A DNA stretch of 64,000 nt, taken from the NCBI RefSeq assembly GCF_031458255.1, contig NZ_JAVDYC010000001.1:4225001-4289000 (forward strand). Reading direction: 5' to 3'. The translations under genes were made by a program, and so were the position numbers. Below, in pieces: positions 1-64,000 of this stretch. How positions within the stretch are numbered: position 1 is the first letter of the stretch; each line of letters begins with the position of its first letter. Origin of the DNA: Catenuloplanes niger. GTDB taxonomy: Bacteria; Actinomycetota; Actinomycetes; Mycobacteriales; Micromonosporaceae. The notes beneath the pieces are model-generated. The model was not told where the DNA came from, did not search any database, and saw nothing but the letters and a program-made list of their open reading frames with translations.

Positions 1-200
1 CGCTCTACGTCATCCTGTCCGCCTACGCGCGTGACTTCATGGCCATCAAGGTCATCGGCCACATCAACGTCGCGCTGATCTTCGGCCTGCTGCAGTTCGT
101 GACCACGTTCCTGATCGCGTGGCTCTACTCGCGGTACGCGAACAAGCGTCTCGACCCGATCGCGGACAAGATCCGCGCGGAGCTGGAGGGCGACAAGTGA
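1..200 (+). CDS. DUF485 family membrane protein, C-terminal part
   Basis: The gene enters from the left edge; only its last 65 codons and stop are here. The visible peptide has a membrane segment (ALIFGLLQFVTTFLIAWLY) followed by a basic tail ending ELEGDK, as in DUF485 proteins. These small two-helix membrane proteins are normally co-transcribed just upstream of ActP-type symporters. Its TGA overlaps the GTG start of the next gene, so the two are translationally coupled. Family assignment rests on the tail and the neighbour; the start is not visible. Confidence 0.85.
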   Translation, partial: LYVILSAYARDFMAIKVIGHINVALIFGLLQFVTTFLIAWLYSRYANKRLDPIADKIRAELEGDK

Positions 201-1873
201 GAGACCTGATCTTCGCGGCGGAGGCGACGAACACCACCGCCCGCACGTTGACCATCGTCCTCTTCCTGGTCTTCGTGCTCTTCACGCTCGGGATCACGAT
301 CTGGGCCAGCCGGCAGACCAAGAGCGCTGCGGACTTCTACGCCGGCGGCCGCTCGTTCTCCGGCTTCCAGAACGGCATGGCGATCGGTGGCGACTACATG
401 TCGGCCGCGTCGTTCCTCGGCATCGCCGGCATCATCGCACTCTCCGGCTACGACGGCTTCCTCTACTCGATCGGCTTCCTGGTCGCCTGGCTGGTGGCGC
501 TGCTGCTGGTCGCGGAGCTGCTGCGGAACTCCGGCAAGTACACGATGGCGGACGTGCTGGCGTTCCGGATGCGGCAGAAGCCGGTCCGGACCGCGGCCGC
601 GGTCTCCACCATCACGGTGTCGATCTTCTACCTGCTGGCCCAGATGGTCGGCGCGGGCGCGCTGGTGGCGCTGCTGCTCGGCATCCGGCCGGGCACCACG
701 TTCCTCGGCATGGACGCGGACGCGGCGAAGCTGCTCACCATCGTGCTGGTCGGCGTGCTCATGATCGTCTACGTGACGATCGGCGGCATGAAGGGCACCA
801 CGTACGTCCAGATCGTCAAGGCGTTCCTGCTGATGACCGGCGCGGCCGTGATGACGATCCTGGTCTTCGCGTACTTCTCGTTCAACCTGTCGTCGCTGCT
901 CGGCGCCGCCGCGGACGCGTCCGGCAAGGGCGACGCGTTCCTCCAGCCCGGCCTGCGGTACGGCGTGGAGTCCGACGACGCGCTGAAGACGCTGTGGAGC
1001 AAGCTGGACCTGCTCTCGCTCGGCATCGCGCTGGTGCTCGGCACGGCCGGGCTGCCGCACATCCTGATCCGCTTCTACACGGTGCCGACCGCGAAGGCGG
1101 CCCGGCAGAGCGTGCTCTGGGCGATCGGCATCATCGGCGTCTTCTACCTGATGACGCTCGCGCTCGGCTTCGGCGCGGCCGCGCTGGTCGGCAGCGAGGC
1201 GATCATCGCGCAGGACAAGGCCGGCAACACGGCCGCGCCACAGCTGGCGCAGGTCCTCGGCGAGGAGTACCTGGGCGGCGGCACCGGCGGCTCGGTGCTG
1301 CTGGCCGTGATCGCCGCGGTGGCGTTCGCGACCATCCTCGCGGTGGTGGCCGGCCTGACGCTCGCCTCGTCCAGCTCGCTGGCGCACGACTTCTACGCCA
1401 ACGTGATCAAGGGTGGGCAGGCGTCGGAGCGGCAGGAGGTGACTGTGGCGAGGATCTCCGCGTTCGTCATCGGCGCGGTCTCCATCGTGCTGGCGATCTT
1501 CGCGCAGAGCCTGAACGTGGCGTTCCTGGTGGCGCTCGCGTTCGCGGTGGCCGCGTCCGGCAACCTGCCGGCGATCCTCTACTCGCTGTTCTGGAAGCGG
1601 TTCAACACCAACGGCGCGGTCTGGGCCATCTACGGCGGCCTGATCACCGCGGTCGGGCTCGTGTTCTTCTCGCCGGTGGTGTCCGGTTCGGCGACCGCGA
1701 TGTTCCCGAACGCCGACTGGCACTTCTTCCCGCTGTCCAACCCGGGCCTGGTGTCGATCCCGGTCGGCTTCCTGTGCGGCTGGCTCGGGACGATCATCTC
1801 GAAGGAGCCCGCGGACGCCGGTAAGTTCGCCGAACTCGAGGTCCGGTCGATCACCGGAGCGGGAGCTCACTGA
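197..1873 (+). CDS. actP: Cation/acetate symporter (sodium:solute symporter family)
   Basis: A 558-residue integral membrane protein of the SSS family, predicted to import acetate or similar monocarboxylates with a cation. It has about 13 hydrophobic segments; the N-terminal region reads ADFYAGGRSFSGFQNGMAIGG and then GDYMSAASFLGIAG, typical of ActP. The GTG at 197 is chosen because it overlaps the DUF485 stop and places the first membrane helix about 20 residues in; the open frame extends further upstream into that gene. Substrate specificity is inferred from the family and from the DUF485-ActP pairing. Confidence 0.9.
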   Translation: MRDLIFAAEATNTTARTLTIVLFLVFVLFTLGITIWASRQTKSAADFYAGGRSFSGFQNGMAIGGDYMSAASFLGIAGIIALSGYDGFLYSIGFLVAWLVALLLVAELLRNSGKYTMADVLAFRMRQKPVRTAAAVSTITVSIFYLLAQMVGAGALVALLLGIRPGTTFLGMDADAAKLLTIVLVGVLMIVYVTIGGMKGTTYVQIVKAFLLMTGAAVMTILVFAYFSFNLSSLLGAAADASGKGDAFLQPGLRYGVESDDALKTLWSKLDLLSLGIALVLGTAGLPHILIRFYTVPTAKAARQSVLWAIGIIGVFYLMTLALGFGAAALVGSEAIIAQDKAGNTAAPQLAQVLGEEYLGGGTGGSVLLAVIAAVAFATILAVVAGLTLASSSSLAHDFYANVIKGGQASERQEVTVARISAFVIGAVSIVLAIFAQSLNVAFLVALAFAVAASGNLPAILYSLFWKRFNTNGAVWAIYGGLITAVGLVFFSPVVSGSATAMFPNADWHFFPLSNPGLVSIPVGFLCGWLGTIISKEPADAGKFAELEVRSITGAGAH

Positions 1874-1961
1874 CACACACCGTTCGCACGATCCCCGGAG
1901 GGGCGGTCCGAGATGGGACCGCCCCTTCGCTGCGTCCGGCGACGACCTATAGTCTGGCGCC

Positions 1962-2936
1962 ATGGTCATTGCCCAGCGTTTCGGAGAGGGCCACCGGGTT
2001 CTCGTCACCGGCGGAGCCGGCTTCGTCCCGTCGCACCTTGTCGATGCGCTGATCGGCCGTGGTTGCACGGTCGTGGCGGTGGACAACTTCATCACCGGCG
2101 CCAAGGACAACCTCGGTCACCTCGCCGACAATCCGCGGTTCACGCTGATCGAGGCGGACATCACCGAGGGCCTGCCGGCGCACCACCCGGCGATCGCCGA
2201 GCGGTTCGACGCGATCATGCACATGGCGTCGCCGGCCAGCCCGACCGACTTCGGCACGATCCCGGTCGAGATCCTCCGGGTCGGCTCGATCGGCACGCTG
2301 AACCTGCTCGAGCGCGCCACCGCGGACGGCGCCCGGTTCCTGATGGCCTCCACCTCCGAGGCGTACGGTGACCCGCTGGTGCACCCGCAGCCGGAGTCGT
2401 ACTGGGGCAACGTGAACCCGGTCGGCATCCGCAGCGTCTACGACGAGGCCAAGCGCTTCTCCGAGGCCGCGACGATGGGTTACCACCGCAGCCGGGGCAC
2501 GGACGTGGCGATCGTCCGCATCTTCAACACGTACGGTCCTCGCATGCGCCCGGACGACGGCCGCGCGATCCCGACGTTCATCAGCCAGGCGCTGCGCGGT
2601 GAGCCGATCACCGTGCACGGCGACGGCTCGCAGACCCGCTCGATCACCTACGTGGACGACCTGGTCCGCGGCATCCTGATGCTGCTCGACTCGACCGAGA
2701 CCGGGCCGATCAACTGCGGCACCGAGCACGAGTTCACGATGCGGCAGCTGGCCGAGAAGATCATCGAGCTGGCCGGCAGCTCGTCCACCGTGAAGTTCAT
2801 CGAGCGCACCTCCGACGACCCGGAGAAGCGCCGCCCGGACCTGACGCTGGCCCGCACCAAGCTCGGTTACGAGCCGTCCGTCGGGCCGGACGAGGGTCTG
2901 CGCAGGACGATCAACTACTTCCAGTCCCGGGTCTGA
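1962..2936 (+). CDS. NAD-dependent epimerase/dehydratase, UDP-glucuronate decarboxylase-like
   Basis: A 324-residue extended short-chain dehydrogenase. The N-terminal Rossmann motif VTGGAGFVPSHL binds NAD; the catalytic triad is seen as the ASTSEAYGD serine region and the YDEAK Tyr/Lys pair; RIFNTYGPRM is typical of UDP-xylose synthase-type enzymes. It probably makes a nucleotide sugar for cell-wall or extracellular glycans. Three LCP glycopolymer ligases follow, which fits that role. The exact substrate (UDP-glucuronate versus another NDP-sugar) cannot be read from sequence alone. Confidence 0.85.
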   Translation: MVIAQRFGEGHRVLVTGGAGFVPSHLVDALIGRGCTVVAVDNFITGAKDNLGHLADNPRFTLIEADITEGLPAHHPAIAERFDAIMHMASPASPTDFGTIPVEILRVGSIGTLNLLERATADGARFLMASTSEAYGDPLVHPQPESYWGNVNPVGIRSVYDEAKRFSEAATMGYHRSRGTDVAIVRIFNTYGPRMRPDDGRAIPTFISQALRGEPITVHGDGSQTRSITYVDDLVRGILMLLDSTETGPINCGTEHEFTMRQLAEKIIELAGSSSTVKFIERTSDDPEKRRPDLTLARTKLGYEPSVGPDEGLRRTINYFQSRV

Positions 2937-2939
2937 CCT

Positions 2940-2956
2940 GGGGGTTCGACTCCCCT
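2940..2956 (+). other. T-arm-like stem-loop after the epimerase gene
   Basis: Three bases after the epimerase stop, GGGGG and CCCCT flank the loop TTCGACT, which is the size and consensus of a tRNA T-arm. No D-arm, anticodon arm or matching 5' acceptor strand is found upstream, so it is not a tRNA gene. It may be a short 3'-end hairpin or a remnant of a tRNA-type attachment site. The following ATTGTGCC (2958-2965) is repeated inverted as GGCACAAT at 3029-3036, inside the next gene's 5' end. Confidence 0.3.
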
Positions 2957-3017
2957 AATTGTGCCGGTTCACTGTGCGTCGCCGAGCGAAATAGCTTCGG
3001 CTACGTACTCTGGACTC

Positions 3018-4289
3018 ATGTCACCCACGGCACAATCTGGATCTTTCGGCGGCGGCGAGTTCCGGCGTGACGCGGTCGGTCCGCGCGCCCGTGCCTCGGC
3101 ACCGGGCGGCGGGCCGGTGCGCGGCGGCTCCGTCCGGCCCGGGCGCGGCACGGGTCAGTCCGGCACGTACGGCGGGCCCCGCACCCAGCGGAACGGCTCC
3201 ACCCGATCCGGTGGCGGCGGCGGTGGCGAGCCGCCGCTCGGTGGTGGCCGCGGCGTCTACAGCGGCGGCGGGCGACGGCCGCTCCGGCCCAACTGGAAGC
3301 GCATCGCCCTGGTCGGCGGCATCGCGGTGCTGGTCCTGCTGCTCCTGATCGGCGGCGGCCTCTGGACGTACGCGTCGAATCTCGACGGCGACCTGAAGCG
3401 CACCGACGCGTTCGCCGACCTGCGCGACGGCCGCCCGGAGAAGCCGGTCGACGGCACCATGAACATCCTGCTGGTCGGCAGCGACTCCCGGGACCCGGAC
3501 GCGCAGAGCGGCGAGGCCAGTGAGTGGCGCAGCGACACGATCATCCTGATGCACGTCCCGGCCGACCACTCCAAGGCCTACCTGGTGTCGATACCGCGAG
3601 ACCTGTACGTGTCGATCCCGACCAGTGCCGGTGCGGACTGCGCGGACAGCGCGCCCAACAAGATCAATTCCGCGTTCGCGTTCGGCGGGCTGCCGCTCGC
3701 GGTCAAGACCGTGGAGTGCTTCTCGGACGTGCGCATCGACCACGTGGCCGCGATCGACTTCGCCGGCTTCGTCGAGGTGACGGACGCGCTCGGCGGCGTG
3801 GACCTGACGGTCGAGCAGGACACCAAGTCGATCCACAAGCCGTTCCGCGTCTTCGAGAAGGGCGTGAACCACATGAACGGCGAGGAGGCGCTCGACTGGA
3901 TCCGGCAGCGCTACCAGTTCCCGGACGGTGACTTCGCCCGGATGCGCCACCAGCAGGAGTTCCTGAAGGCGCTGATGGACAAGGCCGCGAGTTCCGGCAC
4001 GCTGACCAACGCCGGCAAGCTGGACGCGTTCCTCAAGGCGACCACGAACGCGATGACCGTGGACGAGAACTTCTCGCTGGTCGACATGGCGCTGGAGTTC
4101 CGCAGCCTGCGCAGCGACGACCTGATGTTCATCACCAGCCCGAACCAGGGCAGCGCGGAGCGCGACGGGCAGTCCGTGGTGGTCTCCGACCGGGAGCCGG
4201 CGCTGGCGCTGTACGAGGCGATCGCGAACGACACGATGGACGACTGGGCCAAGGCAAACACAGAGCCACCAGCCAAAACCAACCCGTAA
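3018..4289 (+). CDS. LCP (LytR-CpsA-Psr) family protein 1
   Basis: A 423-residue membrane-anchored LCP protein, a family that transfers lipid-linked glycopolymers to peptidoglycan. Residues 1-93 are a Gly/Arg/Pro-rich, presumably cytoplasmic, disordered region; one membrane helix follows (IALVGGIAVLVLLLLIGG), then the extracellular LCP domain starting NILLVGSDSRD, with conserved SDTIILMHV and SIPRDLYV. The ATG at 3018 is preferred over an upstream start at 2961 because it begins the conserved length. It belongs to a different LCP subgroup from the next two genes. Confidence 0.9.
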   Translation: MSPTAQSGSFGGGEFRRDAVGPRARASAPGGGPVRGGSVRPGRGTGQSGTYGGPRTQRNGSTRSGGGGGGEPPLGGGRGVYSGGGRRPLRPNWKRIALVGGIAVLVLLLLIGGGLWTYASNLDGDLKRTDAFADLRDGRPEKPVDGTMNILLVGSDSRDPDAQSGEASEWRSDTIILMHVPADHSKAYLVSIPRDLYVSIPTSAGADCADSAPNKINSAFAFGGLPLAVKTVECFSDVRIDHVAAIDFAGFVEVTDALGGVDLTVEQDTKSIHKPFRVFEKGVNHMNGEEALDWIRQRYQFPDGDFARMRHQQEFLKALMDKAASSGTLTNAGKLDAFLKATTNAMTVDENFSLVDMALEFRSLRSDDLMFITSPNQGSAERDGQSVVVSDREPALALYEAIANDTMDDWAKANTEPPAKTNP

Positions 4290-4302
4290 CGCCCATGGTT
4301 CT

Positions 4303-4336
4303 CCCAGAGGTTGTTAACCGTTTGGCAACCTCTGGG
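4303..4336 (+). terminator. Hairpin after LCP gene 1
   Basis: CCCAGAGGTTG and CAACCTCTGGG form a perfect 11-bp stem around a 12-nt AT-rich loop, 13 bases after the stop codon. There is no T-run, as is common in actinobacteria. It probably ends the LCP1 transcript. Confidence 0.75.
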
Positions 4337-4404
4337 ACACCACTTGTTCGGCAACCGCGCTTAGCTTGGCGCGGAAACCGGTGGCAGGTGAGGGGATTTC
4401 ACGA

Positions 4405-5544
4405 GTGGCGGCCAAGCGACGCAAAGACCCGCTGTGGGCGCGCCTGATCCTCAGCTTCGGTGCGGTGCTGGTGGTGGCGAGCGGCGGCACTCTGGTCGCC
4501 GCGCAAGTCGTGATCAACAAGGCGGAGAGCTCGATCACCGCCGGCACGCTCATCGAGGGTGACGCCGCCGCGGCCAGCGGCGAGTCGGGCAACAACATCG
4601 ACGGCGCGGTCAACCTGCTGCTGGTCGGCATCGACGCCCGCGAGGAGGGCTCCTCCGTCACGTCGGTCCTCTCCGACACGATCATCATCCTGCACATCCC
4701 GGAGACGCACGACCAGGCGTACCTGATCTCGATCCCGCGCGACTGGCGGGTGGAGATGCCGGCCTACGACAAGGTCGGCTTCGTCGGCGCCACCGGGAAG
4801 ATCAATTCCGCGTTCTCGTACGGCTACGAGGGCGAGGGCACGGAGCTGGAGAAGCGCAGCCGCGGCATGGCGGTGCTCTCCAACACGCTCAACAAGATCA
4901 CCGGCATCAAGTTCAACGGCGCCGCGATCATCGACTTCAACGGTTTCGCCAGCGTGATCCACGCGATGGGCGGCGTCGACATGTGCGTCGACGAGGAAGC
5001 CGAGTCCGCCCACCTCGGCGTGGACGCGAACGGCAAGCTCGTCCAGGGCTGGTACTCGGAGACGTACGGCATCCAGCTCCCCGAGGGCGTCACGCCGCTG
5101 GTCCACAAGAAGGGCTGCCGGCTGATGAACTCGACCGAGGCCCTCGACTACGCGCGCATCCGCAAGAGCCTCAGCGACGGCGACTACGGCCGCCAGCGCC
5201 ACCAGCAGCAGCTGATCAAGGCGATCGCGAAGAAGGCCACCTCCAGCGGCGTACTGACCGACCTCGGCAAGCTCAACGCGCTGACCGAGGCCGCGGGCGA
5301 GGCGTTCGTGCTGGACACCGGCGGCATCCAGCTGGCCGACTTCATCTACACGCTCAAGGGCGTCGCCGCCAACGACCTGATGCTGATCAAGACCAACGCC
5401 GGCAACCTCAACTCGGTCACCATCGACGGCCAGTCCTTCGAGCAGCTCGACGGCGAATCGATGGACATGCTGGCCGCCGCGAAGACCGGCACGCTCGGCA
5501 CCTTCCTGATCGAGCACCCCCAGTTCATCGCCAAGTCCAGCTAG
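4405..5544 (+). CDS. LCP (LytR-CpsA-Psr) family protein 2
   Basis: A 379-residue LCP protein with a short basic N-terminus (AAKRRKDPLWARL), one membrane helix and an extracellular LCP domain beginning NLLLVGIDAREEG, then SDTIIILHI and SIPRDWRV. The GTG at 4405 follows a purine-rich GAGGGG; an upstream TTG at 4366 and GTG at 4381 are in frame but have no ribosome binding site. It is closely similar to the gene at 6394 along its whole length, so the pair looks like a tandem duplication now separated by 850 bp of repeat-rich DNA. Confidence 0.9.
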   Translation: MAAKRRKDPLWARLILSFGAVLVVASGGTLVAAQVVINKAESSITAGTLIEGDAAAASGESGNNIDGAVNLLLVGIDAREEGSSVTSVLSDTIIILHIPETHDQAYLISIPRDWRVEMPAYDKVGFVGATGKINSAFSYGYEGEGTELEKRSRGMAVLSNTLNKITGIKFNGAAIIDFNGFASVIHAMGGVDMCVDEEAESAHLGVDANGKLVQGWYSETYGIQLPEGVTPLVHKKGCRLMNSTEALDYARIRKSLSDGDYGRQRHQQQLIKAIAKKATSSGVLTDLGKLNALTEAAGEAFVLDTGGIQLADFIYTLKGVAANDLMLIKTNAGNLNSVTIDGQSFEQLDGESMDMLAAAKTGTLGTFLIEHPQFIAKSS

Positions 5545-5578
5545 CCACCGCGCACCGACAATCACAGGCGACGGACGC

Positions 5579-5660
5579 TTTTCCCGCTTCCGGCGTGCCC
5601 ACTTCCCGCACGCTCCCGCGGGCAACGGTCGTCGCCAGGGCTCCTCCCTGCACGTCCCGC
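5579..5660 (+). repeat. Dispersed 3'-UTR element, copy R1
   Basis: Box A TTTTCCCGCTTCCGGCG starts 34 bases after the LCP2 stop. Box B begins GCTCCCGCGGGCA at 5612 and continues with ACGGTCGTCGCC and a GGGCTCCTCCCTGC core. Between the boxes, GCGTGC and GCACGC form a 6-bp stem around a 9-nt loop. Same orientation as LCP2. Confidence 0.8.
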
Positions 5661-6087
5661 ACCCGGTCACCGACCCCCGGCCGCTCCTCGCCGCACGCCA
5701 CGCCCGCGACGCCACACGCCGACCCGGCCCCGGCCCGGCACCGGCACCGCCCACGCCGCGATCCACGCCGCCGGGCAGGTTGCGGCTCGTCCTGCGTTCA
5801 GCGGTCACGTCTCCTTCGACGAGAACCGATCAGAGAGCGGCACAGCCCGGGCAGGAACGACGCGCTGCCGCAGTCAGCCCCAGGATGGCGCGGCACCGCA
5901 GCCATCGCGAATGCGACGCGCGAACGTCAGCCCTGGTGACCGAAGAAGGGTTTGCGGCACTGCCGATGATCTGGTCGGTTCCCGTTCGGTAAACGGCACC
6001 GGGGTCTATAAGCCGAAATATCGGACGCGGAGCGCCCTGTCAGTTCACCGTCAACGCGAGACGCATAGGCCGTGGGCCGGGGGCCGT

Positions 6088-6162
6088 GGCAGCGGCAGCG
6101 GGCAGCGGCAGCGGGCAGCGGGCAGCGGCAGCGGGCAGCGGGCAGCGGCAGCGGGCAGCGGG
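6088..6162. repeat. GGCAGC/GGGCAGC short tandem repeat
   Basis: A run of 6- and 7-bp units, GGCAGC and GGGCAGC, in irregular alternation. It lies between the two inverted element copies R1 and R2. Likely to vary in length between strains by slippage. Confidence 0.85.
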
Positions 6163-6216
6163 CGTGGAGTGAGGTGATGGCGGGAGGAAGGCGGGAGGGG
6201 TGTGGTGGGTGCGGAA

Positions 6217-6293
6217 CGTGCAGGGAGGAGCCCTGGCGACGACCGTTGCCCGCGGGAGCATGCGGCACGGGACCACGCCGGAAGTGGGCAGAT
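6217..6293 (-). repeat. Dispersed 3'-UTR element, copy R2
   Basis: Read on the minus strand: box A CCCACTTCCGGCG, a hairpin GCGTG..CATGC with one G-T pair, then box B GCTCCCGCGGGCAACGGTCG and GGGCTCCTCCCTGCACG. This is the only complete copy not downstream of a gene on its own strand; it lies 100 bp upstream of LCP gene 3, inverted relative to R1. Confidence 0.8.
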
Positions 6294-6393
6294 TCGGGCC
6301 CTGGGGTTGGGTTTTCTGGGTGGGGAGCGCAAATCCGGCAGCGCTCGTTACATCAGGTGATGTCCGTATCGTCACCACCTGGGAGAGTCTGGC

Positions 6394-7653
6394 ATGCATG
6401 TCCGGTACCGCGCTGACTCTCCGGCCGCCGCGCCTCGCTGGAACGCGCCCACCCAGGTGCAGACGATCATTCGGCCGGTCGTGGTGCCGGAGCGGGCCGT
6501 GGTGGTGGCGTCGGAGCCGGCGCCGGCCGGGGGGCACCGGCGGCGTGCCCGGCGGCGTCGGCGCAGTCCGCTGTGGGCGCGGCTGGCCGTGGCGTTCGGT
6601 GTGGTGCTGCTGGTGCTGAGCGGTGGGGCGCTGGCCGGGGCGCAGGTGCTGATCGGGCGGGCGACGCAGAACATCGCGCAGGACAACCTGCTGGGGGACG
6701 GCAGCAAGAGCACGGCCGAGGGTGGGGCGAGCTTGGACGGCGCGATCGACATGCTGCTGCTCGGCGTGGACGTGCGGGAGAGCTGGGAGGAGAACAACAC
6801 GCGGGCGGACACCATCGTCATCCTGCACATCCCGGCCACGCATGATCGCGCGTTCCTCATCTCGGTGCCGAGGGACACGCTGGCGGAAATCCCGCCGTAC
6901 GAGAAGAGCGGCTTCGGTGGTGCGACCGCGAAGATCAACGACGCGTTCTACTACGGGGCGCAGAACGGTGGCGACTGGGCCGGCGGCGCGCAGCTGATGG
7001 CGGAGACGCTGAAGAACGCGACCGGCATCGGGTTCGACGGTGCGGCGATCATCGACTTCGGCGGCTTCAAGAACGTGATCGACGAGCTCGGCGGCGTGCG
7101 GATGTGCGTGGCCGAGCGGGTCGTCTCGCACCACATGGTCATGGTCGACGGCGAGCAGATGTACAAGGCCGACGCGCGCCGGGCCGGGAAGCGCCGGGCG
7201 GCCGAACCGGTCGTCTACGGCAAGGGGTGCCAGCAGATGAACGGCACCCAGGCGCTCGACTTCTCCCGGCAGCGCTACGGGCTCAGCGACGGCGACTACG
7301 GCCGGCAGCGGCACCAGCAGCAGATGATCAAGGCGATCGTGCGGAAGGCCGCGAGCAGCGGCATCACGGCCAACCCGCTGCGGGTCGACCAGCTGATCCG
7401 GGCCGCCGGCACCGCGTTCACGCTGGACACCGGCGGGATCCCGGTCGCGGACTTCATCTTCGCGCTCAAGGGCGTGGCGGTCGGCGACCTGATGACGCTG
7501 AACACCAACGGGGGCCGGTTCAACCCGGTCACCGTCGGCGGTACGGAGTACGAGCAGCTCTCCGAGCTGAGCGAGCGGATGTTCGAGGCGGTTCGGGAGG
7601 ACCGGCTGACCGAGTTCGTGATCGAGAACCCCGAGGTTATTTCCCGAAGCTGA
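6394..7653 (+). CDS. LCP (LytR-CpsA-Psr) family protein 3
   Basis: A 419-residue LCP protein. About 60 residues of basic, Arg-rich cytoplasmic N-terminus are followed by a membrane helix (AVAFGVVLLVLSGGALAGA) and an LCP domain starting MLLLGVDVRESW with SVPRDTLAEIP. GGGAG eight bases upstream supports the ATG. It shares the same C-terminal organisation as LCP2 (a LKGVA..DLM segment near the end), marking them as paralogs. It probably attaches a glycopolymer to peptidoglycan at the cell surface. The rhodanese gene follows 19 bp later and may be co-transcribed. Confidence 0.9.
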   Translation: MHVRYRADSPAAAPRWNAPTQVQTIIRPVVVPERAVVVASEPAPAGGHRRRARRRRRSPLWARLAVAFGVVLLVLSGGALAGAQVLIGRATQNIAQDNLLGDGSKSTAEGGASLDGAIDMLLLGVDVRESWEENNTRADTIVILHIPATHDRAFLISVPRDTLAEIPPYEKSGFGGATAKINDAFYYGAQNGGDWAGGAQLMAETLKNATGIGFDGAAIIDFGGFKNVIDELGGVRMCVAERVVSHHMVMVDGEQMYKADARRAGKRRAAEPVVYGKGCQQMNGTQALDFSRQRYGLSDGDYGRQRHQQQMIKAIVRKAASSGITANPLRVDQLIRAAGTAFTLDTGGIPVADFIFALKGVAVGDLMTLNTNGGRFNPVTVGGTEYEQLSELSERMFEAVREDRLTEFVIENPEVISRS

Positions 7654-7672
7654 CCCGCCGTACGCTGGAGGC

Positions 7673-8008
7673 GTGTTCGGATCTCAGGTTCCCAGCGTGA
7701 CCGCCGCCGACGTGCCGGACGGCGCCTACCTGCTCGACGTGCGCGAGCAGGACGAATGGGAGGCCGGCCACGCGCCCGGCGCCCACCACCTGCCGATGCA
7801 GGAGATCCCGGTGCGGATCGAGGAGGTCCCGGCGGACGGCGACGTGGTCGTGGTCTGCCGGATGGGTGGCCGCAGCGCGCAGGTGGTGAACTACCTGCTG
7901 CAGAACGGCTGGGACAACGTCCGCAACCTGACCGGTGGCATGAAGGCGTGGGAGGCGGCCTCCCGCGACATGGTCACCGACGACGGGAATCCTGCCCGCG
8001 TCATCTGA
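7673..8008 (+). CDS. Rhodanese-like domain protein
   Basis: A 111-residue single-domain rhodanese. DVREQDEWEAGHAPGA is the CH2A-type motif and CRMGGRS is the active-site loop with Cys62, so the catalytic cysteine is present. Such proteins transfer sulfane sulfur or act in thiol redox chemistry in the cytoplasm. It starts with GTG 19 bp after LCP gene 3 and is followed by a strong hairpin, so it may be the last gene of that unit. The physiological acceptor is unknown. Confidence 0.88.
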   Translation: MFGSQVPSVTAADVPDGAYLLDVREQDEWEAGHAPGAHHLPMQEIPVRIEEVPADGDVVVVCRMGGRSAQVVNYLLQNGWDNVRNLTGGMKAWEAASRDMVTDDGNPARVI

Positions 8009-8033
8009 CGGCCCGCGTCTCCTGACGCCCGGC

Positions 8034-8056
8034 GCGCCGAGTGTGACGCTCGGCGC
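8034..8056 (+). terminator. Hairpin after rhodanese gene
   Basis: GCGCCGAG and CTCGGCGC form a perfect 8-bp stem with a 7-nt loop, 25 bases after the stop. Likely terminator. Confidence 0.65.
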
Positions 8057-8109
8057 CCTCGGGTGACCGGCCACTGCGGCACACCCCCACAGCGAGGCAG
8101 ACTCAAAGC

Positions 8110-9567
8110 ATGCCGGACCGTCCCGACTATGCCGCGTTCATCGCCGGGCACACCGCGGTCATCAACATGATCAACGCGGGCGCTTCCGGGGTCACCGCCC
8201 TGAACCGCCTGCTGGAGGTCGTGCAGACCGGGCTCGGTGCGCACGGCGTCTCGTTCGCGGAGTACGGTCCGAGCCGCGGCCGCATCGTGGCCACCAGCGG
8301 CGCGTCCAGCTGGGCGCTCGGCCGGGTGGTCGACCACGCGGACCCGTCCGTCGCCCGGTTGCTGTCCGGCCCGGCGACCACCGAGGTGCCGGTCACCGCG
8401 CTGCCCGCGGAGGTGGCGGAGCAGTTCACCACGCGCGGCATCCGGCGCATGCTCGGCGCCCGGGTGGAGGCCGGCGGTCTCGCGCTCGGCTCGCTGCACG
8501 CGTTCTTCACGGACGACGAGCCCAGCTCGCCGGAGGCGCACGGGTTGCTCGGCTACGTCGCGGTCTCCGTCGCGCATCTCTACGGTGACCAGTCCGGCCT
8601 GCCGGTGCACGGCGACGGCCCGGTCGTGGCCGCGCTGGCGGACGGGCTGGCGATCGTCGACTCGCAGGGCTACGTCCGGCTGTGGAACCCGGCGGCCGAG
8701 CGGGTCACCGGCCGGACCGCGGCGCAGGCGCTGAACCGGCCGCTGCCGTTCCCGGCGCCGCCGACCGGCCGGGTGATCGACCACCGGCTGCCGGACGGCC
8801 GCTGGATGAAGATCGCGGCCGGTGACCTGCCGGGCCGGTCCTACTCGCGCGTGGTCACGTTCCGCGACATCAGCGACCAGAACCAGCTCAACCACGACTG
8901 GGACCTGTTCCTGGCGGTGACCAGCCACGAGCTGCGCACGCCGGTCACCGTGATCAAGGGGTACGCGGACACTCTCACCGGCCACTGGGACGCGCTGGCG
9001 GACGGGGACCGTCGCGAGGCCACGCGCGCGATCGGCCAGCGCGCCACGGACCTGGCCCGGCTGGTCGACCGCCTGCTGGCCACGACCGGCGGCCTCGGCC
9101 CGGTCGGCGGTTCCGCACCGGTGCCGTTCGACGTGGTGGACGCGCTGCGCGCGGCGGTCACCGAGCTCCCCACCGACCTGCGCCGCCGGCTCACGCTGGA
9201 GCTGCCGGAGGACCTGCCGAAGGCGTTCGGCGACCGGGCCGCGATCGCCACCGTGGTCACCGAGCTGGCGACGAACGCGGGAAAGTACGCGGAGGGCGAC
9301 TCGCCGATCGAGCTGACCGCGGAGGCGGACGAGCAGACGGTGGCGTTCCGGGTTAGCGACCGCGGCATCGGGGTACGTCCTGAGCATGTGGAACGCGCAT
9401 TCGACCGCTTCTGGCAGGGCGAATCGGGCGACCACCGCCGCTACCCCGGTGCGGGCCTCGGACTGTTCCTGGTCCGCCGGATCGTGGAGCGGCAGAACGG
9501 ATGGGCCTCCATCCGGCCTCGGCCGGGCGGGGGCACGATCGTAGAGGTGCGCCTCCCCCGCGGCTGA
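8110..9567 (+). CDS. Soluble sensor histidine kinase (GAF-PAS-HisKA-HATPase)
   Basis: A 485-residue kinase with no membrane segment. Residues about 15-165 look like a GAF-type sensor and about 175-260 a PAS-like domain (DGLAIVDSQGYVRLWNPAAE). His273 sits in SHELRTPVTVIKGYAD, the phospho-acceptor box. The ATPase domain has the N-box (ELATNAGKYA), G1 (SDRGIGV), F-box (DRFWQG) and G2 (GAGLGLFLV). No response regulator gene is adjacent; the next gene is an RsbW-like ATPase, so the pair may feed a partner-switching pathway. Signal unknown. Confidence 0.88.
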   Translation: MPDRPDYAAFIAGHTAVINMINAGASGVTALNRLLEVVQTGLGAHGVSFAEYGPSRGRIVATSGASSWALGRVVDHADPSVARLLSGPATTEVPVTALPAEVAEQFTTRGIRRMLGARVEAGGLALGSLHAFFTDDEPSSPEAHGLLGYVAVSVAHLYGDQSGLPVHGDGPVVAALADGLAIVDSQGYVRLWNPAAERVTGRTAAQALNRPLPFPAPPTGRVIDHRLPDGRWMKIAAGDLPGRSYSRVVTFRDISDQNQLNHDWDLFLAVTSHELRTPVTVIKGYADTLTGHWDALADGDRREATRAIGQRATDLARLVDRLLATTGGLGPVGGSAPVPFDVVDALRAAVTELPTDLRRRLTLELPEDLPKAFGDRAAIATVVTELATNAGKYAEGDSPIELTAEADEQTVAFRVSDRGIGVRPEHVERAFDRFWQGESGDHRRYPGAGLGLFLVRRIVERQNGWASIRPRPGGGTIVEVRLPRG

Positions 9568-9608
9568 CGCGGCCGGGGCCACGGTCGAGACCTGCGAGGG
9601 GGCGGCGC

Positions 9609-10040
9609 ATGACGGCCGTACAACAGGAGAACGGGAGCATGCAGTCCCGCAGCCTGGTAGTGCCGCATCACGCCCAAGGCGTCCGGGCCGCCCGGCGCCA
9701 ACTCACCCAGGAGCTGACCGGCTCGATCACCGCGAGCCTGCTGTGTGACGTGGTCACCGTGGTCGCGGAGCTGCTCAGCAACGCGATACGGCATGCGCGT
9801 CCGCTGCCCGGCGGCGTGATCCGGTTGAGCTGGCGGCTGCGCCGTGCCACCGGTGACGCACGTGTGCTGGAGGTCCGGGTGACCGACGGCGGGGCCGCGA
9901 CCGAACCGTGCATGCGCGCCGCCGGACCCCGCTCGATCGACGGCCGCGGCCTGGGCATCGTGGCCGCGATGGCGCGCTGCTGGGGCACCGACCGGAACGG
10001 CGCCGAGCACTCGGTCTGGGCCGAGTTCGCCGTCGCCTGA
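9609..10040 (+). CDS. RsbW-like anti-sigma/ATP-binding regulatory protein
   Basis: A 143-residue GHKL ATPase domain alone, of the HATPase_c_2 type found in actinobacterial anti-sigma factors. It has the N-box ELLSNAIRHA, a G1-like DGGAA and a G2 GRGLGIVAAM. The ATG at 9609 has a GAGGGGG ribosome binding site; the frame extends upstream without one. It lacks an HisKA domain and cannot autophosphorylate on His; relatives are serine kinases or binders of anti-anti-sigma factors. Partner sigma factor and antagonist are not in the window. Confidence 0.85.
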   Translation: MTAVQQENGSMQSRSLVVPHHAQGVRAARRQLTQELTGSITASLLCDVVTVVAELLSNAIRHARPLPGGVIRLSWRLRRATGDARVLEVRVTDGGAATEPCMRAAGPRSIDGRGLGIVAAMARCWGTDRNGAEHSVWAEFAVA

Positions 10041-10122
10041 CCGGCTCGTCGCGGAAATTCCCGCTCCCGGGATCCGCGCCGGACGAGACGCCCCGTGGGG
10101 CGACCGCCTAGGCTGGGTCGCC

Positions 10123-11007
10123 GTGAGCAAGCGCCGTAGGAACAATGAGTCCGCCGCCGACGCGGCACCCAAGCGCCAGAAGGTCCGGGACATCTTCGTG
10201 CACCGGCCGTTCGAGGGGCTGGCCGACGAACCGGAGTGGGTCGCGCTGCGCGAACTGGTCCCGGCCGCGTCCGCCCCGCTGCGCCTGGCCCCCGATCTGG
10301 TGGAGAAGTACGGCGAGCGCACCGTCACGCTCGCGACCGTGCTCCCGATGGCCTGGCCCGCGATGACCCGGCCGGACGGCAGCGTCTTCATCGGCCTGCA
10401 GCGGCACATCCAGTCCGGCGACGTCTCCCGGGACCTGGCCGCCGCGCTGCTCTCGGCGCTGGAGACCACGCCGGGCAGCACCGTCGCCGTGCCCGCGCTG
10501 CCCGGCCCCGGGCCGCGGCTGCAGGACGTGCTGGCGGACGGTCCGCTGGAGATCGCCATGCACGACGGCTTCGAGTTCTGGCTGGAGGAGGGCGCGGCCG
10601 ACGACCCGACCGTGAAGGCGTCGCTGGAGCGGGCGAACGCGTCCGTCTACCCGACGGTCCGGCTCGCCGCGGCGCCTGCGGCGTACTGGTGTCGCGTGCC
10701 GGAGAAGTCCCACGTGCGGTGGGTGCTGCCGGACGGCGAGGACGCGGCGCTGAACGCGCTGGCCCGGCTGAGCGCGGCCGGCGAGCTGAAGCTCGGCGAG
10801 GACACCAAGTTCGCCGGCATGTTCCGCGCGCACGGTCTGCTGGTGCCGGTGTGGGACCTGCCGGTCGAGCCGGCGGGCTCGGAGTGGGAATCCCCACTCG
10901 CGGACTTCGCGAAGCGGTACGCGGCGGCGCTCACGGACGACACTCTGGACAGTGCCGCGCGGCGCGCCAAGCAGGGCCTCCTCGGCCGTCAGCTCACCCT
11001 TCGCTGA
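10123..11007 (+). CDS. DUF5926 family protein
   Basis: A 294-residue protein that I recognise as the DUF5926 family, widespread and single-copy in actinobacteria but of unknown function. The N-terminus is short and basic (SKRRRNNESAADAAPKRQK), then a folded region with RDIFVHRPFEGLADEPEW and LPMAWPAM, and a C-terminal part with FRAHGLLVPVWDL. No membrane segment, signal peptide or catalytic motif is seen. GTG start. Its neighbours give no functional hint. Confidence 0.85.
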   Translation: MSKRRRNNESAADAAPKRQKVRDIFVHRPFEGLADEPEWVALRELVPAASAPLRLAPDLVEKYGERTVTLATVLPMAWPAMTRPDGSVFIGLQRHIQSGDVSRDLAAALLSALETTPGSTVAVPALPGPGPRLQDVLADGPLEIAMHDGFEFWLEEGAADDPTVKASLERANASVYPTVRLAAAPAAYWCRVPEKSHVRWVLPDGEDAALNALARLSAAGELKLGEDTKFAGMFRAHGLLVPVWDLPVEPAGSEWESPLADFAKRYAAALTDDTLDSAARRAKQGLLGRQLTLR

Positions 11008-11188
11008 TCTTTACCGAGCTTTTCGGACAGTCGGCTCGCGGCGGTGTGCGCCATGTGGGAAAAAGGTGAATAGCACGGATTCATGTCTCACTCCGCAGAA
11101 TTCAGGGGTCTGGGTCTTGCATCCGTGCCGGGTCAACCACGTACCGTAGTGTCACGACAACCAATGGGACCTTTTGCCGGAGGTACCG

Positions 11189-11941
11189 ATGTCTGTCTTT
11201 TCCGCTCGTACAACCGTCCCCACTCAACGTGCGCTCACCGCCGGCGAGACCCGTCCCCGCCAGGACGACGGACTCCCGGTGCCGCTGGACGCGGTGCGTC
11301 CGGGCCCGATGGAATGGGCCCGTCGCCGCCGTGCCGAGCGGGACGCCCGCCGGATCGAGGCCGCCGGCCACCGTGCTCTGTCGCGGCTGGACCGTCTCGG
11401 CCCCGCCTGGCACATCGTCGACTGGCCGCGTGCCGACATGCCGAGCCAGCTGCTCGACCTGGACACCGCTCCGGACGAGCGCGCCGGATTCCTGGCGATC
11501 GGTCCGGGCGGCATCTTCGCCGTCGCGGTCGCGGATCACGGCCGGGCCCGCGTGCTCATCGCGGGCGACGTCGTCCAGATCAACGGGAAGCGCCCGAACT
11601 ACGTGGCCGAGGCCAAGCGCGACGCCAAGCGCGCCGCCAAGGCCCTCTCCGCCGCGGTCGGCCACACGATCCCGGTCACGCCCGTGCTCACGTTCGTGGG
11701 GACCGGTGTGATCAGCGTCTACGGCCTGCCGAAGGACTGTCTCGTGGCCACCGACCGTGAGCTGGACCGGCTCCTGGTCGCCGGTGGCGCGCGGATCAGC
11801 GCGGAGACCGCCACCAAGCTCACCGCGGTCGCCGAGCACCCGTCGACCTGGCTGAACGCGCCCTACCGGGCCGCCGCCGACAACTACCGGTGGTACGCCG
11901 AAGGCCGGACCGCGGCTGACAAGCGCACGCCTCGCCGGTAA
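11189..11941 (+). CDS. NERD-like (nuclease-related) domain protein, degenerate
   Basis: A 250-residue soluble protein resembling NERD proteins: SRLDRLGPAWHIVDW, then GFLAIGPGGIFAVAV and a C-terminal helical region. In active NERD domains the GPxGVF strand is followed by a conserved Asp/Glu-x-Lys; here it reads AVADHG, so catalytic residues appear lost. The ATG at 11189 follows GGAGG at 11179-11183. It is probably a nucleic-acid or partner-binding derivative; role unknown. Confidence 0.65.
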   Translation: MSVFSARTTVPTQRALTAGETRPRQDDGLPVPLDAVRPGPMEWARRRRAERDARRIEAAGHRALSRLDRLGPAWHIVDWPRADMPSQLLDLDTAPDERAGFLAIGPGGIFAVAVADHGRARVLIAGDVVQINGKRPNYVAEAKRDAKRAAKALSAAVGHTIPVTPVLTFVGTGVISVYGLPKDCLVATDRELDRLLVAGGARISAETATKLTAVAEHPSTWLNAPYRAAADNYRWYAEGRTAADKRTPRR

Positions 11942-12197
11942 CGTTTCAACGACGCCGCCGCGAACGACGCCCGGCGGGCAGGACGGCAGAGCCGATCACC
12001 GCACCCGGTTGGTCGGCGCCGCCGTCCGGCCCGCCACCGGCCGTTCGGGTCCGGGTCTGTTCGGCTTCGAGTCCGTGTGGATCCGGGTCCGTTCAAGCCC
12101 GGGTCTGTCGGCATCCCGCCACGGCCGAAGCGATCTTTCGGGCTAGAGTTGTCGGGTCCGGCCCGCCACGGTCCGTCGACACAGGGTTGGGAGGCGT

Positions 12198-12653
12198 GTG
12201 TTGGCACACCAGATCGAGCTGTCGCTCTCCGGGCACCAGTTCGCGTCGCCGGTCACCGCGCACCCGTCCGGCATGGCAGGCTGGGCCGCGGTCGCGGCGT
12301 CCGCCACCGAGCAGTGCCTGGTGATCGACACCGACCTGGCGATCGTCGCGGCGTCGCCGTCCTGCTGCACGCTGCTCGGCATGGGTGACCCGCTCGAGGT
12401 CGTCGGCCGTCCGCTGCTCGACGTGCTGCGCCTGATCGACTTCACGGCCAACCGCAACGCGCTCACCGAGTCGGACATCGACAAGATCCCGCCGCTGCTC
12501 GCGGTCACGTCCGGCCGGCTGGCCCGCGGCCTGATGCGCGTCGACGGCGCGGCCCAGCCCGGCACCGACGAGACGGTCGACGGCATCGCCACTCCCCTGT
12601 TCCAGGACGCGGCGGTCAGCGGCTCCCTCACGTTCTTCGCGCAGATCACCTAG
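12198..12653 (+). CDS. PAS-like domain protein of unknown function
   Basis: A 151-residue soluble protein. Residues about 30-100 resemble a PAS fold (EQCLVIDTDLAIVAASPSC and a LLGMGDPLEVVGRPLLDV loop). No output domain is attached, so it may be a stand-alone sensor that binds a partner. GGGAGG at 12189-12194 lies close to both a GTG (12198) and a TTG (12201); the start could be either. It stands alone between two unrelated genes. Confidence 0.6.
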   Translation: MLAHQIELSLSGHQFASPVTAHPSGMAGWAAVAASATEQCLVIDTDLAIVAASPSCCTLLGMGDPLEVVGRPLLDVLRLIDFTANRNALTESDIDKIPPLLAVTSGRLARGLMRVDGAAQPGTDETVDGIATPLFQDAAVSGSLTFFAQIT

Positions 12654-12762
12654 GCCCCGGATCCGGTCGTCGCCGGCGATCCACCGCGCGCGGGCGCCAC
12701 GCGCAGATGACGCCAGTTTTGGGTCCTGGCTTTCCGCCGGAACGGGCTTAACATCTGTCTTC

Positions 12763-13326
12763 GTGCCGGTCTCGCGTACCCTCGTGGCTCTTGGGGTCTC
12801 TGTTCTGGGCGTGGTGGTGCTCGCCGCGTGCGGCGCGCCGCCCGGGTTCGAGGAGCAGACCTGGACCCGTCCCGCGGTGTCCGCGCCCGCGTCCGTGCCG
12901 GTGCTGGACGTTCCCTCGATGCCGGTGCCGTGGCTGACGCCGACGGTCGAGCCGAGCGGCGCATACGCGGAGACCGTGCTGGTGCCGTGCCAGGGCGAGC
13001 CGGCCGCGTCCGACGTGATCGCGGTGCTGCGACGGACCGGCGACCTGGTGCCGGCCGCCGGGGGCGCGCGGGTGACCAGCGGCCCGTTCTGCGCCGGCAC
13101 GTGGCACCTCAGCCTGGTCTCGGTCCCGGCGGCGGAACCGCTGTTCGTGGTGACCAGCGGCCCGCCGGAGAGCCTGAAGCTCGTCACCGCGGGCACGAAC
13201 GTGTGCTCGGCCCGGGTGCGCGGCGCCGCGCCGTCCGCGATCCGCGCCGCCGCCTGCGGCGAGGCCCCGCTTCCCACCGCCACACCGACCTCGTCCCCGA
13301 CACCGACGAGCGCCTTCCGGATCTGA
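12763..13326 (+). CDS. Small secreted lipoprotein, hypothetical
   Basis: A 187-residue protein with a lipoprotein signal: a short basic N-terminus, a hydrophobic stretch (LGVSVLGVVVLAAC) and a lipobox LAAC, so it is likely anchored to the outer face of the membrane. The body is Val/Pro-rich with scattered cysteines (VPCQGE, PFCAGTW, NVCSARV), and the C-terminus is a Pro/Thr/Ser-rich tail. I recognise no domain. It lies alone between the PAS-like gene and pheA. Confidence 0.65.
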   Translation: MPVSRTLVALGVSVLGVVVLAACGAPPGFEEQTWTRPAVSAPASVPVLDVPSMPVPWLTPTVEPSGAYAETVLVPCQGEPAASDVIAVLRRTGDLVPAAGGARVTSGPFCAGTWHLSLVSVPAAEPLFVVTSGPPESLKLVTAGTNVCSARVRGAAPSAIRAAACGEAPLPTATPTSSPTPTSAFRI

Positions 13327-13401
13327 AGCCCTCGAACGAGCGCTTCTCAGAGCCGAAGCGGGGTGCGGCCGTCGCGGCGGGGCAGGGCCTAAGGTGGCGG
13401 T

Positions 13402-14334
13402 ATGCGCTTCGTCTATCTGGGCCCGGAGGCCACGTTCACCGAGCAGGCGTTGCTCACGGTGGCGGAGGCGGCGGCCGGTGAACGGGTGCCGGCGCGCAGC
13501 GTGCCGGAGGCGCTGGACGCGGTGCGTGGCGGTGACGCGGACGCCGCGCTGGTCCCGCTGGAGAACTCGATCGGCGGCGCGGTCCCGATCACGCTGGACG
13601 AGTTGATCGCCGGCGCGCCCCTGATGATCACCCGTGAGGTGGTGATCCCGGTCGAGTTCGTGCTCGGTGCGCGCGCCGGCACGCCGCTCGACGCGATCCG
13701 CACCGTGGCCGCGCACCCGCAGGCGTCCACCCAGTGCCGCAACTGGCTGCGCACCCACCTGCCGGACGCCGAGGTCACCGACGTGCTCTCCAACTCGGCC
13801 GCGGCGATCGCGGCCGCGGCCGGTGAGTTCGACGCCGCGATCTGCGCCCCGCTCGGCGCCGCGCGCTACGAGCTGGCCGTGCTCGCCGACAAGATCGCCG
13901 ACCACTCGCATGCGGTCACCCGGTTCGCGCTGGTCACCCGCCCGGCGACGCCGCCGGCACCGACCGGCGACGATCTCACGTCGCTGGCGCTGGTGATCCG
14001 GCACGACCAGGTCGGCGCGCTGCTGACCGTGCTGACCGAGCTCTCCGTCCGCGGCATCAACCTGACCCGCATCGAGTCGCGCCCGACCGGCGAGGCCCTC
14101 GGCCGCTACGTCTTCTTCCTCGACTGCGCCGGGCACGTCGCGGAGACCCGGTTCGGCGAGGCCCTCCAGGGGCTGCGGCGGGTGTGCGCGGACGTCCGGT
14201 TCCTCGGCTCCTATCCGCGCCACCGCTGGGCGCCGGACCTCGACCACCCGGTGCCGGCCCCGGCGGGCCTGTCCGACGAGTCCTTCGCCGCGTCCGCCGC
14301 CTGGGTCGACCGCCTCCGCCACGGCGACTACTGA
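13402..14334 (+). CDS. pheA: Prephenate dehydratase
   Basis: A 310-residue cytoplasmic enzyme that converts prephenate to phenylpyruvate in phenylalanine synthesis. The N-terminus MRFVYLGPEATFTEQA is typical; the periplasmic-binding-like catalytic domain contains NSIGGAVP and the TRF motif (SHAVTRFALVTRP), and a C-terminal ACT domain carries ESRPTGEALGRYVFFLD, the phenylalanine-sensing part. It is a monofunctional form without chorismate mutase, as usual in actinobacteria. Feedback inhibition by Phe is expected from the ACT domain. Confidence 0.95.
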   Translation: MRFVYLGPEATFTEQALLTVAEAAAGERVPARSVPEALDAVRGGDADAALVPLENSIGGAVPITLDELIAGAPLMITREVVIPVEFVLGARAGTPLDAIRTVAAHPQASTQCRNWLRTHLPDAEVTDVLSNSAAAIAAAAGEFDAAICAPLGAARYELAVLADKIADHSHAVTRFALVTRPATPPAPTGDDLTSLALVIRHDQVGALLTVLTELSVRGINLTRIESRPTGEALGRYVFFLDCAGHVAETRFGEALQGLRRVCADVRFLGSYPRHRWAPDLDHPVPAPAGLSDESFAASAAWVDRLRHGDY

Positions 14335-14369
14335 CCGTACGCCGGGCGGAGAGCGGTGCTGGTTCTTCG

Positions 14370-14461
14370 CCGGCCACGACGGGACCGGCAGGGAGGAGCG
14401 CCAGCGACGACCGGTGCCCGCGGGAGCGTGCGGGCCGGATGACGCCGGAAGCGGGAAAATC
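14370..14461 (-). repeat. Dispersed 3'-UTR element, copy R3
   Basis: On the minus strand, box A (TTTTCCCGCTTCCGGCG) begins 14 bases after the stop of the AIM24 gene. The spacer forms GCGT/ACGC, and box B reads GCTCCCGCGGGCACCGGTCG then GGCGCTCCTCCCTGCCGG. The convergent pheA gene ends on the other side. Confidence 0.8.
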
Positions 14462-14475
14462 CGCTTCTGGACGGG

Positions 14476-15210
14476 TCAGTCGAGCAGGCCGCCGAGGAGG
14501 CCGCCGCCGCTGTTGCTCTGGCCGCCGGCGACCGCGTGGCCGCCCGGGGGCTCCTCGGAGGGCTGCACGACGACGAAGCCCTGACCGGCGAAGCTCATCG
14601 TGAAGGCCTCACCGGTGGAGCGGCCGAGGAGCGTGCCGATGCCGAGCTGGTCGGCGCGGTGGTAGCCGGTCTGCAGGTTGGCGGACCAGGCGATGGCGGC
14701 CTGCGGGTCGACGTACGTCGGGGCGTCGATGTTGAGCACGACGGGGCTGCCGTTGGACGTGACCGCGATCCGGCCGTAGCCGGTGAAGACGCAGTTGAAG
14801 AGGCCGGCGGAGGACATCATGCCCATGCCCTGGACCATCTTGATGTCGTAGTTGAGCGTCGGGTCGAAGGCCAGCACGTTCGCCCCGTTGATCGACAGGG
14901 CGTCGCCGTGCTCCAGGTCGATGATGTGGATGTCGGCGGCGCGGTCCGCGAGGAAGAGGTCGCCGTGGCCGGTGACCTTCATCAGCGGGACGCCCTCGCC
15001 GGTGAGCTGCTTCTTGATGAACTTGCCGAGACCGCCGGAGCCCAGCGCCTGGAACTGCATCTGGCCCTGGTAGGCGACCATCGTGCCGGTGCGGGCCATC
15101 ATCTCGCCGTTGAGCTGGTATTTCAGCATCTTCGAGTTCTGCAGCCGCATGCCGGGGTGCTGATCCTGGTTGTTCTCCAGGTTCTCCGCGGAGAAGAGGG
15201 CGCTGCGCAT
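14476..15210 (-). CDS. AIM24 family protein
   Basis: A 244-residue protein of the AIM24 family (a beta-helix fold related to mitochondrial AIM24 and bacterial TerD-associated proteins); biochemical function unknown. It begins MRSALFSAENLENNQ after a good GGAGG site; an in-frame GTG 19 codons upstream is less likely. Typical internal motifs are KYQLNGEMMARTGTM, HIIDLEHGDAL and GMGMMSSAGLF. The C-terminus is a Gly/Leu-rich tail (GGGLLGGLLD). The element R3 follows its stop. Confidence 0.85.
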   Translation of the reverse strand: MRSALFSAENLENNQDQHPGMRLQNSKMLKYQLNGEMMARTGTMVAYQGQMQFQALGSGGLGKFIKKQLTGEGVPLMKVTGHGDLFLADRAADIHIIDLEHGDALSINGANVLAFDPTLNYDIKMVQGMGMMSSAGLFNCVFTGYGRIAVTSNGSPVVLNIDAPTYVDPQAAIAWSANLQTGYHRADQLGIGTLLGRSTGEAFTMSFAGQGFVVVQPSEEPPGGHAVAGGQSNSGGGLLGGLLD

Positions 15211-15263
15211 GATGGTTCCTCCAGCCAGACCGAATCGTTCCGCTTCGAGCCTAGATCGGCCGT

Positions 15264-15626
15264 TCAACCCCAGCCGAGATCGTGCAGCCGCGCGTCGTCG
15301 ATGCCGAAGTGGTGGGCGATCTCGTGGACCACGGTCACCGCGACCTCGTCGACCACGTCGTCCTCGCTGTCGCAGACGCGCAGGATCGGGTGGCGGTAGA
15401 TGGTGATCCGGTCGGGCAGCACGCCGGCGTAGTCCCAGCCACGCTCGGTCAGCGCGTGCCCCTCGTAGAGGCCGAGCAGCTCGGGCTCGCCGGGCGGGGA
15501 GTCGTCCTCGACCAGGATGACGACGTTGTCCATCAGCCGGAGCAGCTCCTCCGGCACCTCGTCGAGCGCCTCGCCGACGAGTTCCTCGAAGCGGTCGCGG
15601 TCCATCTCCACGGGCACGCGCCCCAC
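15264..15626 (-). CDS. Metallopeptidase-like (mini-zincin) protein
   Basis: A 120-residue protein with the zinc motif HEIAHHFGIDD (His101, Glu102, His105, with a further Asp ligand), placing it in the small zincin-like metallopeptidase family (PF06262 type). GVLPDRITIYRHPI is also typical. Predicted cytoplasmic, substrate unknown. Several in-frame GTG/ATG codons crowd the 5' end (15626 down to 15605), so the start is uncertain by about seven residues. It is 53 bp upstream of the AIM24 gene on the same strand. Confidence 0.85.
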   Translation of the reverse strand: MGRVPVEMDRDRFEELVGEALDEVPEELLRLMDNVVILVEDDSPPGEPELLGLYEGHALTERGWDYAGVLPDRITIYRHPILRVCDSEDDVVDEVAVTVVHEIAHHFGIDDARLHDLGWG

Positions 15627-15670
15627 TATGCCAGCGCCGGGCCGGCTGACCGCCGGCCCGGAACCGGTGA

Positions 15671-16102
15671 TCAGGCGAGTTTCGCGGAGAGCGTGATTTC
15701 CTGGACGCCCGGCGCGAGCAGGCGGGAGATCGGGCAGTTGGCCTTGGCCTCCTCCGCGATCTTGAGGAACGTCGACTCGTCGATCCCGGGCACGTCGCCC
15801 GTGGTCTCCAGATCGATCTTGGTGATGGAGAAGCCCGCGTCCGTCTGGCCCATGTGGACCTTGGCGGTGGAGTCCACGGACGTCGGCGTGAAACCCGCGT
15901 CCGAGAGGGCCTTGGAGAACGCCATCGAGAAGCAGCCGGCGTGCGCGGCGCCGATCAGCTCCTCCGGGTTCGTCCCCTCACCCTCCTCGAAGCGGGACTT
16001 GAACGAGTAGTTGCCCTGGAGGCCGCCCTTGCCGGTGCGGACCGTCCCGGAACCCTCGGTGAGATTGCCCTGCCAGCGGGCAGAGCCGGAGCGAATTGGC
16101 AT
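15671..16102 (-). CDS. OsmC family peroxiredoxin
   Basis: A 143-residue OsmC/Ohr-type thiol peroxidase. The two redox cysteines are visible: Cys57 in AHAGCFSMAF and Cys123 in ANCPISRLL. It reduces organic hydroperoxides in the cytoplasm. The ATG at 16102 is chosen because the family begins MPIRSGSARWQG; the frame stays open for 67 more codons upstream without family similarity. It is transcribed divergently from the membrane protein gene at 16256. Confidence 0.92.
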   Translation of the reverse strand: MPIRSGSARWQGNLTEGSGTVRTGKGGLQGNYSFKSRFEEGEGTNPEELIGAAHAGCFSMAFSKALSDAGFTPTSVDSTAKVHMGQTDAGFSITKIDLETTGDVPGIDESTFLKIAEEAKANCPISRLLAPGVQEITLSAKLA

Positions 16103-16255
16103 ACCTGCGACGCTAGCCCAATCCGTGCGCCGGTGCGCCCGTGCCACGAAAGACACCGGGGAACCCGCAACCGGTCTCGGGACTGTGACGTCATGTCCAT
16201 GAGAGCTGAAATCCCAGGCCGGCGTGGAACAATCCTTCGGAGGGAGGCGGATCCC

Positions 16256-17047
16256 ATGGAGCAGCAGACGCCCCGAGAGCCCGGCGCCGCGATCAACGGT
16301 CATTCGGTGCCGGACCTGCTCGACACCCGTGGCGACGAGCAGACCCCGGACCCGTCCGGCGGTACGCCGCCCGCCCGCTCCGCACGCTGGCGCCGCCGGC
16401 TGCGGCCGGACCTCACGGTGCTGCGGGGCGTCGCGTTGCTCGGTGCGGCCGGCGTGTTCGGCTCGCTGGTCACCGAGTGGCAGCGGTACGACGTGCCGCT
16501 CGACGACGGCGGGGAGGACATCGGCCCGGCGGTCGTCGAGCCGATCCGGGTGTACCTGGACCAGCTGGGCGTGCTCGCCTACGGCTACCTCGGCGCCGCG
16601 ATCGCGCTGGCCGGCTGCGTCGCGCTGGCGCTGTTCGGCCGCCCGTCAGGCCGGGCACAGAGCCGCGTGCTGGCGCTGGCCATGACCGGTGCCGCGCTCG
16701 CCTGTGTCGCCGCGGTGATCTTCTCCGGCGACTCCGAGACGATCCGCCTCGGCGGGCTGGTCTACTCCTCCGGCGAGACCGACTTCACGCTGCACACCGA
16801 GATGGGCACCTGGTACGCGCTGGCCGGCGTCGCGCTGCTCGGGCTCGCCGCCTACCTCACGCCCCGCCCGCGTACCGTCCCGGCCGCCGCGAGCGACCCG
16901 GACGGCGACCCGGACGGCGACGAGTGGCGGCAGCCGGTGGTGCCGCGGCACGCGGACGAGACGCCGGGCGCGCCGCTGGACCTCAGCGTGGAGCCGGTCG
17001 AGCCGTTCCACCGCTCCTTCGACGACCGGCGGGAACCCTGGCGCTGA
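16256..17047 (+). CDS. Four-helix membrane protein of unknown function
   Basis: A 263-residue protein with a 55-residue hydrophilic N-terminus, four predicted membrane helices (near LRGVALLGAAGVFGSLV, YLGAAIALAGCVALALF, LALAMTGAALACVAAVIF and WYALAGVALLGLAAYL) and an acidic, probably cytoplasmic, C-terminal tail. A strong GGAGGGAGG site precedes the ATG. I recognise no family. It sits 56 bp upstream of serS on the same strand and could share its transcript. Confidence 0.7.
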   Translation: MEQQTPREPGAAINGHSVPDLLDTRGDEQTPDPSGGTPPARSARWRRRLRPDLTVLRGVALLGAAGVFGSLVTEWQRYDVPLDDGGEDIGPAVVEPIRVYLDQLGVLAYGYLGAAIALAGCVALALFGRPSGRAQSRVLALAMTGAALACVAAVIFSGDSETIRLGGLVYSSGETDFTLHTEMGTWYALAGVALLGLAAYLTPRPRTVPAAASDPDGDPDGDEWRQPVVPRHADETPGAPLDLSVEPVEPFHRSFDDRREPWR

Positions 17048-17103
17048 CCGCGGCCGGGATATCGGCGTGAGCGTTCCGACGCGTCCCGGTAGGCTCAACA
17101 ACC

Positions 17104-18390
17104 GTGATTGATCTGCGCCTGCTTCGTGACAACCCGGACGCGCTCCGAGCGAGCCAGCGCCAGCGGGGTGAGTCGGACTCCGTCGTCGACGAGCTGCTGT
17201 CGGCGGACGAGTCCCGGCGGTCGGCGGTGCAGCGCTTCGAGTCACTGCGCGCGGAGCAGAAGACGCTCGGCAAGCAGATCCCGAAGGCCGCGCCGGACGA
17301 GAAGGCGACGCTGCTCGCCCGCACCAAGGAGCTGGCCGCCGAGGTGAAGGCCGCGGAGGCCGCGGTCGGCGAGGCCGAGGCGGAGCTGAAGCGCGCGCAG
17401 TTCGCGATCCCGAACCTGGTCGAGGACGGCGCGCCGGCCGGCGGCGAGGACGACTACGTGGTGCTGCGCGAGGTGACGCCGGACGGCCGGCTCGGCGCGG
17501 ACCGCGACCCGGGCTTCAAGATCAAGGATCACCTGGAGCTGGGCGAGTCGCTCGGCGCGATCGACATGGAGCGCGGGGCGAAGGTCTCGGGCAGCCGGTT
17601 CTACTACCTGACCGGCGTCGGCGCGCTGCTGGAGCTGGCACTGCTGCAGATGGCGATCTCGCAGTCGGTGGAGTACGGCTTCACCCCGATGATCCCGCCG
17701 GTGCTGGTCAAGCCGGAGTCGATGGAGGGCACCGGCTTCCTCGGCGCGCACGCCAGCGAGATCTACCGCCTGGAGGCGGACGACCTATTCCTGGTCGGCA
17801 CGTCGGAGGTGCCGCTCGCGGCGTACCACAGCGACGAGATCCTGGACCTCTCCGAACCGCGACGGTACGCGGGCTGGTCGACCTGCTTCCGGCGCGAGGC
17901 CGGCTCCTACGGGCGGGACACCCGCGGCATCATCCGGGTGCACCAGTTCGACAAGGTCGAGATGTTCAGCTACTGCCGGCCGGAGGAGGCGCAGGAGGAG
18001 CACCTGCGGCTGCTGGCCTGGGAGGAGCAGATGCTGGCCAAGTGCGAGCTGCCGTACCGGGTGATCGACACCGCGGCCGGCGACCTCGGCACCAGCGCGG
18101 CCCGCAAGTACGACTGCGAGGCGTGGGTGCCGTCGCAGGGCGCGTACCGGGAGCTGACCTCGACGTCGAACTGCACCACGTTCCAGGCCCGCCGGCTCAA
18201 CGTGCGGTACCGGGACGCGGACGGCAAGACGCAGATCGCGGCCACGCTGAACGGCACGCTCGCCACCACCCGGTGGATCGTCGCGATCCTGGAGAACCAC
18301 CAGCAGCCGGACGGCTCGGTCCGGGTGCCGAAGATGCTGCAGCCATTCCTGGGTGGCCGTGAGCGGCTGGAGCCGGTCACCAAGCGCTGA
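17104..18390 (+). CDS. serS: Seryl-tRNA synthetase
   Basis: A 428-residue class II aminoacyl-tRNA synthetase that charges tRNA-Ser. The N-terminal coiled-coil arm (about residues 30-110, rich in Lys/Glu/Ala) binds the tRNA long arm. Class II motif 2 is [20 protein letters not shown] and motif 3 contains [30 protein letters not shown] is typical of SerRS. GTG start. No T-box leader is present; a strong hairpin follows the stop. Confidence 0.97.
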
Positions 18391-18398
18391 GATCCTGT

Positions 18399-18440
18399 TG
18401 ATTGCTACGTCACGGAGAAGTCGTGGTGGCGTAGCAATCA
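18399..18440 (+). terminator. Long-stem hairpin after serS
   Basis: TGATTGCTACG and CGTAGCAATCA are perfect 11-bp arms; pairing continues inward for four more base pairs, one of them G-T, closing a 12-nt loop. It begins eight bases after the serS stop and is notably AT-richer than its surroundings. Most likely the serS terminator. Confidence 0.8.
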
Positions 18441-18518
18441 GTGAGCTATGGTTGCTCTCCCCCGCCGCCGGGAGCGGATCAGCCGTCCCGGTGCGGGGCA
18501 GGCGAGGGAGAGTGCCAG

Positions 18519-19403
18519 ATGGGTATGCAGTCTTCAGTCGCGTCAGGGGTGGGCGGTCGGGCACTGGTCGCCCCGGAGGCGCGGGCGCGGGTCGGTCTGC
18601 CGAAGCTGATCGCCACCGACCTCGACGGGACGCTCGTCCGGAGCGACGACACGGTCTCCGATTTCACCCACTCCGTGCTGGACCGGGTGCGCGCGGCCGG
18701 CATACCCGTGGTCGGCGCGACCGGCCGCGGCCCGCGGCTGACGGAGCTGACCCGCAACGACATCCGGGACGCGGACTTCCTGGTGATGGCCGGCGGTGGT
18801 CGCGTCGTCGACCAGCGCGACGTGCGCGACCCGATCGTGCTGCGCGACGCCCGGCTCCCCTCCGCGGACCTGACCCGCGCGCTCACCCTGCTGGAGGCCG
18901 CGGCGGAGGGCCCGCTCCTGGTCATGGTCGAGGCCTCGGACGAGCACGACGCCCCGCTCTGGGGCGACCTGGACCCGCACTGGCGGTACGACCGGATAGA
19001 GCAGCGCTCCCGCGTCGAGTGCCTGGACCGCGACGTCATCAAGGCGTTCGCCCGGGCACCGCACCTGGACGTGGACGACCTGCTGGCCCGCGCGCAGGCG
19101 GTGATCCCGCCGTCGCTGGCCTCGGTCACCCAGGCCGGGCTCGGCTACGTGGAGATCGCGCCACCCGGCGTGGACAAGGCGAGCGGCCTGGCCGTGGTCG
19201 CGGCGCACCTCGGCATCGACCCGGCGGACGTGCTGGTCTTCGGCGACATGCCCAACGACCTGCCGATGTTCCGCTGGGCCGGGTGGGGCCGGGTCGCGGT
19301 GACGAACGCGCATCCGTCCGTGCGCGCGGCCGCCGACGAGGTCACGCTGCGCAACGACGACGACGGCGTGGCGGTCTTCCTGGATCGGCTACTCTCGCTC
19401 TGA
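18519..19403 (+). CDS. HAD superfamily (Cof-type) phosphatase 1
   Basis: A 294-residue HAD hydrolase with the nucleophile motif DLDGTLVRSDD, the SGxx-type motif II region (VVGATGRGPR), a Lys near GVDKASGL and motif IV FGDMPNDLPMF. Cof-type cap; acts on sugar phosphates or nucleotides such as FMN in relatives. The ATG at 18519 follows GAGGGAGA; a second ATG two codons on is also possible. It overlaps the next HAD gene by one base (TGATG), so the two are coupled. Confidence 0.88.
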   Translation: MGMQSSVASGVGGRALVAPEARARVGLPKLIATDLDGTLVRSDDTVSDFTHSVLDRVRAAGIPVVGATGRGPRLTELTRNDIRDADFLVMAGGGRVVDQRDVRDPIVLRDARLPSADLTRALTLLEAAAEGPLLVMVEASDEHDAPLWGDLDPHWRYDRIEQRSRVECLDRDVIKAFARAPHLDVDDLLARAQAVIPPSLASVTQAGLGYVEIAPPGVDKASGLAVVAAHLGIDPADVLVFGDMPNDLPMFRWAGWGRVAVTNAHPSVRAAADEVTLRNDDDGVAVFLDRLLSL

Positions 19404-20212
19404 TGGACAGCCCGCCGCGCCTGGTCGCCACGGACATCGACGGCACGCTGGTGCGCAGCGACCGCACGATCAGCCCCCGGACGATCGCCGTGCTGGAACG
19501 GCTGGCCGCCTCCGGGGTGCCGGTCGTGCTGGTCACCGGGCGGCCGATCCGCTGGCTGAACCAGGTCTACGACCAGCTCAGCACGCCACTGCCGGCGGTC
19601 TGCGCGAACGGTGCGGTGATCTACGACCCGGACACGGACACGCCGCTGCACACCGCGCCGATGGACCCGGAGATGCTGTCCCGGGTCGCGGAGCGGCTGC
19701 GCGCGGAGATCCCGGGCATCGTGCTGGCGGTCGAGATCGAGGACAGCCGGCACATGCTGCACGAGCAGGAGTGGCCGGTCCGGTACGAGTCCGGCCTGCC
19801 CACGATCCGGGTGGTCGGCTCGCCGGAGGAGATCACCTCCGCGCCCGCGGTGAAGCTGCTGGCCCGGTCCGGCAGCCGGGACGCGGACGAGTTCGCCGCG
19901 CTGGTCAACGGGTGCCTCACCGGGCTGGCCGAGGCGACCCACTCGTCGTACTCCGGGCTGGTGGAGATCTCCGCGGTCGGCGTGACCAAGGCGGCCGGGC
20001 TGGAGTGGTACTGCCGGCGGCACGGTGTGGACGCGGCGGACGTGATCGCGTTCGGCGACATGCCGAACGACCTGCCGATGCTCACCTGGGTGGGCCGGCC
20101 GATCGCGATGGCGAACGGGCACCCGGCCGTCCTCGAGATCGCCGCGGACACCACCCTGTCCAACGACGAGGACGGCGTCGCGGCGTACCTGGAGAAGGTC
20201 TTCGGCTTCTAG
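19403..20212 (+). CDS. HAD superfamily (Cof-type) phosphatase 2
   Basis: A 269-residue HAD hydrolase paralogous to the preceding gene: DIDGTLVRSDRTI (motif I), VLVTGRPIRWL (motif II), GVTKAAGL (motif III Lys) and FGDMPNDLPMLTW (motif IV). All catalytic motifs are intact. Its ATG overlaps the upstream stop, giving a two-gene operon of related phosphatases. Substrate unknown; Cof-type enzymes are usually broad. A strong hairpin lies directly after the stop. Confidence 0.88.
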   Translation: MDSPPRLVATDIDGTLVRSDRTISPRTIAVLERLAASGVPVVLVTGRPIRWLNQVYDQLSTPLPAVCANGAVIYDPDTDTPLHTAPMDPEMLSRVAERLRAEIPGIVLAVEIEDSRHMLHEQEWPVRYESGLPTIRVVGSPEEITSAPAVKLLARSGSRDADEFAALVNGCLTGLAEATHSSYSGLVEISAVGVTKAAGLEWYCRRHGVDAADVIAFGDMPNDLPMLTWVGRPIAMANGHPAVLEIAADTTLSNDEDGVAAYLEKVFGF

Positions 20213-20216
20213 GCGT

Positions 20217-20256
20217 GTTGGCGGATCTGCGCCGGCCTGCGGCGAGATCCGCCAAC
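20217..20256. terminator. Bidirectional hairpin between HAD 2 and bpa
   Basis: GTTGGCGGATCT and AGATCCGCCAAC form a perfect 12-bp stem, extended inward by CGCC/GGCG past a one-base bulge, with a 7-nt loop. It lies between convergent stops (20212 and 20263), so it can terminate both genes. Confidence 0.85.
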
Positions 20257-20262
20257 CGTGTC

Positions 20263-20838
20263 CTAGAGGTACTGGCCGGTGCGGCCGTGGCCGGTGGCGT
20301 CCGCGTTCGGCGCCATGCCGGGCGGCAGACCGCCGGGGCCGGCCGGCAGCGCCGGGCGGCCGCCGCGCATCTGCTCCAGCTGCAGGCGGGCCGCCATCTG
20401 CTGGGCGACCAGCGCGGCCTGGATGCCGTGGAACAGGCCCTCCAGCCAGCCGACCAGCTGGGCCTGGGCGATGCGCAGCTCCGCGTCGCTCGGCGGGGTG
20501 TCGCCCTCGAACGGCAGGGACAGCCGCTCCAGTTCCTCGCGCAGCTCCGGCGCGAGACCGTCCTCCAGCTCGGCGATCGAGCGCTGGTGGATCTCGCGCA
20601 GCCGGCCCCGGCTCGCCTCGTCCAGCGGTGCGGCCTTGACCTCCTCCAGCAGCTGCTTGATCATGCTGCCGATCCGCATGACCTTCGCCGGCTGCTCGAT
20701 CAGGCGGGACGGGTCCTCGGCCTCGGCCGCGTCGCCGGTCGCGACGGTGCCCAGCGGGCTGCCGTCCGGCCCGACCACGAGCACGGTGCCGTCCTTCTCT
20801 TCGTTCGTGCTGGGGGATGCCTCGCTCATGGCTCCCAT
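20263..20838 (-). CDS. bpa: Bacterial proteasome activator Bpa
   Basis: A 191-residue homologue of mycobacterial Bpa/PafE (Rv3780), an ATP-independent ring that opens the 20S proteasome. The core is strongly conserved (EQPAKVMRIGSMIKQLLEEV; DGLAPELREELERLSLPF; QLVGWLEGLFHGIQ), and the C-terminus is GQYL, the proteasome-docking motif. The N-terminal 40 residues are acidic and disordered. The first ATG (20838) has the better upstream GAGCGAAG; ATG at 20829 is possible. The proteasome genes are not in this window. Confidence 0.95.
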   Translation of the reverse strand: MGAMSEASPSTNEEKDGTVLVVGPDGSPLGTVATGDAAEAEDPSRLIEQPAKVMRIGSMIKQLLEEVKAAPLDEASRGRLREIHQRSIAELEDGLAPELREELERLSLPFEGDTPPSDAELRIAQAQLVGWLEGLFHGIQAALVAQQMAARLQLEQMRGGRPALPAGPGGLPPGMAPNADATGHGRTGQYL

Positions 20839-20939
20839 CTTCGCTCACCGGTCGAGGTGCCCGCCAAGGGTGGCGGTACCGCCGGGGTCGGGTCACGTCG
20901 CCCACCGGAGTGAGGAGCACCCGGACCCACAACACGGCT

Positions 20940-20963
20940 CAATGTCCCAGGATTGGGGCATTG
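20940..20963. promoter_or_regulatory. Dyad in the bpa/substrate-binding protein divergent region
   Basis: CAATGTCCC and GGGGCATTG form a 9-bp dyad with one G-T pair and a 6-nt spacer, midway between two divergent genes. A plausible operator; the binding protein is unknown. Confidence 0.4.
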
Positions 20964-21036
20964 ACGAAGTCCCCTCGAGCAGGTAGACACCGCAGTGACC
21001 CGGAGATCGGAAACTGTTTCAGGTGGGAGCGAACGC

Positions 21037-22254
21037 GTGTCGCACATGGACCGACGGCGGGCACTGCGCATTTTCACGGGGCTTGGCGCAGGGATCGGAA
21101 TGGCGGGAATGTCCGGTGTGGTTGCCGGTTGCGGCGGCGGCGACTCCGAGGCCGAGGCCACCGGCAAGATCACCGACAAGGTGCTCAAGGTCGGCGTGAT
21201 CGCGCCACTCAGTGGCGACCGGCAGCCGGCCGGCGACGAGATCATCAACGGCCTGAAGCTCTATCTCGACTTCAACAACGGCCTGCTCGGCGGGCATGCG
21301 ATCGAGCTGGTCACCGCCGAGGAGGGCGACAGCGAGCAGACCGCGACCGCCGCGGCGGACCAGTTGATCAATAGCGGCGTCTCGGCGATCGTCGGCGTCA
21401 GCAATTCGATGCTGGTGAGCGCGGTCAGCGGCAAGATCGAAAGCGCCAAGATCCCGATGCTGGGCACCGGTGGCGGACCGGCGAGTGTGAGCAGCGCGGT
21501 TTTCACGTGGTCCACGTCGTACGTGGACGACGAACCGGGCGAAGCGCTCGGAACGTATATGAAAACCACTGTGAAAAGCGGCAAGATCGCAATGATCGCG
21601 CCGGCCGCCAGCGGGCGGGACGCGGTCGACGGTTTCCGCAGCGCGTTCGGTAACAGCGCGCCGCAGATCTCCGACGGCCCGATCTGGATGCCGGACACGT
21701 ACAACCCGTCCGCCGGTGAGCTGATCGAGGCCATCGAGGCGATCGAGCAGTTGAACGCGGACGTGCTGTTCTGCCACGCGTTCGGGCCGGCCGCGGTCAC
21801 GCTGGTCAAGCAGATGCGCGCGTCCGGGCTGGACCAGCCGATCTACGCGCCCGGGCTGTTCACCGAGGGCACGAACCTGGCACAGATGGACACGCTGGCC
21901 GAGGGCATCTTCACCGCCCACAACTACGCGGCGGACCTGGCCAACACGTTCAACCAGCGGTTCGCGGACAACTACCGGCGCCGCTTCTCCGCGATCCCGA
22001 CCGCGGCGTCGGTCGCCGCGTACGACGCCGGCCAGGTGCTGGACCGCGCGATCGGGATCACCAAGGCCGAGGGCCCGAGCGCGCAGGACATCAACCGGGC
22101 GATCGGGCAGGTCGGCACGATCGACAGCCCGCGCGGGTCGTGGCAGTTCAACCAGCCGCGGACGCCGCAGCAGAAGTGGTACCTGCGCGAGGTCCGCCGC
22201 GACGGCACCCAGCTGGCCAACGTCCTGATCTCCGAGTTGTCGACCCTGGGCTGA
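21037..22254 (+). CDS. Substrate-binding lipoprotein, Leu/Ile/Val-type (periplasmic-binding type 1)
   Basis: A 405-residue secreted lipoprotein: basic MDRRRALR, a hydrophobic signal and a lipobox GVVAGC with Cys32. The mature part is a two-lobed branched-chain-amino-acid-type binding domain (VIAPLSGDRQPAGDEIINGL; STSYVDDEPGEALGTYM; ADVLFCHAFGPAAVTLVKQM). GTG at 21037 follows GGGAG; an upstream in-frame GTG at 20995 is weaker. No permease or ATPase genes are adjacent, so it is an orphan that either shares a transporter encoded elsewhere or acts as a sensor. Confidence 0.88.
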   Translation: MSHMDRRRALRIFTGLGAGIGMAGMSGVVAGCGGGDSEAEATGKITDKVLKVGVIAPLSGDRQPAGDEIINGLKLYLDFNNGLLGGHAIELVTAEEGDSEQTATAAADQLINSGVSAIVGVSNSMLVSAVSGKIESAKIPMLGTGGGPASVSSAVFTWSTSYVDDEPGEALGTYMKTTVKSGKIAMIAPAASGRDAVDGFRSAFGNSAPQISDGPIWMPDTYNPSAGELIEAIEAIEQLNADVLFCHAFGPAAVTLVKQMRASGLDQPIYAPGLFTEGTNLAQMDTLAEGIFTAHNYAADLANTFNQRFADNYRRRFSAIPTAASVAAYDAGQVLDRAIGITKAEGPSAQDINRAIGQVGTIDSPRGSWQFNQPRTPQQKWYLREVRRDGTQLANVLISELSTLG

Positions 22255-22307
22255 ACCGTCCGGCGCCGAGGTCCGCGCGCCGGCTCGGCGTCACTCCCGG
22301 CGCCGGC

Positions 22308-22330
22308 GGGTGACCCTCCGCGGGTCACCC
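22308..22330. terminator. Hairpin between substrate-binding protein and DDAH genes
   Basis: GGGTGACC and GGTCACCC form an 8-bp stem around a 7-nt loop between convergent genes. Its right arm merges into the 17-bp tandem repeat that follows. Confidence 0.6.
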
Positions 22331-22380
22331 GGCGGCCCTGGTCACCCGGCGGCCCTGGTCACCCGGCGGCCCTGGTCACC
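22324..22380. repeat. 17-bp tandem repeat covering the DDAH stop codon
   Basis: Three exact copies of GTCACCCGGCGGCCCTG (22324-22374) plus a partial fourth. The DDAH stop codon (22376-22378, TCA on this strand) lies in the fourth, partial unit. Confidence 0.85.
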
Positions 22381-23203
22381 CGCGCAGCTCGGCGACGCAG
22401 CACTTGACGCTGCCGCCACCCTTCTTCAGCTCGGAGAGCTCGACCGGGACCGGCGTGAAGCCGGCCGCGGCCAGCCTCGCGGCGAGGGCGGCGGCGTCAC
22501 TGTTGAGCACCACGTGGCGGCCGTCGCTGACCAGGTTCAGGCCGAAGTCGAGCGCGTCCGCCTCGTCGGCGAGCACGGCGTCCGGGAAGAGCCGCCGCAG
22601 CACGCGCTGGGAGCCCGCGGAGAACGCGCCGGGGTAGTAGGCGATCGTCCGGTCGTCCAGCGCGGCGAGCGCGGTGTCCAGGTGGTAGAAGCGCGGGTCG
22701 GTCAGGTGCAGCGGGACGATCGGGCGGCCGAGCACCTCCACCGCCTCGGCGTGCGCGGGCGGTGCGGTGCGGAAGCCGTACCCGGCGAGGATCAGCCCAC
22801 CCGCGACGCCCGGCAGGTAGGCGAAGTCGCCCTCACCCTCGTTGATCTCGGCCGACTCGGTGTGCGGCCAGCCGTGCGTGGTGTAGAACGCGCGGTGCGC
22901 CGCCGCCTCGGCACCGCGCTGCGGGAACCGGAAGCGGGCACCGTAGGCGACGCCGTCGACCGTGAACGCGCCGTTCGCCGCGAAGACCATGTCGGGCAGG
23001 CCCGGGTCGGGGTCCAGGGTGTGCACGGTGTGGCCCAGCTCGATCAGAATCTCGCGGAGCCGTTCCCACTGCTTGACCGCGAGGTCCGCGTCGACCGGCA
23101 CGCCGGTGTCCATCCACGGGTTGATCTCGTACTCGACGCGGAAGAAGCGCGGCGAGCACATCAGATAAGTCCGACAAATGGGCTTACGTTCCCCGACCAT
23201 CAT
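22376..23203 (-). CDS. Dimethylarginine dimethylaminohydrolase-like amidinotransferase
   Basis: A 275-residue pentein-fold enzyme. FAANGAFTVDG, the PRFYHLDTAL histidine and the C-terminal GGGSVKCCVAEL (active-site Cys) match bacterial dimethylargininases and related arginine-modifying hydrolases. It probably cleaves methylated arginine or arginine to citrulline in the cytoplasm. It is divergent from an Lrp/AsnC regulator 68 bp away, the arrangement expected for amino-acid catabolism under Lrp control. Exact substrate is inferred. Confidence 0.85.
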   Translation of the reverse strand: MMVGERKPICRTYLMCSPRFFRVEYEINPWMDTGVPVDADLAVKQWERLREILIELGHTVHTLDPDPGLPDMVFAANGAFTVDGVAYGARFRFPQRGAEAAAHRAFYTTHGWPHTESAEINEGEGDFAYLPGVAGGLILAGYGFRTAPPAHAEAVEVLGRPIVPLHLTDPRFYHLDTALAALDDRTIAYYPGAFSAGSQRVLRRLFPDAVLADEADALDFGLNLVSDGRHVVLNSDAAALAARLAAAGFTPVPVELSELKKGGGSVKCCVAELRG

Positions 23204-23271
23204 GCCTCTAGACAGTAGGTACGCTCGAGCGCGGGAAACAGATCGGAACGCTGCGTGAAAGGAGCGGATCG

Positions 23272-23709
23272 TTGCAGATAGACGCCGTGGATCAGCAGAT
23301 CATTGCGTCACTGGTGGCGGACGCCCGCTCGTCCTACTCCGAGATCGGCGCGCGCGTCTCGCTCTCCGCCCCCGCGGTCAAACGCCGCGTCGACCGGTTA
23401 CGCGCGGCCGGCGTCATCAAGGGATTCACCACGGTCGTCGACCCGGCCGCGGTCGGCTGGCACACCGAAGCCTTCGTCGAGCTGTTCTGCACCGGCCGCA
23501 CCACGCCCGCACAGATCACGGTCGCGGCCCGCCGCCACCCCGAGGTGCTCGCCGCCTACACCGTCTCCGGCGAGGCCGACGCGATCGTCCACCTGCGCGC
23601 CGCCGACATGGCCCACCTCGAACAGGCCCTGGAACGCCTCCGCGCCGAACAGTTCGTCACCTCCACCCGCAGCATGATCGTCCTGTCCCGCCTGGTCTCC
23701 AGCATCTAG
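23272..23709 (+). CDS. Lrp/AsnC family transcriptional regulator
   Basis: A 145-residue regulator with an N-terminal helix-turn-helix (IDAVDQQIIASLVADARSSY, then SLSAPAVKRRVDRLRAAGVI) and a C-terminal RAM ligand-binding domain (EADAIVHLRAADMAHLEQAL). TTG start with AAGGAGCGG upstream. It is divergent from the DDAH gene and probably controls it, and possibly itself, in response to an amino acid, from the shared 68-bp intergenic region. Confidence 0.92.
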   Translation: MQIDAVDQQIIASLVADARSSYSEIGARVSLSAPAVKRRVDRLRAAGVIKGFTTVVDPAAVGWHTEAFVELFCTGRTTPAQITVAARRHPEVLAAYTVSGEADAIVHLRAADMAHLEQALERLRAEQFVTSTRSMIVLSRLVSSI

Positions 23710-23810
23710 CGCCCGACGGCGGGACGGTCCGACGGCGAGGCCGGCTGACGGCGAAGCTGGCTGACGGGCGGGGCGGTCCGGCGGAGGGGCGGTTCACGAC
23801 CGGCACAGGG

Positions 23811-23901
23811 TTTTTCCCACTTCCGGCGTGGTTGCGTTCCGAGTGCTCCCGCGGGCACCGGTCGTCGCTGGCGCTCCTCCCTGCCGGTTCCGCCGCGGCC
23901 G
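23811..23901 (+). repeat. Dispersed 3'-UTR element, copy R4
   Basis: Box A TTTTCCCACTTCCGGCG at 23812, box B GCTCCCGCGGGCACCGGTCG at 23845, then GGCGCTCCTCCCTGCCGG. It is about 100 bases after the lrp stop, same orientation. The spacer (GTGGTTGCGTTCCGAGT) is the only one without an obvious hairpin. Confidence 0.8.
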
Positions 23902-24239
23902 GGCCAAAGCCACGCGACTCCCGTCCCGGTCGCGGCATCCGCCGCGCCCTACGTCCTCGCCGGAAGCGATCACAGGCGGCGGACCAGGTCGAAGCCGCCG
24001 GTGGCGCGGATCATCGGGTCGCCCGTAACCGGTTCAGCGGCGGCCGGATCAGCGTCGTCAGAAACGAATCGTCGATGTCGACTCCGCCCGGGGGCAGGCG
24101 ACACGGCACTCACCCGAAGTGCGGCGTCCACCGCGCCCTACGTCCGGGCGGACGCCCGAAAACGCAGGGACGATAAATCGCACCACCCAGCGAGCGCACA
24201 AACCCAGCGAGCGCACCGCACCGCACGGCACAACGCACC

Positions 24240-24341
24240 GCGCGGTGCGCGGCACGGCGCGGTGCGCGGCACGACGCGCTGCGCGGCACGGCGCGGTGCG
24301 CGGCACGACGCGCTGCGCGGCACGACGCGCTGCGCGGCACG
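24240..24341. repeat. 17-bp tandem array with two unit types
   Basis: Six 17-bp units: type a GCGCGGTGCGCGGCACG and type b ACGCGCTGCGCGGCACG, in the order a a b a b b. Imperfect shorter GGCACG runs flank it. Confidence 0.85.
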
Positions 24342-24418
24342 GCACGGCACGGCGCGCGGCACGGCGCGGTGTGTGTTGCGTGGCGCCGGGGACGTTGTGT
24401 GCGGCGGGGTGTTCGTCG

Positions 24419-25285
24419 TCAGGCGGCCGGGACCGGGGACGGGTGGGTGATGCGGTCGGCGCCGGTGTAGACGTTCATGCTGGTGCCGCGCAGGAAGCCG
24501 ACCAGCGTCATGCCGGCCTCCTCGGCCAGGTCGACCGCGAGCGTGCTCGGGGCGGAGACCGCGGCGAGCAGCGGCAGGCCGGCCATCCACGCCTTCTGGG
24601 TCAGCTCGAAGCTGGCCCGGCCGGAGACCATCAGCAGGTGGCCGGCGAGCGGCACCCGGCCGGCGCGCAACGCCCAGCCGATCACCTTGTCGACCGCGTT
24701 GTGCCGGCCGACGTCCTCACGGATCGCCAGCAGCTCGCCGTCCGCGTCGAAGATCGCGGCGGCGTGCAGGCCGCCGGTGCGCTCGAACGCGCGCTGGCGC
24801 TCGCGCAGCCGGTCCGGCAGGCCGGCCAGGACCCGTGGCGAGACGCGCATCGGGTCGTCCGCGACCGGGTGCACCGAACGGGTCCGGATCGCGTCGATGC
24901 TGGCCTTGCCGCAGACGCCGCACGACGACGTGGTGTAGAAGTTGCGGCTCGGGTCGGTGACCGGCGGCGGCACGTCCGCGGCCAGCACGACGTCCACCAC
25001 GTTGTACGTGTTCGGCTGGTCGGTGCCGGCGCAGAGCTGCGCGGTCAGCACGTCGTCCGCGGACCGGATCACACCCTCGGTGAACAGGAACCCGAGCGCG
25101 AGGTCCAGGTCGTCACCGGGGGTCCGCATGGTGACCGCCAGCGGCGCCCGCCGCCCGGGACCGGCCGGCCCGACCCGGATCTCGAACGGCTCCTCAGCAC
25201 TCAACGTGTCCGGCCGCCGCCGCACCGATCCGTCGCCGTCCACGTCGATCCGCACGACCGTGCGCCGATCCGTCGCTCTGCCCAC
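24419..25285 (-). CDS. fdhD: Formate dehydrogenase accessory sulfurtransferase FdhD
   Basis: A 288-residue FdhD protein, which passes sulfur from a cysteine desulfurase to the molybdenum cofactor so that formate dehydrogenase becomes active. The catalytic pair is in TTSSCGVCGKASID (Cys122 and Cys125). GDDLDLALGFLFTEGVI and DVGRHNAVDKVIGWAL are typical of the family. No formate dehydrogenase genes are in the window. It is on the strand opposite mobA, with a 365-bp repeat-bearing gap between them. Confidence 0.95.
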   Translation of the reverse strand: MGRATDRRTVVRIDVDGDGSVRRRPDTLSAEEPFEIRVGPAGPGRRAPLAVTMRTPGDDLDLALGFLFTEGVIRSADDVLTAQLCAGTDQPNTYNVVDVVLAADVPPPVTDPSRNFYTTSSCGVCGKASIDAIRTRSVHPVADDPMRVSPRVLAGLPDRLRERQRAFERTGGLHAAAIFDADGELLAIREDVGRHNAVDKVIGWALRAGRVPLAGHLLMVSGRASFELTQKAWMAGLPLLAAVSAPSTLAVDLAEEAGMTLVGFLRGTSMNVYTGADRITHPSPVPAA

Positions 25286-25650
25286 GCCCCCACCGTATCC
25301 CCGCGCCCCCGCCCCGGCGACCTCCCGACGTCCCCGGCACCATCAGCGGCACGCCGGCCACGCCCCACGGCCCAGGCACGCCCACCCGCACCCGCGGCCC
25401 AAGCACTCCGCCCGAGCCCCGCGGCACAAACACTCCACCCGAGCCCTGTGGCACAAGCACGCCGACCCGTGCCCGTGGGCCGGCCACGCCGGACACCGCG
25501 ACGGTCACGCCCGGCGGCGGGCCGAGGACGTGCGACACCCTGCCGGCCAGGTCGAGTAACGCGTCGCGCGCGCCGCACACGCGCGCAACGTGCCGGCCGC
25601 GCCGGACGGCGGGCCGCCACCCGGAACGGTGGGCCGGTTACGTTCGGCGG
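25286..25650. other. Gene-free region between fdhD and mobA
   Basis: About 365 bp between divergent genes. The central part is a degenerate 27-bp tandem repeat (25367-25474). Promoters of both genes should flank it, but no clear boxes are seen. Confidence 0.6.
25367..25474. repeat. 27-bp degenerate tandem repeat
   Basis: Four units of 27 bp, each with a GGC(C/A)CA(A/G)(G/A)CAC core followed by a C-rich half ending GAGCCC or a variant. Copies differ at several positions. Confidence 0.75.
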
Positions 25651-26277
25651 ATGGATGTGCGCGATCGCGGTGTGGTGGTGCTGGCCGGTGGGCGGGGGAG
25701 CCGGCTCGGCGGCGTGGTGAAGCCCGGTCTTCCGGTGGGTGGGCGCACGATGCTGTCCCGGGTGCTGGACGCGACGGCCGCGCTGTCGCCGCGCGTGGTG
25801 GTCGGGCCGGCCGCGCTCACGATGCCCGCCGGCGTGCTGCGCACCGTGGAGTCGCCGCCCGGCGGCGGGCCGGTCGCCGGTGCCGCCGCCGGCCTGTCCG
25901 CGCTGGTTCGCGCGGCCCCCGGCACCCGGCTGGTGGCGCTGCTGGCCGGGGACCTGCCGATGCTCACCCCGGCCGCCCTCGACACACTGGCCGCCGCGCT
26001 CGACGCGACCGCCGATGTGGACGGTGCGTGTTTCGTGGACGGGGACGGGCGACGGCAGCTGTTGTGCGGCGTGTGGCGGATGCCGGTGTTGCTGGCGGCG
26101 CTGGACGGGCTGGCGGCCGAGCGCGGTGAGCTGGCCGGCGCGTCGATGCGCGCGTTGTTCGCCCGGCTGCGGGTACGGGAGGAGACCTGGGCCGGATCGG
26201 GTGTGCCGCCGTGGTTCGACTGCGACACGGAGGAGGATCTACGGCAGGCGGAGACCTGGGCCGCCGACAACCCCTGA
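25651..26277 (+). CDS. mobA: Molybdenum cofactor guanylyltransferase
   Basis: A 208-residue nucleotidyltransferase. The N-terminal LAGGRGSRLGGVVKPGL is the GTP-binding signature with the catalytic Lys, and LLAGDLPML carries the metal-binding Asp. It attaches GMP to molybdopterin to make the bis-MGD cofactor used by formate dehydrogenase and nitrate reductase. It lies next to fdhD and three bases upstream of a DUF6457 gene, supporting the MobA assignment over other NTP transferases. Confidence 0.9.
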   Translation: MDVRDRGVVVLAGGRGSRLGGVVKPGLPVGGRTMLSRVLDATAALSPRVVVGPAALTMPAGVLRTVESPPGGGPVAGAAAGLSALVRAAPGTRLVALLAGDLPMLTPAALDTLAAALDATADVDGACFVDGDGRRQLLCGVWRMPVLLAALDGLAAERGELAGASMRALFARLRVREETWAGSGVPPWFDCDTEEDLRQAETWAADNP

Positions 26278-26280
26278 GCT

Positions 26281-26538
26281 GTGGAGGCGACTGTGGCGGG
26301 ACCCGAGGGTTTGGACGAGTGGGTGGTGGCCGCGGCCGTGGAGCTGGGTCTGGAGCCGGCCGACGTGCCGGTCGGCCTGGTGCTCGACCTGGCCAAGGAC
26401 GTGGCGCACAACGTGGTGCGGCCGGGGGCACCGGTGACCGCGTTCCTGCTGGGACTGGCGGTGGGCCGGGGCGCGGACCCGACCGACGCGGCGGCCCGGC
26501 TCTCCGAGCTCGCGCTGCAGTGGCCGACCCCGTCCTGA
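26281..26538 (+). CDS. DUF6457 domain protein
   Basis: An 85-residue helical protein (LDEWVVAAAVELGLEPADV; LDLAKDVAHNVVRPGAPVTAF; AARLSELALQW) matching DUF6457, a small domain often found beside or fused to MobA in actinobacteria. It starts with GTG three bases after the mobA stop, so it is co-translated. Likely an accessory subunit in molybdenum cofactor guanylylation; the mechanism is unknown. Confidence 0.85.
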   Translation: MEATVAGPEGLDEWVVAAAVELGLEPADVPVGLVLDLAKDVAHNVVRPGAPVTAFLLGLAVGRGADPTDAAARLSELALQWPTPS

Positions 26539-26620
26539 GCTGATCGAACAAAAGACGCACGCACTCCCGGACGGCGACGGCCCCTCGGTAGGGTGACCCT
26601 GAGGGACGGAGGCGGAGAAC

Positions 26621-27712
26621 ATGGCAGCGGCGAATGACCAACCGGCCAAGCAGGCCGACCAGATGAGCGAGCACATCCTGCTCGACGAGCCCACTACGTC
26701 CGACCTGCGCGGCAAGGTCACCGACGCGTGGAACGAGTTCGCTCGTGCGCTCGCCGGCGTGCTCCCGTCGCTGCCCGAGGGCGCCTACGTCGAGCTGACG
26801 CTGGACCCGACCGCGGCCGGCGTGGGCGAGGCCGTCTACTCCGTGACCATCTCGGTCAAGGAGGACGGGCACGTGCTGGCGTTCGCGGTCAGCAACGCGC
26901 AGCTGCCCGAGGGCTACCGGATGGACCGGGCCGCGGTCGCGGAGATGGTCGCGCTCGGCTGGTCGCCACCCGGCGTGGTGGAGGGCTCGGGCGGCCAGTT
27001 CGGGTTGCGGACGAACACGCCCGGCGCGTCCCGGCTGGCCACCACGGTGGCGCGCACGCTGCGGGACATCTACGGCGCGCCGCACCCGGCGTTCGTGGTC
27101 TACCTGGTGCACGACAGCGAGGACGAGCCGATCGACGCGCCGCCGCTGGGCACCGCGCGGCACGAGCCGTCGATCGGTGACATCGAGCGTGCGGAGCTCG
27201 ACCTGGAGGAGGCGCTGATCTCCGGCAAGGACGGGGATCCGCTGGCCGGCTTCGAGCTGGAGGACCAGGTCAAGATGGTCATCAGCTCGATGACGAAGAT
27301 CTCGGTCGAGCAGCTCCAGGTGGACGCGGACGGTGACATCGGCATCCGGGCCGGCTCCGCGATGGTCTTCGTCCGGGTGCGCGACAACCCGCCGCTGGTG
27401 GACGTGTTCTCGCCGATCCTGACCGAGATCGAGCCGTCCGAGCAGCTGTACGTGAAGCTGTCCGAGCTGACCAACCGCATGCCGATCGGCCGCCTCTACT
27501 GCGCGAACGACACGGTGTGGGCGTCGATCCCGGTTTTCGGCCGCAACTTCCAGGCCACCCACCTGATGCTGGCGGTGCAGGTGATGACCGGCCTGGCGGA
27601 CGAGCTGGACGACCGGCTGCACGGCGAGTTCGGCGGCAAGCGGTTCTTCGGCGAGGGCGACAAGCCGCCGGTGAAGGAGCCGGAGGACCACCGCACCGGC
27701 ATGTACCTCTGA
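26621..27712 (+). CDS. YbjN/T3SS-chaperone-like protein with GMYL C-terminus
   Basis: A 363-residue soluble protein with at least two YbjN-like (TY-Chap type) alpha/beta domains: an N-terminal one around YVELTLDPTAAGVGEAVYSV and RLATTVARTLRDIYGAPHPAF, and a C-terminal one around QVKMVISSMTKISVEQLQVD and RLYCANDTVWASIPV. Relatives are chaperone-like and uncharacterised. The last residues are TGMYL, a hydrophobic-Tyr-X ending like the GQYL tail of Bpa encoded 6 kb away. It stands alone with GGAGGCGG upstream of its ATG. Confidence 0.75.
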   Translation: MAAANDQPAKQADQMSEHILLDEPTTSDLRGKVTDAWNEFARALAGVLPSLPEGAYVELTLDPTAAGVGEAVYSVTISVKEDGHVLAFAVSNAQLPEGYRMDRAAVAEMVALGWSPPGVVEGSGGQFGLRTNTPGASRLATTVARTLRDIYGAPHPAFVVYLVHDSEDEPIDAPPLGTARHEPSIGDIERAELDLEEALISGKDGDPLAGFELEDQVKMVISSMTKISVEQLQVDADGDIGIRAGSAMVFVRVRDNPPLVDVFSPILTEIEPSEQLYVKLSELTNRMPIGRLYCANDTVWASIPVFGRNFQATHLMLAVQVMTGLADELDDRLHGEFGGKRFFGEGDKPPVKEPEDHRTGMYL

Positions 27713-27753
27713 GCTGACGGAACGGCCGGGCGCGCTCCGTCGTCCAACCGGGC

Positions 27754-29583
27754 ATGACTGTGCCCCGGCGGAGCCCGGCCGTTCTCGCGTTTCTGCTCGC
27801 GCTGACGGCTTGCACGTCGTCCTCGGACGACACTCCCGACGCTCCGCCGGTGACGCCGGCGGAGGGCCTGCGACTCGTCTCATACGACTCCTGCCCCGGT
27901 CTCTACGACACGCTCCGGGCGTCCGCGGCGGCGAAGGTCGGCCCGTTCGGATTCGCGGGCGACGAGGTGCCGGTGCCGGCCGCCGGTGCGGAGCGGGACG
28001 GCGCCGAGCTGGCGCCGAACGCGTCCGATCTGTCCGCCGGTGCCGCCGGCGACGCGTTCTCCGGGACGAACACGCACGAGCGTGGCGTGGACGAGCCCGA
28101 CCTGATCAAGACGGACGGCCGCCGGATCGTCACGATCGCGGTGCGCGACGGCGTCCCGGTGCTCCGGGTGGTCGACGCGGCGTCCCGCGCGCAGACCGGC
28201 GAGCTGACGTTGACCGGCGCGTACGGCGCCGCGGACCTGCTGCTCTCCGGTGATCGCGCGCTGGTGCTGACCGCCCCGGACGCGCCGGTCAGCGTCCCGA
28301 ACGGGTTCGCCGAGGACACCCGCGGCTGGCCGGTGCCGCGGCAGTCCCGGCTGGACCTGCGCCTGATCGACCTGACCGCCGCACCGCGCCAGATCGGCCG
28401 CTACGCGATGGACGGCGCGCTGGTCGACGCGCGGCAGACCGGCGGCACGGCCCGGGTCGTGGTCCGTTCGTCGCCGCGCATCGAATTTCCGCTGGACCGG
28501 GCAAACGAGGACGTCAACCGCCGGATCGTGGCGGAGGCCGGGGACGACGTGTGGCTGCCCCGCTTCGAGGTGACCGCGCCGGACGGCACGGTCACCACCG
28601 GCACGGTCCCGTGCGACCGGGTGAGCCGGCCCGCCTCGTACGACGGGGTGCGCATGCTGACCATGCTGAGCCTCGACCTGGCCGGGACCGCGCTGGCCGA
28701 CGGCACACCGGTGACCGTGGTCGCGGACGGCGACACCGTCTACGGCACGGCCGCGAGCCTCTACGTCGCGGACGGCGGCGTTGACCGGACCGAGATCTAC
28801 CGGTTCGACACCGGTGGTGCCACGCCCCGCTACGCCGCGTCGGGCGTGGTGCCCGGCCGGCTGCTCAACCAGTACGCACTGTCCGAGTGGAACGGCAGCC
28901 TGCGCGCGGCCACCACGGTCGAGGCGCGGAACGCCGGCTCGGTCACGGTGCTGACGCAGCACGGCACGGCCCTGGCGGTCACCGGCACGGTCGGCGACCT
29001 GGGCCGGGGCGAGACCATCCACTCGGTCCGGTTCCTGGAGGACCGCGGGTACGTCGTCACGTTCCGCCGGACCGACCCGCTCTACGCGATCGACCTGCGC
29101 GACCCGGCCCGGCCCGTGGTGACCGGGGAGTTGAAGATCCCGGGTTACTCCGCCTACCTCCACCCGGCCGCGCCGGGCCGGCTGATCGGGGTGGGGCAGG
29201 ACGCCACCGCGGAGGGCGCGGTCACCGGGTTGCAGGTGTCGCTCTTCGACGTGTCGGACCCGAGGGCGCCGGCCCGCCTGGCGCAGCACCGCCTGCCGGC
29301 GCACAGCTCGGCCGCCGAGTTCGACCCGCACGCGTTCCTGTTCTGGCCGGCCACCGGGCATCTGGTGGTGCCGGTCGCCGACCGCACCGGCGCGGCACCG
29401 GCCGCGCTGGTGCTCACGCTGACCGGCGACGCGATCCGGGAGACCGGCACGCTCGCCCAGCCGGACGGCAGCCCGATCACCCGCTCGCTGGTCATCGGCG
29501 GCACGCTGTGGACCGCCGGCCCGGGCGGCCTGCGCGCGGTCTCGCTCGCCACGCTCGACGGCCTGGCCTGGCTCCCGGTGTGA
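27754..29583 (+). CDS. Secreted beta-propeller lipoprotein (COG4880 type)
   Basis: A 609-residue protein with a short lipoprotein signal ending LTACTSS, followed by a long beta-propeller. The motif TNTHERGVDEPDLIKTDGRRI is the hallmark of the secreted WD40-related beta-propeller family; later repeats include RGETIHSVRFLEDRGYVVTF and FDPHAFLFWPATGHLVV. It is expected to be anchored outside the membrane. Family function is unknown (binding or scaffolding is likely). It ends at a hairpin shared with the convergent DUF4192 gene. Confidence 0.88.
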   Translation: MTVPRRSPAVLAFLLALTACTSSSDDTPDAPPVTPAEGLRLVSYDSCPGLYDTLRASAAAKVGPFGFAGDEVPVPAAGAERDGAELAPNASDLSAGAAGDAFSGTNTHERGVDEPDLIKTDGRRIVTIAVRDGVPVLRVVDAASRAQTGELTLTGAYGAADLLLSGDRALVLTAPDAPVSVPNGFAEDTRGWPVPRQSRLDLRLIDLTAAPRQIGRYAMDGALVDARQTGGTARVVVRSSPRIEFPLDRANEDVNRRIVAEAGDDVWLPRFEVTAPDGTVTTGTVPCDRVSRPASYDGVRMLTMLSLDLAGTALADGTPVTVVADGDTVYGTAASLYVADGGVDRTEIYRFDTGGATPRYAASGVVPGRLLNQYALSEWNGSLRAATTVEARNAGSVTVLTQHGTALAVTGTVGDLGRGETIHSVRFLEDRGYVVTFRRTDPLYAIDLRDPARPVVTGELKIPGYSAYLHPAAPGRLIGVGQDATAEGAVTGLQVSLFDVSDPRAPARLAQHRLPAHSSAAEFDPHAFLFWPATGHLVVPVADRTGAAPAALVLTLTGDAIRETGTLAQPDGSPITRSLVIGGTLWTAGPGGLRAVSLATLDGLAWLPV

Positions 29584-29588
29584 CCGGC

Positions 29589-29618
29589 GGCGCCGCATCC
29601 GGCCCGTCATGCGGCACC
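29589..29618. terminator. Hairpin between beta-propeller and DUF4192 genes
   Basis: GCCGCAT and ATGCGGC form a 7-bp stem around a 10-nt loop, with two further pairs past one mismatch. It overlaps the last codons of the minus-strand gene and may serve both convergent genes. Confidence 0.55.
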
Positions 29619-30587
29619 GGCGCGATCCAGCTCGGACGGTGGGATGCCGTCGGTGAGCACGGTGTCGAGCAGGCGGGCGATGCCGAGTGACGGGTCGGCC
29701 TCCAGCGCACGGTCGACCGCGACCGCGGCGAGTGCGCCCTGGCCGGTGCGCCACGCGGTGAACGCGAGCAGCACGGCCGGCATCGCGGCCAGCTCGGGGC
29801 GGGCGCGGCGCAGCAGGTCGGCCCAGAGCTCGACCTGCCAGCCGGCGGCGTCCGCGCGGTCCAGCGCGTACTCCCCGACGGGTGTGTGCGCGAGCAGCAC
29901 GCTCAGCCACGCCGCCTCGTCGTCGTCGAGCGTGCCGCCGTCCCGATGCCGCGCCATGGCGACGCCGACCGCGCGGGCACCGGCCCGCCGGATCGCGCCG
30001 AACAGCGGGCCGGCACCGGGCCCGGTGCGGGCGGCCAGCTCCTCCAGCCGGCGGTCGGCCGCCACGGTGGCCACCCGCATCCCCTCGTCGTCGGCCGGTG
30101 CCACGGACGCGACCAGCGCCTCGCGGGAGGCGAACACGTCGAAGCCCGCGCTCCGGCGGATCTCGGCGGCCTCCGCGTCGAACGGCCGGCCCGCGGGCGG
30201 GCAGCAGCCCTCGTCCGTGCACAGGTAGCACCAGAAGCGCCCGCCGGCGACGCGCAGCTGGTCGCTCACCGGGATGCCGAGCTCCAGCAGCGCGTCCGCG
30301 ACCTCGGCGACCAGTGCGGCGCCGCTGCTGCGCTCGTCGGTCCAGCCGAACAGGACCACCGAGTCGATCGTCTGCCGCGCCACCACGGCCGCGATGTGCT
30401 GCGCGAACGTGGCGACCTCGGCCAACGGTGTGTCGGCCGGCGGCAGGTCCCGGCGGGCCGCGAACAGCAGCGTATGTTCGCGACGGCCGACCACCACCAG
30501 GCTGTCGCGCGGGTGGAACCCGAGCAGGTAGGGCACGACCGCGACCAGGTGAGCGGGGGAGGCCACGCGGAGATCGGAGAGGCTCAT
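29607..30587 (-). CDS. DUF4192 family protein
   Basis: A 326-residue protein beginning MSLSDLRVASPAHLVAVVPY and continuing LLGFHPRDSLVVVG, the signature of DUF4192, a common actinobacterial family of unknown function. The C-terminal half (LAHTPVGEYALDRA; AMPAVLLAFTAWRTGQGALA) is helical and TPR-like. A CCP-type cysteine cluster (YLCTDEGCCPPAG) may bind metal. The ATG at 30587 is set by the family N-terminus; the frame extends 230 codons upstream without similarity. Confidence 0.88.
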   Translation of the reverse strand: MSLSDLRVASPAHLVAVVPYLLGFHPRDSLVVVGRREHTLLFAARRDLPPADTPLAEVATFAQHIAAVVARQTIDSVVLFGWTDERSSGAALVAEVADALLELGIPVSDQLRVAGGRFWCYLCTDEGCCPPAGRPFDAEAAEIRRSAGFDVFASREALVASVAPADDEGMRVATVAADRRLEELAARTGPGAGPLFGAIRRAGARAVGVAMARHRDGGTLDDDEAAWLSVLLAHTPVGEYALDRADAAGWQVELWADLLRRARPELAAMPAVLLAFTAWRTGQGALAAVAVDRALEADPSLGIARLLDTVLTDGIPPSELDRAGAA

Positions 30588-30685
30588 GCAGCGAGCGTCG
30601 TGACCGGCCGGCGGCGAGTCGAACGGCTGTGGACGACACCGGCGCTGTCCACAGTCAGATGGTGCGAATAAAGGAGAACCCCAGC

Positions 30686-31195
30686 TCAGGAGCGGAAGTC
30701 GAGTGAGTGGAGTTGCGGGCCGTCGCGCCAGACCCCGGGTCGCCGGTCCAGGTCCAATGTCAGCTGGACCGAGGAGAGCACGGTGAAGCCCGCCGCGTGC
30801 AGACACGTGATCGCCTCGACGTTGCGGGACTCCGGCGAGACGGTGAGCGAGGTCAAACCGCGGCGGCGCGCCTCCTCCGCCAGGAAGCCGAGCATCGTGG
30901 TGGCGACGCCCTCTCCGCGGTGCCCGTCCGCGACCACGATCGGCTCCACGGCGCCGCGCCGGCCGTCCACGATCAGCCCGACCAGGCCGATCACGCCGTC
31001 CACCGGGTGGTCGGCGACCCAGACGCCGGACAGGTCGAGCCGCGTCAGGTACTCCTCGAACGCGGCGGTCGGGTCGGCGCCGCCGTACCCCGGGTCGTCG
31101 TACAGCTCCCGGTGCCGTTTTGTCAGCTCGCCCCAGAGCTGCCGGCCCGCGCCGTGATCCACCGGACGATATGGACGGACAGTCACCGCACCCAT
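30686..31195 (-). CDS. GNAT family N-acetyltransferase
   Basis: A 169-residue acetyltransferase. The acetyl-CoA-binding loop is visible as VADGHRGEGVATTMLGFL, and NVEAITCLHAAGFT is the conserved motif B region. The substrate is unknown. It is divergent from the fructosamine kinase gene, with 45 bp between starts, so the two probably share a control region. Confidence 0.9.
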   Translation of the reverse strand: MGAVTVRPYRPVDHGAGRQLWGELTKRHRELYDDPGYGGADPTAAFEEYLTRLDLSGVWVADHPVDGVIGLVGLIVDGRRGAVEPIVVADGHRGEGVATTMLGFLAEEARRRGLTSLTVSPESRNVEAITCLHAAGFTVLSSVQLTLDLDRRPGVWRDGPQLHSLDFRS

Positions 31196-31240
31196 ACGGA
31201 CATAATGACTGGATCGGCACCCGGTGGGGAGAACAAGCGG

Positions 31241-32143
31241 ATGGACATGTCCTACCTTCGTGCGCACCCGCAGCACCTCCCGACATTTCTCACCCATCAG
31301 CGGATCCGGCAGACCCCGGTGGGCGGCGGCAGCGTCTCGGACGCGTTCCGGCTGACGCTGGACGACGGCACCTCGCTCTTCGCCAAGAACCGGCCGGCCC
31401 CGATGCCGGACACGTTCTTCGAGGTGGAGGCGGCCGGGCTGGCCTGGCTCGGTGCGGCCGGCGGCGTACCGGTGCCGGAGGTGCTCGTGGTTCTTCCGGA
31501 CCTGCTCGCGATGGAGTGGATCGAGCCGGGTGCGGCCACGCCACGGGCGGCCCGGCGGTTCGGCGCGGAGCTGGCCGTGACGCACGCGGCCGGGGCACCC
31601 GCGTTCGGTGCGCTGCCCGGCCACCCCGACGGCTTCATCGGCGCGTTGCCGCAGGACGACACGCCCTCGCCGGGCCCGTGGGCGACCTGGTTCGCGGAGC
31701 GGCGGCTGCTGCCCCACCTGCGGAGGTCGGTGGACAACGGCGCGCTCGACGCGGCGACGCAGGCGGCGGTCGCGCGGGTGCTGGACCGGATCGAGAGCTT
31801 CGGCGGTGACGAGCCACCGTCCCGGATCCACGGCGACCTGTGGCCGGGCAACGTGTTGTGGGGTGCGGACGGGCGGGTCCGGCTGATCGACCCGGCCGCG
31901 CACGGCGGCCACCGGGAGACCGACCTGGCCGCGCTGCTGCTCTTCGGCGGCGTACCGGAGCAGGACCAGATCATCAGTGGGTACGCCGAGGCGGCGGCCG
32001 CGCTCGGCCGGCCGCTGGACGACCGGTGGCGGGACCGGATCCCGCTGCACCAGCTGCACCTCCTGCTGGTGCACACCGCGCTGTTCGGGTCGGCCTACCG
32101 GGCCGAGGTTCGTCAGGCCGCCGAACTGATGCTTCGCCGGTGA
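31241..32143 (+). CDS. Fructosamine kinase family protein
   Basis: A 300-residue kinase-like protein. HGDLWPGNVLW is the catalytic loop and LIDPAAHGG holds the metal-binding Asp, both as in fructosamine-3-kinase/ketosamine kinases that repair glycated proteins. LFAKNRPAPMPDTFFEVEAAG contains the ATP-site Lys. ATG at 31241 follows GGGGAG; an earlier ATG at 31205 lacks one. moaA follows 25 bp downstream on the same strand, probably by chance. Confidence 0.9.
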   Translation: MDMSYLRAHPQHLPTFLTHQRIRQTPVGGGSVSDAFRLTLDDGTSLFAKNRPAPMPDTFFEVEAAGLAWLGAAGGVPVPEVLVVLPDLLAMEWIEPGAATPRAARRFGAELAVTHAAGAPAFGALPGHPDGFIGALPQDDTPSPGPWATWFAERRLLPHLRRSVDNGALDAATQAAVARVLDRIESFGGDEPPSRIHGDLWPGNVLWGADGRVRLIDPAAHGGHRETDLAALLLFGGVPEQDQIISGYAEAAAALGRPLDDRWRDRIPLHQLHLLLVHTALFGSAYRAEVRQAAELMLRR

Positions 32144-32168
32144 TCGAAGCACGCGCTAAGTTCGACGC

Positions 32169-33206
32169 GTGGACGAAGTCGCCCCCCGCCCCGCCGACCC
32201 GGGTCTCATCGACCGGTTCGGCCGGCGTGCCGTCGATCTGCGGGTCTCGCTGACCGACCGGTGCAACCTGCGCTGTGTGTACTGCATGCCCGCGGAGGGC
32301 CTGGCCTGGCTTCCGAACTCGGACGTGCTCACCGACGACGAGGTGATCCGGCTGATCCGGATCGCGGTCGTGCACCTGGGCGTCGAGGACGTGCGGTTCA
32401 CCGGCGGCGAGCCGCTGATCCGGCCCGGCCTCACCAGGATCATCACCGAGGTGGCGGCGCTGGAGCGGCGCCCGCAGATGAGCCTGACCACGAACGGCAT
32501 CGGTCTGGAGCGGACCGCGGTCGCGCTGCGCGACGCCGGGCTGGACCGGATCAACGTGTCGCTCGACACACTCGACGACGAGCGGTTCGCCACGCTGACC
32601 CGGCGCCGGCGGCTGCACGACGTGCTGGCCGGGCTGCGCGCCGCGGCCGAGGCCGGGCTGACCCCCGTCAAGATCAATACGGTGCTGATGCGCGGCATCA
32701 ACGACGACGAGGCACCGGCACTGCTCGCGTTCGCGCTGGAGCACGGCTACGAGCTGCGGTTCATCGAGCAGATGCCGCTGGACGCGCAGCACGGGTGGGA
32801 CCGGGCCTCGATGGTCACGGCCGAGGAGATCCTGCGCGACCTGCGCGCCGCGTTCACGCTGCTGCCCGACCCGGTCGCCCGGGGCGGCGCACCCGCGGAG
32901 ACGTGGCTGGTCGACGGGCACGACGCGCTCGGCGGTGGGCCGGCCCGGGTGGGCGTGATCGGGACCGTGACGCGCCCGTTCTGCGGCGACTGCGACCGGA
33001 CCCGGCTGACCGCGGACGGTCAGGTCCGCGCGTGCCTCTTCGCCACCGAGGAGTCCGACCTGCGTGCCGCGCTCCGCTCCGGCGCCTCCGACGAGGAGGT
33101 GGCCGACCGGTGGCGGATCGCGATGTGGGGCAAACGCGCCGGGCACGGCATCGACGACCCGTCGTTCCTGCAGCCGGCCCGCCCGATGTCGGCGATCGGG
33201 GGCTGA
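32169..33206 (+). CDS. moaA: GTP 3',8-cyclase MoaA
   Basis: A 345-residue radical SAM enzyme, the first step of molybdenum cofactor synthesis (GTP to 3',8-cyclo-GTP). The N-terminal cluster motif is DRCNLRCVYCMP, the second, C-terminal cluster is in FCGDCDRTRLTADGQVRACLF, and the protein ends in Gly-Gly, needed for catalysis. GTG start. moaD begins four bases after its stop, forming an operon. Confidence 0.97.
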   Translation: MDEVAPRPADPGLIDRFGRRAVDLRVSLTDRCNLRCVYCMPAEGLAWLPNSDVLTDDEVIRLIRIAVVHLGVEDVRFTGGEPLIRPGLTRIITEVAALERRPQMSLTTNGIGLERTAVALRDAGLDRINVSLDTLDDERFATLTRRRRLHDVLAGLRAAAEAGLTPVKINTVLMRGINDDEAPALLAFALEHGYELRFIEQMPLDAQHGWDRASMVTAEEILRDLRAAFTLLPDPVARGGAPAETWLVDGHDALGGGPARVGVIGTVTRPFCGDCDRTRLTADGQVRACLFATEESDLRAALRSGASDEEVADRWRIAMWGKRAGHGIDDPSFLQPARPMSAIGG

Positions 33207-33210
33207 CCTC

Positions 33211-33459
33211 ATGAAGATCACCGTGCGGTACTTCGCGGCGGCCCGTGCCGCGGCCGGCACCCCGGAGGAGACGCTGGACTCGTCGGCGGCGACGCTGGAC
33301 GCGCTGCTGGCCGAGCTGGCCGACCGGCACGGCGAGCGGCTGACCTCGGTCTTCGCCCGCGCCAGTTACCTGGTCGACGGCACCGCCTGGCGGGACCCGG
33401 CCACCGAGCTGCCCACGAACCCGACGGTGGACGTGCTGCCGCCCTTCGCCGGAGGCTAA
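33211..33459 (+). CDS. moaD: Molybdopterin synthase small subunit MoaD
   Basis: An 82-residue ubiquitin-like sulfur carrier ending in PPFAGG; the C-terminal Gly-Gly is the thiocarboxylate site. It donates sulfur to cyclic pyranopterin monophosphate in complex with MoaE, whose gene is 18 kb away at 52.0 kb. ATG four bases after the moaA stop indicates co-translation. Confidence 0.95.
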   Translation: MKITVRYFAAARAAAGTPEETLDSSAATLDALLAELADRHGERLTSVFARASYLVDGTAWRDPATELPTNPTVDVLPPFAGG

Positions 33460-33531
33460 GGAGTTCGTGAGTACGTCACATCCCGGGCGTGGCGACGCGC
33501 GGCCGGGCGGCGCGGCGTGGCAGGATGCAGC

Positions 33532-36500
33532 GTGCCCCCGTTGAGCGCGAGACCCGTCGACGGCGCCGCGGCCGCGCCTCCGTTCGTGGCCGACCTGCAC
33601 ATTCACTCCAAGTACTCGCGCGCATGCAGTCGTGACCTGAACATGCCGAACCTGGCGTGGTGGGCCCGGCGCAAGGGCGTGGCGTTGCTCGGTACCGGCG
33701 ACTTCACCCATCCCGCCTGGTTCGACCACCTGCGCGAGACGCTGCAGCCCGCGGAGCCCGGCCTCTACCGGCTCGCCCCGGACGTTGAGGCGGACATCGC
33801 CCGGCGCCTGCCGCCGCGCCTGTCCAGCGCGGCCGAGGCGGACCCGATGCGCTACATGCTCTCGGTGGAGATCTCGACGATCTACAAGCGCGGCGACCGT
33901 ACGCGCAAGGTCCACCACCTGATCTACATGCCGGACCTGGACGCGGCCGCCCGGTTCAACACCGCGCTCGGCCGGATCGGCAACCTCGGCTCGGACGGCC
34001 GGCCGATCCTGGGGCTGGACTCGCGCGACCTGCTGGAGATCGTGCTGGAGTCGAGCCCGGACGGGTTCCTGGTGCCGGCCCACATCTGGACGCCGTGGTT
34101 CTCCGCGCTGGGGTCGAAGTCCGGTTTCGACGCGATCGCGGACTGCTACGCCGACCTCGCCGAACACATCTTCGCGGTGGAGACCGGGCTCTCCTCGGAT
34201 CCGGCGATGAACGGCCGGGTGAGCAGCCTGGACGCGTACCAGCTGGTCTCGAACTCGGACGCGCACTCGCCGCCGGCGCTGGCCCGGGAGGCGACCGTGC
34301 TGTCGTCGGCCCTGGACTACTTCTCGGTCCGCGAGGCGCTGCGCACCGGCGTCGGGCTGGACGGCACGATCGAGTTCTTCCCCGAGGAGGGCAAGTACCA
34401 CGCGGACGGACACCGCAACTGCGGGGTCAACTGGGAGCCGGCCCGCTCGCGCGCGAACAACGGCATATGCCCCGAATGCGGCAAGGGCCTCACGATCGGC
34501 GTGTTGAGCCGGGTCGAGGACCTGGCCGACCGGTCGCCGGACGTTCCGCGGCCGAACGCGAAGAAGGTCACCCACCTGGTGCCGCTGGCCGAGATCCTCG
34601 GTGAGATCAACGCGGTGGGCGCCCGGTCGAAGACCGTGGAGGGGCAGCTCAACTCGCTGATCGCGGCGCTCGGCTCGGAGCTGTCCATCCTGACGACCGT
34701 GCCGGTGGCGGACGTGACCGCGGCCGGCGGCGAGCTGATCGGCGAGGCGATCTCGCGGCTGCGCCGCGGACAGGTGCGGAGAATCCCCGGGTACGACGGG
34801 GAGTACGGCGTCATCAAGCTGTTCGAGCCGGGGGAGCTGGACTCGTCCGGTGGCGCCGCCCAGGCGGACACGCTGTTCGATCTCCCGGTGCCGCAGCAGC
34901 GGGTGCCGGCGAAGCGGAAGGCCACGGCCGCGGCGTCCAGCAAGCCGGCGAAGCGGACCGCGGCCGTGTCGGTGCCGGCCACCACCACGAACTCCCCCAC
35001 CCCGCCGCTGGTCACCTCGCCGCTGGTCACCGCGTCCGGCGCCGGGACGGCGGGCGGGCCGGGCCGCGGCGCGGACTCACCCGGTGCCGTGACCTCCGGC
35101 GCGGGCTCGCGGGGTGCCGGGAGCGCCGGCGCGGGCTCGCCGGGTGGGGACGCGGCGCGGCCGAGGCCGGCACGCGGGGTCGCCTCGGTCCCGCAGAAGA
35201 CGCCGGCGAAGGCGCAGCCGCCGCTCGCCCCGCCGCCGTCCCCGCACGAGCCGTTCGAGCCGATGCTCTCCGGCATGGAGGAGGTCGGCACCGGCCTGCT
35301 GGACCGGCTGGACGCGATGCAGCGGGTGGCCGCGTCCGCGCCGTCCGGGCCGCTGCTGATCGTGGCCGGCCCGGGCACCGGCAAGACCCGCACGCTGACC
35401 CACCGGATCGCGTACCTCTGCGCGGAGCTGAACGTCTTCCCGGAGCAGTGCCTGGCGATCACGTTCACCCGGCGCGCGGCCGAGGAGATGCGCGAGCGGC
35501 TGGACGGGCTGCTCGGCCCGGTCGCCGAGGACGTCACGGTCTCCACGTTCCACTCGCTGGGCCTGCAGATCCTCCGGGAGAACGCGGCCGCGGCCGGGCT
35601 GCCGGCCGACTTCCGGATCGCGGACGACGCGGAGCGCGCGGCCGCGCGAGCCGAGGCCGGTGAGGACGACGCCGCGTACGCGAAACTGCTCCGCGCGGAC
35701 AGCCTGGTCGACCTGGACGAGCTGGTCACGCTGCCGGTGGCGCTGCTGACCGAGTCGAAGGCGCTGGTCGAGGAGTACCGGGCGCGCTGGCGGTGGATCT
35801 TCGTCGACGAGTACCAGGACGTGGACGCGGTCCAGTACGACCTGCTGCGCCTGCTCAGCCCGCCGGACGGCAACCTGTGCGCGATCGGCGACCCGGACCA
35901 GGCGATCTACTCGTTCCGTGGCGCGGACGTGGGCTACTTCCTGCGCTTCGCACAGGACTTCACGGACGCCCGGACGGTACGGCTGACCCGCAACTACCGC
36001 TCGTCCGCGCCGATCCTGGCCGCGGCCGTGCAGGCGATCGCGCCGGCGTCGCTGGTCCGCGGCCGCCGGCTGGACCCGGCCCGGCTCGACCCCGAGGCGC
36101 CGCTGGTCGGCCGGCTCGCGGCCGGATCCGCCGGGGACGAGGCCGAGTTCGTCGCGCGGACCGTGGACGAGCTGGTCGGTGGCGTGTCGCACCGGTCGAT
36201 GGACGCGGGCCGGGCGGACGGACGCACCTCCAACATCTCGTTCTCCGACATCGCGGTGCTCTACCGCACCGACGCGCAGTCCGGGCCGATCCTGGACGCG
36301 CTGAACCGGGCCGGCATCCCGGTGCAGAAGCGCTCGCACAACCGGCTGCGGGACCGCGTCGGCGTCTCCGCGATCGCACGTGAGCTCCGCCATCAGGACG
36401 GGCTCGGCGGTTCGGTCGCGGCCCGGGTGCGGCTGACCGGCCAGGTGCTGGCCGAGCGGTACGCGACACCGACGCTGGACTCCCCGGCCGCGGTCGAGCC

Positions 36501-36960
36501 GGCCGACATCTGGTCCGCGGTGGACGTGCTCAAGCCGCTCGCGCTGCGCTGCGGCGACGACCTGCAGCGCTTCCTCGGCGAGATCGCGATGGGCGCGGAG
36601 GTCGACACGCTGGACCCGCGCGCGGAGGCCGTCACGCTGCTCACGCTGCACGCGGCGAAGGGCCTGGAGTTCCCGGTGGTGTTCCTGGTCGGCTGCGAGG
36701 ACGGGCTGCTGCCGATGCGGTTCCCCGGCGAGAAGCCGTCGTCCGACGACGTCGACGAGGAGCGGCGGCTGTTCTTCGTGGGACTCACCCGCGCGCAGGA
36801 CCGGCTCTACGTCAGCCACGCGGCGCGACGCTTCCGGTACGGCGCGGAGCGAGACAGCACGCCGACGCCGTTCCTGGCCGACATCGACTCCGGTCTTTTC
36901 GAACGGCTCGGCGCCACCGAACCCCGCAAGCCCAAGGACCGGCAGCTACGGCTGATCTGA
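33532..36960 (+). CDS. Fusion of EndoQ-like PHP nuclease and UvrD/PcrA helicase
   Basis: A 1142-residue two-part protein. Residues 1-435 resemble endonuclease Q: PHP metal motifs DLHIHSKYS (His23, His25), GTGDFTHP (Asp57), SVEIS (Glu113), HH at 128-129, PAHIWTPW (His184) and NSDAHSP (Asp243, His245), then a zinc site (Cys297, Cys313, Cys316, nearby His). Residues about 445-580 are a Pro/Ala/Gly-rich linker. Residues 585-1142 are a superfamily 1 helicase with Walker A AGPGTGKT, DEYQD box near 760, GDPDQAIYSFRGAD, LTLHAAKGLEFPVV and VGLTRAQDRL. It probably nicks at deaminated or damaged bases and unwinds from the nick. AGGA supports GTG 33532; GTG 33517 is possible. Confidence 0.88.
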   Translation: MPPLSARPVDGAAAAPPFVADLHIHSKYSRACSRDLNMPNLAWWARRKGVALLGTGDFTHPAWFDHLRETLQPAEPGLYRLAPDVEADIARRLPPRLSSAAEADPMRYMLSVEISTIYKRGDRTRKVHHLIYMPDLDAAARFNTALGRIGNLGSDGRPILGLDSRDLLEIVLESSPDGFLVPAHIWTPWFSALGSKSGFDAIADCYADLAEHIFAVETGLSSDPAMNGRVSSLDAYQLVSNSDAHSPPALAREATVLSSALDYFSVREALRTGVGLDGTIEFFPEEGKYHADGHRNCGVNWEPARSRANNGICPECGKGLTIGVLSRVEDLADRSPDVPRPNAKKVTHLVPLAEILGEINAVGARSKTVEGQLNSLIAALGSELSILTTVPVADVTAAGGELIGEAISRLRRGQVRRIPGYDGEYGVIKLFEPGELDSSGGAAQADTLFDLPVPQQRVPAKRKATAAASSKPAKRTAAVSVPATTTNSPTPPLVTSPLVTASGAGTAGGPGRGADSPGAVTSGAGSRGAGSAGAGSPGGDAARPRPARGVASVPQKTPAKAQPPLAPPPSPHEPFEPMLSGMEEVGTGLLDRLDAMQRVAASAPSGPLLIVAGPGTGKTRTLTHRIAYLCAELNVFPEQCLAITFTRRAAEEMRERLDGLLGPVAEDVTVSTFHSLGLQILRENAAAAGLPADFRIADDAERAAARAEAGEDDAAYAKLLRADSLVDLDELVTLPVALLTESKALVEEYRARWRWIFVDEYQDVDAVQYDLLRLLSPPDGNLCAIGDPDQAIYSFRGADVGYFLRFAQDFTDARTVRLTRNYRSSAPILAAAVQAIAPASLVRGRRLDPARLDPEAPLVGRLAAGSAGDEAEFVARTVDELVGGVSHRSMDAGRADGRTSNISFSDIAVLYRTDAQSGPILDALNRAGIPVQKRSHNRLRDRVGVSAIARELRHQDGLGGSVAARVRLTGQVLAERYATPTLDSPAAVEPADIWSAVDVLKPLALRCGDDLQRFLGEIAMGAEVDTLDPRAEAVTLLTLHAAKGLEFPVVFLVGCEDGLLPMRFPGEKPSSDDVDEERRLFFVGLTRAQDRLYVSHAARRFRYGAERDSTPTPFLADIDSGLFERLGATEPRKPKDRQLRLI

Positions 36961-37046
36961 CCCGCCCGGCCGATCTCGGGTGACCGAACGGCAGGGCTGT
37001 CAGGTAGCCGACCGCTATTCCGCCGCGGAACGACCAGACTCCGCGC

Positions 37047-37667
37047 ATGACCGTCACCGTTGTCTCCGCGTCCGGCGCCACGCTGACCCGGGTGGGGATC
37101 GCGGCGGCGTTCGAGGGCGAGCCGGATCTGCGACTGGTCGGCGCGGCCGCGTCCGGCGCGGAGGCGCTGGCGCTGCTCGCCGCGCAGCAGCCGGACGTGG
37201 TGCTGCTGGACCTGGACCTGGCCGACGGCGACGGCCTCACCTGGGGTGCCGAGGTCCGGCGCGGTCACCCGGCGCTGGGCATAGTGCTGCTGGCCGCGCG
37301 CGACGACGACCTGCTGCTGCGCGCGCTCGAGGCCGGGATCTCCGCGTTCCTGCCGCGGACCGAGGAGCTGGGCGCGATCCTGGCCGCGGTCCGGCACGCG
37401 GCGGCCGCGCCGGGCTCGTTCACCGCGCCGGACCTGGCCGGGGCGCTGACCCGGCGCCGGCACTCGGCCACCGTGGTCAGCCCGCGCGAGCGGGAGGTGC
37501 TCAACCTGCTGCGGGACGGGCTGACCGTGCCGCAGATCGCGGCCACGCTCGGCCTGAGCGAGTCGACGGTGAAGACCTACCTGGCCCGGATCTACGACAA
37601 GCTCGGCGTGACCGGCCGCAACCAGGCCGTGGCCACCGCGACCGACCGCGGCCTGCTGACCGCCTAG
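37047..37667 (+). CDS. NarL/FixJ-type response regulator with atypical receiver
   Basis: A 206-residue protein with an N-terminal receiver and a C-terminal LuxR-type helix-turn-helix (SPREREVLNLLRDGLTVPQI; SESTVKTYLARIYDKLGVTG). Asp55 in VVLLDLDLADGDG is present, but the usual acidic pair (here SASG), the Thr/Ser (LLAARD) and the Lys (PRTEE) are replaced. Phosphorylation by a kinase is therefore doubtful. No sensor kinase is adjacent. Its stop overlaps that of the convergent small membrane protein within CTAG. Confidence 0.85.
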   Translation: MTVTVVSASGATLTRVGIAAAFEGEPDLRLVGAAASGAEALALLAAQQPDVVLLDLDLADGDGLTWGAEVRRGHPALGIVLLAARDDDLLLRALEAGISAFLPRTEELGAILAAVRHAAAAPGSFTAPDLAGALTRRRHSATVVSPREREVLNLLRDGLTVPQIAATLGLSESTVKTYLARIYDKLGVTGRNQAVATATDRGLLTA

Positions 37668-37927
37668 GAACCGCCGCCACCACCACCGCCGTCGCCACCA
37701 CCGAAGCCACCACCGAAGCCGCCGCCGTCGCCACCGGAGCCACCGCCGTCGCCGCTGCCACCGGAGTCACCGGTCATGCTGCTGCCGAAGATCGAGGTGG
37801 AGTATCGCGAGCGGTTGCGCGCATCGGTCAGGACGACACCGGTCTGTTGCCGCCGATGACGAAGGGCCAGGAAGAACAGGACTGCGAGCAGTACGACCGC
37901 GGCCGCACCGGCGAGAGTTTCGGTCAT
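37664..37927 (-). CDS. Small membrane protein with Gly-rich tail
   Basis: An 87-residue protein starting MTETLAGAAAVV, with one membrane helix (LAGAAAVVLLAVLFFLAL), a basic stretch (RHRRQQ) and a tail made almost wholly of Gly, Ser and Asp. I recognise no family. Its TAG and the TAG of the convergent response regulator share four bases (CTAG). The long dyad at 38108-38178 lies upstream of its start. Confidence 0.6.
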   Translation of the reverse strand: MTETLAGAAAVVLLAVLFFLALRHRRQQTGVVLTDARNRSRYSTSIFGSSMTGDSGGSGDGGGSGGDGGGFGGGFGGGDGGGGGGGS

Positions 37928-38480
37928 GGGATCAAGTCTGGTGCGCCGCACCCCGCACCCGCATCTCACGAAAGACATACACCCACCGCAACCGGCCCGG
38001 CCCCAGCCCACACCCCGCAGCGCCCCGCCCCGGCCCGGCCCACACGCTCCGCGCCGACCATCAGCGCGCCCGAAAAATCATGACAAGCCTCCCGCGTCGA
38101 AGCTCGCCGATCAATGACCGATGCGAAAACGAGGTCATCAAGCGCTGCGGGCCGCCTTTTCGCATCGGTCATTGATCGACCTGACGACCAGCGTCGCCTA
38201 CGGAGTTTCCGAGGCGCGGAGATCACGGTCAGGCACGTCGCGGCGGCGTCGATAAATGGTGAAATTTCGGGCGCAGGGCGCCCGAAAGCACATGCTTACC
38301 GACGCGACAACCGGCCGAGGGCAGGCTGGTTATATGTCAGTGAGGTCGAGCGCCCCCGGCGAGTTACGGCCCCTCTTTCACTACGCTGAGTTAGCGCGCG
38401 GCCGAATTCCGGCCGCGCAGTGTCCGAAGCCGCCAAGAACGGCACGACTGGTGAGGCCCTCATCTTGTTACGTTCGGGCC
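37928..38480. other. Divergent gene-free region with long dyad
   Basis: About 550 bp between two divergent genes, AT-richer than its surroundings in parts. The only strong structure is the 22-bp perfect dyad at 38108-38178. Short frames within it encode MTDAK-type peptides on both strands only because the dyad is palindromic. Confidence 0.6.
38108..38178. promoter_or_regulatory. Perfect 22-bp inverted repeat with 27-nt spacer
   Basis: The left arm (38108-38129, beginning CGATCAATGACCGATG) and right arm (38157-38178, ending CATCGGTCATTGATCG) are perfect inverted copies over 22 bp. It lies between divergent gene starts, so a terminator role is unlikely. It may be an operator, a small palindromic mobile element or a structured RNA. 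Confidence 0.7.
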
Positions 38481-39260
38481 GTGGATCGACTTGCGGAAAT
38501 TGTGTTCTGCCTTCCGGCTTCACCCGCGTACAGGCAGTTCCTCGATGAGTTGCGGAGTCTGCTCGCCGAGGTCGCTTACGCCTCGAGCGATGCCGCGGAC
38601 AGCCTGGTCTTGACTCCACCGATGCCACCGTCCGCCCGCCCGGTAACCCGGGTCGGGCTGGCTGACGTGCCTGAACCGGAAATCGTCCTGAACATCGGCC
38701 GGCGCATCCCGCTTGCGGGCCGGAATGCGATTCCGGACCGCGAGCGGATGGAACTGGCCGACCTCGCACGGCGCCTCACCGGGCATGTCGGGCGTGTCGA
38801 CCACACCGGCGTCAACCTGCCCACCCGGTCCGTGCCTGCAGATGAGTGGCACGACCTGGTACGCGACCTGGCCGCCGTGGCTGCGATGTATCACTATCCG
38901 ACCGGTGAACCGTGGCCGTTCATCCTTCCGGCGACTCCCGGTGAGTTGACGACCGATATTCGCGATTTCGTCGTCGGGCGGGAGCCACGCTTCGAACTCG
39001 TGCATGACGAGTGGAGCTCGCACACGACATGGCAGTTCGCCCTCTGGACGACCCTGACCCGCGCCGAGCTGGAGGAGTTGATCCCGGCCCCGTGGGGGAC
39101 CGGATTACCCGGCCTTGAGGACATTTTCCGCACCGTCTACGTCCGGCACGCATGTCCGAATCTCGAGATCCGGTTCGACCTCTGCTTCCGCGTCGACGAA
39201 GGTCCATCGGATTGGGAAACCGGCGAATGGCTCGTCACAGAAGGCGGCCGGATCCGCTGA
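38481..39260 (+). CDS. Hypothetical protein, no recognised family
   Basis: A 259-residue soluble protein that I do not recognise. It is rich in Pro, Arg and Asp, without signal peptide, membrane segment or known motif. The middle (RMELADLARRLTGHVGRVDH) is helical, and the C-terminal part is aromatic-rich (WSSHTTWQFALWTTL; IRFDLCFRVDEGPSDWETGEW). GTG at 38481 is a guess; the frame is open from 38256. Codon use is less GC-biased than in neighbours, which may mean recent acquisition. It sits between the long dyad and element R5. Confidence 0.5.
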   Translation: MDRLAEIVFCLPASPAYRQFLDELRSLLAEVAYASSDAADSLVLTPPMPPSARPVTRVGLADVPEPEIVLNIGRRIPLAGRNAIPDRERMELADLARRLTGHVGRVDHTGVNLPTRSVPADEWHDLVRDLAAVAAMYHYPTGEPWPFILPATPGELTTDIRDFVVGREPRFELVHDEWSSHTTWQFALWTTLTRAELEELIPAPWGTGLPGLEDIFRTVYVRHACPNLEIRFDLCFRVDEGPSDWETGEWLVTEGGRIR

Positions 39261-39310
39261 CGCCCTCTCTGCCGCGTGACGAGGCGTGGGTGGTGGTGGG
39301 ATCTTTTGCC

Positions 39311-39430
39311 GGGACCGGCGGCACCGGCTCCGGCGCCGCGGGTGGAGCGGAGCGCCAGCGGAGTCGGAGCCCGCGGCGAGGTTGGCCCGCGGGAGCATGC
39401 GGGCCGCACCACGCCGGAAGCGGGAAGATC
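39311..39430 (-). repeat. Dispersed 3'-UTR element, copy R5 (variant II)
   Basis: On the minus strand, box A (CTTCCCGCTTCCGGCG) begins 18 bases after the tadC stop. GCGTG and CATGC pair (one G-T) across the spacer. After GCTCCCGCGGGC the 3' half differs from R1-R4: it carries GGGCTCCGACTCCGCTGGCG and CTCCGCTCCACCCGCGGCG, as in R8. Confidence 0.75.
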
Positions 39431-39448
39431 AAGAATTTGGTCTGGGTC

Positions 39449-40396
39449 TTACCCGTTGCCGAGGGTGTCGATCAGTCGTAGTACGCCGGGGCCGAGGATG
39501 ACCACGAAGAGTGCCGGGAACAGGCAGAAGACCAGCGGGAAGAGGATTTTGATCGGGACCTTGCGGGCGCGTTCCTCCGCGCGCTGGCGGCGTTTGACCC
39601 GCATCTCGCGGGACTGCTCGCGGAGCACCGACGCCACCGGGATGCCCAGCTCGGTGGCCTGGACGATGGACATCATGGCGTTGCGCAGTTCCGGGATCGT
39701 GGTGCGGGCGGCGAGCGAACGCAGTGCCTCCGCGCGTCGCTTGCCCATCTGCATCTCCTGCAGCGCGCGGGCCAGTTCGCCGCCGAGCGGGCCGTCGATG
39801 CCGGCCGCGACCTGCATCAGCGCGGCGTCGAAGCCGAGACCAGCCTCGACGCAGAGCGTGAGCATGTCGAGGGTGTCCGGCAGCGTGTCCAGCAACCGTT
39901 CCTGGCGGCGCTGTGCCGCGTTGAGCACCAGCAGGTAGGGGCCCCACCAGCCGATCAGCCCGCCGGCCAGCGCGCCCAGGATCAGCGTGCTGGCCGGCGA
40001 CGAGCCGCGGGCGACGAGGCCGAGACCCAGCAGAGCGCCCACGGGTACGCCGATGACGATGCTCCACCCCTGCGCCTCGAGGATTCGGGCGGGCGGCCAC
40101 GACGGTGGGTTGCCGGCGTGGTCGAGCGTGCGCTGCAGCCAGGCCGCGGCCCGGTCCGGGGTGAGCCGGCTGGCCAGCAACGTGACCGCGCGGCCGAGCG
40201 CGGGCCGGCCGGCCGGGCCGGCGGAGAGCGCGGTGCGGCGGCCCTGTGCGGCGCCGGGCGCGTAGACCGTGTTGATGTCGGCGAGCGCGCGGGCCAGGCC
40301 GCGGCGGTCGGCGCCGCCCAGGACCAGCGTCAGGAGCAGGATGAGCAGCGCCGCGAAGATGACGGTGAGTCCGGCGCCGAGCACGATCACGTCCAC
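39449..40396 (-). CDS. tadC: Tad pilus assembly membrane protein TadC (T2SS F family)
   Basis: A 315-residue inner-membrane platform protein with N- and C-terminal membrane helices and the T2SSF core (LPDTLDMLTLCVEAGLGFDA; MGKRRAEALRSLAART; ATELGIPVASVLREQS; ILFPLVFCLFPALFVV). It works with TadB and the ATPase TadA to extrude Flp pili. GTG start one base after the tadB stop. Last gene of the tad cluster, followed at 18 bases by element R5. Confidence 0.92.
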   Translation of the reverse strand: MDVIVLGAGLTVIFAALLILLLTLVLGGADRRGLARALADINTVYAPGAAQGRRTALSAGPAGRPALGRAVTLLASRLTPDRAAAWLQRTLDHAGNPPSWPPARILEAQGWSIVIGVPVGALLGLGLVARGSSPASTLILGALAGGLIGWWGPYLLVLNAAQRRQERLLDTLPDTLDMLTLCVEAGLGFDAALMQVAAGIDGPLGGELARALQEMQMGKRRAEALRSLAARTTIPELRNAMMSIVQATELGIPVASVLREQSREMRVKRRQRAEERARKVPIKILFPLVFCLFPALFVVILGPGVLRLIDTLGNG

Positions 40397-40397
40397 G

Positions 40398-41384
40398 TCA
40401 GACCTCGACCTTGACGACCCGGGTGAGCCAGAAACCGCCGAGCGCGACCAGCGCGACACCGGCGACGAGCATGAGGACGCCGCGCGGGTCGGTGAAGAGC
40501 GGCGCGACGTACTCCCGGCGGCTGAGGAACATGAACCCGCCGAGCACGATCGGCAGCGCGAGCAGCACCCAGGCGGAGAGCCGGCCCTCGGCGGAGAGCG
40601 CGCGCACGTGGCCGCGCAGCAGCTCGCGCTCGCGGATGGTGTTGATCGTGTTGCTGAGCGCCTCGGCCAGGTTGCCGCCGACCTCGCGCTGCACCCGCAT
40701 CGCGATGACGGTCCAGGCCAGGTCCTTGTTGTTCATGCGTTTCGCGACCCGGTCCAGCGCCTCCTCCAGCTCCATGCCGAGCCGGGCCTCCGCGAGCGCG
40801 CGGCTGAACTCGCCGGCCAGCGGGTCGACGGACTCGCGGACCATCGCGTCGAGCGCCTGCTGGAGCGAGAAGCCGGACCGCAGCGAGCCGATCACCATCT
40901 GGATCGCGTCCGGGAACGCGGCCGCGAACCGTTCCTCGCGGCGGTTCGCCATGTGCCGCTGGAACAGCTCGGTCGCGATCACGCCGAGGAACGCGCCGAG
41001 CGGGAAGCCGAGCGGGCCGATCAGCAGCGTTAGCACCACCGCGAGGCCGAGCGCGACGCCGATCCGGGCCAGCAGCCACTCGCTGGGGCGCAGTTTCAGG
41101 CCGGCCCGGTCGAGCTGGCGGCCGATCCGCTCCTCCCAGCCCCGGGTGCGGACTACCTGTTCGGCGGCGGAGACCGCGACCCGGGCGAACGGGGACGCGG
41201 GCCGGGACGTCCGGGTCCGGTCGGCGTGCACCGCGGCCGCGAACTCCTCCACCTGGGCCATCCGGCGACGGCGCTCCACCAGGCCGAACATGGGGGAGAA
41301 GATCAGCAGGAAGATCGACAGCAGCGCCAGGAAGACCAGCGCCGCCATCACGATCCGGAACGTCGGGGTGCCCGTCTCAAGCAT
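40398..41384 (-). CDS. tadB: Tad pilus assembly membrane protein TadB (T2SS F family)
   Basis: A 328-residue platform protein with two N-terminal helices (IVMAALVFLALLSIFLLIF; IGVALGLAVVLTLLIG) and the T2SSF domain (FPDAIQMVIGSLRSGFSLQQ; RMNNKDLAWTVIAMRVQREV). The ATG at 41384 follows AAGGTGG; an upstream in-frame GTG at 41396 overlaps that site. Partner of TadC and TadA in the cytoplasmic membrane. Confidence 0.92.
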   Translation of the reverse strand: MLETGTPTFRIVMAALVFLALLSIFLLIFSPMFGLVERRRRMAQVEEFAAAVHADRTRTSRPASPFARVAVSAAEQVVRTRGWEERIGRQLDRAGLKLRPSEWLLARIGVALGLAVVLTLLIGPLGFPLGAFLGVIATELFQRHMANRREERFAAAFPDAIQMVIGSLRSGFSLQQALDAMVRESVDPLAGEFSRALAEARLGMELEEALDRVAKRMNNKDLAWTVIAMRVQREVGGNLAEALSNTINTIRERELLRGHVRALSAEGRLSAWVLLALPIVLGGFMFLSRREYVAPLFTDPRGVLMLVAGVALVALGGFWLTRVVKVEV

Positions 41385-41444
41385 CGCGGCGGCCACCTTC
41401 GGCCCCGGCCGGGCGGTGTGCGGCGGCGGCGCCGGCCGGTGTGG

Positions 41445-42947
<1,503 letters not shown>

Positions 42948-42951
42948 CAGT

Positions 42952-44130
42952 TCACCTCTTCCCACGGCGGGACAGCATGGACCTCAGGCCCTTGGGGGTG
43001 GGGACACCGGCCCCGATCCGGTGCCCGGCCAGGTCGCGGATCGCCTCGCTGACCGGGTGCGCCGGGGAGTCGAGCACGATCGGCACCCCCCGGTTGATGG
43101 AGATCGAGACGTCACGGCTGGCCGGGATCTGCGCGGTGAGCGGAATCCGCAGCACGCGTTCGATGTCGGCCGGCGTCACGCCCAGCCGCGCGTCGGCCCG
43201 GTTGAGGATCACGAGCCGGTTCTCCTTGCGGTAGTCGAGGACGTCGAACGTGTCGAGCAGGATGCGCAGGTTCTTGATCGCGGTAACCGCGGGCGTGGCG
43301 ACCAGCAGGTACTGGTGGGACGAGTCGAGCGCGGCCAGCACGTGGTCGTTGAAGACCGGCGGGCTGTCCACCACCACGTAGTCGTACATGCCGCGGGTCA
43401 GGTAGAGGATCTCCGTGACGAGATCCCGACTGATCTGCTCCGCGATGGTCGGGACGACCGGCGCGAGCAGCACGTCGACGCCCGGGCAGTAGTTGGTGAC
43501 CATGGTGCGCAGGCCGGTCTCGTCGATCCGGTCCGCGACCGGCACCGCGTCCGCGATGGTCCGCTCCGGCGACAGCTGCAGCATCAGCGCCACGTCACCG
43601 AGAGTCAGGTCCAGGTCGATCAGGCAGACCCGTTTGTCGCCGCCTCCGGCCAGTGCCACCGCCAGGTTCACGGCCAGCATGGTCTTGCCGCAGCCGCCCT
43701 TGGCCGCGTAGACCGTGATCACCTTGCCGTCCACCGCGTCGCCGCGCTCCGACGTCTTCGCGTGCAGGCCGCCGTGCATGCGGCGGGACAGGTCCTGCGA
43801 CCGCGCGCAGGCGGCCAGGATGTTCGTCGGGTCGTTGACGTCCGTGACCTCGCGCACGCCGGAGCGGATCGCCTCGGCCAGCACGCTCACCTCGAGCTGG
43901 TGGCGCAGCAGCACCACGCCGAGCGACGGGCGGGCCAGCCGCTGCCGGGCCGCCAGGCTGACCGCCTCGGGCAGCGGTGTGTTCGGCCCCATCAGCACCA
44001 GTTGCTCGTCCGGGTCCTCGTTGAGCAGCGCGTACACGTCGTCGAGACTGAGCGCGGTGCGCACGTCGCCGCCGACCAGCATGCCGAAATGCTGGGCGGC
44101 CTGCCGGGACGGCTCGTACAGGATGGTCAT
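42952..44130 (-). CDS. cpaE: Tad pilus localisation ATPase TadZ/CpaE
   Basis: A 392-residue ParA/MinD-like protein that positions Tad pili. The N-terminal 120 residues are a receiver-like (ARD) domain; then a deviant Walker A YAAKGGCGKTMLAVNL, LIDLDLTLGDVALML and VVVDSPPVFNDHVLAALD. The C-terminus is a MinD-type helix region with basic residues. It is seven bases downstream of cpaB on the same strand. Confidence 0.92.
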   Translation of the reverse strand: MTILYEPSRQAAQHFGMLVGGDVRTALSLDDVYALLNEDPDEQLVLMGPNTPLPEAVSLAARQRLARPSLGVVLLRHQLEVSVLAEAIRSGVREVTDVNDPTNILAACARSQDLSRRMHGGLHAKTSERGDAVDGKVITVYAAKGGCGKTMLAVNLAVALAGGGDKRVCLIDLDLTLGDVALMLQLSPERTIADAVPVADRIDETGLRTMVTNYCPGVDVLLAPVVPTIAEQISRDLVTEILYLTRGMYDYVVVDSPPVFNDHVLAALDSSHQYLLVATPAVTAIKNLRILLDTFDVLDYRKENRLVILNRADARLGVTPADIERVLRIPLTAQIPASRDVSISINRGVPIVLDSPAHPVSEAIRDLAGHRIGAGVPTPKGLRSMLSRRGKR

Positions 44131-44137
44131 CGCGACC

Positions 44138-44893
44138 TCACCCGAACACGTTGTTGTCGTCGACGCCGACGCCGGCCTGGACGTCGGACTCGTCGGTGAG
44201 CAGCGCGAGGTAGATCGCCCCCGCGTTCGCCGCCGTGATGATCTTCGCGGCCTCCACCGTGGAGGCCGCCACCGTGACCAGCGTCGTCGGCTCCGCGTCC
44301 GGTGCGCCGTCCTGCGGCGTGATCGTGGTCTCGCCGGTGCCGTACTCGCCGATCGCGATCACCTCGATCCGGGGCAGCAGCACCGCGGTGCCGCGGACGC
44401 CCTCGCCGCCGATCGCCTTGCTGCCGTTCGCGGTCGCGGTGTACGACGCGAACAGCGCCACGTGCGCGCCGGGCCGCACGTACCCGGCCACCTGCTGCGC
44501 CATCGACGCCTCGAAGCTGACCGCCACCTTGTCGCTCGGGATGGCCAGGCCGCTGGACGTCTCCGTCGCGTTCGCGAACATGCTGCGCAGCAGCAGCTGG
44601 CCCGGCAGCAGCGTGGACGTGACCAGCTGTTTCTCCAGTTCGGGCGTGATCGAGGTGACCGCGCCCTCGGGCAGGCTGGACGCGGGCATGCGGGTGGTGA
44701 CCGCGAGCTGCCGGTCCCTGATCACGGTGCCGGTGGTGCCGGTCGCGATGCGCTGCTGAGCGACCAGCACCTCGACGGCGCTGACGTCGTCGACCGCCCG
44801 GTCGTCGGCCCGGTTCACGTAGTACAGCACCGCCGCGGTGCCGAGCACGGCCAGGACGATCGCCAGGAAGACGGCGAGGATGCGACGAGACAT
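44138..44893 (-). CDS. cpaB: Flp pilus assembly protein CpaB/RcpC
   Basis: A 251-residue membrane-anchored protein: one N-terminal helix (ILAVFLAIVLAVLGTAAVLYY), a SAF-type domain (VLVAQQRIATGTTGTVI) and a CpaB/RcpC domain (KVAVSFEASMAQQVAGYVRPG; VTVAASTVEAAKIITAAN). In actinobacteria, which lack an outer-membrane secretin, it probably acts at the outer face of the membrane or in the wall. ATG at 44893 begins MSRRIL, the family start. Confidence 0.9.
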   Translation of the reverse strand: MSRRILAVFLAIVLAVLGTAAVLYYVNRADDRAVDDVSAVEVLVAQQRIATGTTGTVIRDRQLAVTTRMPASSLPEGAVTSITPELEKQLVTSTLLPGQLLLRSMFANATETSSGLAIPSDKVAVSFEASMAQQVAGYVRPGAHVALFASYTATANGSKAIGGEGVRGTAVLLPRIEVIAIGEYGTGETTITPQDGAPDAEPTTLVTVAASTVEAAKIITAANAGAIYLALLTDESDVQAGVGVDDNNVFG

Positions 44894-44918
44894 GAAGAAC
44901 CGGTCCGTTTCTTGATCG

Positions 44919-46142
44919 TCAGCCGGTGATCCGGATCGAGGCGGGTCCGGCCGCGCCACCGCCGGCCGGGTCGGCGGTGAAGTAGCCGAAGAGACAGGAG
45001 TCGGTGAAGCGTGGACTGACCGCGCAGCGGGTCGCGCCGGTCAGCGTGGAGCGCATGTTCCACCGGTCGTCCCGTCCGGGCACGCGCGGTTTCCGGTCCG
45101 GCCAGCCCCGGCGGTACCAGCCGGTGACCACGAAACTGCGGATGCTCTCCACCGAGGCACCGGTGGAGGTGGGCCGGTAGACCGCGACGGGGATCGGCTC
45201 CTTGCTGGTCACCAGCTCGTTGAGCAGCGCGAAGCAACCGGGCGGCTTCCGGCCCCGGCGGCTCTCTCCCCAGAACGCGTTCGCGTCGCCGTCGCCGTCC
45301 CGGAGCGCGCGGACGGTGCCGATGGTGAAGGTCGTCCGGGCGCACCGCGTGGGGTCGTCACCGAGCACGTCGCCGCCGAAGCCGTCGGTCGCGTCGCTGC
45401 GGCGCGGCCAGCCGGGAGCCCGGCAGTAGCCGAACATGGGCGACCCCGCGTCGATCTCCCGGAACGGCAGCCGGATCTCGCCGGCTCGGCCCGCCCGGTG
45501 CCGGCCGTCCTCCGGTGCGAGCTCCGGGCCGCGGGTGTCGAACACCTGCCGCACCCGGCAGTCGGACAGCACGATCGGCAGCGCGCCGGGCACCGTGCTG
45601 ACCACCTGCCAGGAGGCGCGCGCGCATGCACCGACCGTGACGCCGTCGGTGCCGGTGACCGCGCCCGCGAACACCGGCGGCAGCGCGGTGCTGCCGCCCG
45701 ACCGCCGGGTCTCCACCCACACCTCGACGAACTCGCCGGTGCCGGGCCGGTCGCCCAGGCAGCGGGTCAGGTTGTCCGGCGGGGCCGGGCAGGCCGTGAT
45801 CGGGCCGGGCCTGGCCAGTGGGACGTCGACCCGGACGCTGCCGCAGATCCTGCTGACCCCGGCCCCGGCGCTCTTCACGTTGGCCCTGGCGTACCGGAGG
45901 CCTTCCGCCAGCATGTCGCTCGTGTTGCACTGCGCCCGGCGCAGCGCGCACACCTTGGCCACCGCGATGGCGGCCGCGTCCGCGGCGGTCTGCAGCTGCG
46001 TGCGCTCCGCGTAGAGCAGGCCGACGTCCACGGTCAGCGCGCCGAAGCCGGCGACCATACCGCTGCCGAACATCATCGCTACGAGGACGGCGACCGCGCC
46101 GCGGTCCCTCCGGCGCGATCGCCGTCCGGTCAGGCGCGGCAT
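44919..46142 (-). CDS. tadG: TadG-like Flp pilus-associated protein
   Basis: A 407-residue protein whose N-terminus (RDRGAVAVLVAMMFGSGMVA; GLLYAERTQLQTAADAAAIA) is the TadE/TadG pilin-like helix. The remaining 340 residues are a large, Cys- and Arg-containing extracytoplasmic domain with no recognised fold. It may be a minor pilin or adhesin at the pilus tip or base. It overlaps the tadE stop by 13 bases. Confidence 0.85.
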   Translation of the reverse strand: MPRLTGRRSRRRDRGAVAVLVAMMFGSGMVAGFGALTVDVGLLYAERTQLQTAADAAAIAVAKVCALRRAQCNTSDMLAEGLRYARANVKSAGAGVSRICGSVRVDVPLARPGPITACPAPPDNLTRCLGDRPGTGEFVEVWVETRRSGGSTALPPVFAGAVTGTDGVTVGACARASWQVVSTVPGALPIVLSDCRVRQVFDTRGPELAPEDGRHRAGRAGEIRLPFREIDAGSPMFGYCRAPGWPRRSDATDGFGGDVLGDDPTRCARTTFTIGTVRALRDGDGDANAFWGESRRGRKPPGCFALLNELVTSKEPIPVAVYRPTSTGASVESIRSFVVTGWYRRGWPDRKPRVPGRDDRWNMRSTLTGATRCAVSPRFTDSCLFGYFTADPAGGGAAGPASIRITG

Positions 46143-46549
46143 GGCATGACCGCCGTGGCATTCAGCCGGACGGCGCCGCCGCCGATGTCGGCGAACACGG
46201 TGAGCGGGGTGACGAACACGAAGCCGTACACCACCTCGTACGTCGCGTTGTCCTCGATGGGGCCGGCGCAGTCCTCGATCGAGGTGCCGGTCCAGTCACC
46301 GGGCCCGGGGAACGAGGCGGGCGGCGTGCCCAACACGGTGCCGGCGACCGCACCGGCCTCGTCGTCACCGACGAGTGCGAGCGCGCGGGCGCCCTCGCGG
46401 GCCGCCTCGGTGACCTTGATCTGGGTGTTCAGCATCCGGCCGAAGTCGATCATCGCGAACACGACCATGAGCAGCAACGGCAGAACGAGTGCGGTCTCCA
46501 CCGCCGCGGCACCCCGATCGGCGTGCCGTCGCCTCCCCCTGAGCCGCAT
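46130..46549 (-). CDS. tadE: TadE-like pseudopilin
   Basis: A 139-residue pseudopilin: basic N-terminus, then ADRGAAAVETALVLPLLL, the prepilin-type helix with the cleavage-site Gly and the +5 Glu. A soluble C-terminal domain follows with two Cys (EDCAGP and VMPCRA). Processed by a prepilin peptidase and assembled with the Flp pilus. ATG at 46549; the frame is open 13 codons further up. Its stop overlaps the tadG start. Confidence 0.88.
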   Translation of the reverse strand: MRLRGRRRHADRGAAAVETALVLPLLLMVVFAMIDFGRMLNTQIKVTEAAREGARALALVGDDEAGAVAGTVLGTPPASFPGPGDWTGTSIEDCAGPIEDNATYEVVYGFVFVTPLTVFADIGGGAVRLNATAVMPCRA

Positions 46550-46630
46550 GACTGCCTTTCCGTCTCGTTCGGCCGGCAGCGTCACCACGACCCGCCCCCG
46601 TACGGGCCGTGGCGACGCTGTGATCAGGTG

Positions 46631-46858
46631 TTACGGGGCCACGCAGTCGGGCGGCACCGGCGCACCCGTGCCGGCGGCGATGTCCGTGCAGGTCTCCTGG
46701 AACATGTCCCGCAGTACGTCCTGGAGTGCGAACACGACGACCGCCAGCACCGCGGCGACACCTGCGATGATCAGTGCGTACTCGACCGCGGTCGCGCCAC
46801 GGTCCCGGTGACGGGCTCCGGCGACGTACACCGCCGCTCGGGCGTAGAGGTTCAGCAT
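46631..46858 (-). CDS. flp: Flp-family type IVb pilin
   Basis: A 75-residue major pilin: leader MLNLYARAAVYVAGARHRDRG, predicted cleavage after Gly21, then ATAVEYALIIAGVAAVLAVV with the +5 Glu. Unlike minimal Flp pilins it has a short C-terminal tail with two Cys (ETCTDIAAG and PDCVAP), which may form a disulfide. A strong AAGGGGAGAAGG site supports high expression. First gene of the tad block after the peptidase, with its own 430-bp upstream region. Confidence 0.9.
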   Translation of the reverse strand: MLNLYARAAVYVAGARHRDRGATAVEYALIIAGVAAVLAVVVFALQDVLRDMFQETCTDIAAGTGAPVPPDCVAP

Positions 46859-47287
46859 CCTTCTCCCCTTGGTCTTCGGGTCGGGCCTGTCGTGACGCGG
46901 CCGGCAGGGCGGTGCCGGGACGCGCCGCGGGAGCGAGCCGTGATCGGCTCATGAGCTGTACGGCCGTGGACCAGCCGAGGTACGACTCTGCCCGCCACAG
47001 CAACCAGGACTAGTCGGGTGACCGGCCCGATGGAATAGACACCGTGGAGGCTCGATGTCGACGGAATGACAGCCTGACCCGACGGGCGATCGTCCGTTCG
47101 GCCTAGGTCAAACCGAACGAATAAGACATATCAGCGTCGATCGATGGGTGTAATTCCCGTTTTGCGATGCGCGACGCCACCCGCACCGGCGATGTCGGAT
47201 AACCGATAGCCGAGAGCCGATTTTTCCCTCCTCGGACTATCGACACCAGCCGATCATCCGAGGGCACTGAACAGTAGATCTTCCATC
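46859..47287. other. Upstream region of the flp-tad block
   Basis: About 430 bp between the peptidase and flp genes, both on the minus strand. It should contain the flp promoter. CGTTCGG (47095-47101) and CCGAACG (47113-47119) form a 7-bp inverted repeat with an 11-nt spacer, a candidate operator. The left part is AT-richer than genes around it. No coding frame is convincing. Confidence 0.55.
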
Positions 47288-48079
47288 TCAGCCGAACAGC
47301 GGCAACCCGTGCCGCGCGATCACGACCGCGACCAGCGTGCCCGCCAGCAGCGCCGGCCCGAGCGGCAGATCCGTGCCGCGACCGGCCCGGCCGGTGACCA
47401 GCAGCACCAGCGCGACCGGGCCGTTCAGCAGGTGCGGCACGACCAGGCCGAGCAGCACGGCCGGCCAGCCGAGCCAGCCGAGCATCAGGCCGAGCACCGC
47501 GGAGAGCTTCACGTCGCCGAAGCCCAGGTTCGCGCCCGGGATCAGCGCGATCACCAGGTAGACCGCGAACAGGACGAGCCCGCCGAGCAGCGCGCGCAGC
47601 AGCGGGGCGAAGGACCAGTCGAGCAGCGAGATCAGCAGCAGCACGCCGCCGCCGAGCACGGCCGCGGCACCGACCAGCGGGTCCGGCAGGCGCAGCACGG
47701 CCAGGTCGACGAACGCGAGAAGCACACCGATCGCGGCCACCGCCAGGTAGCCGGGCAGCACCGGGTCGGGGCCGAACGCCCAGCCGAGCGCGCCGAGCGA
47801 GACCGCACCGACCAGGGTGGTCAGCCACGGACGTGGACCGAGCCGGCGGCCGCAACCCGGGCAGGCCACCCGGACCCGTACCCACGCATCGGTGGTGTGT
47901 CCGCAGTTGTCGCAGGCCGACCGCGGCGGCTCGCCGAACTCGACGGACAGCCGCCAGGCCACCCGCGGAGTCAGAATCCCGACGACCGCGCCGAGCGCGG
48001 CCGTGATGACGACGAGTGAGACGGACACCGCGCTGATCGTAGCCCGCCTGATCACGACACGGGTTGCCGACACTGGCAC
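47288..48079 (-). CDS. Prepilin peptidase, A24 family
   Basis: A 263-residue membrane aspartyl protease that cleaves Flp and pseudopilin leaders. The two catalytic Asp lie in LAFVDLAVLRLPDPL and GFGDVKLSAVLGLMLG; a Cys pair set (CDNCGH and CPGCGR) in the cytoplasmic loop matches the zinc-type insert. About eight membrane helices. An internal GTG at 48028 would remove 17 basic residues and is an alternative start. It lies 429 bp upstream of flp on the same strand. Confidence 0.9.
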   Translation of the reverse strand: MPVSATRVVIRRATISAVSVSLVVITAALGAVVGILTPRVAWRLSVEFGEPPRSACDNCGHTTDAWVRVRVACPGCGRRLGPRPWLTTLVGAVSLGALGWAFGPDPVLPGYLAVAAIGVLLAFVDLAVLRLPDPLVGAAAVLGGGVLLLISLLDWSFAPLLRALLGGLVLFAVYLVIALIPGANLGFGDVKLSAVLGLMLGWLGWPAVLLGLVVPHLLNGPVALVLLVTGRAGRGTDLPLGPALLAGTLVAVVIARHGLPLFG

Positions 48080-48189
48080 ACTTCCGGGAGGTGGGGGAGG
48101 GGCATGCCCCGGCTACGGTGGCTGAGGTCGCCGGGCTGGCGGCCCGACCCGCAGGCAGCTGACGCAGAAGCTCGGTAGGAGGCAGTGCC

Positions 48190-49005
48190 ATGTCGAACTA
48201 CGGACCGCCCGGCGGGCCGTATCCCGGACGCGGCCGGGACCCCCAGGAGGAGCCGTACACCGAGCCGTCCGACCCCTGGGGCGACTGGGGCCGGGACAAC
48301 AACGACGGTGGCGGCTACGACCAGGGCGCCGGCTACGGCCAGGGCGGTTACGACCAGCAGGGGTACGGGCAGCAGCAGGGGTACGGCCAGCAGCAGGGGT
48401 ACGGCAACGGCGGCTACGACGTCACCGGCACCGGTTACGCCCAGCGGGCCACCGAGGCCGCGCCCGGCGGCTGGGCCCCGACACCACCCGGACCTCCCGG
48501 CCCGCCCGGGCCGCCGGTCGCGCAGCCCGGTCCGCCGGCGCGCAAGGGTGGCAGCGGCATGGTCATCCTGATCGCGGTCCTGGTGCTGCTCGTGCTGGCC
48601 GGTGGTGGCACCGCGTTCTACCTGCTGAACCGGACGAGCGACGACACCAACAACACGGCCACCGAGGACCCGACGCCGCAGCCGGCCGACTCCGGCTCCC
48701 CGGCGCCGTCCGCCGGTGGCTCGGCACCGGCCCCCTCGGCGTCGGCGCCCCTGGTCAGCGACGCGCGCGACGCGAAGAAGGGCGAGTGCGTCCAGAACGT
48801 CGGCGACACCGCCAAGCCGGTGATGAAGATCGCTGACTGTGACGAGAAGAGCGTGTACGAGGTGCTCGCCCGCTTCGACGCACCGGCGACCGGTGAGGAC
48901 GACGCGAAAAAGAAGTGCGAGGCCGTCGAGGGGTACACAAACTGGTACTTCTTCAACAGTCAGCTTGATTCCCTTGACTTCGTTCTTTGCCTGAAGCAGC
49001 GGTAG
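48190..49005 (+). CDS. LppU/SCO3897-like membrane protein 1
   Basis: A 271-residue protein with a 120-residue low-complexity N-terminus of GYGQQQ and GYDQ repeats (prion-like, Tyr/Gln/Gly-rich), one membrane helix (GMVILIAVLVLLVLAGGG), a Ser/Pro/Thr linker and a C-terminal domain of about 80 residues with four Cys (KGECVQN, IADCDE, KKKCEAV, LCLKQR) resembling the LppU/SCO3897 family. The folded part is probably outside the cell. Followed 68 bp later by a paralog. Confidence 0.75.
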   Translation: MSNYGPPGGPYPGRGRDPQEEPYTEPSDPWGDWGRDNNDGGGYDQGAGYGQGGYDQQGYGQQQGYGQQQGYGNGGYDVTGTGYAQRATEAAPGGWAPTPPGPPGPPGPPVAQPGPPARKGGSGMVILIAVLVLLVLAGGGTAFYLLNRTSDDTNNTATEDPTPQPADSGSPAPSAGGSAPAPSASAPLVSDARDAKKGECVQNVGDTAKPVMKIADCDEKSVYEVLARFDAPATGEDDAKKKCEAVEGYTNWYFFNSQLDSLDFVLCLKQR

Positions 49006-49073
49006 GGTCCCGAGCAGCGGGGGGACCTTGGTGAGGCTTCCTCGGTGCGCGACAGAAAAACCTAGGAGAGCCG

Positions 49074-49988
49074 ATGTCTAGCTACGGACCACCCCCCGGT
49101 CCCGGCCAGCACCCGGAGTACGACCCGAACAATCCCGCGGGGCAGTACCCGCCGCCACCGTCGTACGGGCAGCCGTCCTACGGCACGCCGCCGCAGGGCG
49201 CGCAGGGCGACATACCCCCGCCCCCGCCGTACCCGACCTCCGGCGGGCCGAACTACGCCGCCCCGCCGCCGGTCTCCAGCCAGCCGAACTACGGCGCGCC
49301 GGTCTCCAGCCAGCCCAACTACGGCGCGCCCGTGTCCGGCCAGCCCGGCTACGGCACCCCCGGCTACGGCACCCCCGGCTACGGCACTCCCGGTTACGGT
49401 GAGGCCCCGCCGCCGTCGTACGGCGACCCGAACATGCAGCAGCCCCCGGTGCAGGGTTACGGCGCGCCGCTGCCGCCGCCCGGCCCGCCGATGCAGGGTG
49501 GCTGGGGTGCTCCGCCGCCGCCGCAGAAGAGCGGCGCCGGCAAGGTCGTCGGCATCATCGTCGGTGCGGTCGCGGTCTTCGCGGTGCTGATCTGCGCCGG
49601 CGTCTACTTCGCCGCGGTGCGCACCACCGAGGCGATCGACGACGTGATCGCCACCGTGCCGACCACGGTCCCGACGCTCCCGACCGGCGACCCGTTCCCG
49701 ACGCCCACCGCCGAGGACAACACGGACGAGGAGGCGGAGAACGTCCAGGTCGGCGACTGCATCGTCAACGACGGCACGGACGAGAACGCCTCGATCCGCA
49801 AGGTGCCCTGCGCCAAGGACACCCTGGAAGTCCTGATCCGGATCCCGTTCACGGACAACGGCGAGGAGGCGTGCAAGGACATCGAGGGCGCCGACTCCTG
49901 GTACATGTACACGTCGGCCACGGTCGGTGGCGTCGGTGACTACGTGCTCTGCCTGAAGACGCTGACCGAGACGCCGCGTACCTCCTGA
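49074..49988 (+). CDS. LppU/SCO3897-like membrane protein 2
   Basis: A 304-residue paralog of the previous gene: a 155-residue Pro/Gly/Tyr-rich N-terminus with SQPNYGAPV and GYGTP repeats, a membrane helix (VVGIIVGAVAVFAVLICAGVYF), an acidic linker and a C-terminal four-Cys domain (VGDCIVND, VPCAKD, EACKDIEG, YVLCLKT). The cysteine spacing matches gene 1. GGAGAG precedes the ATG. A strong terminator follows the stop by ten bases. Confidence 0.75.
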   Translation: MSSYGPPPGPGQHPEYDPNNPAGQYPPPPSYGQPSYGTPPQGAQGDIPPPPPYPTSGGPNYAAPPPVSSQPNYGAPVSSQPNYGAPVSGQPGYGTPGYGTPGYGTPGYGEAPPPSYGDPNMQQPPVQGYGAPLPPPGPPMQGGWGAPPPPQKSGAGKVVGIIVGAVAVFAVLICAGVYFAAVRTTEAIDDVIATVPTTVPTLPTGDPFPTPTAEDNTDEEAENVQVGDCIVNDGTDENASIRKVPCAKDTLEVLIRIPFTDNGEEACKDIEGADSWYMYTSATVGGVGDYVLCLKTLTETPRTS

Positions 49989-49997
49989 TAGCTCCTT

Positions 49998-50040
49998 CTA
50001 AGGCCGTCTAGCGATATCGCTAGACGGCCTTAGTCTTTTC
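49998..50040 (+). terminator. Palindromic terminator with T-run
   Basis: CTAAGGCCGTCTAGCGAT is followed directly by its reverse complement, a perfect 36-nt palindrome, then TCTTTTC. This is the strongest intrinsic-terminator candidate in the window and ends the LppU-like pair. Confidence 0.9.
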
Positions 50041-50046
50041 CAGACG

Positions 50047-50100
50047 CCGTATCGAGACATCTATCGCGGTCTAGCCCCAGACCTAGAGACCTCGATACGG
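50047..50100 (+). promoter_or_regulatory. Structured leader/operator before the ATPase gene
   Basis: CCGTATCGAG and CTCGATACGG are perfect 10-bp arms 34 nt apart, with a smaller GGTCT/AGACC hairpin between them. The right arm abuts the GTG start. Such a structure could sequester the start codon or bind a regulator. Confidence 0.6.
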
Positions 50101-51311
50101 TGCGATACGTGGATCCGATCCGGAACCCCTACGCCCCCGGCGCCGGTCAGCGCCCACCCGAGCTCGCCGGCCGGGACCGCGAGGTCGAGGCGTTCGAGGT
50201 GGTCCTGGAACGGATCGCGCGCGGCCGCCCCGAACGCAGCCTGGTCCTCACCGGTCTGCGCGGCGTCGGCAAGACCGTGCTGCTCAACAGCCTGCGCTCG
50301 CAGGCGATCGGCCGCCTCTGGGGCACCGGCAAGATCGAAGCCCGGCCGGACACGTCGCTGCGCCGCCCGATCTCCGCCGCGCTGCACATGGCCGTCCGCG
50401 AGCTGGCCGGCCGGCACCGGGCACCGGACCGCATCGACGAGTTCCTCGGCGTGCTCAAGGCGTTCGCGCTGCGCTCCAACGACGACGGCGCCAAGCTCCG
50501 CGACCGCTGGCAGCCCGGCATCGACGTGCCCGCCACCCGCGGCCGCGCCGACTCCGGCGACATCGAGATCGACCTGGTCGAGCTGTTCACGGACGCGGCC
50601 GCGATCGCCACCGACGTGGGCACCGGCATCGCGATCTTCATCGACGAGATGCAGGACCTGGGCGCGCCGGACATCTCCGCGCTCTGCGCCGCCTGCCACG
50701 AACTCTCCCAGCTGGGCGGCCCGCTGATCGTGGTCGGCGCCGGCCTGCCACACCTGCCCGCGGTCCTCTCCGCCGCGAAGTCCTACTCCGAGCGACTGTT
50801 CCGCTACCAGCGCATCGACCGCCTCGACCGGGCCGCGGCCGACCGGGCACTCACCGCACCGGCGCTGCGGGAAGACGTCGACTACGAACCGAAGGCACTC
50901 GACCTGCTCTACGAGAAGTCCGGCGGATACCCGTACTTCGTACAGGCCTACGGCAAGGCCACCTGGGACCACGCGCCACGCTCCCCGATCACCGCGGAGG
51001 ACGTCCGGGTCGCCGCCCCCGAGGCCGAAACCGAACTGGCCGTCGGCTTCTTCGGCTCCCGCTTCGAACGCGCCACCCCCGCCGAACGCGACTACATGCG
51101 CGCCATGGCCACGCTCGCCTCCGACGACGACGGCCTCGACGGCGCCGTACCCACCTCGGACATCGCCCGCTCCCTCGGCCGCCGCCCGGCCAGCCTCTCC
51201 CCGGCCCGCGACGCCCTGATCAAGAAGGGCCTGATCTACTCCGGCGAGCGCGGCACGGTCGCGTTCACCGTCCCACACTTCGGTCGATACCTACGAACCC
51301 AACCCCTCTAA
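50100..51311 (+). CDS. AAA/STAND-type ATPase (Orc/Cdc6-like family)
   Basis: A 403-residue P-loop ATPase: Walker A LTGLRGVGKTVLLNSL, Walker B IAIFIDEMQDLG, sensor-type VVGAGLP, followed by a lid and a C-terminal winged-helix-like region (SDIARSLGRRPASLSPARDAL). This family (N-terminus DPIRNPYAPGAGQRPPEL) is frequent in actinobacteria and related to archaeal-type ATPases; function unknown. The start may be GTG 50100 or GTG 50109; no clear ribosome binding site, and the right arm of the leader dyad ends at the start. Element R6 begins four bases after its stop. Confidence 0.8.
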   Translation: MRYVDPIRNPYAPGAGQRPPELAGRDREVEAFEVVLERIARGRPERSLVLTGLRGVGKTVLLNSLRSQAIGRLWGTGKIEARPDTSLRRPISAALHMAVRELAGRHRAPDRIDEFLGVLKAFALRSNDDGAKLRDRWQPGIDVPATRGRADSGDIEIDLVELFTDAAAIATDVGTGIAIFIDEMQDLGAPDISALCAACHELSQLGGPLIVVGAGLPHLPAVLSAAKSYSERLFRYQRIDRLDRAAADRALTAPALREDVDYEPKALDLLYEKSGGYPYFVQAYGKATWDHAPRSPITAEDVRVAAPEAETELAVGFFGSRFERATPAERDYMRAMATLASDDDGLDGAVPTSDIARSLGRRPASLSPARDALIKKGLIYSGERGTVAFTVPHFGRYLRTQPL

Positions 51312-51315
51312 CCGA

Positions 51316-51402
51316 TTTTCCCACTTCCGGCGTGGCCACTCCACGGTGCTCCCGCGGGCACCGCTCGGCCGTGGCCGGCCTCCCTGCCGGTCCCGCCGCG
51401 GC
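51316..51402 (+). repeat. Dispersed 3'-UTR element, copy R6
   Basis: Box A TTTTCCCACTTCCGGCG starts four bases after the ATPase stop. CGTGG and CCACG pair over a 5-nt loop. Box B GCTCCCGCGGGCACCG follows, then a variant 3' part GGCCTCCCTGCCGGTCCCG. Confidence 0.8.
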
Positions 51403-51450
51403 AACAACCGCAGCCCCGACCGGCAACGCGGGGGTTTCGGAGCGCGGGTC

Positions 51451-51540
51451 AACGCGGGTGCGCGGGTCAACGCGGGTGCGCGGGTCAACGCGGGTGCGCG
51501 GGTCAACGCGGGGGTGCGGGTCAACGCGGGGGTGCGGGCA
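51451..51540. repeat. 18-bp tandem array
   Basis: Five 18-bp units: three exact AACGCGGGTGCGCGGGTC copies and two variants with AACGCGGGGGTGCGGG. Confidence 0.9.
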
Positions 51541-51760
51541 ATGCCGATGACTGGGTGCGCGGGCGACGGGTGGCGCGGCTAGCACGGCAACGCGGTCGGC
51601 CCGCTAACGCGGGTGACTCGGGTGCGCGCGATGCGGGCGACGCGGCGACACCGCTGATCTCGAGTGACGCCCGGTAGCGCGGCAACGCGGGGACGCGGAC
51701 GACGCGGACGACGCGGACGACGCCGGGTAGCGCGGCAGCGCTGGTGACGAGGGCAACTCG

Positions 51761-51901
51761 GCAGCGCGGGCAGCGCGGGCAGCGCGGGCAGCGCGGGCAG
51801 CGCGGGCAGCGCGGGCAGCGCGGGCAGCGCGGGCAGCGCGGGCAGCGCGGGCAGCGCGGGCAGCGCGGGCAGCGCGGGCAGCGCGGGCAGCGCGGGCAGC
51901 G
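51761..51901. repeat. 9-bp minisatellite
   Basis: About 15.5 uninterrupted copies of GCAGCGCGG over 141 bp. The period of nine keeps frames open on both strands. Likely to change copy number between strains. Confidence 0.95.
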
Positions 51902-52036
51902 GAAAGACGAGAATCGGCCGACCGGGAGATCTGCCAGGCTCGCGGTGGCGAACCGCGGCACCGCCGGATCACGGACCTGCGAACACACGGATGCCCGAAA
52001 TTTCGGCATAGAGGTGCCGGTTGACGGGCTTGTGTG

Positions 52037-52444
52037 TCAGGCGCAGTTGACCCATTCGTCGGTGCCGTCCGTGAAGACCTGGCGTTTCCAGACCGGGATG
52101 CGGGCCTTGACCTCGTCGACGAGGCGGGCGCAGGCAGTGAAGGCGGCGGCGCGGTGGGCGGTGCTGACGGCGGCGACCAGGGCGACGTCGCCGATCTTGA
52201 GGGGGCCGTAGCGGTGGGAGACGGCGACGGCGTAGACGTCGGGGTCGGCGAGGAGTTCGGCGGCGACCTCGCGCAGGACGGATTCGGCGCTGGGGTGGGC
52301 CTCGTACTCGAGCAGTTCGACGGAGCGGCCGTGGTCGCGGTCGCGGACGACGCCGGCGAACGAGACGACGGCGCCGGCACGCGCGTCCGAGACCGCGGCC
52401 TCGTGGGCGGCGATGTCCAAGGGCTGGTCGGTAACGGTGATCAT
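52037..52444 (-). CDS. moaE: Molybdopterin synthase large subunit MoaE
   Basis: A 135-residue catalytic subunit of molybdopterin synthase, partner of MoaD. KARIPVWKRQVFTDGTDEWV carries the conserved active-site lysines, and SFAGVVRDRDHGRSVELLEYE is the typical N-terminal half. Its start overlaps the moeA stop by four bases (ATGA), so moeA and moaE are one operon read on the minus strand. Confidence 0.95.
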   Translation of the reverse strand: MITVTDQPLDIAAHEAAVSDARAGAVVSFAGVVRDRDHGRSVELLEYEAHPSAESVLREVAAELLADPDVYAVAVSHRYGPLKIGDVALVAAVSTAHRAAAFTACARLVDEVKARIPVWKRQVFTDGTDEWVNCA

Positions 52445-53676
52445 CGGCGTTCGCCGTTCAGGAGGGGGAGCGGGACGAGGTCGACCTGGCCGCCGGGCTC
52501 GCCGGAGGTGCCGGGCGGGATGACGGCGAAGCCGGACGCGCCGGCCAGGCCGCGCAGCATGGACGAGCCGACGTGGGCCATCGGCCGGGCCACGTTCTCC
52601 CGGTCGACGTGGACCAGCGCGAGGTGGGTGTCGGTGCCGCGGCCGCGGATCGGGGCGCCGAGCGTGACGCGGGGCAGTCGCGGCGCGTCGCGGCCGGCCA
52701 GCCCGGCCAGGAGCGGGGCGACCAGCGACATCAGGGCCACGATGGCGGACTGCGGGTTGCCCGGGAGGCCGGCCAGGAAGCGGTCGCGGCCGTCGGGGCC
52801 GGGAACGCGGGCGACCAGCATCGGGAAGCCGGGGCGGACCGCGACCGTGTTGATCAGGTAGTCGCCGCCGAGCTCACGCAGCGCGGGGTGGAGGTGGTCG
52901 ACCGGACCGCGCATGGTGCCGCCGGTCGTGCAGATCAGGTCGGCGGAGTCGAGGACGGCGCGGATCGCGTCGACGTGCGCCTCCAGCGTGTCCTTGACCG
53001 GGCCGGCCACGACGCCGGTGCCCACGGTCGCGCCGAGCCGGCGCAGCCAGGACGGGAGTGCGGGACCCAGCGCGTCGCGGACCAGGCCGTTGCCGGGCAG
53101 GCCACCGGTGAGCAGCTCGTCGCCGAAGACCAGGACCGCGGCGCGCGGCCGGCGCAGCACCGGCAGCGTGTCGTAGCCGCAGTGGGCGGCGAGGCCGATC
53201 ACCGCCGGGTCGACCGCGGTGCCGGCCGGGAAGAGTTCCTCGCCGCGGGCGGCCTCGTCGCCGGGGACGCGCCACTCCGGTTCGGCGCGCGGCGTGCCCT
53301 CGATCCGGCCGTCCGCGGTGGTGGCCGACTCCTCGGTCCGCAGGATCGCCTGGGTGCCGTCCGGCACCATCGCGCCGGTGGCCACCTCCATCGCCACGCC
53401 GTCCTCGGCCGGCAGCGGCGGCGCGACGGAACCGGCGAGGACGCGGCCGAGCACCCGCCACGGCGGGGCACCCCGCACCGCGTAACCGTCGATGCTGGAC
53501 GTCGGGAACGGCGGCAGGTCGGTGAGGGTGACCAGCGGTTCGGCCAGCGTGCGGCCGTCCGCCTCGCCCAGCGCGACCCGCTCGGCGCCGGGCGCCGCGG
53601 CCCGGCCCGCCTCGAAAGCGACTCGTTGCGCGTCGGCCCACGCGATCGGCGTCGCGGACGCGGTCTCGGAACTCAC
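52441..53676 (-). CDS. moeA: Molybdopterin molybdotransferase MoeA
   Basis: A 411-residue enzyme that inserts molybdate into adenylylated molybdopterin. The N-terminal region has SIDGYAVRG and a GAMVPDGTQAIL motif; the nucleotide-binding MoaB/Mog-like domain reads DLICTTGGTMRGPVDHLHPAL instead of the commoner GGVSVGxYD, and FLAGLPGNPQSAIVAL follows. The variant loop is probably a lineage form. First gene of the moeA-moaE operon. Confidence 0.92.
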   Translation of the reverse strand: MSSETASATPIAWADAQRVAFEAGRAAAPGAERVALGEADGRTLAEPLVTLTDLPPFPTSSIDGYAVRGAPPWRVLGRVLAGSVAPPLPAEDGVAMEVATGAMVPDGTQAILRTEESATTADGRIEGTPRAEPEWRVPGDEAARGEELFPAGTAVDPAVIGLAAHCGYDTLPVLRRPRAAVLVFGDELLTGGLPGNGLVRDALGPALPSWLRRLGATVGTGVVAGPVKDTLEAHVDAIRAVLDSADLICTTGGTMRGPVDHLHPALRELGGDYLINTVAVRPGFPMLVARVPGPDGRDRFLAGLPGNPQSAIVALMSLVAPLLAGLAGRDAPRLPRVTLGAPIRGRGTDTHLALVHVDRENVARPMAHVGSSMLRGLAGASGFAVIPPGTSGEPGGQVDLVPLPLLNGERR

Positions 53677-53822
53677 GCTCCGAGCCTAGCCGCTGCGCCA
53701 CCGCGCGCCCGCCGCGCCGCGTCCTCCGTGCCTCGCCCCACCGAACCGAGGCACGCAGACCCCGCGCCCCTTCCGTGCCTCAGGATCGCCGCCCGCGGGC
53801 CCGGGACGTGAGAAGCGGCAAC

Positions 53823-53990
53823 CGCGGACCCGCGGCACGACGGTCCCGCGACACCCCGCCGGCAGCGACACCGGGACCGGCGCCGAACCGCGGCACGACG
53901 GTCCCGCGACACTCCGCCGGCAGCGACACCGGCAACCGGCGCCGAACCGGGGCACGGCGGTCCCCGGACGCCCCGCCGGCGGCGAACCAG
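53823..53990. repeat. 59-bp degenerate tandem repeat
   Basis: Three units, with cores CGCGGCACGACGGTCCCGCG and CACGACGGTCCCGCGACACT, each followed by CCGCCGGCAGCGACACCGG; the third unit is more diverged and shortened. Confidence 0.75.
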
Positions 53991-54117
53991 GTGCGGATTT
54001 CGCGGGACACCGGGTTTCGCGGGGAGCGGCGCGGACGGTGACCGGTGTTCGGGGGTGCCGGGCGTGGGCACCCTTGCGGCCGGGTGGTCGCAAGGGTGGA
54101 CGGGTGTGGGGTCTTGC

Positions 54118-54205
54118 GGCCACGGATCGTGCAGGGAGGAGCGCCAGCGACGACCGGTGCCCGCGGGAGCACTCGGAACGTGCTCCGCCGGAAGCGGGTA
54201 AATCG
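54118..54205 (-). repeat. Dispersed 3'-UTR element, copy R7
   Basis: On the minus strand, box A (TTTACCCGCTTCCGGCGG) begins 18 bases after the moaB stop. GGAGCAC and GTGCTCC form a perfect 7-bp stem with loop GTTCCGA. Box B GCTCCCGCGGGCACCGGTCG and GGCGCTCCTCCCTGC follow. Confidence 0.8.
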
Positions 54206-54223
54206 GTTGTCCGCTTCGGTTTG

Positions 54224-54694
54224 TCAGTGGTCGCCGCCGTGGAGCTGATCGATGGCGTGCGGGAGGAGTGGGCCGAGGACGGCGAGGCCGTCGCGGGCGC
54301 CGCCGGTGGAGCCGGGCAGGTTGACGACGAGGGTGCGGCCGGCGACGCCGGCCAGGCCGCGGGAGAGGGCGGCGGCGGGGACCTTGTCGCGGCTGTGGGC
54401 GCGGATGGCCTCGGCGATGCCGGGGATCTCGTAGTCGAGGAGTTCGCGGGTGACGTCCGGCGTGCGGTCGGTGGGGGTGATGCCGGTGCCGCCGCTGGTC
54501 AGGACGAGTGAGACGCGGTCGGCGACGGCGGCGCGAAGGGCCTCGGCGACCGGTTCCCCGTCCGGGACGACGACCGGGTCGCCGACGTCGCAGCCGAGGT
54601 CGCGCAGGCCGGCGACGAGGATCGGGCCGCTGGTGTCGGCGTAGACGCCGGCGGCGGCGCGGTTCGAGGCGACGATGACGCGTGCGGTGATCAC
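54224..54694 (-). CDS. Molybdenum cofactor protein MoaB/MogA family
   Basis: A 156-residue MoaB/Mog-like molybdopterin adenylyltransferase: [17 protein letters not shown] is the nucleotide-binding loop and [16 protein letters not shown] the second conserved loop. GTG start overlaps the moaC stop by four bases (GTGA). It adenylylates molybdopterin before MoeA acts. Sequence alone does not separate MoaB from MogA, so no symbol is assigned. Confidence 0.92.
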
Positions 54695-55182
54695 GGGCGG
54701 TCCTCCGGGCGGGCCCAGTCGCCGGTCTTTCCGCCGGTCTTGGTGAGTACGCGGACGTCGGAGATGACGGCGGCCGGGTCGACGGCCTTGACCATGTCGA
54801 CCAGCGTGAGGCCGGCGACCGTGACCGCGGTCAGCGCCTCCATCTCGACGCCGGTGCGGTCGTTGGTGCGGACCGTGGCGGTGATCTCCACGGTGGACTC
54901 GCCGGGTGTCAGGTCGAGCACGACGCCGGTGAGCGCGATCGGGTGGCAGAGCGGCACCAGGTCGGGCGTGCGCTTGGCGCCCATGATGCCGGCGATGCGC
55001 GCGGTCGCCAGCGCGTCGCCCTTCGGCAGTCCGTCGCGGCGGAGCAGCGCGACCACCTCGGCGGTGGTCCGTAGCACTCCGGCGGCCACGGCGGTACGAG
55101 TGGTTACCGACTTCGCGGACACGTCGACCATCCGGGCGGCGCCGCTGGAATCGACATGCGTCAGGTTTCGGGGATCGCTCAC
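54691..55182 (-). CDS. moaC: Cyclic pyranopterin monophosphate synthase MoaC
   Basis: A 163-residue enzyme that converts the MoaA product to cyclic pyranopterin monophosphate. [20 protein letters not shown] and [13 protein letters not shown] contain the conserved active-site residues, and [20 protein letters not shown] and GGKTGDW complete the family signature. It starts the moaC-moaB operon on the minus strand. Confidence 0.96.
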
Positions 55183-55501
55183 TCGGGCAGTTTATGAGCA
55201 CGGCAGGTGGTGCCGCCCGCGTGCGCGCCGTGACCGCCTTTCGACGCGCCCGGACGCGTTCACACGACTCGAATTTGCGACACTGTCACTCGTTCGTGAT
55301 CTGCCGTCAATTGTCGTGGACACCTACCCTGATCAGGGAAATCACGGTCTGCATGACTCCGGGTGAGACGAGCGCGAAATGAATGCATTCTGTTGTCAAA
55401 CGGTTTCTCTAAGTAATCAATAGCGTCTACTTTAGCATTTACCGAAACGAGCGACATTTCAATCTTTCGCAGTTTTCGCGCCGAATCTAGAGTCGTTCCC
55501 A

Positions 55502-55526
55502 GTCAAGCACTCGAGAAGCGCTTGAC
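55502..55526. promoter_or_regulatory. Candidate operator dyad
   Basis: GTCAAGC and GCTTGAC are perfect 7-bp arms separated by 11 bp, about 170 bp upstream of the GGDEF-EAL start. One-turn spacing fits a dimeric repressor; identity unknown. Confidence 0.4.
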
Positions 55527-55587
55527 GAAGGCGCCGAAAGACTTTTGGAAATAGGAATTGCACCGTCGAGACGAAGGGAAGACCACA

Positions 55588-55611
55588 ATGCGCGGCACCG
55601 AGTGGCTCTGA
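55588..55611 (+). CDS. Seven-residue leader ORF (MRGTEWL)
   Basis: ATG with a strong purine-rich AAGGGAAG eight bases upstream, seven codons and TGA. It ends 81 bases before the GGDEF-EAL gene and is too short to be a stable protein. The site quality relative to the weak coding content suggests a translated upstream ORF that may couple or attenuate expression of the downstream gene. Could also be coincidence. Confidence 0.4.
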   Translation: MRGTEWL

Positions 55612-55692
55612 TCCCCCATCCGATCCAGAACTAGGCCGGCGGACACGTGCCCAGTAGGCTGACCACTACGGTCCCCTGGAGCGAGGCGTCAC

Positions 55693-58212
55693 ATGGTCGA
55701 GGCGACTACCAGCCATCGGGCTGACCAGCTGCTACGGCAGCTGGTCAGCCTTTTCACGCTGGCGGCCGTTCCGATATTGATCTGGGCGGGCTGGACCGCG
55801 GCCCGGAATTCCGATCTTCCGGAATGGTGGCTGCCGATCGTGGCCGCCGCGATGATCGCTTTTACGGTCGATGTCGGCACCTCGATGATCCGCATCCGGA
55901 GCGCGATCGTCTCGTACAACTGGTCCGAGACCGGCATTCTTTTGACCATCGCGTTTCTGCCGCCGCATTGGGCGCTGCTGTGCCTGGCGGCCGGCACCGC
56001 GCTGCCGAAGGTGCGGCGCCGGATCCGGCCCGACAAGATCGCATTCAACACCGCCAAGGCCGTGCTCACCGCCGGCCTCGCGCTGGCCGTCACCACCCTG
56101 ATCTTCGGGCCGCTGCACGGCGACCACCTGCCGATACCGCAGCAGCTGGCCGCGCTGGTCGTCGCGGGCGCGGTCCTGATCGTCACGGACGATCTGCTGG
56201 CCATGCCGGTGCTCGCGCTGGCCACCGGCGGCACGCTCCGCCAGCTGGTGCTCGGCGACTGGCCGATCCGTCTGCTCACGCTGATGGTCAAGATCGCGGC
56301 GGCGCTCGCGGCCGCGGCCACCTGGCGCGTCGACCCGCCGTGGACGCTCATCGTCGCGGCCGTCGCCGTGGTCGTCCAGCTGCTCTACCAGAACCGCATG
56401 CGCACCCGTGAGGAACGAAAGGCCTGGCAGCGGCTCGCCACCGTCACCGAGGCGCTCAACGACACCGACCTGACCCGGGTGCTGCACACCGCCGTGGTCC
56501 GCGCGGAGCCACTCTTCTCCGCGAACGAGATCGAGGTCACGATCGGCGGGCGGCTCGTGCGCGGCCGCGGCGAGAGCGTCGTCTTCGACGGCCCGCCGGA
56601 CGACGCCCCCCAGCCGGAGCGGCAGGTGTTCGCGATGCCGCTGCTCGGGTCCGGTGCCGGGGGCGAGATCGGCGTGCTCCGCCTGCGCTTCCACTCCGAG
56701 GTGCGGCTCTCCGAGCGGGAGCAGTACACGTTGCGCACGTTCGCGTCCGCGCTCTCCACCGCGATCCGCAACGCCACCGCGTACCAGGAGCTGATGAGCG
56801 TCGCGGCCTCGCACGCCCAGGAGGCCACCCACGACCAGCTCACCGGCCTGCTCAACCGGCGGGCCCTGCTCGACCGCGGCGCACACCACCTGCACGAGCC
56901 GCACCACGACGGCCTCACCGCCATGCTGCTGATCGACCTCAACCACTTCAAGGAGGTCAACGACACGCTCGGGCACACCGCGGGCGACGCGGTGCTGACC
57001 GAGGTGGCGCGGCGGCTGGCGGAGGCGGCACACCCCGGCGACATCGTGGCCCGGCTCGGCGGCGACGAGTTCGCGGTGCTGCTCCGCGGCCTGTCCGCGC
57101 CCGCGGTCGCGATGCACCGGGCGGAGGTCCTGCTGGACACCCTGCACCACCCGTTCACGGCCGAGGGCATGCAGCTGCGCGTGGAGGCCAGCGGTGGCAT
57201 CGCGGTCGCGCCCGGCCGGGGCGGCATGACCGAGCTGCTGCGCCGCGCGGACGTCGCCATGTACCAGGCGAAACGCGGCGGCGAGCGGATCGCGACGTAC
57301 AGCCGGGTGAAGGACACCGCGGACATCGCGCGGCTGGCGCTCGGCGGCGACCTGACCCGCGCGGTCGAGGAGGAGGAGTTCGCGGTCAACTTCCAGCCGA
57401 TCCTCGACCTGGGCACCGGCGAGGTCGTCGCGGCCGAGGCGCTGTCCCGCTGGCACCACCCGGTCCGCGGGCACCTCGACCCGCTGCGGTTCCTGGAGAC
57501 CGTGGAACGCTCCGGGCTGCTCCCCGCGTTCACCGACACGGTGCTGGAGAAGTCACTCGGTGCGGTCACCACGCTGCGCGACGCCGGCTACGACCTGCCG
57601 GTGGCGGTCAACGTGTCACCGCGCAGCCTGCTCGACCCGGGCTTCCCGGCGCTGGTCGCGGCGCGGCTCGCCACCCACGACGTGCCCGCGGACCGGCTCG
57701 TGCTGGAGCTGACCGAGACGCTCGCGCTCAGCCAGCTCGCCGTGGTCGACCGGGTCCTGCACGAGCTGCGCGACGCCGGCGTACGGCTCGCGCTCGACGA
57801 CTTCGGCACCGGGTACAGCTCGCTCGCCGCCGTGCCGCGGATACCGGTCCAGGAAATCAAGATCGACCGGCGGTTCGTGGCCGCGATGGACGGCTCTCCC
57901 GAGGCCGCCGCGGTCGTGCGTGCCACCGTCGAGCTCGGGCGCAGCCTGGACCTGCTGGTCGTGGCCGAGGGCGTGGAGAGCCCGGCGCAGCGCAAGGCGC
58001 TCTGGGAGCTCGGCTGCGGCGCCGGCCAGGGCCACCTGTTCGCCCGCGCGATGCCGGTCGACACGCTGCTCGGCGCGCTGCGGCTCGGGTCCGGCGACCG
58101 GCCCGGCCACCTGGCACCGTCGCTGCACGACACCGGCGCGGTGGTGCGGCTCTCCGCCACCCGGCGAGCGTCCGGCCGCTCCGGGAGCCGTCTGCCACAC
58201 TTGCCGGCGTGA
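55693..58212 (+). CDS. Membrane-bound GGDEF-EAL cyclic-di-GMP enzyme
   Basis: An 839-residue protein: about six N-terminal membrane helices (residues 1-225), a GAF-like domain (about 235-370), a GGDEF domain with intact GGDEF at 456-460 and an EAL domain with EAL at 582-584, LDDFGTGYSSL at 701 and VVAEGVES. Both active sites look intact, so synthesis and hydrolysis of c-di-GMP are possible. The product-inhibition I-site RxxD is HPGD, so it is degenerate. GGAG precedes the ATG. Its stop overlaps the crcB1 start by four bases. Confidence 0.92.
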   Translation: MVEATTSHRADQLLRQLVSLFTLAAVPILIWAGWTAARNSDLPEWWLPIVAAAMIAFTVDVGTSMIRIRSAIVSYNWSETGILLTIAFLPPHWALLCLAAGTALPKVRRRIRPDKIAFNTAKAVLTAGLALAVTTLIFGPLHGDHLPIPQQLAALVVAGAVLIVTDDLLAMPVLALATGGTLRQLVLGDWPIRLLTLMVKIAAALAAAATWRVDPPWTLIVAAVAVVVQLLYQNRMRTREERKAWQRLATVTEALNDTDLTRVLHTAVVRAEPLFSANEIEVTIGGRLVRGRGESVVFDGPPDDAPQPERQVFAMPLLGSGAGGEIGVLRLRFHSEVRLSEREQYTLRTFASALSTAIRNATAYQELMSVAASHAQEATHDQLTGLLNRRALLDRGAHHLHEPHHDGLTAMLLIDLNHFKEVNDTLGHTAGDAVLTEVARRLAEAAHPGDIVARLGGDEFAVLLRGLSAPAVAMHRAEVLLDTLHHPFTAEGMQLRVEASGGIAVAPGRGGMTELLRRADVAMYQAKRGGERIATYSRVKDTADIARLALGGDLTRAVEEEEFAVNFQPILDLGTGEVVAAEALSRWHHPVRGHLDPLRFLETVERSGLLPAFTDTVLEKSLGAVTTLRDAGYDLPVAVNVSPRSLLDPGFPALVAARLATHDVPADRLVLELTETLALSQLAVVDRVLHELRDAGVRLALDDFGTGYSSLAAVPRIPVQEIKIDRRFVAAMDGSPEAAAVVRATVELGRSLDLLVVAEGVESPAQRKALWELGCGAGQGHLFARAMPVDTLLGALRLGSGDRPGHLAPSLHDTGAVVRLSATRRASGRSGSRLPHLPA

Positions 58213-58643
58213 CCAACCCCGGGTGGCCCGTGATCGGCGCGGTGGCCGCGGGTGGCGCGCTCGGTGCCGCCGCCCGGTACGCCGTGTCCGCCGCCGCACC
58301 CGGCCCGTGGACCACCGTGGCGATCAACATGGCCGGGTGCCTGGCGATCGGCGCGTTCCTGGCCCGGATCGAGGACCGGCCCGGCACGCACCCGCTGCTG
58401 CGGCCGTTCGTGGCGACCGGTGTGCTCGGCGGGTTCACCACGTTCTCCGCGTTCGCGGTGCAGACGCTTCAGCTCGGCGACCGGCCGCCGGCCGCCGCGG
58501 CCTATACGGTCGCCGCGGCCTATACGGTCGCCGCGGCCTATACGGTCGCCACGGTCGCCGGATCGCTCGGTGCGGCCCGGCTCGGCCGGTGGCTCGCCGG
58601 TCGACGGCTCACCGGCCGGTGGCCCGGCGCGAGGCGTGCGTGA
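58209..58643 (+). CDS. crcB1: Fluoride channel subunit CrcB1 with internal repeat
   Basis: A 144-residue Fluc-family fluoride channel: GALGAAARYAV, NMAGCLAIGAF and GVLGGFTTFSAFAVQTLQ are the family motifs, with the fluoride-lining Phe/Thr region. Four membrane helices. The fourth region includes AAAYTV repeated three times, coded by an exact 18-bp tandem repeat (58500-58553). The C-terminal tail is Arg-rich. GTG start overlaps the GGDEF-EAL stop (GTGA). Confidence 0.9.
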   Translation: MTNPGWPVIGAVAAGGALGAAARYAVSAAAPGPWTTVAINMAGCLAIGAFLARIEDRPGTHPLLRPFVATGVLGGFTTFSAFAVQTLQLGDRPPAAAAYTVAAAYTVAAAYTVATVAGSLGAARLGRWLAGRRLTGRWPGARRA

Positions 58644-58709
58644 CGGCGTACCGGCCGGCATGAGCGGCCGGTCAGCACGGCGGGCGCGCGGCGTCAAGGA
58701 GAACTCGTC

Positions 58710-59048
58710 ATGATCACATTTGGGCTGGTGCTGATCGGCGGCGCGGCCGGGGCGGTGGTGCGCCTGCTGCTCGACACGGCCGCGGCGGCCCGGTTCGGGC
58801 GGCGCCTGCCGTGGGGCATCCTGGCCGCGAACGTGCTCGGCTCGCTGCTGCTCGGCCTGCTGCACAGCACCGCGCCGACCTGGGTGGTCGCGCTGGCCGG
58901 AACCGGTTTCTGCGGCGCGCTGACCACCTGGTCCACGCTGGCGGCGGACACCGTACGGCTGCCGCGTGCGCTCGGCGTACTGAATCTGGCGTTGAATCTG
59001 CTTCTGGGTCTTTCGGCCGCCGGGCTGGGCTGGTGGCTGGCGCCGTAG
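58710..59048 (+). CDS. crcB2: Fluoride channel subunit CrcB2
   Basis: A 112-residue second Fluc protein: GGAAGAVVRLLLD, NVLGSLLLGLL and GTGFCGALTTWSTLA, with four helices. Gram-positive bacteria commonly encode two CrcB proteins that form a heterodimeric channel exporting fluoride. AAGGAGAA supports the ATG. No fluoride riboswitch is apparent upstream of either gene. Confidence 0.92.
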   Translation: MITFGLVLIGGAAGAVVRLLLDTAAAARFGRRLPWGILAANVLGSLLLGLLHSTAPTWVVALAGTGFCGALTTWSTLAADTVRLPRALGVLNLALNLLLGLSAAGLGWWLAP

Positions 59049-59085
59049 GTGCACGATGCGTGACCGGTCGGGGTACCGTCGACGC

Positions 59086-59499
59086 ATGCAGATGACCTGT
59101 CCAAAGTGCCACGGCCAGATGCGGCAGTACGAACGCAGCGGCGTCACCATCGACCAGTGCGGCGAGTGCCGGGGGATCTTCCTGGACCGCGGCGAGCTGG
59201 AGAAGCTGTTCGAAGCCGAGCAGAGCTGGAACCGGAGCAACCCGCAGGGCGCCCGCCCTGGGGCTGTCCCGCCGCCTCCGCCGCCTCCCGGTTACCCGCC
59301 GGCCGCGCCGGTGCACGGTGGCGGTTACGCGCCTCCGCCTCCGCCTCCGGTTCAGCACGGCTACCCGGCGGCGACCCCGGCGTACGGGCACGGGGCACCC
59401 GCCTACGGCCACGGCGGCGGGTACCACGGGCACTACCGCCACCACGGTCACCGACGTGGCAAGAAGCACCGCGGTTTCCTGGGCGAGCTCTTCGACTAG
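59086..59499 (+). CDS. TFIIB-type zinc ribbon protein with Pro/Gly/His tail
   Basis: A 137-residue protein. The N-terminus MTCPKCHGQM with DQCGECRGIFLDRGELEKLF is the zf-TFIIB zinc ribbon (four Cys). The tail has polyproline runs and GYxHG repeats, then a His-rich stretch (HGHYRHHGHRRGKKHR) that could bind metal. ATG 59086 is chosen because the zinc ribbon begins two residues later. Function unknown. Confidence 0.85.
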   Translation: MQMTCPKCHGQMRQYERSGVTIDQCGECRGIFLDRGELEKLFEAEQSWNRSNPQGARPGAVPPPPPPPGYPPAAPVHGGGYAPPPPPPVQHGYPAATPAYGHGAPAYGHGGGYHGHYRHHGHRRGKKHRGFLGELFD

Positions 59500-59540
59500 A
59501 ACGTCCCGCGGGTAGGGCCGCCCCGCTCCTGCAGGCGGCC

Positions 59541-60995
59541 CTACATCGCCATGTCCACGAACCGCGACAGGTGCAGCTGCGCCGCGACCGTGACCGTGTC
59601 CGTCGGGCCGTTACGGTGCTTCGCCACGATGAAGTCCGCCTCGCCCGCGCGCGGTGACTCCTTGTCGTAGTAGTCGTCGCGGTGGAGCAGGATCACGACG
59701 TCGGCGTCCTGCTCGATCGATCCACTCTCACGCAGGTCGGACAGCTGCGGGCGCTTGTCGGTGCGCTGCTCGGGACCACGGTTCAGCTGGGACACCGCGA
59801 TGACCGGCGCCTCGACCTCCTTGGCCAGCAGCTTCAGGCCACGGGACAGCTCCGCGACCTCCTGCTGACGGCTCTCGGTGCGGCCCGGCGAGGACATCAG
59901 CTGCAGATAGTCGACGACGATCAGCTTGAGGTCGTGCCGCTGCTTGAGGCGCCGCGCCTTCGCCCGGATCTCCATCAGGTTCATGCTCGGCGTGTCGTCC
60001 ACGAACAGCGGGGCCTCGCTGATCTCGCCCATGCACCGCGCCAGCTTCGTCCAGTCGTCGTCGGAGAGCTGCCCGGACCGCAGCACGTGCAGCGGCACCC
60101 GCGCCTCCGCCGACAGCAGACGCATCACGATCTCGATCTTGCTCATTTCGAGCGAGAAGATGGCGCTCGCCTGGTTCGCCCGGATGGCGGCGTTCCGGGC
60201 GAAGTCCATGCTCGCCGTGGACTTCCCGAGACCCGGGCGCCCGGCCACGATGATCAGCTGCCCGGCGTGCAGGCCGTTGAGGAGACGGTCCAGGTCGGCG
60301 AAGCCGGTGGGCACGCCGGTCATCATGCCGGCCTGGGCGCCGATCGCCTCGATCTCGTCGAGCGTGGGCTGGAGCATCTCGCCGAGGCTGGCGAAGTCCT
60401 CGTTGACGCGCTTCTCGGTGATCTCGTAGACGGCCTGCTGGGCCAGGTCGACGATGTCGTCGACGTCGCGGCCGGTGCCGGCGGCGGCACCGTAGCCGAG
60501 CTGGACGATGCGGGTGCCGGCCTCCACCAGGCGGCGCAGGACCGCGCGCTCGGCCACGATGCGGGCGTAGTACGACGAGTTGGCGGCGGTGGGGACGCTG
60601 GCGATCAGCGTGTGCAGGTAGGGGGCGCCGCCGATGCGGGCGAGATCGCCGGCGTCGTTGAGCAGCGCGGCGACCGTGATGGCGTCGGCCGGCTCGCCGC
60701 GACCGTACAGGTCGGTGATGGCGTCGAAGATCGTCGCGTGGATCGGGCGGTAGAAGTCGCCGTGCTTGAGGATCTCCACCACGTCGGCGACCGCGTCCTT
60801 GGAGAGCAGCATGCCGCCGAGCACGCACTGCTCGGCGGCCATGTCCTGCGGCGGGGTGCGATCGAGGCCGCCACCGCCGCCCTCACCGTCGCGTGGCGGG
60901 CCGTCGAACTTTCGGTCCTTCTGGCGGCGCGGGCGGTCGTCCCCGGAGTCGTCGGGGGAAAACGAGCCGGGCCGCACGTCGTCGGTAATCGACAT
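59541..60995 (-). CDS. dnaB: Replicative DNA helicase DnaB
   Basis: A 484-residue hexameric helicase that unwinds DNA at the replication fork. The N-terminal domain begins QDMAAEQCVLGGMLLSKDAV; Walker A is VAGRPGLGKSTASMDF, Walker B LKLIVVDYLQLM, and QLNRGPEQRTDKRPQLSDLR and DADVVILLHRDDYYD follow. Length is normal and no intein interrupts it. The first 45 residues are a charged disordered extension common in actinobacteria. DnaA-box-like sites lie upstream. Confidence 0.96.
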   Translation of the reverse strand: MSITDDVRPGSFSPDDSGDDRPRRQKDRKFDGPPRDGEGGGGGLDRTPPQDMAAEQCVLGGMLLSKDAVADVVEILKHGDFYRPIHATIFDAITDLYGRGEPADAITVAALLNDAGDLARIGGAPYLHTLIASVPTAANSSYYARIVAERAVLRRLVEAGTRIVQLGYGAAAGTGRDVDDIVDLAQQAVYEITEKRVNEDFASLGEMLQPTLDEIEAIGAQAGMMTGVPTGFADLDRLLNGLHAGQLIIVAGRPGLGKSTASMDFARNAAIRANQASAIFSLEMSKIEIVMRLLSAEARVPLHVLRSGQLSDDDWTKLARCMGEISEAPLFVDDTPSMNLMEIRAKARRLKQRHDLKLIVVDYLQLMSSPGRTESRQQEVAELSRGLKLLAKEVEAPVIAVSQLNRGPEQRTDKRPQLSDLRESGSIEQDADVVILLHRDDYYDKESPRAGEADFIVAKHRNGPTDTVTVAAQLHLSRFVDMAM

Positions 60996-61406
60996 CGCGC
61001 CCCCTCAGTCGAACATACGTACTATCCCGCATCGAACGGTCGCCGACAACCGGAACGGCCGGCGACCGCGGCGGCCGACTGGCACATCGGCAGACACTCC
61101 CACGGGTAGCGCGATCACACTACGAACACCCAGCCCTCAGCCCCAAACGGGTCGGTGGATGAGCCTGGGTATTACCTGTGGACAGCGGGCCGCACACTGT
61201 GCGCAGCCCTGTGGATAACCTGTGCACAACTAAGTGGATCGCGTCACACAAACGTCTCTGAGCAGGTAAAACTTTGTCCCCAGCATGTGGAGGAAAGAAA
61301 GGTTGTCCGGTTCTGGGGGTAGATTCGGGCGAAGGTAGGCTCATCGCCGCAAGTTGATGCCGCCGGAACACGTATTGCGATCTGGTCTCGGAACGGTCAC
61401 GCTCCA
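60996..61406. other. Divergent control region of dnaB
   Basis: About 410 bp between dnaB and a plus-strand gene. It holds four near-consensus DnaA boxes and an AT-rich stretch (61250-61310); dnaB and the membrane protein promoters should be here. No coding frame is convincing. Confidence 0.6.
61177..61282. promoter_or_regulatory. DnaA-box-like cluster upstream of dnaB
   Basis: TGTGGACAG (61177), TGTGGATAA (61210), TGTGCACAA (61221) and TTGTCCCCA (61274, opposite strand) each differ from the actinobacterial DnaA box TTGTCCACA by one base. Four such sites in about 105 bp is more than expected by chance in this GC-rich DNA. Confidence 0.55.
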
Positions 61407-63455
61407 TTGGTGGACTACGACGATCAGGATCTCAGCGGGCGGGCGCCGCGACAGCGCCGTCGTGCTGGCTCCTGGTCGGAAGACGCCGACTACGGCGACG
61501 AGCTGCCCCGGCCCCGGGCGGCGGAGGAGTCGCAGGTCGAGCGCTACACGAGCTATCCCGACCCGGCCACCACCGACTTCTACCGGCGCACCGGCGACAC
61601 CGGCGTCGGCGACATCCCGCCGATCCGGTCCAGCCGCGCGCGCAACCGCTGGCAGGCCAGCCGCGAGACGGAGGGCTGGCGTCAGGAGCCGGACGGCGGC
61701 GCCAGCTACGACCGGACCAGCGAGAGCCTCAGCTACGAGGACGCGGCCCCGGAGCGGCCGAGCTGGGCCGACCGGCGGTACGACACCGGAAGCTGGCGCA
61801 ACGTCAGCGACACGGCCAGCTGGCGGCGTGGCTCACGGGTCGACCCGGACGAGGGCACCGGCTACCGCGCCTACCAGCCCGGCGGCCGGTACGGCTCGCG
61901 CACCGACGCGGGCGACACCGAGCCCGCCGCCCGGCGCCGGCCACCCGACGAGGGCGGCGGCTCATGGGGCCGCGACGCGGAGGAGGACACCTGGAACCGG
62001 CGCTCGGGCGCCGGTTCGTGGCGTCGGGTGACGGAAACGCGCACCTGGGTCTCCGAGACCGGCAGCTGGAGCTCCGCGGACGCGATCGAGCACCGGGCCA
62101 CGGACGTGCCCGCGCAGCGGCCCGCGCCGGCCGAGGACACCTGGGGCGGCCGGGCCGTCCGCGAGGAGACCGGCTCCTGGGACGCGCCGCGCCGGACCCG
62201 GTCCGAGCGGCGCCGCGCCGAGCGCGCCGGCGAGCTGCCGGAACACGCCCCGGAACGGACCGACGACCAGAGCTGGGAGCAGCCCGAGCGGGTCGAGCGC
62301 GGGCCCGAGCGGGTCGAGCGGGTCGAGCGCGGGCCCGAGTGGGTGGAGCGCGGGCGTGAGCGGCCCGCACCCGGCGCGGAGAAGCCGCGGCACTATCAGC
62401 AGAGCGGCTGGCCGGACTGGAGCGACCCGACGATGGGTCCGGCCCGCACCCGCGGGACGCGCGCCGACGCCGGCCCACCGGTGCCGCGGTCCGGCAACGC
62501 GCCGCAGCTGCCGCCGGAGGCGATCCAGGACCGGCCGGAACGGGCACAGACGTCGTCCCAGTGGCCGGCCGGGGCCCCGGGCACCACCGACACGGGCACG
62601 TGGCGGCGGCGCCCGGAGAACGCGGATGACGGCGACTGGCGGGGCCCGCAGGCGGTCTCGGACACCGGCACGTGGCGGCGCGGTGCCCAGATGGACGGCC
62701 CGCGCGCCCGCCGCGAGCGGTCCGCGACCGAGGACACCGGCACCCGGGCCGGCGGCTACGGCTTCACCCGGGCGGAACCGGACGCGCCGCGGCCCCGCTA
62801 CGCCGGGGAGACCGGCGAGGTCTCCCGCTATCCGCGCCGGACGGAGACGGACACCAGCAGCTGGCAGCGCACGCCGGACGGGGTGATGTGGACCGGCGCG
62901 CCCACGACCGGCACCGCGCCGGCCGCGGGCGTCTACCGGGCGTCACGTCCGGTGCGCTCGTGGCAGGACGACACGTCGGCCGCGGAGCGGGACTGGGCGG
63001 CCGGCCAGGCGAACACCGGCACCTACCCGGACGGGCTGACCCGCCCGTCGTACGCGGACGCGACCCCGGAGGAACGCACGCCGCGCCGCGAGATGTCCGC
63101 GGCGATGCGCCGCCGGGTCGCGGTCGAGGAACTGGACGAGCTGGAGGACGCGCCGCCCGGCGGCCCGCTCGCGGCGATCGGCTTCACCGTCTTCTGGTAC
63201 TCGGTGCCGGTCCTGCTGTTCACGATCTTCACCCTCACCCAGGGCACGGCGGAACGGGCCCGCGCCGGCGCGACGCTGCTCGGCGCGGCACCCCAGTTCG
63301 GCATCTCGCTGGCCGTGAGCATCGTCATCGCGTACCTGTTGCGCCTGGTCAGCGGCACCTGGAAGACCGCGAGCGTGGGCCTGGCCGCGGCCGTGATGGG
63401 CGGCGGCCTGGCCACCGTGCTGGTCTCCGCGATCAGCGGCCAGCCGATCGGCTGA
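61407..63455 (+). CDS. Tryptophan-periodic disordered membrane protein
   Basis: A 682-residue protein. Residues 1-580 are hydrophilic, Arg/Glu/Asp-rich and disordered, with a recurring short motif (consensus D-T-G-S/T-W-R-R: YDTGSWRN, DTASWRRG, SETGSWSS, DTGTWRRR, DTGTWRRG, DTSSWQRT) spaced irregularly. The C-terminus has three or four helices (GFTVFWYSVPVLLFTIFTL; FGISLAVSIVIAYLL; ASVGLAAAVMGGGLATVL). Start is TTG 61407 or GTG 61410. No family recognised; an envelope or division-scaffold role is possible. Confidence 0.6.
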   Translation: MVDYDDQDLSGRAPRQRRRAGSWSEDADYGDELPRPRAAEESQVERYTSYPDPATTDFYRRTGDTGVGDIPPIRSSRARNRWQASRETEGWRQEPDGGASYDRTSESLSYEDAAPERPSWADRRYDTGSWRNVSDTASWRRGSRVDPDEGTGYRAYQPGGRYGSRTDAGDTEPAARRRPPDEGGGSWGRDAEEDTWNRRSGAGSWRRVTETRTWVSETGSWSSADAIEHRATDVPAQRPAPAEDTWGGRAVREETGSWDAPRRTRSERRRAERAGELPEHAPERTDDQSWEQPERVERGPERVERVERGPEWVERGRERPAPGAEKPRHYQQSGWPDWSDPTMGPARTRGTRADAGPPVPRSGNAPQLPPEAIQDRPERAQTSSQWPAGAPGTTDTGTWRRRPENADDGDWRGPQAVSDTGTWRRGAQMDGPRARRERSATEDTGTRAGGYGFTRAEPDAPRPRYAGETGEVSRYPRRTETDTSSWQRTPDGVMWTGAPTTGTAPAAGVYRASRPVRSWQDDTSAAERDWAAGQANTGTYPDGLTRPSYADATPEERTPRREMSAAMRRRVAVEELDELEDAPPGGPLAAIGFTVFWYSVPVLLFTIFTLTQGTAERARAGATLLGAAPQFGISLAVSIVIAYLLRLVSGTWKTASVGLAAAVMGGGLATVLVSAISGQPIG

Positions 63456-63486
63456 GAAGCCGAGGGCCGGACCAGGACCTGGATCA

Positions 63487-63592
63487 TTTTCCCGCTCCCG
63501 GCGGGGTACAGCCCGTTCGCTCCCGCGGGCAAACCCGCCGGGCGCTCCGACTCCGCCGGCGCTCCGCTCCGCACCCGGCGCCGGAGCCGGTC
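63487..63592 (+). repeat. Dispersed 3'-UTR element, copy R8 (variant II)
   Basis: Box A TTTTCCCGCTCCCGGCG begins 31 bases after the stop of the 682-residue protein. CGGG and CCCG pair over a 6-nt loop. After GCTCCCGCGGGCA the 3' half is the variant II form (GCGCTCCGACTCCGCCGGCG, then CTCCGCTCCGCACCCGGCG), as in R5. Confidence 0.75.
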
Positions 63593-63601
63593 ACGCGGCG
63601 C

Positions 63602-63717
63602 CCGGGAAACCCACGCCACGTTCACCGCCACTCGCGCCACGTCACGCGCGTTCCGGTGCCCGGGAAACCCCCGCCATGTCCACCGCCACTCGCGCCGCGT
63701 CAGGCGGGTTCACGTCC
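63602..63717. repeat. 58-bp tandem pair
   Basis: Two units, each containing CCGGGAAACCC near its start and CACCGCCACTCGCGCC in the middle; about 80 percent alike by eye. Confidence 0.8.
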
Positions 63718-63973
63718 CACGACACCACGGCACCCGTCACGCGCGGCACGGTCATCCCCGCTTCCGGCGCCGATCGCGGCGCACGGGATTCCGGACGCCC
63801 ACGACACACGCCTTCACTCGCGGCGCGCGGCCGGCCGCTGCCGCTCGTGACGCATCGGATCCGAGGCTGTGGCACACACCGCTGCCGCTGACGACGCGTC
63901 GCGCGGTTCGCGCCGCCGTTCATGGTCGCGTCTGACGATGCGGCGGTCAGATGCGGTGGTCACCGGTGCCCGT

Positions 63974-64000
63974 GGCCGCGCCGGGACCGGCAGGGAGGAG
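63974..64000 (-). repeat. Dispersed 3'-UTR element, copy R9, cut by window edge
   Basis: GGCCGCGCCGGGACC then GGCAGGGAGGAG match the end of box B in R3. Box A must lie beyond 64000, so this is probably a ninth copy. Confidence 0.6.

What the first reader, a model, noticed from the sequence alone, without database searches (positions are those of the whole stretch)
5579..64000. Undescribed dispersed element with two conserved boxes and a structure-conserving variable hairpin
Nine copies (R1-R9) of an 80-120 bp element occur only between genes. Each complete copy has box A (about TTTTCCCGCTTCCGGCG) and box B (GCTCCCGCGGGCA plus a 3' core GGCGCTCCTCCCTGC or variant). The 10-16 nt between the boxes differ in sequence in almost every copy, yet pair in seven of eight: GCGTGC/GCACGC (R1), GCGTG/CATGC with a G-T pair (R2, R5), GCGT/ACGC (R3), CGTGG/CCACG (R6), GGAGCAC/GTGCTCC (R7) and CGGG/CCCG (R8). 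Different bases giving the same helix is the signature of selection on structure. I do not recognise a named family.
Basis: seen in the sequence. Interest (0 to 1): 0.85.

Follow-up and report, generated by a model that had tools for sequence, protein, structure and literature searches.

The report
Repeat element behind bacterial gene ends
Bacteria of one genus carry a hundred or more copies of a short, partly folded DNA element that sits mostly just behind the ends of genes, seems to spread, and may stand in for the signal that ends a gene's transcript.

Summary
Eight full copies lie in the window; R9 is only box-A-like. The genome (genus Catenuloplanes by inference, Micromonosporaceae) has 222 box A copies (reversed control 8) and 158 full copies (control 0); four congeners have 108-243; 145 genomes of 43 other genera of the family have no exact copy.

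Covariation lies elsewhere: in a variable 13-bp stem of one subtype (window R5, R8) and in a second hairpin of diverged relatives in other genera.

In the window's genome the upstream gene points the same way in 90 of 100 placed copies, its stop codon a median 28 nt away. In C. japonicus this holds in 85 of 108, but without sense bias in codirectional gaps (23 against 20). Terminator-like hairpins are rare behind the element (5 of 61, against 45 of 131 element-free gene ends). Near-identical copies at different loci point to recent spread. No Y1 transposase was found in five genus genomes, so not a RAYT-dependent REP. Best reading: a new, spreading, structured 3'-end repeat that may replace terminators. 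Neither termination nor mobility is shown experimentally.

The parts
5579..5655 (+). R1, full copy, subtype Ia; 34 nt behind the stop of a codirectional LytR_cpsA_psr gene (4405-5544)
6216..6292 (-). R2, full copy, subtype Ia, inverted to R1 and sharing its module; exception: its 5' side faces the start of a LytR_cpsA_psr gene, not a stop codon
14384..14459 (-). R3, full copy, subtype Ia; behind the AIM24-family gene ending at 14476; with its leader and 3' tail (about 14352-14470) missing in relative G067
23812..23888 (+). R4, full copy, subtype Ia; about 100 nt behind an Lrp/AsnC-type regulator gene
39323..39428 (-). R5, full copy, subtype II with the variable stem; behind a T2SSF-domain gene; missing in relative G047, type I modules in G067 and G084
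51316..51391 (+). R6, full copy, subtype Ib; 4 nt behind an AAA_16-domain gene ending at 51311
54127..54202 (-). R7, full copy, subtype Ia; behind a MoCF_biosynth-domain gene; site occupied in all four relatives, each time with another spacer
63487..63591 (+). R8, full copy, subtype II; 31 nt behind a gene (61410-63455) without a Pfam match at E up to 0.001
63753..63769 (+). R9, box-A-like stretch only (3 mismatches, no box B); not counted as a copy

Best explanation
It is a genus-amplified family of short structured elements that settle behind genes: directly after the stop codon, or after the gene's own terminator hairpin, mostly in the sense direction of the nearest gene. Read into RNA, the element would be the 3' end of the upstream transcript, with hairpins in its 3' module (the variable stem of subtype II; hairpin 2 of the other-genus relatives) and conserved, presumably unpaired C-rich boxes (CUCCCG, CUCCCU). 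The inferred job is to end or cap the transcript in place of an ordinary terminator hairpin, above all between convergent genes. Copies multiply, and the same site carries different spacers and modules in different species, most simply by exchange between copies. Shown by computation: placement at gene 3' ends, direction in convergent gaps, covarying stems, scarcity of a second terminator-like hairpin behind it, presence/absence between species, near-identical copies at different loci. Inferred: that it ends transcription or protects the 3' end, and that it moves by an enzyme not yet identified.
For: Window's genome: upstream gene codirectional in 90 of 100 placed full copies, 3 of 100 in divergent gaps; codirectional gaps 24 sense against 7 antisense (p = 0.003); in 66 convergent gaps 56 lie nearer to the stop on their own strand (p = 7e-9); median 28 nt from stop to box A. 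C. japonicus: 85 of 108 placed copies with codirectional upstream gene, 3 of 108 in divergent gaps, 49 of 62 convergent copies nearer to their own-strand stop (p = 5e-6). Cross-genus relatives: 30 of 39 with a called upstream gene. Terminator-like hairpins (stem 11 bp or more): 45 of 131 element-free gene ends against 3 of 27 behind elements within 30 nt of a stop (p = 0.02) and 5 of 61 behind all elements with room (p = 8e-5), regions cut at the next gene; 13 of 44 between stop and element where there is room. Structure. Spread: 123 pairs at 95% or more identity over 100 nt among 126 C. japonicus copies. Same site, other content: R5, R6, R7.
Against: In C. japonicus there is no sense bias in codirectional gaps (23 against 20) and the median distance to the stop is 63 nt, so strict sense placement is not general. 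No U-run follows the hairpins. Where a gene has its own terminator the element lies beyond it and may not be transcribed. Hairpins are also scarcer far from stops in element-free gaps (16% of 37 regions 120-220 nt behind stops), and most element-free gene ends lack one too. RNAalifold on subtype II did not choose the covarying stem; it paired GCTCCG of the constant loop with the constant CGGAGC behind the stem, a fold that excludes the stem. The box A/box B helix CCCGC/GCGGG was predicted for subtype II only and is nearly invariant; for type I no predicted pair had a double change, and hairpin 2 does not covary within the genus. Direction could come from insertion targeting rather than function. 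Gene calls are home-made. No expression data.
Confidence: 0.4

Rival explanations
1. A purely selfish non-autonomous mobile repeat (MITE-like or REP-like in habit) that an unidentified enzyme inserts near gene 3' ends, or that survives only there because insertions between gene starts are selected against; it has no function for the host.
For: Genus-specific amplification; near-identical copies at different loci; missing in some congeners; no sense bias in codirectional gaps of C. japonicus, while divergent gaps are avoided there (3 of 108 copies; 59 of 252 gaps of 150 nt or more are divergent); T-rich edge: in 80 of 102 own copies 3 or 4 of the 4 bases before CCC are T; in some copies a terminator-like hairpin with T-run lies directly before the element.
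Against: In the window's genome direction is biased also in codirectional gaps (24 against 7). 46 of 90 copies follow the stop within 30 nt, too close for a terminator between, and these rarely have one behind (3 of 27). No enzyme found: no Y1 transposase in 5 genus genomes, no reverse transcriptase in the window's genome.
Confidence: 0.35
2. A source of 3'-UTR-derived small RNAs: the C-rich boxes CUCCCG and CUCCCU, conserved and flanked by hairpins, would pair with Shine-Dalgarno sequences of other mRNAs.
For: The two C-rich boxes are among the most conserved parts within the genus and across genera; placement behind genes.
Against: Hundreds of copies with the same seed would make an undirected regulator; no small-RNA data; no Rfam family matched. 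The link to C-rich small RNAs is recalled, not tested.
Confidence: 0.1
3. A DNA-level site (binding of a nucleoid protein or topoisomerase between converging transcription units, as proposed for E. coli BIMEs); RNA structure is incidental.
For: 66 of 100 copies lie between convergent genes in the window's genome and 62 of 108 in C. japonicus; palindromic CCCGCGGG.
Against: Direction towards the nearer gene is kept in most convergent gaps (56 of 66 and 49 of 62); the covarying stem argues for folding of a single strand, RNA or extruded DNA.
Confidence: 0.1
4. Chance resemblance of GC-rich intergenic sequence, or an assembly artefact.
For: GC content of 72% makes short matches common: box B alone at 2 mismatches is at chance level.
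Against: 158 full copies against 0 for the reversed pattern in a one-contig genome, and similar numbers in four other genomes.
Confidence: 0.01

Closest known systems
REP / BIME elements with RAYT (IS200/IS605-like Y1) transposases
   Same: Over 100 copies per genome, intergenic, palindromic parts, mosaic content, lineage-specific sequence.
   Different: No PF01797 protein in five genus genomes; longer (76-106 nt). Arrays of alternating copies were not looked for. REP description from the abstract and passages of PMC2817692.
Mycobacterial interspersed repetitive units (MIRU)
   Same: Actinobacterial, intergenic, short, oriented with neighbouring genes (recalled).
   Different: Recalled: MIRUs lie mainly within operons and can be tandem; here mostly convergent gene ends and hairpin modules. 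Not compared by sequence.
BOX elements of Streptococcus pneumoniae
   Same: Modular intergenic repeats built of boxes (recalled).
   Different: Other phylum; no sequence comparison made.
Intrinsic transcription terminators
   Same: Hairpin-bearing sequence directly behind stop codons; terminator-like hairpins are scarce behind it.
   Different: Conserved sequence boxes, about 100 nt, no U-run behind the hairpins, clear homology between hundreds of copies.
Group IIC introns and other elements that insert behind terminators
   Same: Position behind gene ends; T-rich 5' edge (the intron property is recalled).
   Different: Far too short for an intron; no reverse transcriptase gene in the window's genome.

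Membership tests
REP/BIME with RAYT | A Y1 (PF01797) transposase in the genome | tested here: not met
   0 of 5 genus genomes at E up to 0.001; the same search rings in 5 of 14 control genomes
REP/BIME with RAYT | High-copy intergenic occurrence | tested here: met
   158 full copies; 0 of 102 in called genes, 2 not placed
REP/BIME with RAYT | GT(A/G)G head before a short palindrome | not tested
   not scored
Rfam RNA family | Score at or above a curated gathering threshold | tested here: not met
   0 matches in the window; in 5 loci at E up to 1 only four sub-threshold miRNA-family matches, all in L252
Intrinsic terminator | GC-rich hairpin behind the stop codon, in place of another terminator | tested here: inconclusive
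   position met; terminator-like hairpins scarce behind the element; activity not tested
Intrinsic terminator | U-run directly behind the hairpin | tested here: not met
   none seen in the aligned copies; the T-rich tract lies before the element
MITE / IS-derived element | Terminal inverted repeats and target site duplication | tested here: inconclusive
   none seen by eye at the empty sites R3 (G067) and R5 (G047), but flanks have drifted
Single-strand-folding element | Compensatory changes in a named helix | tested here: met
   subtype II stem: covariation score and percentage paired reached by 0 of 500 shuffles; not met for the box A/box B spacer helix

The most novel reading that the evidence does not exclude
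A mobile transcription terminator: a self-spreading bacterial element, with relatives in several genera of one family, that comes to lie at gene ends and takes over 3'-end formation from the resident terminator, kept alive by mosaic exchange between copies, with an as yet unknown mobilising enzyme.
Probability: 0.22. Interest if true: 0.85.

Novelty: new variant of a known kind. Interest (0 to 1): 0.6.

Why it matters
Dispersed bacterial repeats are usually read as tolerated passengers. Here the place behind stop codons, the direction in convergent gaps and the scarcity of another terminator-like hairpin point to a role at transcript ends, and relatives in other genera keep the same place. If right, a repeat family supplies ready-made 3' ends across a genome, and hundreds of natural copies plus orthologous sites with and without the element make that directly testable.

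Tried and rejected
Spacer helix as a covarying structure: rejected. G-test with a tree-based null: no pair at E up to 1 in the mixed own set of 100; in own type I seven pairs at E up to 0.04, all in the 3' module and all splitting Ia from Ib, so one haplotype block, although three of the seven are at least 97% standard pairs. Own plus relatives: no spacer pair below E = 3.6. C. japonicus: two pairs below 0.05 (one in the module, one within the spacer with 0% standard pairs) and five between 0.1 and 1 with 29-74% standard pairs, taken as haplotype blocks. Permutation. RNAalifold of 42 type I copies: 0 of 9 pairs with a double change.

In the subtype II count two of the five measures do not exceed shuffling: pairs with a change on both sides (11 against 10.4) and further pair types (22 against 24.0). 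The case rests on percentage paired, cells with double change (169 against 80.1) and covariation score.

First terminator count (3 of 29 against 50 of 131, p = 0.004) let some regions run into the next gene; one search repeats it with a cut (3 of 27 against 45 of 131, p = 0.02). While checking this report I added C. japonicus placement. It weakens the sense-bias claim, so I lowered confidence in the best explanation from 0.45 to 0.40, raised the selfish-repeat rival from 0.30 to 0.35 and lowered the novel case from 0.25 to 0.22.

RAYT/REP: rejected. Reverse-transcriptase-borne spread: no PF00078 match in the window's genome, G047 and G067; 2 in G006, 9 in G084, so RT genes do not track the element.

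Spacer as a guide matching the insertion site: 20 tests, lowest 1 of 200 permutations (own genome, whole spacer, upstream, same strand), next 6 of 200; taken as multiple testing, not followed further.

Core in the wider class: the pattern CTCCCGN{4,5}CACCGGTCG gives 1-2 hits in 59 of 295 other genomes, in the range of the reversed controls. A looser pattern was near control level outside the genus, a little above in some g44 genomes. Of the 47 cross-genus stretches, three (L273; L274 from G052; L283 from G031) did not look like the element and were dropped. The expression used took in extra flanking letters for rows of G105, G009, G129 and G095, which may bias that test either way.

Plasmid and phage collections: no match to R3 at E up to 1e-3. 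Papers: seven searches ran; among the rows shown nothing described such an element. I saw listings and abstract starts, plus the abstract and passages of PMC2817692. MIRU, BOX, group IIC and C-rich small-RNA comparisons are recalled.

L106, a 3.7 kb C. japonicus contig with inverted copies near both ends: ORFs listed, not searched for domains.
Full report
WHAT IS THERE. Box A with up to 3 mismatches is found 9 times in the window against 0.29 expected. Eight of the nine are followed by box B, seven exactly and one with a mismatch, over a spacer of 16-17 nt; the ninth (63753) is not. The window is bases 4225001-4289000 of a one-contig 9.74 Mb genome and is 72% GC. In this genome CCCRCTTCCGGCG occurs 222 times against 8 for the reversed pattern. 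The two boxes at 8-22 nt occur 158 times against 0; in four other genomes of the genus 178, 108, 112 and 243 times; in 145 genomes of 43 other genera of the family 0 times (of 150 genomes searched, 5 belong to the genus, the window's own included). The genus of the window's genome is therefore an inference; Catenuloplanes belongs to the Micromonosporaceae.

ANATOMY. I read 91 stretches of the genome: the window, and stretches around 98 of the first 100 box A places listed (all below 4.2 Mb). They hold 102 full copies with 88 different spacers; 130 C. japonicus copies with enough flank have 39. The part behind box B comes in subtypes: Ia (CGTCGCYGGCGCTCCTCCCTGC and variants), Ib (CGGCCGCGGGCGGCCTCCCTGC and variants), II (variable arms around CTCCGCYGGCGCTCCGC, ending GGAGCCGGT) and others. 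Counts: own 39, 40, 15, 8; C. japonicus 27, 1, 69, 33. Type I copies are poor in A (4.2%) and rich in C (44.3%) against 13.6% A and 37.7% C behind 156 element-free stops.

STRUCTURE. Exchanging right halves of spacers between copies leaves pairing unchanged: helices of 5 bp or more in 84.1% of 88 distinct spacers against 84.4% exchanged; C. japonicus 79.5% of 39 against 78.4%; window 8 of 8 against 90%, which 69 of 300 exchanges reach. Spacers do pair more than shuffled ones (46% and 47%), so the consensus halves are complementary, but changes are not compensated. A G-test with a tree-based null gave no spacer pair below E = 3.6 in own plus relatives, and RNAalifold of 42 type I copies gave 9 pairs, none with a double change. 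In subtype II the arms around the constant loop do covary: longest helix 6.98 against 5.02 +/- 0.15 permuted (maximum 5.52 of 500) over 60 distinct arm pairs from 87 copies. In 55 aligned copies the 13-bp stem has 80.2% standard pairs against 55.6% shuffled, 169 double-change cells against 80, covariation score 0.491 against 0.157 (0 of 500 each) and 0.05-0.17 when slid; two other measures do not exceed shuffling. Copies are related, so counts are not independent events. RNAalifold itself chose a rival fold, GCTCCG of the loop with CGGAGC behind the stem, nearly invariant and excluding the stem; a switch between the two is possible. R5 and R8 of the window are of this subtype.

PLACE AND DIRECTION. 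With a codon-usage gene caller, 100 of 102 own copies could be placed: none in a gene; neighbours convergent 66, codirectional sense 24, codirectional antisense 7, divergent 3. All gaps of 150 nt or more in these stretches, element-bearing ones included, are 62 convergent, 65 codirectional and 45 divergent. In convergent gaps 56 of 66 lie nearer to the stop on their own strand (p = 7e-9); 24 against 7 gives p = 0.003. Median distance from stop to box A is 28 nt for the 90 with a codirectional upstream gene. In C. japonicus, with the caller retrained, 108 of 139 copies could be placed (29 at edges, 2 in called genes): convergent 62, sense 23, antisense 20, divergent 3; 49 of 62 convergent copies lie nearer to their own-strand stop (p = 5e-6); median 63 nt. 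So avoidance of divergent gaps and direction in convergent gaps repeat; sense bias in codirectional gaps does not. R2 of the window is an exception, facing a gene start.

RELATION TO TERMINATORS. Hairpins with a stem of 11 bp or more follow 45 of 131 element-free stops (60-90 nt looked at). They follow 3 of 27 elements within 30 nt of a stop (46 such copies, 19 without room; p = 0.02) and 5 of 61 elements in all (p = 8e-5). Of 44 copies further from the stop, 13 have such a hairpin between stop and element. In element-free gaps 16% of 37 regions 120-220 nt behind stops have one, so position alone explains part. The element thus stands where a terminator would, or behind it; a U-run behind its hairpins was not seen.

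SPREAD AND EXCHANGE. In C. japonicus 123 pairs among 126 copies are at least 95% identical over 100 nt; in the pairs I could see similarity begins abruptly at TTCCCGC and fades at or beyond GGAGCCGGT, while outer flanks mostly differ. At eight window sites in four relatives 12 of 32 combinations hold a copy by a strict test, none with the window's spacer; by eye three more hold a decayed copy (R3 in G084 and G047, R5 in G006). At R7 spacers differ at 5, 9 and 8 of 16 positions in G067, G084 and G047 while the next 36 bases differ at 0 or 1; at R5 and R6 the subtype differs in some species. R3 is missing in G067 and R5 in G047, with no target duplication seen. Exchange between copies is the simplest reading; repeated insertion or fast mutation is not excluded.

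RELATIVES IN OTHER GENERA. A sequence model of type I copies finds matches at E up to 1e-3 (rough E-values) in 28 of 200 family genomes, 12 of 44 genera, at most 20 scored per genome. The stronger ones share GCTCCCG-CACCGGTCG-hairpin-CTCCCTGCC. In seven g44 genomes the core pattern occurs 2-9 times each, reversed control 0-1; in 295 other class genomes it is at background. Of 44 such copies 39 have a called upstream gene (caller trained on the window), pointing the same way in 30. Their hairpin 2 covaries (4.73 against 3.72 +/- 0.23, 0 of 1000, 22 distinct); all genera together 4.32 against 3.89 (3 of 1000, 38 distinct); within Catenuloplanes type I it does not (3.75 against 3.99, 16 distinct).

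WHAT IT IS NOT. No Rfam family at gathering score in the window, none of substance in five loci at E up to 1. No PF01797 transposase in five genus genomes; no reverse transcriptase match in the window's genome. No match to R3 in plasmid or phage records. The spacer does not consistently match its flanks. Genes next to the window copies show no common theme. Seven paper searches showed nothing on it among the rows listed.

VERDICT. A real repeat family, apparently undescribed so far as these searches reach, with a clear place at gene ends. The favoured mechanism, a spreading 3'-end module that takes the terminator's place, fits at moderate confidence; a selfish repeat tolerated at gene ends is a close rival. 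RNA data would decide.

Noticed in passing
window 5579-6292: R1 and R2 lie in inverted orientation around a stretch of about 560 bases without a called gene and share the same module variant; G047 and G006 lack the whole stretch, G067 has about 175 other bases there, G084 one altered copy.
   Followed up: partly
window 6085-6165: Short GC-rich tandem repeats (GGCAGCGGCAGCGGGCAGC) beside R2.
   Followed up: no
L106 56-96 and 3607-3647: A 3.7 kb C. japonicus contig has one copy near each end in inverted orientation, possibly an assembly break at the repeat.
   Followed up: no
C. japonicus loci, within 45 bases before box A: ATCAAG stands before box A in 53 of 130 C. japonicus copies but in 6 of 102 copies of the window's genome, where GCGGAT is commoner (15 of 102 against 3 of 130).
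   Followed up: partly
L279, L296, L210: A terminator-like hairpin with T-run lies directly before the element.
   Followed up: partly
G084 genome: Nine reverse-transcriptase (PF00078) matches in one genome of the genus, two in G006, none in three others.
   Followed up: no
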